The notes below the pieces were generated by a model. That model had not been told where the DNA came from. It ran no database searches and saw nothing but the letters and a program-made list of their open reading frames with translations. Shown here in pieces: positions 1 to 64,000 of a stretch of DNA of 64,000 bases (positions are counted from its first letter, which is position 1; each line of letters starts with the position of its first letter). The DNA is taken from positions 3,346,475 to 3,410,474 of the forward strand of contig NC_036457.1 of assembly GCF_002775205.1 (NCBI RefSeq), read 5' to 3'. Made by a program: the position numbers and the translations under genes. The DNA is from Xiphophorus maculatus (lineage: Eukaryota > Chordata > Actinopteri > Cyprinodontiformes > Poeciliidae).

Positions 1-732
1 AGGTAAAATTAATCATTTTTACAAGACAATTCAGTCCAGTCTCATGAAAAACATTAGAAATAGTTCCTTTCAGATTAATATTGTCATAAAGTTGCAAAGA
101 CGAACCCATCTCTGCGTGTCTAGTGATTGCTCAATCAGCTCTACCATGTCCTGCATATATGAATTTTTTAAAAATTGTGACATCTGATCCGTATTGTTCT
201 GTTTTCAAGTTTCACCTATGATGAAAAAACTACTGTTGGCTGAAAGTCCAGTGATCTATTCTGTCTCATCACAACTTCAGCACAACCTGTGCAATATTAA
301 AATACTTTAGTCTCCTTGGAGGCTCAACAAACCGCCTTTAACTGTACCATCAAACCCCAGAGCAGTGGAGTAATTAACTATTGATGCTGCATATGGACCA
401 AATCCTTGTTTCTTACAAAACTTTTCAGGAAAATAAAGAAAAGTCATCATTTAAAATGTGAAGTCATGAAGTCAGTAAATCTTTTTGGTTCTTTTTACTG
501 GATATTTAATGGAACCACAGAGAGATGTAGGATGTAGAGATGTAAAAACCAGCTTATTGTTCTGTGCTTGGCTTCGTACTGAGGGTCTGGGCCCTTGACT
601 ATTGAGAAATGATTCCTTTCTGACAAAATGTTTTTGATGTTCTGAAATATTTAAGTGTAACAAAACAGCAAAAACAGAATAAACCTGTTTTTTACGCGGC
701 TGTAAGCTTCAATTATTTCCACTTTCTCACAG

Positions 733-3499
733 GAAAACCTTTTGACACAATGCAGCCGACTAACTACGCCGTCTCCAACATCATCTGCTCCATGGTGTAC
801 GGCAGCAGATTTGAATACAGTGACCCAGAGTTCACATCAATGGTGGATCGAACCAACAGGAACATTCTGCTCAGCGGTTCTCTTTCCCTTCAGGTATTTA
901 ATGCAAAGACAGCAACATGCTGTAGGGTGGAGAAATCATTAACTTATATGAGAACTTCTTCTTTGAAAGCTTTACAACATGTTTCCACGCATCTTTAAAT
1001 GGGTCGCAAGGAGGAAGGAGTTCATAGAAATGGCTGTAGCCAATCAGAAGCAGAACTTCGCCCTCTTCAGGCGGTTAAAGGAGACGCTGAACCCGGAGAT
1101 GTGCAGAGGCTTTGTGGACGCCTTTCTGGTTCGCAAGCAGAACCTGGAGGTTTGCTCTTTCAGCTGAAATTATTTCAGAGTTCATCAGTTCAATCTGCTC
1201 ACTCTGCCCTCACATGACAGTTTATTGTGACTGTTATTGATATTCCTGTATTTCAGTGTTAAGTCATGAATATGTTGCTATATAACTTTCTAATACAACA
1301 CAAACCATGCATAAAGGAGTTCTATAGTTCAGCAGTGACCCAATATGATTTCATTTATAAGGAGACCTTATAAATAGGAACATTTGGTGATGTAATACAC
1401 AAAGAAACTAAATCTACAGCTGTTTAATTTCCCTGTTGTGGAAATATTTTTCACTTTCAGCACAGAACATGAGAGACGCATTTCTTTTTCCAACATTCAA
1501 AATGCAAAAAAGCTAAATTCCAGTGGGAACTCCAAACAAAATACATGTATGCTGTTTTATATTCTATCTTCTATGCCTGGTTTTATTGTAAAGCTTTTTT
1601 TATTATTATTTTCGCCTGTGGCTGTTAAAGCTGATGACAGGAATGTGCAGAATCATAATTATTTGTTCATCTGCAGGCATCTGGTAATAAAAACAGCCAC
1701 TTCCACAATGAGAACCTGCTAATGACGGTCACAAACTTATTCAGCGCCGGGACTGAAACAACATCCACCACTCTGAGATGGGGGCTTCTCCTCATGGCCA
1801 AATATCCAAAGATACAAGGTAAAAACTTTACCACCATCACAAGAACAAGAAGAAAATGTTTTAACAAAAGTTTATACTGAAATAGCGATGCTGCTGTGAA
1901 GAAGTGGTCATTATCTGGATGTTTTCCGTCTACCAGACCGGGTCCAGGAGGAGCTGAGGAGGGTGATAGGAGATCGGCAGGTTCAGGTTTCAGACAGGAA
2001 GAGTCTGCAGTTCACCGACGCCGTGATTCACGAGACACAAAGACTGGCCAGCATCGTTCCCACCGCGCTGCCTCACAGAACCAGCAGAGACATCACCTTC
2101 CAGGGTTCCTTTATCAAGAAGGTCTGGCTGGAAAAAAATTATCTGAATTTATATCAAACCAGGAAAAGCAAGTATACTAACATAATGTCACATTATACAG
2201 TAATTCTGCAGTCAAATTACAGTACAGACCAAAAGTTTGGACACACCTTTTCATTCAATGAGTTTCCTTTATTTTCATGACTATTGACATTGTAGATTCA
2301 CTCTGAAGGCATCAAAACTATGAATAACACATGTGGAAATATGCACTAAACAAAAAAGTGTAAAACAATTGAAAATACCCCTTATATTCTAGTTTCTTCA
2401 AAGTAGCAACCTTTTGCTGTGATTACTGCTTTGCACACACTCTGCATTTTCTCGATGAGCTTCAAGAGGTCGTCACCTGAAATGGTTTTCACTTCATAGG
2501 TGAGCCTTGTCAGGTTAATAAGTGGGATTTCTTGCCTTATAAATAGTCATGAAAATAAAGAAAACCCATTGAATTAGAAGGTGTGTCCAAATGTTTGGTC
2601 TGTACTGTATGTGGTTTTACAGACGTTTTTACAGCTCAAAGAAAAGAAGACATTTTTGGTGTGTTGGAGAAATGATTGATCTAAAATGTTCAGGATTGTA
2701 ACTCCAGAGGATCAGACAGGATGTTGCTGTGTGAAAACCTGCAGAGTGCAGTTTGAGTGCTGGTCTATTTCAGGGAAGATGATTTGGAAACGGAGTTGGT
2801 GCTACTGGTGGGACTGAGGACCTCTGGTGGAAAAAAAGAGGAATGCACAGAAATCAGCGTCTGAACATTTTGGGAGTGATTATGTCTGTTTTCTCTGTAC
2901 ATGCCTGGATAATTTTGATTAAATATTTTGTCTCAACCTTCAGCAACATTTCCTCTGTCAGTTATGGATTCAAGAGCCTGGAATTAGCTTGAACTATTTT
3001 CAAAAGACTGGATTATTTGACTGAGATGCAGTAATGCAGTTTGTTACTCTTAACAGATAAAATATCTGCTGTTTCCATATTTTGTCTGCTGCAGGGAACC
3101 ACAGTCTATCCCCTCCTGACTTCCGTCCTGCATGACCCCAGTGAGTGGGAGAAACCCCACAGCTTTCATCCTGCTCACTTTCTGGACAAAGATGGCAAAT
3201 TTGTAAAGCGTGACGCCTTCCTGCCGTTTTCTGCCGGTGTGTGTTGGTTCAGGAATCTGTCTGCTTTTAGACAGGAAGCCTCTTACGTTTTTGTCTTCAA
3301 CTCTCCTTCAGGTCGCAGGATCTGCCTCGGAGAGAGTTTAGCCAGGATGGAGCTGTTCATCTTCTTCACCACCCTGCTGCAGCACTTCCGCTTCACTCCG
3401 GCACCAGGAGTTAGAGAAGACGACCTGGACCTGACGCCACGCGGAGGCATCACTCTCAGCCCGATGCCTCATCTACTGTGTGCTGTTCCTCAGATATGA
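733..3499 (+). CDS. cyp2k: CYP2K-like cytochrome P450, gene A, exons 4-9 (5' end outside window)
   Basis: Six exons are seen: 733-893, 970-1149, 1677-1818, 1937-2121, 3095-3236 and 3312-3499, all with AG/GT borders and the phases and sizes shared with the complete neighbour at 5703. Exons 1-3 would lie left of position 1; nothing in 1-732 looks like exon 3, so that stretch is read as intron 3. Visible P450 landmarks are the I-helix motif [13 protein letters not shown] (exon 6), the K-helix ExxR as HETQR (exon 7) and the haem loop [11 protein letters not shown] with its cysteine ligand split over exons 8 and 9. Known family role: haem monooxygenase on the ER membrane, taking electrons from P450 reductase. 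Intron 7 carries a Tc1-like element. A polyadenylation signal AATAAA lies at 3621. The subfamily call rests on resemblance to trout CYP2K1 as I remember it; the exact paralogue name is not knowable here. Confidence 0.9.
2220..2607. mobile_element. Tc1/mariner-type non-autonomous element (MITE) in intron 7 of gene A
   Basis: The ends are inverted repeats: the left begins CAGTACAGACCAAAAGTTTG and the right ends with its complement with few mismatches. TA dinucleotides flank both ends (2218-2219 and 2608-2609), the target duplication used by Tc1/mariner. The 388-bp body has no transposase reading frame, so it is an internally deleted copy mobilised in trans. These ends resemble a Tc1-like family that I recall as widespread in fish genomes; that part is memory and was not searched. 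Confidence 0.85.
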
Positions 3500-5702
3500 A
3501 GAAGAATCAACAGTTCATGCAAAGCTTTATTTTATGAATCTCTATGTCAGAGTGTGACAGAGAACAATCTCCCAAAACTATATTTGTAAAACAGACACTG
3601 TTCGTGCTTATTAATTAATGAATAAAAATCATGCAATAAGTCTAAATAAATCATAAAAAAGAATTTTAGTTAAATGTTTCGTGACATGTGGCTAAGCTAA
3701 GCTTATCCCAGAATAAGATTAAAATTACAAAAAAGAATCAAAATGATGGCTGGGTTTTTATTTTTTATTTTAACAAATAAAAATTTGTAAAGTGTGGCAG
3801 GCATTTATGTTCTGAGTTAATATGTTGCAGAAGCAACTTTAGCTGCAACTGGAGCTGCAAGTCTTACATGGAAAGTTTTGATTTGGATATTTGGGAGGAA
3901 ACATCAGAAGGCTTCATGTTCTGGTATGAAACCTAAATCAACTGTAATCACTGACTAAATGACCTCTGAAGGGAATTTCAATAAAGAGTATCTGACAAAA
4001 AGAAGCTGAATACAAATGTACGTCATGCTATGTATTACTTTATTTTAATTTTTCCCTTCATAATTGTGCTCAACCTTATGTTTGCCAATCACATAAAATC
4101 CCAATAACATACAATATTCTTACATATTACTTTATTACGTCTTAAATGGTGCTATCTAGATAAAGTTTGACTTACATATTTGCTAGAGAGTAATTAAGTT
4201 AAACCTGTTGAGGAAAACAAATTACAAGAGAATACATTTATTCCTGACCATAAAGTAATTATGTTGTCTACCAGAAGCAATAAAATGATGATTAAGTCAA
4301 CTGATCAACTCTCTCCTTACCTTTCTCCTAAATACCTTTGTCCCACTGCTGATTATCTCAAAGCATGTATAATAATCTACAGGCACACACTCTTTTTTAT
4401 TTCTTGGAAAGCTGACTGGCAACAACAATGACTTTCACAATTTGAACTGTCTGATCCCTTGATGCATGCAATCAACCCAGAAATGAAGGGAATATTTAAA
4501 GTTCATCTTTGTCATGTTTGGGTCGATCTGGACCAATTAGACCCATTTACTTAGGAAGACCCTTTACCAAACTCAAACAGAAAATATGACAAAACATATG
4601 CTTTTAGGAGTAAATGTCTTCAAACCCAGGAAGTCTCAGAGAAGGAGGAAGCATAATGCTCTTGTCTCTGTCATTGACGGTTTTACTGGTGTTTTGCACA
4701 AACTGGAATATTAATGATGAAATATCCAACTTCCAAGAATAAATCAGGAAGATGAACCGACGGGTGAGGCGCTCAGTGAATGTCTCAGGTAGTAACAACG
4801 TTGCACATTTTGAAGTATCACAATAGAAAAGATTGATGGTATTGGCAAAATATAAAATAACGTTTTAAGCTTCACAAAAAAATGTTTTCATGCTCGTTTG
4901 AGGCTTTTGGTTTTTCCTTAAGAGTTAAAGCACTTAAGGGGAAATGGACACACAGTTATCAAAAAAGTTCAGATGTCTAGAATGATCCCATCCTCTGGGG
5001 GTCTGTGCCACGCCAGAGGCACGAAATTCAAAAAATGTCAAGGATTATCTCCATTTTTCTAAGATCTCTTTCTAGGTTGCAGCTTCTACTTCCTGTTTAT
5101 CACAGTCCTGCGTAACATCAACATCTGACGAAATTACGCTTTGTGTAGCCTGGCTAATGAAGGATCTTTAACATTATTAATGATCCTGCAAAATTCAGAT
5201 GAGCTGATGATTAACTCCTACCAGTAGCAAGAAAGGGCCAAACTAAAGGAAGGCACCAAAGCCGTGATCATGGAGGAAGCCTGGAGAAACCCAGATCTAC
5301 CAGAGATCCCAGGTTCAGACAGCACAAAGACGCTGCAGGTACAAACCAGCACAATCTCACAATACTAGGAGGAAAGGAATACATGAAACGCAATAACTAA
5401 TTGGCTGTGGGACTTCCTGTTACAAACAAACAAAATGCACAACCAACCATACATTGTGATCACTGACAAGCAGCAGAAGACAGTGATTGTGACTGAGGAG
5501 CTATAGAAGACAATAGAAACATTAAAAAGAGAGAGACTTTATCATGTGTGTAGGTGGTGTCACAGACTAAAGTCCTGATTGTTTATGAGTGTTACGTAAG
5601 ACTTGTGTCGTTATAAAACTGCTCTCTGACTCAGTTCAACACAACAGCGTTGCTCTCTTTAGTGAAAGCAGTTTGATCCTGTGTACGGTTTGCTTTAGTA
5701 TC
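3500..5702. other. Intergenic region between genes A and B
   Basis: AT-rich DNA with the 3' UTR of gene A at its start (AATAAA at 3621). I find no exon-like block, tRNA or clear transposon. A short open stretch at 5231-5380 is not convincing as a gene. No TATA box or exact HNF4 motif is evident in front of gene B. Confidence 0.6.
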
Positions 5703-8700
5703 ATGGGAATGTTGGATATTTTGCTCCAGGACTCCATTTCTTTCTCTCTGTTTGTGGGTCTTGTAGTTCTTCTGATTTATTTCACTGCCTCATCAATATT
5801 CAGATCCCAATGGCAGAAAAACGAGCCACCAGGACCCACACCGCTTCCCTTCCTTGGGAATATGCTGCAGATTGACTTGAAGAAACCCTACAAAACATTA
5901 ATGGAGGTGAGACAGATACTTTTGTCCACTAAATTCTTTTTCCTTAAACCAATTTTATTTTCTTCTACTAGTTCTACAGGAAATATGGGCCAGTTTTCAC
6001 TATTTATCTGGGTCCTAAAAAAGTGGTGGTCCTGGCAGGATACAAGGCAGTGAAGGAGGCGCTGGTCACCCACGACGATGTGTTTGGGGACAGAGATCCA
6101 CTGCTGATTTTTCAGGAACTCAGTAAAGGACACGGTAATGACAGAAATGAGTAGGTTTTTAATCCTCAGCACCTTTTTTCAGTCCATTAATAATCTTGTT
6201 CTTTGCATAAGGCGTAATCTGGAACAATGGAGATGCTTGGAAAGAAATGCGCCGCTTCTCTTTGACCAACCTACGAGACTTTGGGATGGGGAAGAAGGTC
6301 TGTGAGGATAAAATCATTGAAGAATCTCAACACCTCATTGAAGTGTTTAAAAAACATAAAGGTAAAAAAAAATCTCACTAATGATATCTAGAGATGATGC
6401 AGCAAAATATATTCTGATTTCTTCCCCTGGACTCCAGGAAAGGCTTTTGATACATCCCAGTCCTTAGGCTACGCTGTCTCTAACATCATCTGCTCCATGG
6501 TTTATGGCAGCAGATTTGAATATGATGATCCAGAGTTTACATCTATGGTAAACAGAACAACTAAAGGTGCAATCATGTTTGGCTCTCCCTCAATACAAGT
6601 AAGTTTGCACTTTTATATTTTAAACCAGTTTAATTCTGCAGAATATTTATCTATTAATTAGAAAAACATTCTTCTCTATATCACAGGCCTACAATACCTT
6701 CCCCACACTTTTCAAAAGGAGTGCCAACAGAAGGATCCTTCTGGAGATGAATGCTGCCAGTCAAAAACAAAACCTTGCCCTCTTCAGTAATTTGAAAGAA
6801 ACCCTCAACCCACAGATGTGCAGAGGATTAGCGGACGCCTTTCTGGTTCAGAAGCAGAAACTGGAGGTTAGGAGATGGAGAAACTTAGGAAATTGTTTAA
6901 AGTGTATGAAAAATATACCAACATTAACTTTGGTTCATCATTTCTAGTCATGTAATATTTGTTATGCATGTGACAGTGAGGCAGTAATAGACTGTCAGGT
7001 TTAACTGAAGCAGTTAACCAATGTCAGAAGGCTGGTTGTTTTTCTACAGTGTTGGAAAAAAATATAATAGATCGATCATATTGGTAAACGGGGCGCCGTT
7101 ATGAAGAAACAAATCCAGCTAAAGTTATTTTCTAAGTATTAATTTAAGATACATTTGTTTAGACTGCATGAAGCTGCATCACATCCAGCTGCTGTTCTGT
7201 GTTTGTGTGCAGGAAGCTGGAGTTGTTAACAGTCAGTTCCATGATGACAACCTTTACACAACCGTCTTAAACCTGTTTGCTGCTGGTACTGAGACCACCT
7301 CCACTACACTCAGGTGGTGTCTCCTGTTCATGGCCAAGTTCCCACAAATACAGGGTAAAGATCTCTGCTCTCCACACAAACACACAAACAAGCTGCTTCA
7401 ACAGCAAATTACCACTGGAACCAAACTGGGATTTCCTGAGAATGTAATCAGTTGATCTGTTTTCTTTCTCAACAAGACAAAGTTCAGGAAGAGCTGAGGC
7501 AAGTCATAGGAGACCGTCAGGTTCAGGTGGCAGACAGGAAAAACCTTCCTTACACTGACGCCGTTCTCCACGAAACCCAGAGGATGGCAAGCATCATTCC
7601 AATGTCACTTCCACACAAAACCACTCGGGACATCACATTCCAGGGTCATTTCATCAAGAAGGTAGGACTGGGTGAAATACGTTTTATAAAACAGCAAAGA
7701 TCTCCTGTCTGAGTCCTTTCAGTTGGTCAGTTACTGCTTTCAAACTCAACCCAAAGCAGCTATTAAGCAACATAATTTATTTTGTGGAGCCATTTCACTG
7801 CTGTTGGTTGTGTATGTAATAATGACAGAGGAAGACTCCCTCATCAGTTTAATCTTCACATCAAATTAAAGATGAAGATGGAGAGAAACTCTTTACCGTC
7901 AGAAATAACACGAGGCTTTCAGCTTTGAAAGCTGCTGAGCTATTAGCTGCTAGTAGCAATTTTTGTTGCCGGCTTTCTTTACTAGCAGTAAAAGTGCAAT
8001 GTGCAATGCAAAGATGGATGTTGGGTTGAAAAGTGACTGCAAATTGTTCAACTTTAATTCAAATTATTTGGGAGAGAGTTGAAACTCAGGAGTGTTGCTG
8101 AACATGAATCCACAGACAGACAGAAAAGGTCAAACATTAGGAATGACGTCCCAAGGCCCCGACCTCAATATTTGTGGATCATGTTCAAAAACTAGATCTG
8201 GGTCAATAAACCAATCAGTTTATTGGAAATTCTGCAATTCTCCTAAGGTTTGTCTAACATCCCCTCAGTACTATGTATGGTTACATAGTTTTACAAAAAA
8301 TTGGGAAGATGATATTATTCATAAATGTTACAATGATGACATCAGGTGTGACATATCTCCTATCTCCCTGTCATTTGTGTTTAGTGTGAGCATTAACTGC
8401 TCTAAAAATGGCTAAAGATTACATTAGCATAATAAGTACATGTTAATACCACTTTGAAAATGTTAGCCAGCAAGATTTACACTCTAAACAGTCCTTCACA
8501 GTAAATACAGTCCTAGCAGCAGCGTTTGTTTCAGCCGGTAATCTGGTGTGATTTCTGCAGGGAACTACAGTTTATCCTCTACTGATGTCTGTCCTCTGTG
8601 ATGAGACTGAGTGGGAAAAACCTCACACCTTTAACCCTCCACACTTTCTGGACAAGGATGGAAAGTTCAGGAAGCGAGATGCCTTCATCCCATTTTCTGC

Positions 8701-8969
8701 AGGTTTGTAGGTTGATTAAAGCCTGTTCAGATTAAATATGTTGATAAAATGTCGTACTAATATTATATTTGTCCCTCTCAGGTCGCAGGATTTGTCTCGG
8801 AGAGAGTCTGGCCAGGATGGAGCTCTTCATTTTCTTCTCCACCCTCCTGCAGCACTTCCATTTCTCTCCTCCACCTGGAGTTTCAGAGGATGAACTAGAG
8901 CTGACGCCGCACACGGGCATCACGCTCACACCGTTACCTCATAAGCTCTGTGCTGCTTCCCGCATGTGA
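5703..8969 (+). CDS. cyp2k: CYP2K-like cytochrome P450, gene B (complete, 9 exons)
   Basis: Exons: 5703-5906, 5972-6134, 6212-6361, 6438-6598, 6687-6866, 7213-7354, 7477-7661, 8561-8702, 8782-8969. They sum to 1515 bases, 504 residues, the normal CYP2 length, with no internal stop. The N-terminus is a hydrophobic ER anchor (about residues 3-28) followed by the proline-rich hinge EPPGPTPLP. Next come the C-helix WKEMRR (haem propionate contact), the I-helix [13 protein letters not shown], the K-helix HETQR and the haem loop [11 protein letters not shown] with Cys447 as iron ligand. I chose the ATG at 5703; a second in-frame ATG lies six bases on. Compared with genes C-G it lacks one codon in exon 1 and one in exon 5 and is clearly diverged from them, so it is an older paralogue. 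Polyadenylation signals are at 8974 and 9033. Confidence 0.93.
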
Positions 8970-9725
8970 CGAAAATAAACATGTTTCTATGTGTGGAGGC
9001 TGTGAGGCAAAGATTATCAACAAACAACATGAAATAAACATTTTATTTCTATGTGTAATCATCAGACTGTGATAAAAGTGTATTAAACACCAACATCCAA
9101 AAATCATATTTTTGGTGATAGATATGAATTCAAACAAATATTTTTGGAATTGCTTCCTTTTTTTTTTTTAAATGACTTTATATGTCACAGCAGACAAATG
9201 GTTCAACAGACACACTCACTGATTTATTATGGACAGTTTATCTATAGAGATTTGAACAAAGAGAAAATATGTTACTTGTTTAAAAAGAGCATCAGAATGT
9301 GGAAGAGAAATTATTAATATGACTTTTAATGTCTCAACACACACACACACCAAAACACATGACTGGTCATGTCACCATATGAACAAACCAATCATTGTGA
9401 TTTTGTTGACATGTCATTGTTTCAGACAGAATATGATCTCACTGTGAAATAATAATGATTTCCCTGCTGAACTGGACCAGACCTCAGAGCCTGAATAAAA
9501 CTGGCAACAGAGTGTTAGCATCCAGCATCAGGAGCTAAAGTTAGCTCTATTTATCTTTTATGGACTGAAATAATCCATCTTTATACATGAAAATAAAAAA
9601 ACAAACTAAAAGATTACAAACTTAAAGATAAGTATCTGAACTAAATCTATTTGCAAAACCTCACTTTTTTCTAAGTGTTTCAACTACATACTGTTAACAA
9701 CAATATGAGGAAATGCTGCATCTGT

Positions 9726-9739
9726 CCACTAGGTGGCAG
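9726..9739 (+). promoter_or_regulatory. CTCF-like core motif, spacer before gene C
   Basis: CCACTAGGTGGCAG fits the published CTCF core CCASYAGRKGGCRS at all 14 positions. It lies 1.8 kb before the gene C start and recurs at the matching place in every later unit. Occupancy is inference. Confidence 0.5.
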
Positions 9740-10349
9740 CTGAGCAAAATAAAAACACCTCAGATCATAAATGATCTAAGAAAATACAAATAAATGTTTG
9801 TAAAATATGACAATAACAAAACATGTCCTTCTATCGCTCTAAGTATTTACATGCTACAGTCTACACCAGGAAATGAGCAAAAAAAACAAAGGAAAAAATG
9901 ACCTGAGCATCAAGAACTAACATAAAGTTTCCTCTGATTTTCTACCTGAACTGTATTGATTTTTCATCAGTAACGTTCCTCTGGTTTAAAAGCTTGCACC
10001 CTATCGGTATCCCTGTGATATTTTACAAATCAACAAATTCTGTCTCAAGTTAAAAATATCAAGTGTAAAATGTAACATTTTAGCTCTGGTGTGACCTAAA
10101 AGATCAGGATTCAGCTTCCAAGGGATGGAAAAACAGTCTGCGCTAAATAAACATTCATGTTGTGCAACAAGAATATCAAAGTTTACTGTGAATCTTTTAC
10201 CTTGGTAATCTATTATACTTTGAACTAAATAAATGATTGTCAGACGGTTCAGAACAGCTCAAACATGTTTGCATATAATGCAGCACAACATCCTCAGCCT
10301 GGATAGTTTCTTGTTTTTATTTTTTATTTTATTTTTATTTTTTGCAATA

Positions 10350-10430
10350 AAGTGCAAGTTTTAATATCTGTCGCCTTAAGATTATTTAATCTTAAGGTGA
10401 CAGAATAAAACAATATTAAAACTTGAACTT
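10350..10430. repeat. Long two-part foldback (hairpin) upstream of gene C
   Basis: Inner arms 10367-10384 and 10387-10404 pair over 18 bases with one G-T type mismatch and a 2-base loop. Outer arms 10350-10367 and 10413-10430 pair with one mismatch, separated on the right by an 8-base bulge. The homologous DNA before gene D has only the right-hand part, so the foldback arose or was lost after duplication. Confidence 0.7.
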
Positions 10431-11489
10431 TAGGGCCAAATATTGGAGATATATGATTATGCAGTTTAGAAGAAGTGCAAAATAAGATTAAACTGCTCAC
10501 TTTGAAGTCAAAAACTGTAAAATGTTGCAACTTCAGGGATCATAAAATGTCTTAGGAAACAGACTAATTTTAAAAAATGTTTTTGTTAGTTTGGGTATGA
10601 CTCTGTAGAAATGAGATTTTTTCTTATGAAGGTGTAGAAACCTGATGCCGTCTAAGATCATATTGAAACAGGACAAAACAGAGGGCAAAACACCTAAACT
10701 GTCTGGTTTCAATGCAGTGGAGCAAACGATCTACATGCAGTTATAAACTTAACAAATCCTAATATAAATGTATATTTATACATACATATAGGTTCTGGTG
10801 GTCTATAGCCACCACAACCTTTAGGGTCTGAAAACATTTTCTGTGGAAAGAGTCAAAATCACATGTGAGCATTTCATGTGTGTTCTCCATGCAGGAGACA
10901 TTTTAATGTTGTGTTTACCCAGAAAGACTGAACTGAAGGGCTTGGTGTATCTGAAAAAAACCGCAGGCATCCGATCAAAGATGTGGCGTCCTTTTATTAT
11001 CATTCAACTTACAATTCTTGATGCAGCAAAACAAACCAGTAAACAGAAAATATCAAACTTAGAACTCCTTTCTGATAATACAGTTGCTACAACTACTGAA
11101 CTACTGCAAAAACTATATGAAAAACATGTTCTGCCCCCTTCTAGAACATTCCCACCCATTAAGGCTCTGATAGGTTGTTGTCGACCATGATTGACAGGCA
11201 GACCAGCCAATCACGGTTCAGACAAGCCTACAAGGCGAAGTCCAGCGAAGCTGTGGTATTTTCCACAAAGACGTTTCCATGAAGTAATCAGAAAAGATAT
11301 GTGCATGTGTGTTTTTGAAGAGTGTTAAACTTCAAAAAATTTTCTTTTGGCTCATTTTGTTTCTTAATATGCACAACTTACTTGGGTTGTTTCTGACATC
11401 TGATATAAAATACTGCATATACATTTTTTTGGAAAAAAAAAATCTGAACTGCCTGCTGCAAACCACATGCTCCACCTCCACCTGTACCT

Positions 11490-11498
11490 TGGACTTTG
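11490..11498 (-). promoter_or_regulatory. HNF4-specific motif in gene C proximal promoter
   Basis: TGGACTTTG is the exact complement of CAAAGTCCA, the motif described as specific to HNF4 nuclear receptors. It sits about 70 bp before the ATG, in a context conserved in genes C-G. HNF4 is a known driver of hepatic CYP genes. No TATA box is obvious. Confidence 0.55.
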
Positions 11499-11566
11499 CT
11501 TCAAATCAAATATATGTCCTAAAGTAAAGCTGGTGCACAGCAGCAGGTATTAAACGTGTTGCAGTG

Positions 11567-14500
11567 ATGGGAGCGATGGAGGTTTTTCTCCAGTCATTCA
11601 GCCCAGTTTCAGTTTTAGGTTCTGTGGTTTTAATAATCATTGGGTTTCACTTTTTCCTCTCCAAGTCCAGGCCTCAGGGCCACAGACAGGGACCACCAGG
11701 ACCAAAACCCCTTCCCATCATTGGCAACCTGCTGCAGCTCGATGTTAAGAGACTTGACCAAGCATTCCTGAAGGTGAGACACAACTGATCTCAACATTCC
11801 TCTCTACTATATTTCATGTATTTTTGCAATTTACTTTCTTTTAAACTATTATATATCTTGTTTTTTTATCCATCCTTGCCCAGAACAAAAAATGGGCCCC
11901 TGTTGCACTAAAACCTGATTATGTTAAAGGACTTATATGCTGTGTAACTAATAGTATTCTAGTATTATGAAGGAAATCCAGTCATCACAAGGGCATATTC
12001 TAGGTCAGGTGATCTGACTTATCAAACATTGCAGTTTATTTTATTATTCAAAGTTTTCTATCTAAGGAAACCGAGCAGATTGAATCAAGACATTAACTTT
12101 GCAGCAACCCATCATACTGAGCATGCATGCAGTGACAGAGAAGATCAAAACTCCCCTTAAACAGAACCTGGTTCTGCCAGGTTCAGCAGAACCAGAACCT
12201 GGCTCAGACAGGCTGGCTGGGCAGCTTGACAGACTCTGTGGTTTCCTGCTCCATTCTTCACTGTGTTAGGGGGGGATGTCAGTCCTGCTGCAGCACCAGC
12301 AGGACTGACATTATAGTAATTATAGTAACAATTATAGTAACAAAAACACACTATTTCATTATAAAGTTGTGATTTTTTTTACGATAATATATATTTGATG
12401 TATGTAGATATCATTTTTTATATGGGAATAAAAAAGAAAAAAGAAATTGCTCTTGGGGGCCCCCTGGTGGCCGCGGTATGTCACGCTTGATCCAGACCTC
12501 CAAAGGTCTGGTAGAAGATAAGTTAGTTAAACAACGTTGCAAAAAAGGACTTACCCTTCAGGAAGAGAGAAAAGAAAGATGAAAATAGAAAAAGAGCCCA
12601 GCATCAGGTTTCAGTCAAACCTCTCACTGTAGAGCAGAAGAGGACAGAGGCTGATTTTTAAACCTTTGCTGAGGAAGATAAGATCAGGGGATAAGATCAA
12701 TCTGTATGGAAGTATCGGCCAATCATGGTACTATGAATGTATCTGTATGTTATACTGTACATGCATATAGGCTATAATGTAAACATCTCTATCAGAGATG
12801 CAATAAGTTCATAATAAGTGTGTAAATGATCTAATCATCTGATTGTTGATTGCAGCAATCCAGATTATTAGCAGAAATAGAGGGCCCCAAAAGCAAGATT
12901 TGCTTAAGGCCCTATGGAAGCTTGGGCCGGCCCTGGTGGGAATACATGTCTGGGTTTGTGGGAATGGGGGAGACATCAGAGATCCTTGGGGGGCTGGGAC
13001 TGTTTTGTCTCAACTGTACCATCTGGACTTTTTCTGGGCCTGTCTCTGGATTGGGTCAGGGACTGGACACCAGGTGTGGGGGTTTTCCACAACCCCAATG
13101 TCTCCTTGCTATCATGGTCGAGGCTGTGGATAGACTTGGGGCCTTGTGAGCCATTTGGGGTTGGGGCTGGCATTCTCTAAGGGTCATTTGATTTTTGGAT
13201 TACTGCTTATAGTGGCTGGCCCTTATAATTTGCATTTTCTTTATCTCTTTCATCATAGCTTTCTAAGACGTATGGATCTGTGTTCACTGTCCACATGGGA
13301 CCAAAGAAGACAGTGGTCCTCACAGGGTATAAGACGGTGAAAGAAGCATTTGTCAGTTATGCTGAGGAGTTTGGAGAACGGGTAGCATCCACCGTGACTA
13401 AAGAAGCAAACCTGCATCACGGTACAGGTTTACAATTTCAGACAAGTAATGCTTCACATGTAGAGAAGTTAGTTTGCTGATTTATCTTATTAAACTGTTT
13501 TAAACAGGTATTGTATGGACCAATGGAGACTCCTGGAAGGAAATGCGCCGCTTTGCTTTGACCAACCTGAAGGACTTTGGGATGGGAAAGAGAGTATGTG
13601 AGGAGAAAATCATTGAGGAATGTCACATCCTCATCCAGAAGTTAAAGGAGTTTAAAGGTAACAGCAGAAAGAAATAAGATATTTATTGAAGAAGAGCACA
13701 TGTATTTAAGTTTTCAATAAAATGATTGAGTTTTGTGGCTCATTGTGAGACGTTTTGTGCAATCTGTGTCCTACGTATCATGGAAAAAGGCCAGAGATTT
13801 TTCAATTTGTGGAATCAGTGCAAAAGTTTCATGGAGGAGTCAAGATTACTGGACATTTATAGTCAAACTTTTCCCTAATTCTGTCAACAAATATAAAAAC
13901 ATACTTGGTATTGTACAGGAGAACTAAGGCCCAAAAAATCTTGAATATATTTTTTGTACTGTAGTTGCTTAAGTAGTTTTTATTTTTACTTTTTTAAATG
14001 CTAATCTAGAATGACTAATTGTTGGCAGATTTCCCCATGAAAAGTTTTTCTTCATCTTGAGGCATTATAGTTAACTGCTGCTCAGAGTTACTCTTTGCAG
14101 TCCAACGTCAAAGTAAAACAATTCTCTGAATAGAGTTAATAAAGTGTTGAATAATGATTTTCTGGTTCCTTTGCTGCAGGTGAAGCTTTTGATTTGTCCC
14201 AACATATGAACAATGCAGTTTGTAATGTAATCTGCTCCATGGTTTATGGCAAAAGATTTGAATATGATGATCTAGAGTTCACTAATGTTGTAAATCGAAC
14301 AACCCAAGGCCTTCAACTGTTGGGCTCGCCAGCAATAAAGGTGTGACTGGACTGTTTTAAAGCATAAAATCTGCTAACATTGGACTGAACAGAGAAGTCA
14401 CTGTTTATATTGTGTTCATCATCAGCTGTACAACATGTTCCCAAAGATTGGCAAGCTGGTGTTTTCAGCCAGAAAGAAAATGAGCGATATATTTGCTGCC

Positions 14501-17467
14501 AATAAACAGCATCATCTGATGCTGCTGAACCGTTTGAAAGAGACTCTCAGTCCACAGATGTGCAGAGGAGTTGCAGACGCTTTCCTCATCCGTCAACAGC
14601 AACTCAAGGTCAGAATGACTGTAAATCCCACAATGCACTGCATTAATCTACTTTCAGCTTCAATAGGAAGAGGTGTTTCAGGAAGGAAACTCTGACCATG
14701 GGCAGGTTAAAACCTAGGACTAAGACAACACTCATTCTGTTTGCAGCATTGCTGCATCAGTAGTGGATCTCTGCTTGCACTTGTCATTCATTAGGACAAC
14801 ATGGAGGACAAAGTGTGTTAGTCTCTCACCCCTTTCCTCTGCTGGCAGAGAGAGAGAGTCACTAATTGTTCAGGAGCTTTGGAAGAAATATAAAGTTTAC
14901 GGTTTTGTTCATCCAGTATCTATAATCCTGGCCTAAGGAATAAACCCGATTCCTGGTTTTATTTAGAATTCTGCAGAAGGAACATTGGAATTACAGGTTC
15001 CCCAAGAATGCTGATTACTGGCTGCCAGTTCAGCGAAGGGAGAAAAGCAGCTTTTTCAGCTCTGAGAAGCACATGAATACTGGCCACTGACCAGCCAAAT
15101 GCCACTGATCTGAGCTAAGAGGACATCCCAACCGTCCATGATGACCTGTGCTACCCACACATAGCTACCTGAACTGAAAAGCAGATTCTGGTTGCAGCTG
15201 TTTTAGCCTCCAGCCTCTAATAGGAAACAAACATCTGGTCAAGCACTGTAGCCCATTTGAAAACAGAGCTGATGTGCTTCAAAGCTAATGTGTGCTAGTT
15301 GACAACACACTGCAACTGTTGGCCAAGCTTCTGGATTTACAGTTTCTTATTCCTCATCTGGTTTGTGAATTAGAACTTTCTCTATAATTAATGAAGCATA
15401 TGAACATTAATGCAGATTAAGGAACAGAACTTTCATCTTTTGTGCTGTTTATAATTGCTTTGTGCTTGTTTTATAACTTCGTTGACATAATCATATTTTG
15501 AGCACAAACTGTTAATACGCTCTCAATGAGTTTTTGGATGATGTTCTGAAAACCAGCTGATCTTCTGCAGGAATCTGGGATCACCGACAGTCACTACCAC
15601 AACGACAACCTGCTGGTGACTATTATGAACCTGTTTAGTGCCGGAACTGAAACAACATCAAGTACACTGAGATGGGCATTCCTGTTTATGGCCAAATATC
15701 CAAAAATACAAGGTGAGGAGTAATATCTACTTCTGGATTTTCTTTAAATATTACAATAAGCAGAAGTCCTTTGGTTTCTGCAGAGAGTAATTATTGTGCC
15801 ATTGTCATTTACTGACTTTGCTGTTTCAGACCAGGTCCGGCAGGAGCTGAGGAATGTGATCGGAAGTCGGCAGGTTCAGGTTGAGGACAGACAGAACCTG
15901 CCTTTTACAGACGCCGTCATCCACGAGATACAGAGAATGGCCAACATCCTTCCTCTGGCTATTTCTCACAGAACTAGCCAAGACATCACGTTTCATGGTT
16001 ATTTTATTGAGAAGGTAGGAATGTATACTTGAGGATACATTACCATGAACCTCATTTTTAAGCTCATTGTTGGAGGTCTCTGCCAGCTTGACTGGTCAGA
16101 TCAAGTTTACATGTAAGGCACATTTCAGCAACAAGGCAATTCAAAGTGCTTTACATGATTAGAAGGGAAATAAAACAAGTAAGACAAAAATTTGACGTTG
16201 TGATGAACTGGAAAATGACGGGTTGGAAAAGACTGATCTGTCTTCCTGCATATACGCTCTTTAGTTCCCTGTTACTTTGTTGGATTCTCCCACATGTTCC
16301 CTTGAGTTCTGTGTCACTGTTGATCTGCTCCACATGGACTGACCTTATCCATTAGTTCCTATATTGATCTTCATTAAATTGCACCATGAGACTACTGCTG
16401 TCCTCTCTGGATTTTGGTCCATGACACCTTCAACCTGCTTTTGGCACCGGATGCTTTTTTTATTCTCAGAGCAGAAAAAGTTTGATATAAATAATTTTCC
16501 TCCAGATTTTTCAATACAGGATCTATTGGGTTTGAAGAGATGATTACACAGTCAGAACATTCTGTGAAAGTTCACTGAGCTGGGATGCAGCGGTGCTGTT
16601 GCATCATTGGACTTGTCTGGTTCTGCATCCATCAAGTGGGATGATCTTTGACTCAGATTTGGAAATTAATAAAAAGGTCAATGCAGTATTCCAGTCTAGC
16701 TTTTATCATCCGAGGCTAATTAGCAGAATCAAGGATTGTTTTACCCATTAAGAAAGTTTTCCATGCTTCTATGCTGGGCTACTGCAATTCCCTCTCCACT
16801 GGGATATTGATCAGTCTTTTCTTCACCCTCTTCAGATAATTAAAAATCCAGCTGGGTCACTTCAGGAGGAAGTTGATTAGGTCTTGCAGATTACTGTTGG
16901 ATATGGAAGTGAAGCAAACAGGTTTGGGGGAGGAATTGTCTTTGTTACCAGGTAACTTTATGTCAGTCAATTTTGAATCAGTGGTAAGGTGGTCTCATTT
17001 CTATGTGTTCAAAAATCCATTAAATTGAAAATGTGTCATGTAAATGATGACTGATTTGTGGTTTTTAGGGAACTCCAGTAATTGCTGTTTTAACGTCCGT
17101 CCTGCAAGATGAGAACGAATGGGAGAAACCGAACGTCTTTTATCCAGGCAACTTCCTCAGCAAAGATGGGAAGTTCCTCAAGCGAGACGCCTTCCTGCCT
17201 TTTTCAGCAGGTCAGACTGATTATTGTCTTATATAGATCCTTACTCTACAGGCATTGGCTGAGGATGTGTTTCTAATAGGTCGCAGGGTTTGCCTTGGAG
17301 AGAGTCTGGCCAGAATGGAGCTTTTCATCTTCTTCGCCACTCTCCTGCAGCACTTCCGATTTTCTCCTCCACCTGGAGTTACAGAGGAAGAACTCGATCT
17401 AACTCCACGAGTTGGTGCTACTCTGAGCCCTCAACCTCACACGCTCTGTGTTATCCCTTTAAATTAA
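11567..17467 (+). CDS. cyp2k: CYP2K-like cytochrome P450, gene C (complete, 9 exons)
   Basis: Exons: 11567-11773, 13259-13421, 13508-13657, 14180-14340, 14426-14608, 15571-15712, 15830-16014, 17069-17210, 17280-17467; 1521 bases, 506 residues, uninterrupted. An N-terminal membrane anchor (about residues 8-29) precedes the hinge GPPGPKPLP. Then come the C-helix WKEMRR, the I-helix [13 protein letters not shown], the K-helix HEIQR and the haem loop [11 protein letters not shown] with Cys449. The first ATG has G at -3 and G at +4; another in-frame ATG is 9 bases on. Versus gene D, by my eye about 29 residues differ, all in exons 1-7 apart from residue 413; exon 8 is identical to gene E and exon 9 has a single silent change. 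Introns 1, 5 and 7 are swollen by repeats absent from D-G. A polyadenylation signal AATAAA is at 18034. Confidence 0.93.
12276..12311. repeat. Perfect 15-bp hairpin in gene C intron 1
   Basis: Arms 12276-12290 and 12297-12311 are exact complements around a 6-base loop CAGCAC. It is followed by short tandem repeats of the type ATTATAGTAAC. Absent from intron 1 of genes D-G. It could be the end of a decayed foldback transposon. Confidence 0.7.
12457..12470 (-). promoter_or_regulatory. Second CTCF-like motif, gene C intron 1
   Basis: On the minus strand CCACCAGGGGGCCC matches the CTCF core consensus at 13 of 14 positions. It lies inside what seems to be repeat-derived DNA, and fish repeats often carry such runs, so function is doubtful. 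Confidence 0.3.
12870..13190. other. GC-rich insert in gene C intron 1, unidentified
   Basis: This part of the 1.5-kb intron is much richer in G+C than its surroundings and is open in several frames at once, as expected from base composition. It includes the repeat-like string GGGCCGGCCCTG. It has no counterpart in genes D-G, whose intron 1 diverges from gene C after about 11926. I read it as a decayed mobile element of unknown class, not as a gene. Confidence 0.45.
14661..14800 (+). repeat. Dispersed repeat, copy in gene C intron 5
   Basis: Diverged copy of the segment at about 17806-17945 in the 3' flank of gene C and its equivalents behind D-G. Shared stretches include AGGAAGAGG, GTTTCAGGAA and GCAGCAT.GCTGCATCAG. 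The family is not recognised. Confidence 0.6.
16560..16870 (+). mobile_element. Decayed L2-type LINE fragment in gene C intron 7
   Basis: Translation of about 16635-16740 gives [20 protein letters not shown] and RLISRIKD, the pattern at the C-terminal end of L2-clade reverse transcriptases (usual form LGVIFDSDL...QINAVVRSSFFQLR). After a stop and a frameshift near 16748 the next stretch reads [17 protein letters not shown], matching VIHAFISSRLDYCNSLY. Only this short 3' part of the ORF is present, in the same direction as the gene. It helps explain why intron 7 is 1054 bp here but about 92 bp in genes D-G. Confidence 0.75.
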
Positions 17468-17805
17468 GGAGGAACCTACAGTATATGTGAAAAAAATGGT
17501 ACTTTATACCTAAAAGAAATCAAAGTAAATGTCCTAAAATAGAGAAAATTTGTTTTTAATGTGAAATCTTTACTCCACAAATATCCACCATCAATCACCA
17601 TCACCATGTATTCAGATGTTTTGTATCTTCATCAAGTCAAAGTTATTATTTTTGGACAAGCTAAGCTAACTTTCAATGACATTTTGTGCTGTGAAATGAA
17701 TGATGGTTATGCTGGACCTCCAGCCTTGTACGAGTCAAACTGCAGGAGTTTAGTGTATAACTGCTGAATCAACAATCCACTGCATTTAAAACAATTTGAT
17801 TCCAT

Positions 17806-17945
17806 CAGAAGGAAGAGGAGGAGTTTCAGGAAAGAAAGTCTGTGATGGAAAACTTAAAACTCTGGAGCCAAGACAAACACACCCTCGTTGCAGCATCGCT
17901 GCATCAGGACAGGATCTGTCTTTCACTCGTCGTTCGTTTGGGCGA
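17806..17945 (+). repeat. Dispersed repeat, copy in 3' flank of gene C
   Basis: Partner of the copy at 14661 in gene C intron 5. Equivalent copies follow genes D (about 25568), E (33335), F (48697) and G (56460). Confidence 0.55.
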
Positions 17946-18833
17946 CATCAGCAAAACCTGAAACCTAAAAATCGATTCTACAAAAGGTAATGGATATCCA
18001 ATTCAGTCAAACTATAGACCATTGCTTCATCAAAATAAAGTTGTGTCTTTGCACTGTGAAATAATACCTGGAATGCATACAAAGTGTCAATTAGTGTAAA
18101 TTAATCTTCATTCATTTAGAGCTTAGTACAATCCCTGGTCTTTACATATTCATACAAATTACTATAGATCTTTCTATGGGTTATTTCATCTTTTATTGCT
18201 TAAATCTGTGTTAGGTAAAACTAATTAACACTCTCCAAATGTATTTGTCTGAACAGACGGTTACTTGATTTTGTGTGTTTATAGTAAAATTCAAAACAAA
18301 AAGGTTAATAGAAATGTTTTATGTTCTACAAAGTAAATTGAAGAATGTCTGTTAATGTAGTTAAAATCTTTACATTTCAGAGAAGAGGACATCTTTCCCA
18401 ATCTGTTTTTCAGTCAGTCCTGCCAAGAATGACTTACTTCTCCTCCTATATTTAACCTAGGCAAAATTGTTCTTTCAGGTCCAGTAGCTCAAACATTAGT
18501 GAGAGAATCTGTTCGCATAAGAGCTTTACTAAGAAATGATGAAATGCCTAAGATGTACATACCTATTAAAATTTAACATTGAGTAATATTTGTCTGTTTT
18601 TATTACATATTAAGCCTTTCGTTCACATGAACTCAATCTAATACAAAGTGATCTGTGACTAATAGCAGCAGATCTGAGGTTATTCAGAGACTTTAAAGGA
18701 CTGTCATTGTTTCATTGTTGCATGGTTTCTCATAATATTGCATGACATATTTTAATAAATTAATTCATCATTTCAAAAGTTTCCTGCTTATAAGGAAGAA
18801 ATATGTTTGGATTTAATGGATCAATTAAATTAT

Positions 18834-18930
18834 CTTGTAACCAGGTTGCTATGTATTGCAAATTTTTTGCTCAGGTCCCTCTTGAAAATGAGATCTAGAT
18901 CTCAGCGGGGTTTACCTGATTAAATAAAGG
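18834..18930 (+). mobile_element. 3' tail of a non-LTR retrotransposon, then (TA)10
   Basis: The segment ends GGGGTTTACCTGATTAAATAAAGG, a form I recall for truncated fish LINE 3' ends, and is followed by a TA microsatellite of 10 repeats. No coding part remains. Confidence 0.55.
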
Positions 18931-19011
18931 AATATATATATATATATATATAGAAATATATATAGGAATATTTATAAATCCATGAAATTGATCCATTAAT
19001 TCAATGTAATC

Positions 19012-19051
19012 AATTTCCATTGAATTAATAAAAATTAATTCAATGGAAATT
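19012..19051. repeat. Perfect 18-bp hairpin in the unit spacer
   Basis: Arms 19012-19029 and 19034-19051 are exact complements around AAAA. Just downstream, 19062-19090 carries two TAATCGATTA-type palindromes. The same structure is in the spacers behind D, E, F and G (near 26779, 34545, 49905 and 57671). Confidence 0.8.
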
Positions 19052-19264
19052 TATTTATTTCCAGTAATCGATTACTTTTTTAATCGATTATCAGCGATTA
19101 AGAAAGTAAATATTACTCTTCAAACTACACCACTTACTCCATTTGACCACAAAGTGGCAGCAAAGATTATCTACTTCCAAACTGCAGGTCTTTGTGTTGA
19201 TCTGTTTCTGTTTCATCTCTATGCTGCTGATTCCAACAAAAATATTAGAAAATGCAGCTTCTGT

Positions 19265-19278
19265 CCACTAGGTGGCAG
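19265..19278 (+). promoter_or_regulatory. CTCF-like core motif, C/D spacer
   Basis: Exact 14-base match as at 9726, 1.7 kb before the gene D start codon, same orientation. Confidence 0.5.
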
Positions 19279-20174
19279 CTGAGCAAAGTAAAAACAACTC
19301 GGATCATAAAATGTCTAAAGAAAATACCATTGTTGTTTGCAGACTATCTGCACACAGTAAAACTTCTTGTTAATACTGTAAGCAGTTACAAGCTGTAATC
19401 TACATCAGTGAGATGAATCCAGGAAACCAGCAAAAAATGGAGGCTTAGGAAAAAATGAACTGAACGTTGAAAACTACTAATAATATAAAGTTACCTGTAG
19501 TTTAAAAACTTGTATTCCTTCTGAATTCTATCTATGGGATAAAATGACACATAACTTATCAAGAAAAACAACAGAATGTTTTTTTTTTTTTAATGTTTTC
19601 AGGAAAAACTGAGAAACATTTATACTCTTCTAATTACTGAAGGTGATAAGAGAGCCAGAAATCAGCTTGATCCAAAAAACACATCAACTGTGCAAAGACT
19701 GGAGCAGAGTGACCTCGGCGCTGACATCAGCGCTGACATCACTGAGTCCTGCAAACACGAGACTAATGATCTTTTTATTACTCAGGCATCTGGGTAATAA
19801 AAAGATTAAACACACAGCTATGTAAGTAAAATGAAGATACCTGAGAGAATTCAACTTACAAGAGATGGAAAAATAATCTGGGCAAAATAAACATTCATGT
19901 TGAGCAACAAGAATATCAACGTTTACTGTAAATCTTTAACTTTGCAGCTCTATTAAACTTTGAACTAAATAAATTATTGTCAGCTGTTTCATAACAATCT
20001 AAACATGTTAGCCTGGATAGATTTTTCCCCTGAAGAATGAAAAATATAAATTGTCACAGTAGAATAACACAATATTAAAACTTGCAAAATATCAGAGAGA
20101 TAAAATTATGCAATTTTAAAGAACTGCAAAATAAGATTAAGTTGTTAACTTTGACGTTAAAAACTGTAAAATGT

Positions 20175-20348
20175 TGGGCTGGCTGTAATAACCCATACAT
20201 GGAGGACTTAGCCGTCGACACGGCCGTCACAGATTCGAGTCTCGGCCTGATGACCTTTGCCTCATATCTTCTCCCTCCCTCATTACACACATTCCAGTTT
20301 TGTCTCTCAAATGAAGGCCACACAGAGTCAATAAAACCTTTTAAAAAG
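20175..20348 (+). mobile_element. tRNA-derived SINE before gene D
   Basis: An RNA polymerase III B-box-like string GATTCGAGTCTCGG lies in a tRNA-like head, followed by a tail ending AATAAAACC. Direct repeats CTGTAAAATGT at 20164-20174 and 20349-20359 are the target duplication. The matching DNA before gene C (near 10515) holds the single uninterrupted site. Confidence 0.75.
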
Positions 20349-20873
20349 CTGTAAAATGTGCCTTCAAACTGTCTGGAGAAAAATTTCCTCTTTAGGTTTA
20401 TGGTGTTTTTAAAACTATTAAAGATCAGAAATGTTTACAACTGAAGTTTGATTTTTTTAAAACATAAAATGCTTTGCAAAGAAAATGTCACTAACTCTTA
20501 AAAGGGAACAATAAAAGCAATTTTTTCAGTCTGGGTCTGGTGGGACTCTTTAGTGCTTTTATTTTGAAGGTTTAGAATCCTGGTGCTGTCTAAGATCACG
20601 TCTCCAAGAAAACAAAACATCTTCTGTCTGGTTTCAATGCAGTGGAGCACAAGATCTACTCAACCAGTCACACTATATGCGGTGATCCACCTGGCAAAAG
20701 TTAATATAAACCTTTAAGGACCACCAGAACCTTCAAGGCTCATTTTGTTTTAGTTTTTTAATATGCACAGCTAACTTGGGTTGTTTCTGACATCTGATAT
20801 GAAATACTGCAAATACATTGTAATGTTCCAAACTGCCTGTTGTAAACCACATGCTCCACCTCCACCTGTACCT

Positions 20874-20882
20874 TGGACTTTG
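20874..20882 (-). promoter_or_regulatory. HNF4-specific motif, gene D promoter
   Basis: Same exact 9-base motif as at 11490, 69 bp before the ATG. Confidence 0.55.
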
Positions 20883-20950
20883 CTTCAAATCAAATACATG
20901 TCCTACAGTAAAGCTGGTGCACAGCAGCAGGTATTAAACGTGTTGCAGTG

Positions 20951-23900
20951 ATGGGAGCGATGGAGGTTTTTCTCCAGTCATTCAGCCCAGTTTCAGTTTT
21001 AGGTTCTGTGGTTTTAATCCTCATTGGGTTTCACTTTTTCCTCTCCAAGTCCAGACCTCAGGGCCACAGACAGGGACCACCAGGACCAAAACCCCTTCCC
21101 ATCATTGGCAACCTGCTGCAGCTGGATGTTAAGAGACTTGACCAAGCATTCCTGAAGGTGAGACACTACTGATCTCAACATTCCTCTCTACTATATTTCA
21201 TGTATTTTTGCAATTTACTTTCTTTTAAACTATTATACATCTTGTTTTTTTTATCCATGCTTGCCCAGAACAAAAAATGGGTCCCTGTTGCACTAAAATC
21301 TGATTATGTTAAACCGATCAAGTGGGGCTTTGAGAAGACAGAGCATACACATAAACAAATACTGAAGTAAAACGTTAGTCGCTCAGGTTTCCCTCCAGAA
21401 AACCTGCTAAGTCTGATGGTAGAGCAGTGGGACAGTCAACCAGCAGCCCGCTGTGATTTTATATTAATGAATTTTGAAAATACAATAAACTTCAGCGGTC
21501 ATTGTAATTTGGAAATAATAGCGTATGAGGCTGATGGGCAGGTACAGAAGTGGTGCAACAGGTGAGCACTCCTTCACGCCCAGTTCAATGTGTCATCGAT
21601 AAACCCAGTGTAATCTGCCATTACTGTCCCCGTTTATGGTGTATAAAAAAATCTTGCAATGCTTAGCCTGGTGACCCGCGAGGCTTATGACACACTGGGG
21701 ATAAAACCATGATGGCAGTAGTAGCTCCTTTAGTGGCCTTATCTAGGAACAAAACACAGCTAAGCAGATCTGAGCCAGTATTCAAATCTATAAGGTGAAA
21801 GAGAGCACAATGTTCAGCACAATATAAAGCAAATACAAGATATTTACTGACATATGAGGCCCACGTTTCTGAGAAATGAATTAATTTGCATATTCTTTTT
21901 TTTCATTATGCACACCTGGCTTCATCATAGCTTTCTAAGACGTATGGATCTGTGTTCACTGTCCACATGGGACCAAAGAAGATGGTGGTCCTGACAGGGT
22001 ATAAGACGGTGAAAGAAGCATTTGTCAGTTATGCTGAGGAGTTTGGAGAACGGGAAGCACCCATCGTGGCTAAAGAAGCAAACCTGCATCACGGTACAGA
22101 ATCTTTACAAATTCACATGTAGAGAAGTTAGTTATAGTTAGACATAGTTAGACTTATCTTATTAAACTGTTTTAAACAGGTATTGCGTGGACCAATGGAG
22201 ACTCCTGGAAGGAAATGCGCCGCTTTGCTTTGACCAACCTGAAGGACTTTGGGATGGGAAAGAAAGTATGTGAGGAGAAAATCATTGAGGAATGTCACGT
22301 CCTCATCCAGAAATTAAAGGAGTTTAAAGGTAACAGCAGAGAGGAAGACAATATTATTGATATTGTTGCAAGATTTCACCATGAGAACTTTGTTCTTTAA
22401 CCTGAAGGATTATAGTTTAGTTAACTGCTGCTCAGAGTTACTCTTTGCAGTCCAACGTCAAAGTAAAACAATTTTCTGAATAGAGTTAATAAAGTGTTGA
22501 ATAATGATTTTCTGGTTCCTTTGTTGCAGGTGAAGCTTTTGATTCATCCCAACATATAAACTATGCAGTTTGTAATGTAATCTGCTCCATGGTTTATGGC
22601 AAAAGATTTGAATATGATGATCTAGAGTTCACTACCGTTGTAAATCGAACAAACCAAGTCATTCAACTGTTGGGCTCGCCATCAATACAGGTGTGACTGG
22701 ACTGTTTTTAAAGCATAAAATCTGTTAACGTTGGACTGAACAGAGAAGTCACTGTTTATGTTGTGTTCATCATCAGCTGTACAACATGTTCCCAAAGATT
22801 GGCAAGCTGGTGTTTTCAGCCAGAAAGAAAATGAGCGATATATTTGCTGCCAATAAACAGCATCATCTGATGCTGCTGAACCGTTTGAAAGAGACTCTCA
22901 GTCCACAGATGTGCAGAGGAGTTGCAGACGCTTTCCTCATCCGTCAACAGCAACTCAAGGTCAGAACCTATGTTACATAATTTACTGTTTATTCTCTCAG
23001 GACGCTGACAAGCTAATCAACCACTGCTGGAGTTCAGGCCACCGGTTATGAATAATCACAAAATAAACATCCATAAAACCATAAAACCATAAAGAAATGG
23101 TTTGTGGTTTGTAGGAAACACACAAATGTCTGTTTACCACAAACAGGGAAATGTCTGAGTATTGATGTTCCTGATATTAGTGGAGCTGTTGACAGCTGGT
23201 TGCCATGGCAACGGGGGTGTCTGTGGGATAAGAGTGAAGCTGAGTGGTTGAAAGTTGTTCTTCACTTGTTCTACTGTTATTTGCTTTTTGTTGTGAAACA
23301 CTGAAGCCCGACTAATTCCTAAAAGTTCAATGAACAATGAAAACTGGACTAATAGGGCGTCCCGTGGTGGCGTAGTGGTTAGCGTGACCCGTATTTGGAG
23401 GCCTTGAGTCCTCGTCACGGGTTCGACTCCCGGACCCGACGACATTTGCCGCATGTCTTCCCCTCTTTTCTTCCCCGTTTCCTGTCATCATATAAGGGAC
23501 ACTAGAGCCCACAAAAGACCCCCTGGAGGGTAAAAAAACCCAAAACAAACTGGACTAATTGCCTTGTATTCATAAGTCATCAAGTAAGAAAAAAATACTT
23601 CAAAAAGTATTTATTGGAATGTCCCTTTCAGTGGCAATTATGTCAATTTTCATGAATTGTCCAGTATAAAAAAATAAATTGGTTTAGCTTTCTTTTGCAG
23701 CTTGAAAGAACAGACAGAAACCAAACTATGTGTAGATTCATTTCTAGAAAGAAAACAAGTTTACATATCAAAACTTCGGCAGATTTAATCTAAGCCACAT
23801 TTTAGAGATAAAAAATGAGGCCTGTTAGCCTTTGCTCAGCCAAACATTTTTGTGACAAATTCCAGCACAAAAACATTTTTCAATACTGAACCATCGGACC

Positions 23901-25229
23901 AGTCTGCTTGTGGACTCAGTCGGTAGTAATGGTGCCAGTGACACTAGCTATAGCTGCTAATAGTCACTGTCTTATCCAGTAATGTATATCAATGGTGCTC
24001 ACCCTGGATGCATGACTGGCACACGTGGTGCTCCAACCCCGAAGCTCCAACAGAATCGGCGCCTATGATTTCTCCATAATATACTGTATATCTACTGTAT
24101 ATCCGTCTTTTTCACACCACTAATAAAAATCATTCTTAATACACTACTAAGAAAGCTATTTTACTACAATATTTTATATACCTTCTACTTGAGCTAAGCA
24201 AATGGGAAAGTACTTTAGCATGACATGCGTTAGCCTTTGACTACACATCGAACCGTTTTGGTTTTTAAAATCTCAGCTGATCTTCTGCAGGAATCTGGGA
24301 TCACCGACAGTCTCTATCACAACGACAACCTGCTGGTGACAGTCATGAACCTGTTCGCTGCTGGAACTGAAACTACATCAACTACCCTGAGATGGGCATT
24401 CCTGTATATGGCCAAATATCCAAAAATACAAGGTCAGGAACATCTAGTTCTAGATTATGTAAAAATAGAACAATGTGCTACAGAACTTATGGTTTCTGCA
24501 GATTATTTAAAGAGCTGTTGTATCCTTGTCATTTATTGACTTTGATCTTTCAGACCAGGTCCAGCAGGAGCTGAGGAATGTGATTGGAAGTCGGCAGGTT
24601 CAGGTTGAAGACAGACAGAACCTGCCTTTTACAGACGCCGTCATCCACGAGATACAGAGAATTGCCAACATTGCTCCTTTGGCAATTCCTCACAGGACTA
24701 GCCAAGACGTCACGTTCCAAGGTCATTTTATTGAGAAGGTGAGAAATTAGGCTTGATGGTGCACTATCAACAGCTGTTCCCTATATTTCAACATACAGCA
24801 TATAAATGATGACTGATTTGTGTTTTTTAGGGAACTCCAGTAATTGCTGTTTTAACGTCCGTCCTGCAAGATGAGAGCGAATGGGAGAAACCGAACGTCT
24901 TTTATCCAGGCAACTTCCTCAGCAAAGATGGGAAGTTCCTCAAGCGAGACGCCTTCCTGCCTTTTTCAGCAGGTTGGACTGATTATTGTCTTATATAGAT
25001 CCTTACTCTACAGGCATTGGCTGAGGATGTGTTTCTAATAGGTCGCAGGGTTTGCCTTGGAGAGAGTCTGGCCAGAATGGAGCTTTTCATCTTCTTCGCC
25101 ACGCTCCTGCAGCACTTCCGATTTTCTCCTCCACCTGGAGTTACAGAGGAAGAACTCGATCTAACTCCACGAGTTGGTGCTACTCTGAGCCCTCAACCTC
25201 ACACGCTCTGTGTTATCCCTTTAAATTAA
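20951..25229 (+). CDS. cyp2k: CYP2K-like cytochrome P450, gene D (complete, 9 exons)
   Basis: Exons: 20951-21157, 21931-22093, 22180-22329, 22530-22690, 22777-22959, 24291-24432, 24554-24738, 24831-24972, 25042-25229; 1521 bases, 506 residues, no interruption. It has the N-terminal anchor, GPPGPKPLP hinge, WKEMRR C-helix, [14 protein letters not shown]-helix, HEIQR K-helix and [11 protein letters not shown] haem loop (Cys449). Against gene C the changes cluster in exons 2, 4 and 7; exon 2 holds the change from GERVASTVT to GEREAPIVA, in the region just before the C-helix that is often tied to substrate access in CYP2 enzymes. Residue 413 is Ser. Intron 8 is only 69 bp and ends at a pyrimidine-poor acceptor (TTCTAATAG). 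Intron 5 holds a SINE. Confidence 0.94.
21371..21561 (+). other. Open stretch ending at a GTGAG donor-like site in gene D intron 1
   Basis: About 63 codons without a stop, containing [19 protein letters not shown] and ending CAACAG|GTGAGC. The composition looks protein-like but I do not recognise it. It is present in intron 1 of D, E, F and G and absent from C. It may be a fragment of a transposase or a captured exon, or chance. Confidence 0.25.
23354..23546 (+). mobile_element. tRNA-derived SINE in gene D intron 5
   Basis: The head has an A-box-like GGTGGCGTAGTGGTTAGC and a B-box GGTTCGACTCC, followed by a pyrimidine-rich body and an end GGGTAAAAAAACCC. The 13-base direct repeats AAACTGGACTAAT at 23341-23353 and 23547-23559 are the target duplication. 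The family looks like one common in spiny-rayed fishes, by memory. Gene C intron 5 lacks it. Confidence 0.85.
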
Positions 25230-26595
25230 GGAGGAACCTACAGTATATGTGAAAAAAATGGTACTTTATACCTAAAAGAAATCAAAGTAAATGTCCTAAA
25301 ATAGAGAAAATTTGTTTTTAATGTGAAATCTTTACTCCACAAATATCCACCATCAATCACCATCACCATGTATTCAGATGTTTTGTATCTTCATCAAGTC
25401 AAAGTTATTATTTTTGGACAAGCTAAGCTAACTTTCAATGACATTTTGTGCTGTGAAATGAATGATGGTTATGCTGGACCTCCAGCCTTGTACGAGTCAA
25501 ACTGCAGGAGTTTAGTGTATAACTGCTGAATCAACAATCCACTGCATTTAAAACAATTTGATTCCATCAGAAGGAAGAGGAGGAGTTTCAGGAAAGAAAG
25601 TCTGTGATGGAAAACTTAAAACTCTGGAGCCAAGACAAACACACCCTCGTTGCAGCATCGCTGCATCAGGACAGGATCTGTCTTTCACTCGTCGTTCGTT
25701 TGGGCGACATCAGCAAAACCTGAAACCTAAAAATCGATTCTACAAAAGGTAATGGATATCCAATTCAGTCAAACTATAGACCATTGCTTCATCAAAATAA
25801 AGTTGTGTCTTTGCACTGTGAAATAATACCTGGAATGCATACAAAGTGTCAATTAGTGTAAATTAATCTTCATTCATTTAGAGCTTAGTACAATCCCTGG
25901 TCTTTACATATTCATACAAATTACTATAGATCTTTCTATGGGTTATTTCATCTTTTATTGCTTAAATCTGTGTTAGGTAAAACTAATTAACACTCTCCAA
26001 ATGTATTTGTCTGAACAGACGGTTACTTGATTTTGTGTGTTTATAGTAAAATTCAAAACAAAAAGGTTAATAGAAATGTTTTATGTTCTACAAAGTAAAT
26101 TGAAGAATGTCTGTTAATGTAGTTAAAATCTTTACATTTCAGAGAAGAGGACGTCTTTCCCAATCTGTTTTTCAGTCAGTCCTGCCAAGAATGACTTACT
26201 TCTCCTCCTATATTTAACCTAGGCAAAATTGTTCTTTCAGGTCCAGTAGCTCAAACATTAGTGAGAGAATCTGTTCGCATAAGAGCTTTACTAAGAAATG
26301 ATGAAATGCCTAAGATGTACATACCTATTAAAATTTAACATTGAGTAATATTTGTCTGTTTTTATTACATATTAAGCCTTTCGTTCACATGAACTCAATC
26401 TAATACAAAGTGATCTGTGACTAATAGCAGCAGATCTGAGGTTATTCAGAGACTTTAAAGGACTGTCATTGTTTCATTGTTGCATGGTTTCTCATAATAT
26501 TGCATGACATATTTTAATAAATTAATTCATCATTTCAAAAGTTTCCTGCTTATAAGGAAGAAATATGTTTGGATTTAATGGATCAATTAAATTAT

Positions 26596-26692
26596 CTTGT
26601 AACCAGGTTGCTATGTATTGCAAATTTTTTGCTCAGGTCCCTCTTGAAAATGAGATCTAGATCTCAGCGGGGTTTACCTGATTAAATAAAGG
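26596..26692 (+). mobile_element. LINE 3' tail, then (TA)12
   Basis: Copy of 18834-18930; the TA run has 12 repeats, the same number as behind gene F. Confidence 0.55.
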
Positions 26693-26693
26693 A

Positions 26694-26724
<31 letters not shown>

Positions 26725-27030
26725 TATATAGGAATATTTATAAATCCATGAAATTGATCCATTAATTCAATGTAATCAATTTCCATTGAATTAATAAAAA
26801 TTAATTCAATGGAAATTTATTTATTTCCAGTAATCGATTACTTTTTTAATCGATTATCAGCGATTAAGAAAGTAAATATTACTCTTCAAACTACACCACT
26901 TACTCCATTTGACCACAAAGTGGCAGCAAAGATTATCTACTTCCAAACTGCAGGTCTTTGTGTTGATCTGTTTCTGTTTCATCTCTATGCTGCTGATTCC
27001 AACAAAAATATTAGAAAATGCAGCTTCTGT

Positions 27031-27044
27031 CCACTAGGTGGCAG
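27031..27044 (+). promoter_or_regulatory. CTCF-like core motif, D/E spacer
   Basis: Identical to 9726-9739; 1.7 kb before gene E. Confidence 0.5.
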
Positions 27045-27941
27045 CTGAGCAAAGTAAAAACAACTCGGATCATAAAATGTCTAAAGAAAATACCATTGTT
27101 GTTTGCAGACTATCTGCACACAGTAAAACTTCTTGTTAATACTGTAAGCAGTTACAAGCTGTAATCTACATCAGTGAGATGAATCCAGGAAACCAGCAAA
27201 AAATGGAGGCTTAGGAAAAAATGAACTGAACGTTGAAAACTACTAATAATATAAAGTTACCTGTAGTTTAAAAACTTGTATTCCTTCTGAATTCTATCTA
27301 TGGGATAAAATGACACATAACTTATCAAGAAAAACAACAGAATGTTTTTTTTTTTTTTAATGTTTTCAGGAAAAACTGAGAAACATTTATACTCTTCTAA
27401 TTACTGAAGGTGATAAGAGAGCCAGAAATCAGCTTGATCCAAAAAACACATCAACTGTGCAAAGACTGGAGCAGAGTGACCTCGGCGCTGACATCAGCGC
27501 TGACATCACTGAGTCCTGCAAACACGAGACTAATGATCTTTTTATTACTCAGGCATCTGGGTAATAAAAAGATTAAACACACAGCTATGTAAGTAAAATG
27601 AAGATACCTGAGAGAATTCAACTTACAAGAGATGGAAAAATAATCTGGGCAAAATAAACATTCATGTTGAGCAACAAGAATATCAACGTTTACTGTAAAT
27701 CTTTAACTTTGCAGCTCTATTAAACTTTGAACTAAATAAATTATTGTCAGCTGTTTCATAACAATCTAAACATGTTAGCCTGGATAGATTTTTCCCCTGA
27801 AGAATGAAAAATATAAATTGTCACAGTAGAATAACACAATATTAAAACTTGCAAAATATCAGAGAGATAAAATTATGCAATTTTAAAGAACTGCAAAATA
27901 AGATTAAGTTGTTAACTTTGACGTTAAAAACTGTAAAATGT

Positions 27942-28115
27942 TGGGCTGGCTGTAATAACCCATACATGGAGGACTTAGCCGTCGACACGGCCGTCACAGA
28001 TTCGAGTCTCGGCCTGATGACCTTTGCCTCATATCTTCTCCCTCCCTCATTACACACATTCCAGTTTTGTCTCTCAAATGAAGGCCACAGAGAGTCAATA
28101 AAACCTTTTAAAAAG
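27942..28115 (+). mobile_element. tRNA-derived SINE before gene E
   Basis: Duplicate of 20175-20348 carried along with the unit; it differs at GGCCACAGAGAG (28081) against GGCCACACAGAG. Confidence 0.75.
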
Positions 28116-28640
28116 CTGTAAAATGTGCCTTCAAACTGTCTGGAGAAAAATTTCCTCTTTAGGTTTATGGTGTTTTTAAAACTATTAAAGATCAGAAATG
28201 TTTACAACTGAAGTTTGATTTTTTTAAAACATAAAATGCTTTGCAAAGAAAATGTCACTAACTCTTAAAAGGGAACAATAAAAGCAATTTTTTCAGTCTG
28301 GGTCTGGTGGGACTCTTTAGTGCTTTTATTTTGAAGGTTTAGAATCCTGGTGCTGTCTAAGATCACGTCTCCAAGAAAACAAAACATCTTCTGTCTGGTT
28401 TCAATGCAGTGGAGCACAAGATCTACTCAACCAGTCACACTATATGCGGTGATCCACCTGGCAAAAGTTAATATAAACCTTTAAGGACCACCAGAACCTT
28501 CAAGGCTCATTTTGTTTTAGTTTTTTAATATGCACAGCTAACTTGGGTTGTTTCTGACATCTGATATGAAATACTGCAAATACATTGTAATGTTCCAAAC
28601 TGCCTGTTGTAAACCACATGCTCCACCTCCACCTGTACCT

Positions 28641-28649
28641 TGGACTTTG
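28641..28649 (-). promoter_or_regulatory. HNF4-specific motif, gene E promoter
   Basis: Same motif and spacing as before gene D. Confidence 0.55.
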
Positions 28650-28717
28650 CTTCAAATCAAATACATGTCCTACAGTAAAGCTGGTGCACAGCAGCAGGTA
28701 TTAAACGTGTTGCAGTG

Positions 28718-31700
28718 ATGGGAGCGATGGAGGTTTTTCTCCAGTCATTCAGCCCAGTTTCAGTTTTAGGTTCTGTGGTTTTAATCCTCATTGGGTTTCA
28801 CTTTTTCCTCTCCAAGTCCAGACCTCAGGGCCACAGACAGGGACCACCAGGACCAAAACCCCTTCCCATCATTGGCAACCTGCTGCAGCTGGATGTTAAG
28901 AGACTTGACCAAGCATTCCTGAAGGTGAGACACTACTGATCTCAACATTCCTCTCTACTATATTTCATGTATTTTTGCAATTTACTTTCTTTTAAACTAT
29001 TATACATCTTGTTTTTTTTATCCATGCTTGCCCAGAACAAAAAATGGGTCCCTGTTGCACTAAAATCTGATTATGTTAAACCGATCAAGTGGGGCTTTGA
29101 GAAGACAGAGCATACACATAAACAAATACTGAAGTAAAACGTTAGTCGCTCAGGTTTCCCTCCAGAAAACCTGCTAAGTCTGATGGTAGAGCAGTGGGAC
29201 AGTCAACCAGCAGCCCGCTGTGATTTTATATTAATGAATTTTGAAAATACAATAAACTTCAGCGGTCATTGTAATTTGGAAATAATAGCGTATGAGGCTG
29301 ATGGGCAGGTACAGAAGTGGTGCAACAGGTGAGCACTCCTTCACGCCCAGTTCAATGTGTCATCGATAAACCCAGTGTAATCTGCCATTACTGTCCCCGT
29401 TTATGGTGTATAAAAAAATCTTGCAATGCTTAGCCTGGTGACCCGCCAGGCTTATGACACACTGGGGATAAAACCATGATGGCAGTAGTAGCTCCTTTAG
29501 TGGCCTTATCTAGGAACAAAACACAGCTAAGCAGATCTGAGCCAGTATTCAAATCTATAAGGTGAAAGAGAGCACAATGTTCAGCACAATATAAAGCAAA
29601 TACAAGATATTTACTGACATATGAGGCCCACGTTTCTGAGAAATGAATTAATTTGCATATTCTTTTTTTTCATTATGCACACCTGGCTTCATCATAGCTT
29701 TCTAAGACGTATGGATCTGTGTTCACTGTCCACATGGGACCAAAGAAGATGGTGGTCCTGACAGGGTATAAGACGGTGAAAGAAGCATTTGTCAGTTATG
29801 CTGAGGAGTTTGGAGAACGGGAAGCACCCATCGTGGCTAAAGAAGCAAACCTGCATCACGGTACAGAATCTTTACAAATTCACATGTAGAGAAGTTAGTT
29901 ATAGTTAGACATAGTTAGACTTATCTTATTAAACTGTTTTAAACAGGTATTGCGTGGACCAATGGAGACTCCTGGAAGGAAATGCGCCGCTTTGCTTTGA
30001 CCAACCTGAAGGACTTTGGGATGGGAAAGAAAGTATGTGAGGAGAAAATCATTGAGGAATGTCACGTCCTCATCCAGAAATTAAAGGAGTTTAAAGGTAA
30101 CAGCAGAGAGGAAGACAATATTATTGATATTGTTGCAAGATTTCACCATGAGAACTTTGTTCTTTAACCTGAAGGATTATAGTTTAGTTAACTGCTGCTC
30201 AGAGTTACTCTTTGCAGTCCAACGTCAAAGTAAAACAATTTTCTGAATAGAGTTAATAAAGTGTTGAATAATGATTTTCTGGTTCCTTTGTTGCAGGTGA
30301 AGCTTTTGATTCATCCCAACATATAAACTATGCAGTTTGTAATGTAATCTGCTCCATGGTTTATGGCAAAAGATTTGAATATGATGATCTAGAGTTCACT
30401 ACCGTTGTAAATCGAACAAACCAAGTCATTCAACTGTTGGGCTCGCCATCAATACAGGTGTGACTGGACTGTTTTTAAAGCATAAAATCTGTTAACGTTG
30501 GACTGAACAGAGAAGTCACTGTTTATGTTGTGTTCATCATCAGCTGTACAACATGTTCCCAAAGATTGGCAAGCTGGTGTTTTCAGCCAGAAAGAAAATG
30601 AGCGATATATTTGCTGCCAATAAACAGCATCATCTGATGCTGCTGAACCGTTTGAAAGAGACTCTCAGTCCACAGATGTGCAGAGGAGTTGCAGACGCTT
30701 TCCTCATCCGTCAACAGCAACTCAAGGTCAGAACCTATGTTACATAATTTACTGTTTATTCTCTCAGGACGCTGACAAGCTAATCAACCACTGCTGGAGT
30801 TCAGGCCACCGGTTATGAATAATCACAAAATAAACATCCATAAAACCATAAAACCATAAAGAAATGGTTTGTGGTTTGTAGGAAACACACAAATGTCTGT
30901 TTACCACAAACAGGGAAATGTCTGAGTATTGATGTTCCTGATATTAGTGGAGCTGTTGACAGCTGGTTGCCATGGCAACGGGGGTGTCTGTGGGATAAGA
31001 GTGAAGCTGAGTGGTTGAAAGTTGTTCTTCACTTGTTCTACTGTTATTTGCTTTTTGTTGTGAAACACTGAAGCCCGACTAATTCCTAAAAGTTCAATGA
31101 ACAATGAAAACTGGACTAATAGGGCGTCCCGTGGTGGCGTAGTGGTTAGCGTGACCCGTATTTGGAGGCCTTGAGTCCTCGTCACGGGTTCGACTCCCGG
31201 ACCCGACGACATTTGCCGCATGTCTTCCCCTCTTTTCTTCCCCGTTTCCTGTCATCATATAAGGGACACTAGAGCCCACAAAAGACCCCCTGGAGGGTAA
31301 AAAAACCCAAAACAAACTGGACTAATTGCCTTGTATTCATAAGTCATCAAGTAAGAAAAAAATACTTCAAAAAGTATTTATTGGAATGTCCCTTTCAGTG
31401 GCAATTATGTCAATTTTCATGAATTGTCCAGTATAAAAAAATAAATTGGTTTAGCTTTCTTTTGCAGCTTGAAAGAACAGACAGAAACCAAACTATGTGT
31501 AGATTCATTTCTAGAAAGAAAACAAGTTTACATATCAAAACTTCGGCAGATTTAATCTAAGCCACATTTTAGAGATAAAAAATGAGGCCTGTTAGCCTTT
31601 GCTCAGCCAAACATTTTTGTGACAAATTCCAGCACAAAAACATTTTTCAATACTGAACCATCGGACCAGTCTGCTTGTGGACTCAGTCGGTAGTAATGGT

Positions 31701-32996
31701 GCCAGTGACACTAGCTATAGCTGCTAATAGTCACTGTCTTATCCAGTAATGTATATCAATGGTGCTCACCCTGGATGCATGACTGGCACACGTGGTGCTC
31801 CAACCCCGAAGCTCCAACAGAATCGGCGCCTATGATTTCTCCATAATATACTGTATATCTACTGTATATCCGTCTTTTTCACACCACTAATAAAAATCAT
31901 TCTTAATACACTACTAAGAAAGCTATTTTACTACAATATTTTATATACCTTCTACTTGAGCTAAGCAAATGGGAAAGTACTTTAGCATGACATGCGTTAG
32001 CCTTTGACTACACATCGAACCGTTTTGGTTTTTAAAATCTCAGCTGATCTTCTGCAGGAATCTGGGATCACCGACAGTCTCTATCACAACGACAACCTGC
32101 TGGTGACAGTCATGAACCTGTTCGCTGCTGGAACTGAAACTACATCAACTACCCTGAGATGGGCATTCCTGTATATGGCCAAATATCCAAAAATACAAGG
32201 TCAGGAACATCTAGTTCTAGATTATGTAAAAATAGAACAATGTGCTACAGAACTTATGGTTTCTGCAGATTATTTAAAGAGCTGTTGTATCCTTGTCATT
32301 TATTGACTTTGATCTTTCAGACCAGGTCCAGCAGGAGCTGAGGAATGTGATTGGAAGTCGGCAGGTTCAGGTTGAAGACAGACAGAACCTGCCTTTTACA
32401 GACGCCGTCATCCACGAGATACAGAGAATTGCCAACATTGCTCCTTTGGCAATTCCTCACAGGACTAGCCAAGACGTCACGTTCCAAGGTCATTTTATTG
32501 AGAAGGTGAGAAATTAGGCTTGATGGTGCACTATCAACAGCTATTCCCTATATTTCAACATACAGCATATAAATGATGACTGATTTGTGGTTTTTAGGGA
32601 ACTCCAGTAATTGCTGTTTTAACGTCCGTCCTGCAAGATGAGAACGAATGGGAGAAACCGAACGTCTTTTATCCAGGCAACTTCCTCAGCAAAGATGGGA
32701 AGTTCCTCAAGCGAGACGCCTTCCTGCCTTTTTCAGCAGGTCAGACTGATTATTGTCTTATATAGATCCTTACTCTACAGGCATTGGCTGAGGATGTGTT
32801 TCTAATAGGTCGCAGGGTTTGCCTTGGAGAGAGTCTGGCCAGAATGGAGCTTTTCATCTTCTTCGCCACGCTCCTGCAGCACTTCCGATTTTCTCCTCCA
32901 CCTGGAGTTACAGAGGAAGAACTCGATCTAACTCCACGAGTTGGTGCTACTCTGAGCCCTCAACCTCACACGCTCTGTGTTATCCCTTTAAATTAA
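28718..32996 (+). CDS. cyp2k: CYP2K-like cytochrome P450, gene E (complete, 9 exons)
   Basis: Exons: 28718-28924, 29698-29860, 29947-30096, 30297-30457, 30544-30726, 32058-32199, 32321-32505, 32598-32739, 32809-32996. The whole gene is gene D shifted by 7767 bp, and the 506-residue protein differs from D only at residue 413 (Asn for Ser, exon 8). Exons 8-9 agree with gene C instead. Any functional difference between D and E would have to come from expression. Its spacer is split by a Ty3/Gypsy element 1.87 kb past the stop codon. Confidence 0.94.
31121..31313 (+). mobile_element. tRNA-derived SINE in gene E intron 5
   Basis: Unit copy of 23354-23546 with the same target duplications. Confidence 0.85.
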
Positions 32997-34361
32997 GGAG
33001 GAACCTACAGTATATGTGAAAAAAATGGTACTTTATACCTAAAAGAAATCAAAGTAAATGTCCTAAAATAGAGAAAATTTGTTTTTAATGTGAAATCTTT
33101 ACTCCACAAATATCCACCATCAATCACCATCACCATGTATTCAGATGTTTTGTATCTTCATCAAGTCAAAGTTATTATTTTTGGACAAGCTAAGCTAACT
33201 TTCAATGACATTTTGTGCTGTGAAATGAATGATGGTTATGCTGGACCTCCAGCCTTGTACGAGTCAAACTGCAGGAGTTTAGTGTATAACTGCTGAATCA
33301 ACAATCCACTGCATTTAAAACAATTTGATTCCATCAGAAGGAAGAGGAGGAGTTTCAGGAAAGAAAGTCTGTGATGGAAAACTTAAAACTCTGGAGCCAA
33401 GACAAACACACCTTCGTTGCAGCATCGCTGCATCAGGACAGGATCTGTCTTTCACTCGTCGTTCGTTTGGGCGACATCAGCAAAACCTGAAACCTAAAAA
33501 TCGATTCTACAAAAGGTAATGGATATCCAATTCAGTCAAACTATAGACCATTGCTTCATCAAAATAAAGTTGTGTCTTTGCACTGTGAAATAATACCTGG
33601 AATGCATACAAAGTGTCAATTAGTGTAAATTAATCTTCATTCATTTAGAGCTTAGTACAATCCCTGGTCTTTACATATTCATACAAATTACTATAGATCT
33701 TTCTATGGGTTATTTCATCTTTTATTGCTTAAATCTGTGTTAGGTAAAACTAATTAACACTCTCCAAATGTATTTGTCTGAACAGACGGTTACTTGATTT
33801 TGTGTGTTTATAGTAAAATTCAAAACAAAAAGGTTAATAGAAATGTTTTATGTTCTACAAAGTAAATTGAAGAATGTCTGTTAATGTAGTTAAAATCTTT
33901 ACATTTCAGAGAAGAGGACATCTTTCCCAATCTGTTTTTCAGTCAGTCCTGCCAAGAATGACTTACTTCTCCTCCTATATTTAACCTAGGCAAAATTGTT
34001 CTTTCAGGTCCAGTAGCTCAAACATTAGTGAGAGAATCTGTTCGCATAAGAGCTTTACTAAGAAATGATGAAATGCCTAAGATGTACATACCTATTAAAA
34101 TTTAACATTGAGTAATATTTGTCTGTTTTTATTACATATTAAGCCTTTCGTTCACATGAACTCAATCTAATACAAAGTGATCTGTGACTAATAGCAGCAG
34201 ATCTGAGGTTATTCAGAGACTTTAAAGGACTGTCATTGTTTCATTGTTGCATGGTTTCTCATAATATTGCATGACATATTTTAATAAATTAATTCATCAT
34301 TTCAAAAGTTTCCTGCTTATAAGGAAGAAATATGTTTGGATTTAATGGATCAATTAAATAT

Positions 34362-34458
34362 CTTGTAACCAGGTTGCTATGTATTGCAAATTTTTTGCTC
34401 AGGTCCCTCTTGAAAATGAGATCTAGATCTCAGCGGGGTTTACCTGATTAAATAAAGG
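34362..34458 (+). mobile_element. LINE 3' tail, then (TA)7
   Basis: Copy of 18834-18930; only 7 TA repeats, as behind gene G. Confidence 0.55.
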
Positions 34459-34786
34459 AATATATATATATATAGAAATATATATAGGAATATTTATAAA
34501 TCCATGAAATTGATCCATTAATTCAATGTAATCAATTTCCATTGAATTAATAAAAATTAATTCAATGGAAATTTATTTATTTCCAGTAATCGATTACTTT
34601 TTTAATCGATTATCAGCGATTAAGAAAGTAAATATTACTCTTCAAACTACACCACTTACTCCATTTGACCACAAAGTGGCAGCAAAGATTATCTACTTCC
34701 AAACTGCAGGTCTTTGTGTTGATCTGTTTCTGTTTCATCTCTATGCTGCTGATTCCAACAAAAATATTAGAAAATGCAGCTTCTGT

Positions 34787-34800
34787 CCACTAGGTGGCAG
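34787..34800 (+). promoter_or_regulatory. CTCF-like core motif behind gene E
   Basis: Identical motif, 68 bp left of the retroelement edge. Confidence 0.5.
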
Positions 34801-34868
34801 CTGAGCAAAGTAAAAACAACTCGGATCATAAAATGTCTAAAGAAAATACCATTGTTGTTTGCAGACTA

Positions 34869-36189
34869 TGTAGCGCTTTCTTCACTGCGCAGCTCTGACT
34901 GCAAGTTGTAATATTAACCAGCTTATATAATTAGAACTAGGTACGATACGGAGTCATGATAATGGTGAATAATTAATACAACTGATGCAAAAGTAAAGTT
35001 AATACTGCTATTTATTGCAGTGGCTATAATAATAATAATAATAATAATAATACCAAAACAACAAAACAATAAATTTTCCAAAAAAACGGAAGGAGGGAAA
35101 AAAAAACAACCCAACAAAATAATTATTATAATCAGTGATATGTCAGAATCCAATAGAGTCCACAATAAGTCCAAAAGCAAAAAGGAGACAAGTATTTTCC
35201 CCTTGCAATACTCCTTAAGAGTTTTAGTTCATTTCCTGTAGGAAAAAATGCAGTTCCGTTTCCTACCACCAGGTGGTGGGTGGGTAGCTCGCCATCTTCC
35301 TTCGTCAAAGAGGTGAATCCAAGGAAGAAAAAAAACCTGACCTAAAAGGCCAGATAACACATTTAGTTCATTTGTACTAAAGGGGGGGGGCAATAAGACT
35401 GTTAAATACATTCTTCCTATATTTTAACAACATCAAGAAAAAAGAAATCCTTTTAAAAAGTGCACTTCATAATTCAAGTTCAAAATCAATTAAGTAATCT
35501 AATTAGCAATCATTACAAACAACTAATATTGAATCAAATCAATCGACTTAAAATGTGATTGATCAAAGTAGCTACAAACTAAATCATATTAGGTACCAAA
35601 TTCCATTGTTGCACCAACATGGAGTGCAAACACCAATAAGAAATCATGAAAAAATAATCAAATCTAAAATTGAAAAACAAACCCTTAAATGTTAAAGGTG
35701 TGGTCTTTAATTCGGCTGCCATTAAGCAAGTAATAAGTAGAACAATTTGATGTGAGCCATTGATTGTCGAGTTGATTTCTAACGCTAACTAGCGGAGCAG
35801 AACGAAAATAATTCCCCGTTTTGTTTTATACTCACCGTCGAGTAATGATTGCCTGAGGAGGTATGGTAACTTGTTCGATTTTGGCAATAGATCACAACCT
35901 GAGTGGTTTAACGGGAGGCAACATTAGCGGCGCGATCAGTACAGCTATTATACAACAACAGTCAGATGACATTCAACACTCACCGCAAATCTTCAAGTCT
36001 CAAAGACAAACAACCGATGAGTCAATCTAAGCGCTCTGGTTGTTTTATAAACAACCGATCAGACAGCCAACAATGAGCAGCAGCAATGTTTGGAGAAAAG
36101 AGGAGAAACCCGGAAGCACACAACAATCAATTTAAAGGGGCAGCTCAAAGGGAAGGTGATTGGGTCATGGTGGTCACCTGGGTTACACA
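34869..36189 (-). repeat. 3' LTR of retroelement copy 1
   Basis: About 1.32 kb, on the minus strand starting TGTGTAACCC and ending GCGCTACA, so with the usual TG...CA ends. A G-run purine tract abuts its inner edge. It contains an ATA microsatellite near 35030. The exact inner edge is uncertain by a base or two. Confidence 0.75.
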
Positions 36190-39100
36190 TTCCCCCCCTA
36201 ATCCCATGCACGTCCCCGTACATGGACCAGGTTGAGTCTGGATGGCAGGGACAGTTATGCGTTCATCCTCCTCAGTCTCTTCAAGAGCATGTGAGAATGC
36301 AGTGGTCAAACCATGAAACAATAACTGGATGCTCTTCAACAGTGGGTGGCCCAGTTGAGAGTACTGTAGACGTTCTGGTGGTCTTCTTGCTCGGGTTGAT
36401 CTTCGCAATAATGGTTCTGATTCTGGGCTTAATGATTCTGATTCAGCATCTGAGTCCACGTCTGGTTCAATATTACTAGTGGAGGGTTCTGGAGTGACTG
36501 GCTCAGGAACAGGACTTCCCTCAGCTGCAGGGCCTCCAGCAGAATCATCAGATTTTGAACTGATGGATATTGCCTCTCTGTCCACAGGTTGTAATCCCAT
36601 TAACTCATCTGAGACAACTGGAAATTCCTGTTCTAAATCCTCTTCTGCAGCAGAGGATGGGGGCTGATCAGGAACTTCAGGTAGATCTACAGGTGGAACA
36701 GATTGTTGGACAGGAGGTAATGGTAAATTAACAGTAGTGATAAATTCCATAGGCTCAAAAGAAGAGGGATCATATATAGGTGAAATGATCTCATCCTCTG
36801 ATGTTTCTTTATCGTCAGGATCAGGTAAGTTCACAGACAGATGTTTTTTTCTCTTCATAGGCAAGTTTTTTTTAGAGCTCTGCTCAGGTAAGTAATTACA
36901 GGGCAACAAAAGATCACGATGAAGTGTTCTGAGAGGTTTATCCTGGTTCTCTGGTTTTACAGTATAAACAGGGAGATTGCCAGCCCTCTTTACCACTACA
37001 TATATGTCAGGTTCCCATTTGTCAGCCAATTTTTGCTTTCCTCTCAGTCGGACGTTTCTAACAAGGACCCTGTCTCCCACGGCAAGTTCAGAATTAGTGA
37101 CATGCCGATCGAAAGAGATCTTGTTGCGGGACATCACCTTCTCTGAGTTCTCCACAGCCAGCTGATAACTGTCTTGCAGGCGTGCTTTCAATCCTTGGAC
37201 ATATTGCAGGTGAGAGGTAGTGGTGTCTTCTTCCAGTGGTAACCCAAAAGCCACATCTATGGGAAGACGAGGTTGACGACCAAACATTAGTTCATATGGA
37301 GAAAACCCTGTGACATCATTCTTAGTGCAATTATATGCATGTACAAGTGGTTTCACAAATCTTTCCATCGTGATTTATTCTGCTCACTTAATGTCCCCAA
37401 CATGTTAAGCAATGTACGATTGAATCTTTCCACTGGGTTACCTCTTGGGTGATAAGGAGTTGTCCTTCCTTTATGGATGCCAGCAATATCACAAGTTCTT
37501 TGATGGTACGGGACTCAAAATCCGGTCCTTGGTCACTGTGTAGCCTCTCTGGAATGCCATAGTGGACAAAGAAATTTCCCACAAGCATTTAGCAACAGTT
37601 CGAGCTTTCTGATTTGGTGTTGGAACAGCGACAGCATACTTTGTGAAGTGATCTGTAATCACAAGAATATCTTTCACTCTGCGGTCTGGCTCCAAAGACA
37701 AGAAGTCCATGCACACCAACTCTAGAGGTCTTGATGTCTTGATGTTAACGAGAGGTGCAGCATGTTCAGGTAAGGTTTTCCTTTTTACACATCGTTCACA
37801 GGTCTTGATTTTGTTATAAATATCAGCAGACATGCGTGGCCAGAAAACCGAGAACGAATTAAAATCTAAGGTCCTCTCGATCCCAAGGTGGCCCATACGA
37901 TCATGAAGCTGAACCATCACCATATGCCGACACTCCTCTGGTAACACTAACTGATAGGCTACTCTGTTTCCCACTTGCCGTCTCCTGAGAAGAAGGTTGT
38001 TACGGAGCTCCAATTTATTTACTTCTCTCAACAGTAGTGGCAAATCTGGAAGTACATCCCTCAGTGATGGCGGGGAGATTCCCCTCTCTCAAGCTGAGCA
38101 ATCACATGTTGGATGGTGGAATCAGCTCGCTGTTTAGCAGCAAGATCAGCAGTGGAAAACCGAGGGAGAACAGAGGTAGCAAATTGGGTGTCGTTCGTGT
38201 AACTGTCAGGTAAGCTTTCCACATGGGCAGTCAAAGAAAGAAAAAGGCATGGTCATTGCTTGAACTGAGCACCAATTGGCGGTCACAGATGGCTTCAACA
38301 ATGTGCTGGTCAAGAGAGGTGCAAACCTGGCTCCTCGAGATGATGTTGAACGAACTTCACACTCTCTCCCTTTCTTTGCAAGATTTAAAATCATCAGGCA
38401 TTTCAGAATGTGGTCGTCGGGACAGCCCATCAGCATCAGCATTCAATTTTCCTGCTCTGTAAACAATCTTAAAGGTAAATGTGGACAGAGCAGAGAGCCA
38501 TCTAATAACTTGTAGCATCAAGCTTAGCTGATGTCAATAGGTAGGGCAATGGATTGCTGTCTGTGACCACAGTGAATTGTGTGCCATATAGGTAGTCATT
38601 AAACTTCTCAGTAACTGCCCATTTCAGTGCCAGAAATTCTAATTTATGTGCTGGGTAGTTTGATTCACTTCTGGACAGACCTCTACTTGCATAAGCTACA
38701 ACTCGACTTTTGCCATCAATTTCTTGATATAGCCTGCTCCAAGACCTGCAGAACTGGCATCAGTATGGAGAATGTATGGCTTACTAGGATCTGCAAATGC
38801 AAGTACAGGAGAAGTAGTAAGTTTTTCAATAATAGTTTTAAATGCATGCTGACAAGATTCAGTCCAACGTTCAGCAAAAGGCTCTTTTGGTTGAAATAGT
38901 TTTTGGGGTTTCAACATAGGTTTTGGTTCTTTCGGTTAGGTGGATAGCCGGCAGTGAGGGTCATGTAGCGGCTTGACGATTGTAGAATATCCTTCACAAA
39001 TCGTCGATAATATCCTGCAAATCCCAGGAATGATCTTAGTTCTTTCAATTCTTTGGCACCGGCCAAGATGCAAGAGTGGAAATTTTATCAGGATCTGTCT

Positions 39101-40700
39101 CCACACCATCCTGGGACACAACATGGCCGAGATACTTCACTGAAGTTTGGAAGAACACGCATTTTTCAACAGACAGTTTTAGTCCAAAGTCCTTTAATTT
39201 GTTTAGGACTTTCATCAATCTTCTTCATGTTCTTCAAGAGTTGGTGCGAAGATGATCAAATCGTCAATAAAAACCAAGACCTCTTTCAAATGAGCTCACC
39301 CATACATTTTTCCATAAGTCGCTGAAATGTGCTTGGAGCATTGGTCACTCCCTGCGGCATGCCGATTAAATTCCCAGAAGCCTAAAGGACAAACAAATGC
39401 TGTCTTGTCCTTATCAGCTTCCTCCATCTCTATCTGGTAATACCCAGATTTTAGGTCCAGCACAGAGAACCATTAGAGCCTGCCAGTGCAGTAAATGCAT
39501 CTTCTAGCTTCGGGAAGAGCATAAGCATCTTTAATAGTTTGCCATGTTGAGTTTTCGATAATCAATACAAAGACGTTACAGCGCCCATTTTTCTTACGAA
39601 CCACCACAATGGGTGAGGCAAATGGAGACTCGGATTCACGGATTATTCAGACTCAAACAATTCTTGCAGATGCTTTCTCACAGCATCAACATCCTGTGGA
39701 TGTATAGGGCGTGGTCTCTGTTTAAATGGTGTCGGGTCAGACAATCTTATCTGATGTTTTACTTTGTCTGTTCGACCAAAAATCAAGGTCGTGTTTGGCA
39801 AAGACCTCTGGTATGTTGTTGAGCTTTGAAATGATCCGACTTTTCATTCTGGTGTTAGAGGTGATTCTCCAAAATTATATGAAGCGGAGTTTGTTAATGG
39901 CGCTGCAACTCATGGATTTTGACACTATGCTCTTTTGAGATAACAGACTGGAACGCAGCAATCTCTGCAATGGCTGCTCTGGCGGGGATGATGACAGGAT
40001 GGTTTGACTCATTAGTTACCACAACTGGCAGATTACAAGGCCGATGTTGAGGTATATTAATGAGACAGGTGTTAACCAAAAGTCCGCCAGGCAGACAGGA
40101 AGAAGCTGGGTATTCAACAACAACCACCTTCTCTTCCCTCAGTAACCGTGCGGTCAAACATCCCTCAAGAACAACAGTTTGACCAGATAATATTGTTTGT
40201 GGTTGGTCAGACTGCAGAGTTAGGACAACTGGATTTTCAGATGTGGTTTGAGTATGCCTGCGCTGCAGGATCTTCAGGACAGTTTGATACCCAAAGGCAA
40301 TGGGCTTAAAAGTAGTAGACTGGCTCTCAAGGTGCTTTTTGTAAGCAATGTCAAGGGTATTTGTGCCTACTAGTAAAAGTGGATGTGTAGTTTTGGTGTC
40401 TGGAACCACCAAAGCTAGGGTGTCCACATCAATTGGTGAGCCAAGAAATTCAGGTGGAAAAGTCAAATTTAATTCAATGTACCCAAGGTATGGCACATTT
40501 TGACCATTAGCACCCTCAACTTCCAACAGACTGTTCAAAGGCATAATTTCATGGTCAAAAAGGTGCATATTATAAAATGAATGTGGTACTGTAGTGACTT
40601 GCGACCCACTGTCAAGAAGACAGCTGAAGGTGGTTCCTTTTATTTGAATCTGGCCCATGCTCTTCATGCCAATAAGACCCTTGGGTAATACACAAGACAA
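36145..40700 (-). pseudogene. Pol region of retroelement copy 1 (broken)
   Basis: Fragments of a Ty3/Gypsy polyprotein collinear with the pol gene at 59272-63834: protease, reverse transcriptase, RNase H and integrase with a long acidic C-terminal tail. Treated as a fossil; it is interrupted many times. Confidence 0.85.
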
Positions 40701-40765
40701 TTCAGAATGGGGTTTGGGACAGCTAATAGTAGCAGCTCCTGAGTGTCCCTCAGCAGAAACTGCAT

Positions 40766-42145
40766 TTAGTTTAACGGCTGGCTCGAATTTTTTTCATCCC
40801 ATGCTTGTTGTTTCTGACGGAGCTGTCTCTTCTTATGTTCCACAAGGCCTGGATTCGCTTTATTACTACAATGGGAAGAAATATGACCATCTTCACCACA
40901 GTTAAAGCAATATCCTGCCTTTGGTCTTCCAGCAGTCTGAGGTGAGGTAAAACTGGTACCTGGCTTAGACTTGGTCTGCCGTAACTCTGATTTTACACTA
41001 ACGGATGTCTTTTTAGACATAAAGGAAGACATCTGTTGTTGGAGTTGTTGAATCTGCTTTTTTAATTCTTTCAGTTCTTCATTAACTGTCTCATGACCAC
41101 AAGAGCAAGTACTTTGAGACTGAATGGTCACTTTCTGTTTAGATGACTGGATGTGCTTTCTCATTAGAGATTCTTTAGCAATTTGTCTGTCCTCTTCTGT
41201 TCGGAGTGACAACAGGAGTTCAGAAAATGGTGGAGGATTTCTTTTCTTTTCCTCAAGCTGTAACTTGGAGATAACTGAATTGTCCCAGCATCCACGACAG
41301 AACTGTCTAAGTAAATACATATCCTTGTCTCTTGGTAATATTCCTCCTCTTTTTATTACTGTGCTGAGAGTCAGCTGCAATCGCTGGAGATAAGAGGATG
41401 GCCGCTCACCAGGATTCTGGAAAATGTTCAGAAACTGAGCAAACAGCTCCTCTCCATCTTGTACTGTTTGAAAAGCTGAATCAAGGACTTGAAGAAGGGT
41501 GGAAGGTGATGCACCCGGGCTCAAACATTTAATCAAATCGGCAGCTGGTGATAACAAACTTTCAACAATTCGCCGATTAATATGCAGTCTGGAAAGGCTG
41601 GGATCAGCAAGCAGCAACTCTATTTGGGATCGCCATGAGTCATAATCCGCTTCGTTGCTTGGTTTTGGAATTTTTCCTGAAAATGAGCGGAGTTTAAGTG
41701 AGGATGTAGAAAAGTCACTATTTTTTACAACATGCTCCACCACAACTTTTTGAACATTCTGTGGAATAAGGTCATTCCCTGACAAAGAAACTCTCTGGAT
41801 TGGCGGTGTAGGAGAGCGGCTAGCTCCAGGTGGCTCTCCCTGCCAATCAGTATATGAATGGGTTGGAGGGGCTGAAACCGCTTGAGGCACAGATAGCAAT
41901 GTCTGCTGGCTTTGCACAGGTTGTGCTAAGGTGAGGATGTCATCTTTCTTGTCCTCATCATCTCCATCATCACCTCCTGCCATCTCCAAATGTGTGCTGA
42001 TTTGGTCCATCACACCTTTAAGAACCTCCTCAAATCGTTTTCCGCTTCGCGTAGCTATGTTCTTCAACTCATCAATGTAATCCATGGGGGAACTGCTGCT
42101 ACTCACTGCGGCTGCATATTCTGAAGCAAGAGAGAGAGGTAACAT
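40766..42145 (-). CDS. Gag of retroelement copy 1 (Ty3/Gypsy)
   Basis: An open frame of about 459 codons. The middle part (about residues 150-330) resembles the Gag-like fold of the PNMA group, itself derived from Ty3/Gypsy elements, by general pattern. A CCHC zinc knuckle of the form CFNCGEDGHISSHC lies near residue 420. The structural role is packaging of element RNA in particles. Its true start may lie further upstream toward the gap. Confidence 0.8.
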   Translation of the reverse strand: MLPLSLASEYAAAVSSSSSPMDYIDELKNIATRSGKRFEEVLKGVMDQISTHLEMAGGDDGDDEDKKDDILTLAQPVQSQQTLLSVPQAVSAPPTHSYTDWQGEPPGASRSPTPPIQRVSLSGNDLIPQNVQKVVVEHVVKNSDFSTSSLKLRSFSGKIPKPSNEADYDSWRSQIELLLADPSLSRLHINRRIVESLLSPAADLIKCLSPGASPSTLLQVLDSAFQTVQDGEELFAQFLNIFQNPGERPSSYLQRLQLTLSTVIKRGGILPRDKDMYLLRQFCRGCWDNSVISKLQLEEKKRNPPPFSELLLSLRTEEDRQIAKESLMRKHIQSSKQKVTIQSQSTCSCGHETVNEELKELKKQIQQLQQQMSSFMSKKTSVSVKSELRQTKSKPGTSFTSPQTAGRPKAGYCFNCGEDGHISSHCSNKANPGLVEHKKRQLRQKQQAWDEKNSSQPLN

Positions 42146-42176
42146 GAAATATCATATCTAATCTGGTTCGAGAAGG

Positions 42177-42675
42177 NNNNNNNNNNNNNNNNNNNNNNNN
42201 NNNNNNNNNNNNNNNNNNNNNNNNNNNNNNNNNNNNNNNNNNNNNNNNNNNNNNNNNNNNNNNNNNNNNNNNNNNNNNNNNNNNNNNNNNNNNNNNNNNN
42301 NNNNNNNNNNNNNNNNNNNNNNNNNNNNNNNNNNNNNNNNNNNNNNNNNNNNNNNNNNNNNNNNNNNNNNNNNNNNNNNNNNNNNNNNNNNNNNNNNNNN
42401 NNNNNNNNNNNNNNNNNNNNNNNNNNNNNNNNNNNNNNNNNNNNNNNNNNNNNNNNNNNNNNNNNNNNNNNNNNNNNNNNNNNNNNNNNNNNNNNNNNNN
42501 NNNNNNNNNNNNNNNNNNNNNNNNNNNNNNNNNNNNNNNNNNNNNNNNNNNNNNNNNNNNNNNNNNNNNNNNNNNNNNNNNNNNNNNNNNNNNNNNNNNN
42601 NNNNNNNNNNNNNNNNNNNNNNNNNNNNNNNNNNNNNNNNNNNNNNNNNNNNNNNNNNNNNNNNNNNNNNNNNNN
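42177..42675. other. Assembly gap (499 N)
   Basis: By comparison with the paired copies, the gap should contain at least a second LTR of about 1.3 kb, the element leader and about 190 bp of spacer, so its stated size is too small. Confidence 0.95.
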
Positions 42676-43308
42676 ATAAAATGACACATAACTTATCAAG
42701 AAAAACAACAGAATGTTTTTTTTTTTTTAATGTTTTCAGGAAAAACTGAGAAACATTTATACTCTTCTAATTACTGAAGGTGATAAGAGAGCCAGAAATC
42801 AGCTTGATCCAAAAAAACACATCAACTGTGCAAAGACTGGAGCAGAGTGACCTCGGCGCTGACATCAGCGCTGACATCACTGAGTCCTGCAAACACGAGA
42901 CTAATGATCTTTTTATTACTCAGGCATCTGGGTAAAAAGATTAAACACACACACTATGTAAGTAAAATGAAGATACCTGAGAGAATTCAACTTACAAGAG
43001 ATGGAAAAATAATCTGGGCAAATAAACATTCATGTTGAGCAACAAGAATATCAACGTTTACTGTAAATCTTTAACTTTGCAGCTCTATTAAACTTTGAAC
43101 TAAATAAATTATTGTCAGCTGTTTCATAACAATCTAAACATGTTAGCCTGGATAGATTTTTCCCCTGAAGAATGAAAAATATAAATTGTCACAGTAGAAT
43201 AACACAATATTAAAACTTGCAAAATATCAAGAGATAAAATTATGCAATTTTAAAGAACTGCAAAATAAGATTAAGTTGTTAACTTTGACGTTAAAAACTG
43301 TAAAATGT

Positions 43309-43482
43309 TGGGCTGGCTGTAATAACCCATACATGGAGGACTTAGCCGTCGACACGGCCGTCACAGATTCGAGTCTCGGCCTGATGACCTTTGCCTCATA
43401 TCTTCTCCCTCCCTCATTACACACATTCCAGTTTTGTCTCTCAAATGAAGGCCACACAGAGTCAATAAAACCTTTTAAAAAG
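43309..43482 (+). mobile_element. tRNA-derived SINE before gene F
   Basis: Block copy of 20175-20348, with the D-type variant GGCCACACAGAG. Confidence 0.75.
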
Positions 43483-44003
43483 CTGTAAAATGTGCCTTCA
43501 AACTGTCTGGAGAAAAATTTCCTCTTTTTTATGGTGTTTTTAAAACTATTAAAGATCAGAAATGTTTACAACTGAAGTTTGATTTTTTAAAACATAAAAT
43601 GCTTTGCAAAGAAAATGTCACTAACTCTTAAAAGGGAACAATAAAAGCAATTTTTTCAGTCTGGGTCTGGTGGGACTCTTTAGTGCTTTTATTTTGAAGG
43701 TTTAGAATCCTGGTGCTGTCTAAGATCACGTCTCCAAGAAAACAAAACATCTTCTGTCTGGTTTCAATGCAGTGGAGCACAAGATCTACTCAACCAGTCA
43801 CACTATATGCGGTGATCCACCTGGCAAAAGTTAATATAAACCTTTAAGGACCACCAGAACCTTCAAGGCTCATTTTGTTTTAGTTTTTTAATATGCACAG
43901 CTAACTTGGGTTGTTTCTGACATCTGATATGAAATACTGCAAATACATTGTAATGTTCCAAACTGCCTGTTGTAAACCACATGCTCCACCTCCACCTGTA
44001 CCT

Positions 44004-44012
44004 TGGACTTTG
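44004..44012 (-). promoter_or_regulatory. HNF4-specific motif, gene F promoter
   Basis: Same motif and spacing as before gene D. Confidence 0.55.
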
Positions 44013-44080
44013 CTTCAAATCAAATACATGTCCTACAGTAAAGCTGGTGCACAGCAGCAGGTATTAAACGTGTTGCAGTG

Positions 44081-47000
44081 ATGGGAGCGATGGAGGTTTT
44101 TCTCCAGTCATTCAGCCCAGTTTCAGTTTTAGGTTCTGTGGTTTTAATCCTCATTGGGTTTCACTTTTTCCTCTCCAAGTCCAGACCTCAGGGCCACAGA
44201 CAGGGACCACCAGGACCAAAACCCCTTCCCATCATTGGCAACCTGCTGCAGCTGGATGTTAAGAGACTTGACCAAGCATTCCTGAAGGTGAGACACTACT
44301 GATCTCAACATTCCTCTCTACTATATTTCATGTATTTTTGCAATTTACTTTCTTTTAAACTATTATACATCTTGTTTTTTTTATCCATGCTTGCCCAGAA
44401 CAAAAAATGGGTCCCTGTTGCACTAAAATCTGATTATGTTAAACCGATCAAGTGGGGCTTTGAGAAGACAGAGCATACACATAAACAAATACTGAAGTAA
44501 AACGTTAGTCGCTCAGGTTTCCCTCCAGAAAACCTGCTAAGTCTGATGGTAGAGCAGTGGGACAGTCAACCAGCAGCCCGCTGTGATTTTATATTAATGA
44601 ATTTTGAAATACAATAAACTTCAGCGGTCATTGTAATTTGGAAATAATAGCGTATGAGGCTGATGGGCAGGTACAGAAGTGGTGCAACAGGTGAGCACTC
44701 CTTCACGCCCAGTTCAATGTGTCATCGATAAACCCAGTGTAATCTGCCATTACTGTCCCCGTTTATGGTGTATAAAAAAATCTTGCAATGCTTAGCCTGG
44801 TGACCCGCGAGGCTTATGACACACTGGGGATAAAACCATGATGGCAGTAGTAGCTCCTTTAGTGGCCTTATCTAGGAACAAAACACAGCTAAGCAGATCT
44901 GAGCCAGTATTCAAATCTATAAGGTGAAAGAGAGCACAATGTTCAGCACAATATAAAGCAAATACAAGATATTTACTGACATATGAGGCCCACGTTTCTG
45001 AGAAATGAATTAATTTGCATATTCTTTTTTTTCATTATGCACACCTGGCTTCATCATAGCTTTCTAAGACGTATGGATCTGTGTTCACTGTCCACATGGG
45101 ACCAAAGAAGATGGTGGTCCTGACAGGGTATAAGACGGTGAAAGAAGCATTTGTCAGTTATGCTGAGGAGTTTGGAGAACGGGAAGCACCCATCGTGGCT
45201 AAAGAAGCAAACCTGCATCACGGTACAGAATCTTTACAAATTCACATGTAGAGAAGTTAGTTATAGTTAGACATAGTTAGACTTATCTTATTAAACTGTT
45301 TTAAACAGGTATTGCGTGGACCAATGGAGACTCCTGGAAGGAAATGCGCCGCTTTGCTTTGACCAACCTGAAGGACTTTGGGATGGGAAAGAAAGTATGT
45401 GAGGAGAAAATCATTGAGGAATGTCACGTCCTCATCCAGAAATTAAAGGAGTTTAAAGGTAACAGCAGAGAGGAAGACAATATTATTGATATTGTTGCAA
45501 GATTTCACCATGAGAACTTTGTTCTTTAACCTGAAGGATTATAGTTTAGTTAACTGCTGCTCAGAGTTACTCTTTGCAGTCCAACGTCAAAGTAAAACAA
45601 TTTTCTGAATAGAGTTAATAAAGTGTTGAATAATGATTTTCTGGTTCCTTTGTTGCAGGTGAAGCTTTTGATTCATCCCAACATATAAACTATGCAGTTT
45701 GTAATGTAATCTGCTCCATGGTTTATGGCAAAAGATTTGAATATGATGATCTAGAGTTCACTACCGTTGTAAATCGAACAAACCAAGTCATTCAACTGTT
45801 GGGCTCGCCATCAATACAGGTGTGACTGGACTGTTTTTAAAGCATAAAATCTGTTAACGTTGGACTGAACAGAGAAGTCACTGTTTATGTTGTGTTCATC
45901 ATCAGCTGTACAACATGTTCCCAAAGATTGGCAAGCTGGTGTTTTCAGCCAGAAAGAAAATGAGCGATATATTTGCTGCCAATAAACAGCATCATCTGAT
46001 GCTGCTGAACCGTTTGAAAGAGACTCTCAGTCCACAGATGTGCAGAGGAGTTGCAGACGCTTTCCTCATCCGTCAACAGCAACTCAAGGTCAGAACCTAT
46101 GTTACATAATTTACTGTTTATTCTCTCAGGACGCTGACAAGCTAATCAACCACTGCTGGAGTTCAGGCCACCGGTTATGAATAATCACAAAATAAACATC
46201 CATAAAACCATAAAACCATAAAGAAATGGTTTGTGGTTTGTAGGAAACACACAAATGTCTGTTTACCACAAACAGGGAAATGTCTGAGTATTGATGTTCC
46301 TGATATTAGTGGAGCTGTTGACAGCTGGTTGCCATGGCAACGGGGGTGTCTGTGGGATAAGAGTGAAGCTGAGTGGTTGAAAGTTGTTCTTCACTTGTTC
46401 TACTGTTATTTGCTTTTTGTTGTGAAACACTGAAGCCCGACTAATTCCTAAAAGTTCAATGAACAATGAAAACTGGACTAATAGGGCGTCCCGTGGTGGC
46501 GTAGTGGTTAGCGTGACCCGTATTTGGAGGCCTTGAGTCCTCGTCACGGGTTCGACTCCCGGACCCGACGACATTTGCCGCATGTCTTCCCCTCTTTTCT
46601 TCCCCGTTTCCTGTCATCATATAAGGGACACTAGAGCCCACAAAAGACCCCTGGAGGGTAAAAAAACCCAAAACAAACTGGACTAATTGCCTTGTATTCA
46701 TAAGTCATCAAGTAAGAAAAAAATACTTCAAAAAGTATTTATTGGAATGTCCCTTTCAGTGGCAATTATGTCAATTTTCATGAATTGTCCAGTATAAAAA
46801 AATAAATTGGTTTAGCTTTCTTTTGCAGCTTGAAAGAACAGACAGAAACCAAACTATGTGTAGATTCATTTCTAGAAAGAAAACAAGTTTACATATCAAA
46901 ACTTCGGCAGATTTAATCTAAGCCACATTTTAGAGATAAAAAATGAGGCCTGTTAGCCTTTGCTCAGCCAAACATTTTTGTGACAAATTCCAGCACAAAA

Positions 47001-48358
47001 ACATTTTTCAATACTGAACCATCGGACCAGTCTGCTTGTGGACTCAGTCGGTAGTAATGGTGCCAGTGACACTAGCTATAGCTGCTAATAGTCACTGTCT
47101 TATCCAGTAATGTATATCAATGGTGCTCACCCTGGATGCATGACTGGCACACGTGGTGCTCCAACCCCGAAGCTCCAACAGAATCGGCGCCTATGATTTC
47201 TCCATAATATACTGTATATCTACTGTATAATCCGTCTTTTTCACACCACTAATAAAAATCATTCTTAATACACTACTAAGAAAGCTATTTTACTACAATA
47301 TTTTATATACCTTCTACTTGAGCTAAGCAAATGGGAAAGTACTTTAGCATGACATGCGTTAGCCTTTGACTACACATCGAACCGTTTTGGTTTTAAAATC
47401 TCAGCTGATCTTCTGCAGGAATCTGGGATCACCGACAGTCTCTATCACAACGACCAACCTGCTGGTGACAGTCATGAACCTGTTCGCTGCTGGAACTGAA
47501 ACTACATCAACTACCCTGAGATGGGCATTCCTGTATATGGCCAAATATCCAAAATACAAGGTCAGGAACATCTAGTTCTAGATTATGTAAAATAGAACAA
47601 TGTGCTACAGAACTTATGGTTTCTGCAGATTATTTAAAGAGCTGTTGTATCCTTGTCATTTATTGACTTTGATCTTTCAGACCAGGTCCAGCAGGAGCTG
47701 AGGAATGTGATTGGAAGTCGCAGGTTCAGGTTGAAGACAGACAGAACCTGCCTTTTACAGACGCCGTCATCCACGAGATACAGAGAATTGCCAACATTGC
47801 TCCTTTGGCAATTCCTCACAGGACTAGCCAAGACGTCACGTTCCAAGGTCATTTTATTGAGAAGGTGAGAAATTAGGCTTGATGGTGCACTATCAACAGC
47901 TGTTCCCTATATTTCAACATACAGCATATAAATGATGACTGATTTGTGTTTTTTAGGGAACTCCAGTAATTGCTGTTTTAACGTCCGTCCTGCAAGATGA
48001 GAGCGAATGGGAGAAACCGAACGTCTTTTATCCAGGCAACTTCCTCAGCAAAGATGGGAAGTTCCTCAAGCGAGAACGCCTTCCTGCCTTTTTCAGCAGG
48101 TTGGACTGATTATTGTCTTATATAGATCCTTACTCTACAGGCATTGGCTGAGGATGTGTTTCTAATAGGTCGCAGGGTTTTGCCTTGGAGAGAGTCTGGC
48201 CAGAATGGAGCTTTTCATCTTCTTCGCCACGCTCCTGCAAGCACTTCCGATTTTCTCCTCCACCTGGAGTTACAGAGGAAGAACTCGATCTAACTCCACG
48301 AGTTGGTGCTACTCTGAGCCCTCAACCTCACACGCTCTGTGTTATCCCTTTAAATTAA
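44081..48358 (+). CDS. cyp2k: CYP2K-like cytochrome P450, gene F (twin of gene D, frameshifted in exons 6-9)
   Basis: Exons: 44081-44287, 45060-45222, 45309-45458, 45659-45819, 45906-46088, 47419-47560, 47681-47864, 47957-48099, 48169-48358. Exons 1-5 are intact and identical to gene D. Exon 6 has a one-base gain near 47455 and a one-base loss near 47552. Exon 7 loses a G near 47720, exon 8 gains an A near 48075, and exon 9 gains a T near 48180 and an A near 48239. Most are in or beside short homopolymers, and similar indels litter the introns and spacer, while substitutions versus D are nearly absent. That pattern fits sequencing error rather than a pseudogene. If the indels are real the protein would lose the haem-binding end and be dead. 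Residue 413 has the Ser state of gene D. Confidence 0.75.
46483..46674 (+). mobile_element. tRNA-derived SINE in gene F intron 5
   Basis: Block copy of 23354-23546, one base shorter in a C run. Confidence 0.85.
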
Positions 48359-49723
48359 GGAGGAACCTACAGTATATGTGAAAAAAATGGTACTTTATAC
48401 CTAAAAGAAATCAAAGTAAATGTCCTAAAATAGAGAAAATTTGTTTTTAATGTGAAATCTTTACTCCACAAATATCCACCATCAATCACCATCACCATGT
48501 ATTCAGATGTTTTGTATCTTCATCAAGTCAAAGTTATTATTTTTGGACAAGCTAAGCTAACTTTCAATGACATTTTGTGCTGTGAAATGAATGATGGTTA
48601 TGCTGGACCTCCAGCCTTGTACGAGTCAAACTGCAGGAGTTTAGTGTATAACTGCTGAATCAACAATCCACTGCATTTAAAACAATTTGATTCCATCAGA
48701 AGGAAGAGGAGGAGTTTCAGGAAAGAAAGTCTGTGATGGAAAACTTAAAACTCTGGAGCCAAGACAAACACACCCTCGTTGCAGCATCGCTGCATCAGGA
48801 CAGGATCTGTCTTTCACTCGTCGTTCGTTTGGGCGACATCAGCAAAACCTGAAACCTAAAAAATCGATTCTACAAAAGGTAATGGATATCCAATTCAGTC
48901 AAACTATAGACCATTGCTTCATCAAAATAAAGTTGTGTCTTTGCACTGTGAAATAATACCTGGAATGCATACAAAGTGTCAATTAGTGTAAATTAATCTT
49001 CATTCATTTAGAGCTTAGTACAATCCCTGGTCTTTACATATTCATACAAATTACTATAGATCTTTCTATGGGTTATTTCATCTTTTATTGCTTAAATCTG
49101 TGTTAGGTAAAACTAATTAACACTCTCCAAATGTATTTGTCTGAACAGACGGTTACTTGATTTTGTGTGTTTATAGTAAAATTCAAAACAAAAGGTTAAT
49201 AGAAATGTTTTATGTTCTACAAAGTAAATTGAAGAATGTCTGTTAATGTAGTTAAAATCTTTACATTTCAGAGAAGAGGACGTCTTTCCCAATCTGTTTT
49301 TCAGTCAGTCCTGCCAAGAATGACTTACTTCTCCTCCTATATTTAACCTAGGCAAAATTGTTCTTTCAGGTCCAGTAGCTCAAACATTAGTGAGAGAATC
49401 TGTTCGCATAAGAGCTTTACTAAGAAATGATGAAATGCCTAAGATGTACATACCTATTAAAATTTAACATTGAGTAATATTTGTCTGTTTTTATTACATA
49501 TTAAGCCTTTCGTTCACATGAACTCAATCTAATACAAAGTGATCTGTGACTAATAGCAGCAGATCTGAGGTTATTCAGAGACTTTAAAGGACTGTCATTG
49601 TTCATTGTTGCATGGTTTCTCATAATATTGCATGACATATTTTAATAAATTAATTCATCATTTCAAAAGTTTCCTGCTTATAAGGAAGAAATATGTTTGG
49701 ATTTAATGGATCAATTAAATTAT

Positions 49724-49820
49724 CTTGTAACCAGGTTGCTATGTATTGCAAATTTTTTGCTCAGGTCCCTCTTGAAAATGAGATCTAGATCTCAGCGGGG
49801 TTTACCTGATTAAATAAAGG
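49724..49820 (+). mobile_element. LINE 3' tail, then (TA)12
   Basis: Copy of 18834-18930; TA length equals that behind gene D. Confidence 0.55.
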
Positions 49821-49821
49821 A

Positions 49822-49852
<31 letters not shown>

Positions 49853-50157
49853 TATATAGGAATATTTATAAATCCATGAAATTGATCCATTAATTCAATG
49901 TAATCAATTTCCATTGAATTAATAAAAATTAATTCAATGGAAATTTATTTATTTCCAGTAATCGATTACTTTTTTAATCGATTATCAGCGATTAAGAAAG
50001 TAATATTACTCTTCAAACTACACCACTTACTCCATTTGACCACAAAGTGGCAGCAAAGATTATCTACTTCCAAACTGCAGGTCTTTGTGTTGATCTGTTT
50101 CTGTTTCATCTCTATGCTGCTGATTCCAACAAAAATATTAGAAAATGCAGCTTCTGT

Positions 50158-50171
50158 CCACTAGGTGGCAG
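50158..50171 (+). promoter_or_regulatory. CTCF-like core motif, F/G spacer
   Basis: Identical motif, 1.7 kb before gene G. Confidence 0.5.
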
Positions 50172-51066
50172 CTGAGCAAAGTAAAAACAACTCGGATCAT
50201 AAAATGTCTAAAGAAAATACCATTGTTGTTTGCAGACTATCTGCACACAGTAAAACTTCTTGTTAATACTGTAAGCAGTTACAAGCTGTAATCTACATCA
50301 GTGAGATGAATCCAGGAAACCAGCAAAAAATGGAGGCTTAGGAAAAAATGAACTGAACGTTGAAAACTACTAATAATATAAAGTTACCTGTAGTTTAAAA
50401 ACTTGTATTCCTTCTGAATTCTATCTATGGGATAAAATGACACATAACTTATCAAGAAAAACAACAGAATGTTTTTTTTTTTTTAATGTTTTCAGGAAAA
50501 ACTGAGAAACATTTATACTCTTCTAATTACTGAAGGTGATAAGAGAGCCAGAAATCAGCTTGATCCAAAAAACACATCAACTGTGCAAAGACTGGAGCAG
50601 AGTGACCTCGGCGCTGACATCAGCGCTGACATCACTGAGTCCTGCAAACACGAGACTAATGATCTTTTTATTACTCAGGCATCTGGGTAATAAAAAGATT
50701 AAACACACAGCTATGTAAGTAAAATGAAGATACCTGAGAGAATTCAACTTACAAGAGATGGAAAAATAATCTGGGCAAAATAAACATTCATGTTGAGCAA
50801 CAAGAATATCAACGTTTACTGTAAATCTTTAACTTTGCAGCTCTATTAAACTTTGAACTAAATAAATTATTGTCAGCTGTTTCATAACAATCTAAACATG
50901 TTAGCCTGGATAGATTTTTCCCCTGAAGAATGAAAAATATAAATTGTCACAGTAGAATAACACAATATTAAAACTTGCAAAATATCAGAGAGATAAAATT
51001 ATGCAATTTTAAAGAACTGCAAAATAAGATTAAGTTGTTAACTTTGACGTTAAAAACTGTAAAATG

Positions 51067-51240
51067 TTGGGCTGGCTGTAATAACCCATACATGGAGGAC
51101 TTAGCCGTCGACACGGCCGTCACAGATTCGAGTCTCGGCCTGATGACCTTTGCCTCATATCTTCTCCCTCCCTCATTACACACATTCCAGTTTTGTCTCT
51201 CAAATGAAGGCCACAGAGAGTCAATAAAACCTTTTAAAAA
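51067..51240 (+). mobile_element. tRNA-derived SINE before gene G
   Basis: Block copy with the E-type variant GGCCACAGAGAG. Confidence 0.75.
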
Positions 51241-51765
51241 GCTGTAAAATGTGCCTTCAAACTGTCTGGAGAAAAATTTCCTCTTTAGGTTTATGGTGTT
51301 TTTAAAACTATTAAGATCAGAAATGTTTACAACTGAAGTTTGATTTTTTTAAAACATAAAATGCTTTGCAAAGAAAATGTCACTAACTCTTAAAAGGGAA
51401 CAATAAAAGCAATTTTTTCAGTCTGGGTCTGGTGGGACTCTTTAGTGCTTTTATTTTGAAGGTTTAGAATCCTGGTGCTGTCTAAGATCACGTCTCCAAG
51501 AAAACAAAACATCTTCTGTCTGGTTTCAATGCAGTGGAGCACAAGATCTACTCAACCAGTCACACTATATGCGGTGATCCACCTGGCAAAAGTTAATATA
51601 AACCTTTAAGGACCACCAGAACCTTCAAGGCTCATTTTGTTTTAGTTTTTTAATATGCACAGCTAACTTGGGTTGTTTCTGACATCTGATATGAAATACT
51701 GCAAATACATTGTAATGTTCCAAACTGCCTGTTGTAAACCACATGCTCCACCTCCACCTGTACCT

Positions 51766-51774
51766 TGGACTTTG
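51766..51774 (-). promoter_or_regulatory. HNF4-specific motif, gene G promoter
   Basis: Same motif and spacing as before gene E. Confidence 0.55.
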
Positions 51775-51842
51775 CTTCAAATCAAATACATGTCCTACAG
51801 TAAAGCTGGTGCACAGCAGCAGGTATTAAACGTGTTGCAGTG

Positions 51843-54800
51843 ATGGGAGCGATGGAGGTTTTTCTCCAGTCATTCAGCCCAGTTTCAGTTTTAGGTTCTG
51901 TGGTTTTAATCCTCATTGGGTTTCACTTTTTCCTCTCCAAGTCCAGACCTCAGGGCCACAGACAGGGACCACCAGGACCAAAACCCCTTCCCATCATTGG
52001 CAACCTGCTGCAGCTGGATGTTAAGAGACTTGACCAAGCATTCCTGAAGGTGAGACACTACTGATCTCAACATTCCTCTCTACTATATTTCATGTATTTT
52101 TGCAATTTACTTTCTTTTAAACTATTATACATCTTGTTTTTTTTATCCATGCTTGCCCAGAACAAAAAATGGGTCCCTGTTGCACTAAAATCTGATTATG
52201 TTAAACCGATCAAGTGGGGCTTTGAGAAGACAGAGCATACACATAAACAAATACTGAAGTAAAACGTTAGTCGCTCAGGTTTCCCTCCAGAAAACCTGCT
52301 AAGTCTGATGGTAGAGCAGTGGGACAGTCAACCAGCAGCCCGCTGTGATTTTATATTAATGAATTTTGAAAATACAATAAACTTCAGCGGTCATTGTAAT
52401 TTGGAAATAATAGCGTATGAGGCTGATGGGCAGGTACAGAAGTGGTGCAACAGGTGAGCACTCCTTCACGCCCAGTTCAATGTGTCATCGATAAACCCAG
52501 TGTAATCTGCCATTACTGTCCCCGTTTATGGTGTATAAAAAAATCTTGCAATGCTTAGCCTGGTGACCCGCCAGGCTTATGACACACTGGGGATAAAACC
52601 ATGATGGCAGTAGTAGCTCCTTTAGTGGCCTTATCTAGGAACAAAACACAGCTAAGCAGATCTGAGCCAGTATTCAAATCTATAAGGTGAAAGAGAGCAC
52701 AATGTTCAGCACAATATAAAGCAAATACAAGATATTTACTGACATATGAGGCCCACGTTTCTGAGAAATGAATTAATTTGCATATTCTTTTTTTTCATTA
52801 TGCACACCTGGCTTCATCATAGCTTTCTAAGACGTATGGATCTGTGTTCACTGTCCACATGGGACCAAAGAAGATGGTGGTCCTGACAGGGTATAAGACG
52901 GTGAAAGAAGCATTTGTCAGTTATGCTGAGGAGTTTGGAGAACGGGAAGCACCCATCGTGGCTAAAGAAGCAAACCTGCATCACGGTACAGAATCTTTAC
53001 AAATTCACATGTAGAGAAGTTAGTTATAGTTAGACATAGTTAGACTTATCTTATTAAACTGTTTTAAACAGGTATTGCGTGGACCAATGGAGACTCCTGG
53101 AAGGAAATGCGCCGCTTTGCTTTGACCAACCTGAAGGACTTTGGGATGGGAAAGAAAGTATGTGAGGAGAAAATCATTGAGGAATGTCACGTCCTCATCC
53201 AGAAATTAAAGGAGTTTAAAGGTAACAGCAGAGAGGAAGACAATATTATTGATATTGTTGCAAGATTTCACCATGAGAACTTTGTTCTTTAACCTGAAGG
53301 ATTATAGTTTAGTTAACTGCTGCTCAGAGTTACTCTTTGCAGTCCAACGTCAAAGTAAAACAATTTTCTGAATAGAGTTAATAAAGTGTTGAATAATGAT
53401 TTTCTGGTTCCTTTGTTGCAGGTGAAGCTTTTGATTCATCCCAACATATAAACTATGCAGTTTGTAATGTAATCTGCTCCATGGTTTATGGCAAAAGATT
53501 TGAATATGATGATCTAGAGTTCACTACCGTTGTAAATCGAACAAACCAAGTCATTCAACTGTTGGGCTCGCCATCAATACAGGTGTGACTGGACTGTTTT
53601 TAAAGCATAAAATCTGTTAACGTTGGACTGAACAGAGAAGTCACTGTTTATGTTGTGTTCATCATCAGCTGTACAACATGTTCCCAAAGATTGGCAAGCT
53701 GGTGTTTTCAGCCAGAAAGAAAATGAGCGATATATTTGCTGCCAATAAACAGCATCATCTGATGCTGCTGAACCGTTTGAAAGAGACTCTCAGTCCACAG
53801 ATGTGCAGAGGAGTTGCAGACGCTTTCCTCATCCGTCAACAGCAACTCAAGGTCAGAACCTATGTTACATAATTTACTGTTTATTCTCTCAGGACGCTGA
53901 CAAGCTAATCAACCACTGCTGGAGTTCAGGCCACCGGTTATGAATAATCACAAAATAAACATCCATAAAACCATAAAACCATAAAGAAATGGTTTGTGGT
54001 TTGTAGGAAACACACAAATGTCTGTTTACCACAAACAGGGAAATGTCTGAGTATTGATGTTCCTGATATTAGTGGAGCTGTTGACAGCTGGTTGCCATGG
54101 CAACGGGGGTGTCTGTGGGATAAGAGTGAAGCTGAGTGGTTGAAAGTTGTTCTTCACTTGTTCTACTGTTATTTGCTTTTTGTTGTGAAACACTGAAGCC
54201 CGACTAATTCCTAAAAGTTCAATGAACAATGAAAACTGGACTAATAGGGCGTCCCGTGGTGGCGTAGTGGTTAGCGTGACCCGTATTTGGAGGCCTTGAG
54301 TCCTCGTCACGGGTTCGACTCCCGGACCCGACGACATTTGCCGCATGTCTTCCCCTCTTTTCTTCCCCGTTTCCTGTCATCATATAAGGGACACTAGAGC
54401 CCACAAAAGACCCCCTGGAGGGTAAAAAAACCCAAAACAAACTGGACTAATTGCCTTGTATTCATAAGTCATCAAGTAAGAAAAAAATACTTCAAAAAGT
54501 ATTTATTGGAATGTCCCTTTCAGTGGCAATTATGTCAATTTTCATGAATTGTCCAGTATAAAAAAATAAATTGGTTTAGCTTTCTTTTGCAGCTTGAAAG
54601 AACAGACAGAAACCAAACTATGTGTAGATTCATTTCTAGAAAGAAAACAAGTTTACATATCAAAACTTCGGCAGATTTAATCTAAGCCACATTTTAGAGA
54701 TAAAAAATGAGGCCTGTTAGCCTTTGCTCAGCCAAACATTTTTGTGACAAATTCCAGCACAAAAACATTTTTCAATACTGAACCATCGGACCAGTCTGCT

Positions 54801-56121
54801 TGTGGACTCAGTCGGTAGTAATGGTGCCAGTGACACTAGCTATAGCTGCTAATAGTCACTGTCTTATCCAGTAATGTATATCAATGGTGCTCACCCTGGA
54901 TGCATGACTGGCACACGTGGTGCTCCAACCCCGAAGCTCCAACAGAATCGGCGCCTATGATTTCTCCATAATATACTGTATATCTACTGTATATCCGTCT
55001 TTTTCACACCACTAATAAAAATCATTCTTAATACACTACTAAGAAAGCTATTTTACTACAATATTTTATATACCTTCTACTTGAGCTAAGCAAATGGGAA
55101 AGTACTTTAGCATGACATGCGTTAGCCTTTGACTACACATCGAACCGTTTTGGTTTTTAAAATCTCAGCTGATCTTCTGCAGGAATCTGGGATCACCGAC
55201 AGTCTCTATCACAACGACAACCTGCTGGTGACAGTCATGAACCTGTTCGCTGCTGGAACTGAAACTACATCAACTACCCTGAGATGGGCATTCCTGTATA
55301 TGGCCAAATATCCAAAAATACAAGGTCAGGAACATCTAGTTCTAGATTATGTAAAAATAGAACAATGTGCTACAGAACTTATGGTTTCTGCAGATTATTT
55401 AAAGAGCTGTTGTATCCTTGTCATTTATTGACTTTGATCTTTCAGACCAGGTCCAGCAGGAGCTGAGGAATGTGATTGGAAGTCGGCAGGTTCAGGTTGA
55501 AGACAGACAGAACCTGCCTTTTACAGACGCCGTCATCCACGAGATACAGAGAATTGCCAACATTGCTCCTTTGGCAATTCCTCACAGGACTAGCCAAGAC
55601 GTCACGTTCCAAGGTCATTTTATTGAGAAGGTGAGAAATTAGGCTTGATGGTGCACTATCAACAGCTATTCCCTATATTTCAACATACAGCATATAAATG
55701 ATGACTGATTTGTGGTTTTTAGGGAACTCCAGTAATTGCTGTTTTAACGTCCGTCCTGCAAGATGAGAACGAATGGGAGAAACCGAACGTCTTTTATCCA
55801 GGCAACTTCCTCAGCAAAGATGGGAAGTTCCTCAAGCGAGACGCCTTCCTGCCTTTTTCAGCAGGTCAGACTGATTATTGTCTTATATAGATCCTTACTC
55901 TACAGGCATTGGCTGAGGATGTGTTTCTAATAGGTCGCAGGGTTTGCCTTGGAGAGAGTCTGGCCAGAATGGAGCTTTTCATCTTCTTCGCCACGCTCCT
56001 GCAGCACTTCCGATTTTCTCCTCCACCTGGAGTTACAGAGGAAGAACTCGATCTAACTCCACGAGTTGGTGCTACTCTGAGCCCTCAACCTCACACGCTC
56101 TGTGTTATCCCTTTAAATTAA
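51843..56121 (+). CDS. cyp2k: CYP2K-like cytochrome P450, gene G (twin of gene E, complete)
   Basis: Exons: 51843-52049, 52823-52985, 53072-53221, 53422-53582, 53669-53851, 55183-55324, 55446-55630, 55723-55864, 55934-56121. All are intact and sum to 506 residues; the gene is E shifted by 23125 bp and the protein appears identical to E, including Asn413 and the haem ligand Cys449. Its 3' spacer carries the second retroelement at the same site as behind E. Whether G is a separate locus or a second haplotype of E placed in tandem cannot be decided from the sequence alone. Confidence 0.93.
54246..54438 (+). mobile_element. tRNA-derived SINE in gene G intron 5
   Basis: Block copy of the SINE at 31121. 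Confidence 0.85.
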
Positions 56122-57487
56122 GGAGGAACCTACAGTATATGTGAAAAAAATGGTACTTTATACCTAAAAGAAATCAAAGTAAATGTCCTAAAATAGAGAA
56201 AATTTGTTTTTAATGTGAAATCTTTACTCCACAAATATCCACCATCAATCACCATCACCATGTATTCAGATGTTTTGTATCTTCATCAAGTCAAAGTTAT
56301 TATTTTTGGACAAGCTAAGCTAACTTTCAATGACATTTTGTGCTGTGAAATGAATGATGGTTATGCTGGACCTCCAGCCTTGTACGAGTCAAACTGCAGG
56401 AGTTTAGTGTATAACTGCTGAATCAACAATCCACTGCATTTAAAACAATTTGATTCCATCAGAAGGAAGAGGAGGAGTTTCAGGAAAGAAAGTCTGTGAT
56501 GGAAAACTTAAAACTCTGGAGCCAAGACAAACACACCTTCGTTGCAGCATCGCTGCATCAGGACAGGATCTGTCTTTCACTCGTCGTTCGTTTGGGCGAC
56601 ATCAGCAAAACCTGAAACCTAAAAATCGATTCTACAAAAGGTAATGGATATCCAATTCAGTCAAACTATAGACCATTGCTTCATCAAAATAAAGTTGTGT
56701 CTTTGCACTGTGAAATAATACCTGGAATGCATACAAAGTGTCAATTAGTGTAAATTAATCTTCATTCATTTAGAGCTTAGTACAATCCCTGGTCTTTACA
56801 TATTCATACAAATTACTATAGATCTTTCTATGGGTTATTTCATCTTTTATTGCTTAAATCTGTGTTAGGTAAAACTAATTAACACTCTCCAAATGTATTT
56901 GTCTGAACAGACGGTTACTTGATTTTGTGTGTTTATAGTAAAATTCAAAACAAAAAGGTTAATAGAAATGTTTTATGTTCTACAAAGTAAATTGAAGAAT
57001 GTCTGTTAATGTAGTTAAAATCTTTACATTTCAGAGAAGAGGACATCTTTCCCAATCTGTTTTTCAGTCAGTCCTGCCAAGAATGACTTACTTCTCCTCC
57101 TATATTTAACCTAGGCAAAATTGTTCTTTCAGGTCCAGTAGCTCAAACATTAGTGAGAGAATCTGTTCGCATAAGAGCTTTACTAAGAAATGATGAAATG
57201 CCTAAGATGTACATACCTATTAAAATTTAACATTGAGTAATATTTGTCTGTTTTTATTACATATTAAGCCTTTCGTTCACATGAACTCAATCTAATACAA
57301 AGTGATCTGTGACTAATAGCAGCAGATCTGAGGTTATTCAGAGACTTTAAAGGACTGTCATTGTTTCATTGTTGCATGGTTTCTCATAATATTGCATGAC
57401 ATATTTTAATAAATTAATTCATCATTTCAAAAGTTTCCTGCTTATAAGGAAGAAATATGTTTGGATTTAATGGATCAATTAAATTAT

Positions 57488-57584
57488 CTTGTAACCAGGT
57501 TGCTATGTATTGCAAATTTTTTGCTCAGGTCCCTCTTGAAAATGAGATCTAGATCTCAGCGGGGTTTACCTGATTAAATAAAGG
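57488..57584 (+). mobile_element. LINE 3' tail, then (TA)7
   Basis: Copy of 18834-18930; TA length equals that behind gene E. Confidence 0.55.
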
Positions 57585-57912
57585 AATATATATATATATA
57601 GAAATATATATAGGAATATTTATAAATCCATGAAATTGATCCATTAATTCAATGTAATCAATTTCCATTGAATTAATAAAAATTAATTCAATGGAAATTT
57701 ATTTATTTCCAGTAATCGATTACTTTTTTAATCGATTATCAGCGATTAAGAAAGTAAATATTACTCTTCAAACTACACCACTTACTCCATTTGACCACAA
57801 AGTGGCAGCAAAGATTATCTACTTCCAAACTGCAGGTCTTTGTGTTGATCTGTTTCTGTTTCATCTCTATGCTGCTGATTCCAACAAAAATATTAGAAAA
57901 TGCAGCTTCTGT

Positions 57913-57926
57913 CCACTAGGTGGCAG
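57913..57926 (+). promoter_or_regulatory. CTCF-like core motif behind gene G
   Basis: Identical motif, 68 bp left of the retroelement edge, as behind gene E. Confidence 0.5.
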
Positions 57927-57994
57927 CTGAGCAAAGTAAAAACAACTCGGATCATAAAATGTCTAAAGAAAATACCATTGTTGTTTGCAGACTA

Positions 57995-59316
57995 TGTAGC
58001 GCTTTCTTCACTGCGCAGCTCTGACTGCAAGTTGTAATATTAACCAGCTTATATAATTAGAACTAGGTACGATACGGAGTCATGATAATGGTGAATAATT
58101 AATACAACTGATGCAAAAGTAAAGTTAATACTGCTATTTATTGCAGTGGCTATAATAATAATAATAATAATAATAATACCAAAACAACAAAACAATAAAT
58201 TTTCCAAAAAAACGGAAGGAGGGAAAAAAAAACAACCCAACAAAATAATTATTATAATCAGTGATATGTCAGAATCCAATAGAGTCCACAATAAGTCCAA
58301 AAGCAAAAAGGAGACAAGTATTTTCCCCTTGCAATACTCCTTAAGAGTTTTAGTTCATTTCCTGTAGGAAAAAATGCAGTTCCGTTTCCTACCACCAGGT
58401 GGTGGGTGGGTAGCTCGCCATCTTCCTTCGTCAAAGAGGTGAATCCAAGGAAGAAAAAAAACCTGACCTAAAAGGCCAGATAACACATTTAGTTCATTTG
58501 TACTAAAGGGGGGGGGCAATAAGACTGTTAAATACATTCTTCCTATATTTTAACAACATCAAGAAAAAAGAAATCCTTTTAAAAAGTGCACTTCATAATT
58601 CAAGTTCAAAATCAATTAAGTAATCTAATTAGCAATCATTACAAACAACTAATATTGAATCAAATCAATCGACTTAAAATGTGATTGATCAAAGTAGCTA
58701 CAAACTAAATCATATTAGGTACCAAATTCCATTGTTGCACCAACATGGAGTGCAAACACCAATAAGAAATCATGAAAAAATAATCAAATCTAAAATTGAA
58801 AAACAAACCCTTAAATGTTAAAGGTGTGGTCTTTAATTCGGCTGCCATTAAGCAAGTAATAAGTAGAACAATTTGATGTGAGCCATTGATTGTCGAGTTG
58901 ATTTCTAACGCTAACTAGCGGAGCAGAACGAAAATAATTCCCCGTTTTGTTTTATACTCACCGTCGAGTAATGATTGCCTGAGGAGGTATGGTAACTTGT
59001 TCGATTTTGGCAATAGATCACAACCTGAGTGGTTTAACGGGAGGCAACATTAGCGGCGCGATCAGTACAGCTATTATACAACAACAGTCAGATGACATTC
59101 AACACTCACCGCAAATCTTCAAGTCTCAAAGACAAAACAACCGATGAGTCAATCTAAGCGCTCTGGTTGTTTTATAAACAACCGATCAGACAGCCAACAA
59201 TGAGCAGCAGCAATGTTTGGAGAAAAGAGGAGAAACCCGGAAGCACACAACAATCAATTTAAAGGGGCAGCTCAAAGGGAAGGTGATTGGGTCATGGTGG
59301 TCACCTGGGTTACACA
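57995..59316 (-). repeat. 3' LTR of retroelement copy 2
   Basis: About 1.32 kb, nearly identical to 34869-36189. The last 45 bp of the pol frame run into it. Age cannot be estimated from LTR divergence because no 5' LTR is in the window. Confidence 0.75.
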
Positions 59317-62300
59317 TTCCCCCCCTAATCCCATGCACGTCCCCGTACATGGACCAGGTTGAGTCTGGATGGCAGGGACAGTTATGCGTTCATCCTCCTC
59401 AGTCTCTTCAAGAGCATGTGAGAATGCAGTGGTCAAACCATGAAACAATAACTGGATGCTCTTCAACAGTGGGTGGCCCAGTTGAGAGTACTGTAGACGT
59501 TCTGGTGGTCTTCTTGCTCGGGTTGATCTTCGCAATAATGGTTCTGATTCTGGGCTTAATGATTCTGATTCAGCATCTGAGTCCACGTCTGGTTCAATAT
59601 TACTAGTGGAGGGTTCTGGAGTGACTGGCTCAGGAACAGGACTTCCCTCAGCTGCAGGGCCTCCAGCAGAATCATCAGATTTTGAACTGATGGATATTGC
59701 CTCTCTGTCCACAGGTTGTAATCCCATTAACTCATCTGAGACAACTGGAAATTCCTGTTCTAAATCCTCTTCTGCAGCAGAGGATGGGGGCTGATCAGGA
59801 ACTTCAGGTAGATCTACAGGTGGAACAGATTGTTGGACAGGAGGTAATGGTAAATTAACAGTAGTGATAAATTCCATAGGCTCAAAAGAAGAGGGATCAT
59901 ATATAGGTGAAATGATCTCATCCTCTGATGTTTCTTTATCGTCAGGATCAGGTAAGTTCACAGACAGATGTTTTTTTCTCTTCATAGGCAAGTTTTTTTT
60001 AGAGCTCTGCTCAGGTAAGTAATTACAGGGCAACAAAAGATCACGATGAAGTGTTCTGAGAGGTTTATCCTGGTTCTCTGGTTTTACAGTATAAACAGGG
60101 AGATTGCCAGCCCTCTTTACCACTACATATATGTCAGGTTCCCATTTGTCAGCCAATTTTTGCTTTCCTCTCAGTCGGACGTTTCTAACAAGGACCCTGT
60201 CTCCCACGGCAAGTTCAGAATTAGTGACATGCCGATCGAAAGAGATCTTGTTGCGGGACATCACCTTCTCTGAGTTCTCCACAGCCAGCTGATAACTGTC
60301 TTGCAGGCGTGCTTTCAATCCTTGGACATATTGCAGGTGAGAGGTAGTGGTGTCTTCTTCCAGTGGTAACCCAAAAGCCACATCTATGGGAAGACGAGGT
60401 TGACGACCAAACATTAGTTCATATGGAGAAAACCCTGTGACATCATTCTTAGTGCAATTATATGCATGTACAAGTGGTTTCACAAAATCTTTCCATCGTG
60501 ATTTATTCTGCTCACTTAATGTCCCCAACATGTTAAGCAATGTACGATTGAATCTTTCCACTGGGTTACCTCTTGGGTGATAAGGAGTTGTCCTTCCTTT
60601 ATGGATGCCAGCAATATCACAAAGTTCTTTGATGGTACGGGACTCAAAATCCGGTCCTTGGTCACTGTGTAGCCTCTCTGGAATGCCATAGTGGACAAAG
60701 AAATTTTCCCACAAGCATTTAGCAACAGTTCGAGCTTTCTGATTTGGTGTTGGAACAGCGACAGCATACTTTGTGAAGTGATCTGTAATCACAAGAATAT
60801 CTTTCACTCTGCGGTCTGGCTCCAAAGACAAGAAGTCCATGCACACCAACTCTAGAGGTCTTGATGTCTTGATGTTAACGAGAGGTGCAGCATGTTCAGG
60901 TAAGGTTTTCCTTTTTACACATCGTTCACAGGTCTTGATTTTGTTATAAATATCAGCAGACATGCGTGGCCAGAAAAACCGAGAACGAATTAAATCTAAG
61001 GTCCTCTCGATCCCAAGGTGGCCCATACGATCATGAAGCTGAACCATCACCATATGCCGACACTCCTCTGGTAACACTAACTGATAGGCTACTCTGTTTC
61101 CCACTTGCCGTCTCCTGAGAAGAAGGTTGTTACGGAGCTCCAATTTATTTACTTCTCTCAACAGTAGTGGCAAATCTGGAAGTACATCCCTCAGTGATGG
61201 CGGGGGAGATTCCCCTCTCTCAAGCTGAGCAATCACATGTTGGATGGTGGAATCAGCTCGCTGTTTAGCAGCAAGATCAGCAGTGGAAAACCGAGGGAGA
61301 ACAGAGGTAGCAAATTGGGTGTCGTTCGTGTAACTGTCAGGTAAGCTTTCCACATGGGCAGTCAAAGAAAGAACAAAGGCATGGTCATTGCTTGAACTGA
61401 GCACCAATTGGCGGTCACAGATGGCTTCAACAATGTGCTGGTCAAGAGAGGTGCAACCTGGCTCCTCGAGATGATGTTGAACGAACTTCAACACTCTCTC
61501 CCTTTCTTTGCAAGATTTAAAATCATCAGGCATTTCAGAATGTGGTCGTCGGGACAGCCCATCAGCATCAGCATTCAATTTTCCTGCTCTGTAAACAATC
61601 TTAAAGGTAAATGTGGACAGAGCAGAGAGCCATCTATAACTTGTAGCATCAAGCTTAGCTGATGTCAATAGGTAGGGCAATGGATTGCTGTCTGTGACCA
61701 CAGTGAATTGTGTGCCATATAGGTAGTCATTAAACTTCTCAGTAACTGCCCATTTCAGTGCCAGAAATTCTAATTTATGTGCTGGGTAGTTTGATTCACT
61801 TCTGGACAGACCTCTACTTGCATAAGCTACAACTCGACTTTTGCCATCAATTTCTTGATATAGCACTGCTCCAAGACCTGCAGAACTGGCATCAGTATGG
61901 AGAATGTATGGCTTACTAGGATCTGCAAATGCAAGTACAGGAGAAGTAGTAAGTTTTTCAATAATAGTTTTAAATGCATGCTGACAAGATTCAGTCCAAC
62001 GTTCAGCAAAAGGCTCTTTTGGGTTGAAATAGTTTTGGGGTTTCAACATAGGTTTTGGTTTCTTTCGGTTAGGTGGATAGCCGGCAGTGAGGTCATGTAG
62101 CGGCTTGACGATTGTAGAATAATCCTTCACAAATCGTCGATAATATCCTGCAAATCCCAGGAATGATCTTAGTTCTTTCAAATTCTTTGGCACCGGCCAA
62201 GATGCAAGAGTGGAAATTTTATCAGGATCTGTCTCCACACCATCCTGGGACACAACATGGCCGAGATACTTCACTGAAGTTTGGAAGAACACGCATTTTT

Positions 62301-63834
62301 CAACAGACAGTTTTAGTCCAAAGTCCTTTAATTTGTTTAGGACTTTCATCAATCTTTCTTCATGTTCTTCAAGAGTTGGTGCGAAGATGATCAAATCGTC
62401 AATAAAAACCAAGACCTCTTTCAAATGGAGCTCACCCATACATTTTTCCATAAGTCGCTGAAATGTGCTTGGAGCATTGGTCACTCCCTGCGGCATGCGA
62501 TTAAATTCCCAGAAGCCTAAAGGACAAACAAATGCTGTCTTGTCCTTATCAGCTTCCTCCATCTCTATCTGGTAATACCCAGATTTTAGGTCCAGCACAG
62601 AGAACCATTTAGAGCCTGCCAGTGCAGTAAATGCATCTTCTAGCTTCGGAAGAGCATAAGCATCTTTAATAGTTTGCATGTTGAGTTTTCGATAATCAAT
62701 ACAAAGACGTACAGCGCCATTTTTCTTACGAACCACCACAATGGGTGAGGCAAATGGAGACTCGGATTCACGGATTATTCCAGACTCAAACAATTCTTGC
62801 AGATGCTTTCTCACAGCATCAACATCCTGTGGATGTATAGGGCGTGGTCTCTGTTTAAATGGTGTCGGGTCAGACAATCTTATCTGATGTTTTACTTTGT
62901 CTGTTCGACCAAAATCAAGGTCGTGTTTGGCAAAGACCTCTGGTATGTTGTTGAGCTTTGAAATGATCCGACTTTTCCATTCTGGTGTTAGAGGTGATTC
63001 TCCAAAATTATATTGAAGCGGAGTTGTTAATGGCGCTGCAAACTCATGGATTTTGACACTATGCTCTTTTGAGATAACAGACTGGAACGCAGCAATCTCT
63101 GCAATGGCTGCTCTGGCGGGGATGATGACAGGATGGTTTGACTCATTAGTTACCACAACTGGCAGATTACAAGGCCGATGTTGAGGTATATTAATGAGAC
63201 AGGTGTTAACCAAAAGTCCGCCAGGCAGACAGGAAGAAGCTGGGTATTCAACAACAACCACCTTCTCTTCCCTCAGTAACCGTGCGGTCAAACATCCCTC
63301 AAGAACAACAGTTTGACCAGATAATATTGTTTGTGGTTGGTCAGACTGCAGAGTTAGGACAACTGGATTTTCAGATGTGGTTTGAGTATGCCTGCGCTGC
63401 AGGATCTTCAGGACAGTTTGATACCCAAAGGCAATGGGCTTAAAAGTAGTAGACTGGCTCTCAAGGTGCTTTTTGTAAGCAATGTCAAGGGTATTTGTGC
63501 CTACTAGTAAAAGTGGATGTGTAGTTTTGGTGTCTGGAACCACCAAAGCTAGGGTGTCCACATCAATTGGTGACCCAAGAAATTCAGGTGGAAAAGTCAA
63601 ATTTAATTCAATGTACCCAAGGTATGGCACATTTTGACCATTAGCACCCTCAACTTCCAACAGACTGTTCAAAGGCATAATTTCATGGTCAAAAAGGTGC
63701 ATATTATAAAATGAATGTGGTACTGTAGTGACTTGCGACCCACTGTCAAGAAGACAGCTGAAGGTGGTTCCTTTTATTTGAATCTGGCCCATGCTCTTCA
63801 TGCCAATAAGACCCTTGGGTAATACACAAGACAA
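59272..63834 (-). CDS. Pol polyprotein of retroelement copy 2 (Ty3/Gypsy)
   Basis: One open frame of 1520 codons. An aspartic protease with CLLDSGSQVTT is near residue 28. The reverse transcriptase covers about 340-510 with the catalytic FIDD near 477. RNase H (about 620-730) has the TDAS motif. Then come the integrase zinc region (HDRMGHLG ... CERCVKR) and the DDE core ([21 protein letters not shown]), ending in a long acidic tail. Together these copy element RNA into DNA and insert it. No chromodomain is recognised in the tail. It looks whole; the first Met is an assumption, as elements of this group often join Pol to Gag by recoding. Confidence 0.92.
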   Translation of the reverse strand: MSCVLPKGLIGMKSMGQIQIKGTTFSCLLDSGSQVTTVPHSFYNMHLFDHEIMPLNSLLEVEGANGQNVPYLGYIELNLTFPPEFLGSPIDVDTLALVVPDTKTTHPLLLVGTNTLDIAYKKHLESQSTTFKPIAFGYQTVLKILQRRHTQTTSENPVVLTLQSDQPQTILSGQTVVLEGCLTARLLREEKVVVVEYPASSCLPGGLLVNTCLINIPQHRPCNLPVVVTNESNHPVIIPARAAIAEIAAFQSVISKEHSVKIHEFAAPLTTPLQYNFGESPLTPEWKSRIISKLNNIPEVFAKHDLDFGRTDKVKHQIRLSDPTPFKQRPRPIHPQDVDAVRKHLQELFESGIIRESESPFASPIVVVRKKNGAVRLCIDYRKLNMQTIKDAYALPKLEDAFTALAGSKWFSVLDLKSGYYQIEMEEADKDKTAFVCPLGFWEFNRMPQGVTNAPSTFQRLMEKCMGELHLKEVLVFIDDLIIFAPTLEEHEERLMKVLNKLKDFGLKLSVEKCVFFQTSVKYLGHVVSQDGVETDPDKISTLASWPVPKNLKELRSFLGFAGYYRRFVKDYSTIVKPLHDLTAGYPPNRKKPKPMLKPQNYFNPKEPFAERWTESCQHAFKTIIEKLTTSPVLAFADPSKPYILHTDASSAGLGAVLYQEIDGKSRVVAYASRGLSRSESNYPAHKLEFLALKWAVTEKFNDYLYGTQFTVVTDSNPLPYLLTSAKLDATSYRWLSALSTFTFKIVYRAGKLNADADGLSRRPHSEMPDDFKSCKERERVLKFVQHHLEEPGCTSLDQHIVEAICDRQLVLSSSNDHAFVLSLTAHVESLPDSYTNDTQFATSVLPRFSTADLAAKQRADSTIQHVIAQLERGESPPPSLRDVLPDLPLLLREVNKLELRNNLLLRRRQVGNRVAYQLVLPEECRHMVMVQLHDRMGHLGIERTLDLIRSRFFWPRMSADIYNKIKTCERCVKRKTLPEHAAPLVNIKTSRPLELVCMDFLSLEPDRRVKDILVITDHFTKYAVAVPTPNQKARTVAKCLWENFFVHYGIPERLHSDQGPDFESRTIKELCDIAGIHKGRTTPYHPRGNPVERFNRTLLNMLGTLSEQNKSRWKDFVKPLVHAYNCTKNDVTGFSPYELMFGRQPRLPIDVAFGLPLEEDTTTSHLQYVQGLKARLQDSYQLAVENSEKVMSRNKISFDRHVTNSELAVGDRVLVRNVRLRGKQKLADKWEPDIYVVVKRAGNLPVYTVKPENQDKPLRTLHRDLLLPCNYLPEQSSKKNLPMKRKKHLSVNLPDPDDKETSEDEIISPIYDPSSFEPMEFITTVNLPLPPVQQSVPPVDLPEVPDQPPSSAAEEDLEQEFPVVSDELMGLQPVDREAISISSKSDDSAGGPAAEGSPVPEPVTPEPSTSNIEPDVDSDAESESLSPESEPLLRRSTRARRPPERLQYSQLGHPLLKSIQLLFHGLTTAFSHALEETEEDERITVPAIQTQPGPCTGTCMGLGGECVTQVTTMTQSPSL

Positions 63835-63899
63835 TTCAGAATGGGGTTTGGGACAGCTAATAGTAGCAGCTCCTGAGTGTCCCTCAGCAGAAACTGCAT

Positions 63900-64000
63900 T
63901 TAGTTTAACGGCTGGCTCGAATTTTTTTCATCCCATGCTTGTTGTTTCTGACGGAGCTGTCTCTTCTTATGTTCCACAAGGCCTGGATTCGCTTTATTAC
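63900..64000 (-). CDS. 3' end of gag, retroelement copy 2 (cut by window edge)
   Basis: Corresponds to the C-terminal end of the gag at 40766-42145. Only the final 30 or so codons, after the zinc knuckle, are visible. Confidence 0.75.
   Translation of the reverse strand, partial: NKANPGLVEHKKRQLRQKQQAWDEKNSSQPLN

Follow-up and report, generated by a model that had tools for sequence, protein, structure and literature searches.

A 22.6-kb block with two P450 genes, seen on both sides of an assembly gap, probably represents one locus assembled twice

The window analysed here (the whole stretch of 64,000 nt) holds part of a cluster of P450 genes, together with an LTR retroelement and a run of Ns, and belongs to an assembly of 704 Mb in 101 contigs. 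With 40 kb of upstream and 100 kb of downstream sequence it makes up the 204 kb that we compared with itself. Scans of the window for tRNA genes and Rfam families gave no match. The features on which the following paragraphs draw are given below in window coordinates.

17037..34869, plus strand: 7.77-kb tandem unit in about 2.3 copies, with starts at 17037, 24799 and 32566 and a breakpoint in intron 8.
19539..42176, no strand: left block copy, formed by the right end of the left contig and containing genes D and E, a third partial 7.77-kb unit and a gap-truncated retroelement; from the self-comparison.
20951..25229, plus strand: P450 gene D, CYP2-type, nine exons, 506 aa, open; from the splice model and CYP2 relatives.
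28718..32996, plus strand: P450 gene E, nine exons, 506 aa, open, with S413N as its sole difference from D; from the splice model.
34870..42176, minus strand: LTR retroelement, left copy, truncated at the gap so that its 5' LTR is missing; open frames of at least 90 aa measure 461, 409, 299 and 199 aa.
42177..42675, no strand: 499 consecutive N, interpreted as a scaffold gap.
42676..64000 (continuing to 65303), no strand: right block copy, the left-hand end of the right contig; from the self-comparison.
44081..48358, plus strand: apparent gene F, probably a repeat reading of D; exons 6-9 contain six coding indels of one base each.
51843..56121, plus strand: apparent gene G, probably E seen again, its protein identical to that of E.
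57996..64000 (5' LTR ending at about 66954), minus strand: right copy of the LTR retroelement, whole, with a 1551-aa pol frame.

Genes D and E share a nine-exon model (in D, exon 1 occupies 20951-21157 and exon 2 occupies 21931-22093), and under the splice model the introns of both are of the GT-AG type. Their membership of the CYP2 family is indicated by this nine-exon structure and by CYP2C8 (E=4.3e-121), which with further CYP2 chains tops the list of solved relatives; motif and gene structure suggest that the genes may belong to CYP2K. The two proteins differ only at residue 413 (S in D, N in E), one of the sites by which the original prediction had separated D from E. When spliced, genes D, E and G and the cluster members C, C' and D' each give an open frame of 506 aa with one terminal stop, whereas F then contains six stop codons.

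Both D and E sit inside the array of about 2.3 copies of the 7.77-kb unit, the third of which is interrupted by the retroelement. The unit resumes to the right of the element at 66954-68651 (like 19343-21040) and ends in an exon-1 stub (68562), downstream of which lie the further P450 paralogues B', C' and D'. Across the 204 kb, a probe built from the exons of D found ten gene-like sets in the sequence as assembled, plus the one exon-1 stub, and merging the contigs on either side of the N run reduces these to eight sets (A, B, C, D, E, B', C' and D'); the probe recovered seven of nine exons each in A, B and B', and more distant P450 genes may be missed by it. The P450 cluster has undergone repeated duplication, and we judge the array of 7.77-kb units to be a real duplication, its divergence consisting mostly of substitutions. 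Growth of P450 clusters through tandem duplication is of a kind known in teleosts, according to part of one such account (PMC5751882).

The retroelement is of the Ty3/gypsy type, with reverse transcriptase and RNase H placed before integrase, and with long terminal repeats. Pfam domains follow the order RVT_1, RT_RNaseH, Integrase_H2C2 and rve along the pol frame, two pieces of which were searched. In the right copy this frame is open over 1551 aa, and the LTRs (57995-59315 and 65635-66955) are identical over 1,321 aligned bases. The left copy has a fragmented pol frame and ends at the gap, some 330 b short of the 5' LTR; no repeat of at least 40 b was found inside the left element stretch, because the second LTR lies beyond the gap. 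A gag-like frame is open in both copies, at 461 aa in the left and 467 aa in the right. Expressed as substitutions to indels, the LTR pairs, which are not controls, give 0:0 for the right contig with itself and 0:1 for the left LTR against the right 5' LTR.

Self-comparison of the 204 kb matches 19539-42176 (22,638 b) to 42676-65303 (22,628 b) at 99.69% identity, so that the second copy extends 1,303 b beyond the end of the window. The original prediction had described a 23.1-kb block present twice; the near-identical repeat is indeed there, but the block measures 22.6 kb, and 23.1 kb is the offset between its copies. The gap that had been placed exactly at the junction is found there, at 42177-42675. 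No other run of N occurs in the 204 kb, and we read these 499 N as a scaffold gap between two contigs, although withheld sequence would show as N too; no second N run was seen in the 30 loci of the assembly that were checked, 3 of which come from the P450 locus itself. Furthermore, the edges of the match are the edges of the gap, namely the last base before it and the first base after it, and they are unchanged with 140 kb of flank. The block copies are consequently the facing ends of two contigs, in a dovetail layout. Since the same picture would arise if a real duplication had its junction inside the gap, we dropped this geometry as proof and count it as consistent only.

An alignment of D, E, F and G, covering 19539-27113 and its counterparts (7.6 kb each), bears out the predicted pairing: D equals F and E equals G at all nine of the substitution sites that separate D from E, and in a TA repeat as well, and no column of this alignment has D matching G and E matching F. 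The sites said to lie at the start of intron 8 are as described (24975 and 24976), whereas the one assigned to intron 2 (21680) falls in intron 1 of the nine-exon model. Columns private to a single copy number 26 indels and one substitution in F, two indels in E, one in G and none in D. Recounting the TA repeat after D, E, F and G returned the expected 12, 7, 12 and 7 units, yet this equality, from which a very recent event or tandem haplotypes had been argued, cannot by itself separate a recent event from an artefact. The same sites bear on another potential explanation, namely that the real D/E array exceeds the assembled one in length, the two contigs being the ends of a larger, partly collapsed array with a gene count of neither five nor seven. 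While near-identical 7.77-kb units do lie at the break, D, E and the third partial unit appear in identical register in the two contigs, which also agree at the D/E-specific sites, and we regard a longer array as exceedingly improbable.

The differences between the two block copies are of an unusual kind. BLAST traceback over the 22.6 kb counts 2 substitutions and 59 indels (a preliminary alignment, to 64000, gave 17 substitutions, 15 of them in two short runs of misaligned indels, and the traceback count is the one used). All but four of the 59 indels are of a single base, and 51 of these 55 adjoin the same base, which compares with a background of 48% of bases in the stretch having an equal neighbour (p ~2e-12). 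Four paralogue pairs from the cluster, recounted as controls, have ratios of substitutions to indels of 16:4, 26:3, 83:12 and 62:8, and the 2:59 of the block differs from each of them (Fisher p 2e-11 to 3e-28). Among these controls, the comparisons of unit 1 with D' and of D-E with C'-D' share 22362-24139, and 26:3 was counted on the best 6,585-b piece of the match between B-C and B'-C', which as a whole stands at 51:6. Given a ratio that is reversed in the paralogue pairs, the copies do not look like diverged DNA; to judge from the sequence, they resemble two readings of a single sequence that carry different consensus errors, of which long-read error would be the source. The substitution-dominated divergence expected of a real segmental duplication is absent, although a duplication that is too young would escape this test.

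These counts also bear on the suggestion, made in the original prediction alongside that of a very recent duplication, that the assembler set the two alleles of a single locus side by side. Such heterotype false duplications are the main source of false duplications in the part of PMC9516828 that treats them. However, 2 substitutions against 59 indels in 22.6 kb are unlike allelic divergence, the TA lengths are identical, and variants specific to a haplotype are as scarce as these two substitutions, while alleles so nearly identical would look like a homotype duplication, in which a single sequence is represented twice. We therefore disfavour the two-haplotype reading and hold it to be very unlikely; an artefact remains the favoured explanation, and its homotype form fits better.

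The position of the differences is uneven. Counted in 2-kb bins from 19539, they number 9, 1, 9, 5, 1, 0, 0, 1, 3, 20, 10 and 2 (the last bin being of 0.6 kb), such that the outer parts of the block are error-rich and the middle is clean, and each contig becomes poorer toward the gap. With E and G as referees, the errors of the left part sit in F, that is, at the start of the right contig, and those of the pol part lie in the left contig. Differences in the left contig peak 2.6-4.6 kb before its end (20), with 2 in the last 0.6 kb. Consensus quality, as judged from the sequence, thus differs between the copies, as seen in the private indels of F and in a pol frame that is broken in one copy and open in the other. 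Error clusters of this kind are expected beside any gap, and as proof they were dropped and counted as support only. A counter-point is that the left gag-like frame is open like the right one, and that the left differences do not peak at the very end.

With a probability that we put at roughly 0.87, one locus is represented twice here, through overlapping contig ends that were scaffolded as a duplication, i.e. a homotype false duplication. The left contig would lead from gene A to C, D and E and on into the retroelement, ending at 42176, and the right contig would begin upstream of D (42676 corresponding to 19539) and pass through D, E and the whole retroelement to further P450 genes. Their 22.6-kb overlap would have been left unmerged, with the scaffolder setting the contigs side by side across a nominal gap, and genes F and G would be D and E read again. 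The merge probably failed because the near-identical 7.77-kb units and the young retroelement act as branch points in the assembly graph, and probably also because the contig ends were built of few, error-rich long reads. Under this reading, the window most likely represents five P450 genes (A-E) and not seven, the lower of the two counts that had been proposed.

Errors of this class are documented in vertebrate assemblies, in the portion of PMC8081667 (Rhie et al. 2021) concerned with them: where contigs end at a branch of the assembly graph, the overlapping sequences are scaffolded as tandem duplicates separated by a gap and differing in consensus quality. The P450 block resembles these homotype false duplications in having the same locus at two facing contig ends, a gap between the copies (the 499 N, read as an assembly gap), unequal consensus quality and few substitutions, its differences being error-like (2 substitutions and 59 indels, 55 of them of 1 b) and free of haplotype-type variants. 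In that same portion the duplicated length is often that of a corrected read; the block here is 22.6 kb long.

An alternative is a real and very recent tandem duplication, in which unequal crossover between 66954-68651 and the region upstream of D at 19343-21040 would have generated the order D-E-element-D-E-element, with the gap hiding about 1.8 kb, i.e. the missing 5' LTR and some 0.5 kb around it. The homology that this requires exists, as the two regions differ over 1,698 b by 2 substitutions and no indel (a pair not used as a control), and the repeated duplication within the P450 cluster speaks for such an event. Likewise, the right contig begins 192 b past the junction and the left one stops about 330 b short of the 5' LTR; a hidden stretch of some 1.8 kb would therefore close the structure. 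Match edges at the gap and error-rich contig ends would be expected in this case too. However, F carries the D base at both sites that separate the region upstream of D from the right flank of the element (20081 and 20840), and the crossover is consequently confined to about 730 b (19347-20081). Moreover, the event allows at most 2 substitutions in 22.6 kb since it took place, and an assembler would be more likely to collapse identical 24-kb copies than to output contig ends marked by errors. We consider real duplication unlikely because it combines extreme recency with an assembler that separated near-identical 24-kb copies, each error-marked near the gap. There is accordingly only a slim chance that two P450 genes were added by a very young crossover confined to some 730 b next to a recently inserted retroelement, perhaps one for which the species is still polymorphic. 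Position 19347 is the point homologous to the right flank of the retroelement, and the start of the right contig 192 b beyond it fits an assembly branch point and a real crossover alike.

If, as we favour, a single locus was assembled twice, the uncorrected assembly would overstate the P450 genes by two, including the apparently broken F, and would list the retroelement twice. The case would then resemble the false gene gains of PMC9516828 (Ko et al. 2022), where, as far as the relevant part describes them, extra copies likewise appear in a tandem family with an assembly gap between; the criteria used there are depth, linked reads and k-mers, whereas the P450 block is judged from its sequence. 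The genes themselves, putatively CYP2K, resemble those of teleost CYP2K tandem clusters, such as that of Kryptolebias marmoratus in the part of PMC5751882 devoted to it, in being of CYP2 type, with nine exons and a coding length of about 1.5 kb, and in standing in a tandem array. Errors of this sort make expanded P450 families look larger than they are, and would here hint at a pseudogene and at a burst of recent duplication that probably never took place. The substitution:indel ratio of a suspect pair, set against that of paralogues from the same locus, offers a read-free test for duplications that flank gaps. Single-base indels between the copies, of which the original prediction made no mention, carry most of the evidence at this locus.

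A self-comparison over 204 kb uncovered what looks like a real second segmental duplication of the P450 cluster, in which window positions 5580-14615, comprising gene B and part of gene C (both P450 genes), match a downstream segment carrying their paralogues B' and C' at 98.9% identity, with 51 substitutions and 6 gap openings. The paralogue D' follows next after B' and C'. The features concerned, in window coordinates continued downstream where necessary, are as follows.

11567-17467, gene C, a mosaic by exon identity to gene D
68562-68654, outside the window, P450 exon 1 stub, the first 93 b of 207
68656-77708, C15, outside the window and downstream, the B'-C' copy

The stub is joined directly to sequence resembling that upstream of gene B, a junction that is apparently a recombination scar.

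When compared with D, gene C is 91-98% identical in exons 1-4 and 6-7, 100% identical in exon 5, and 99.3-99.5% identical in exons 8 and 9. The exon 5 identity hints at gene conversion in gene C, and the breakpoint at 17037 of the tandem unit holding D and its neighbour E falls within intron 8 of gene C.

Intron 5 of D' probably contains an insertion, given that it spans ~5.6 kb (85460-91014, outside the window) versus 1.3 kb in D. Intron 5 of D itself includes a stretch (23340-23530) that, by a putative promoter-box likeness, resembles a tRNA-derived SINE. Another short repeat, at 20190-20347, is matched at 77-80% identity by at least 30 more sequences on chromosomes other than this one, a copy number suggesting that it is SINE-like; one difference between D and E, at 20323, lies inside it.

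Elsewhere in the X. maculatus assembly (G000), LTRs 98-100% identical to those of the young retroelement following gene E occur as pairs ~7.6 kb apart on chromosomes C7, C9, C11 and C14. Solitary copies lie on C4, C15 (15.7 Mb) and C23.
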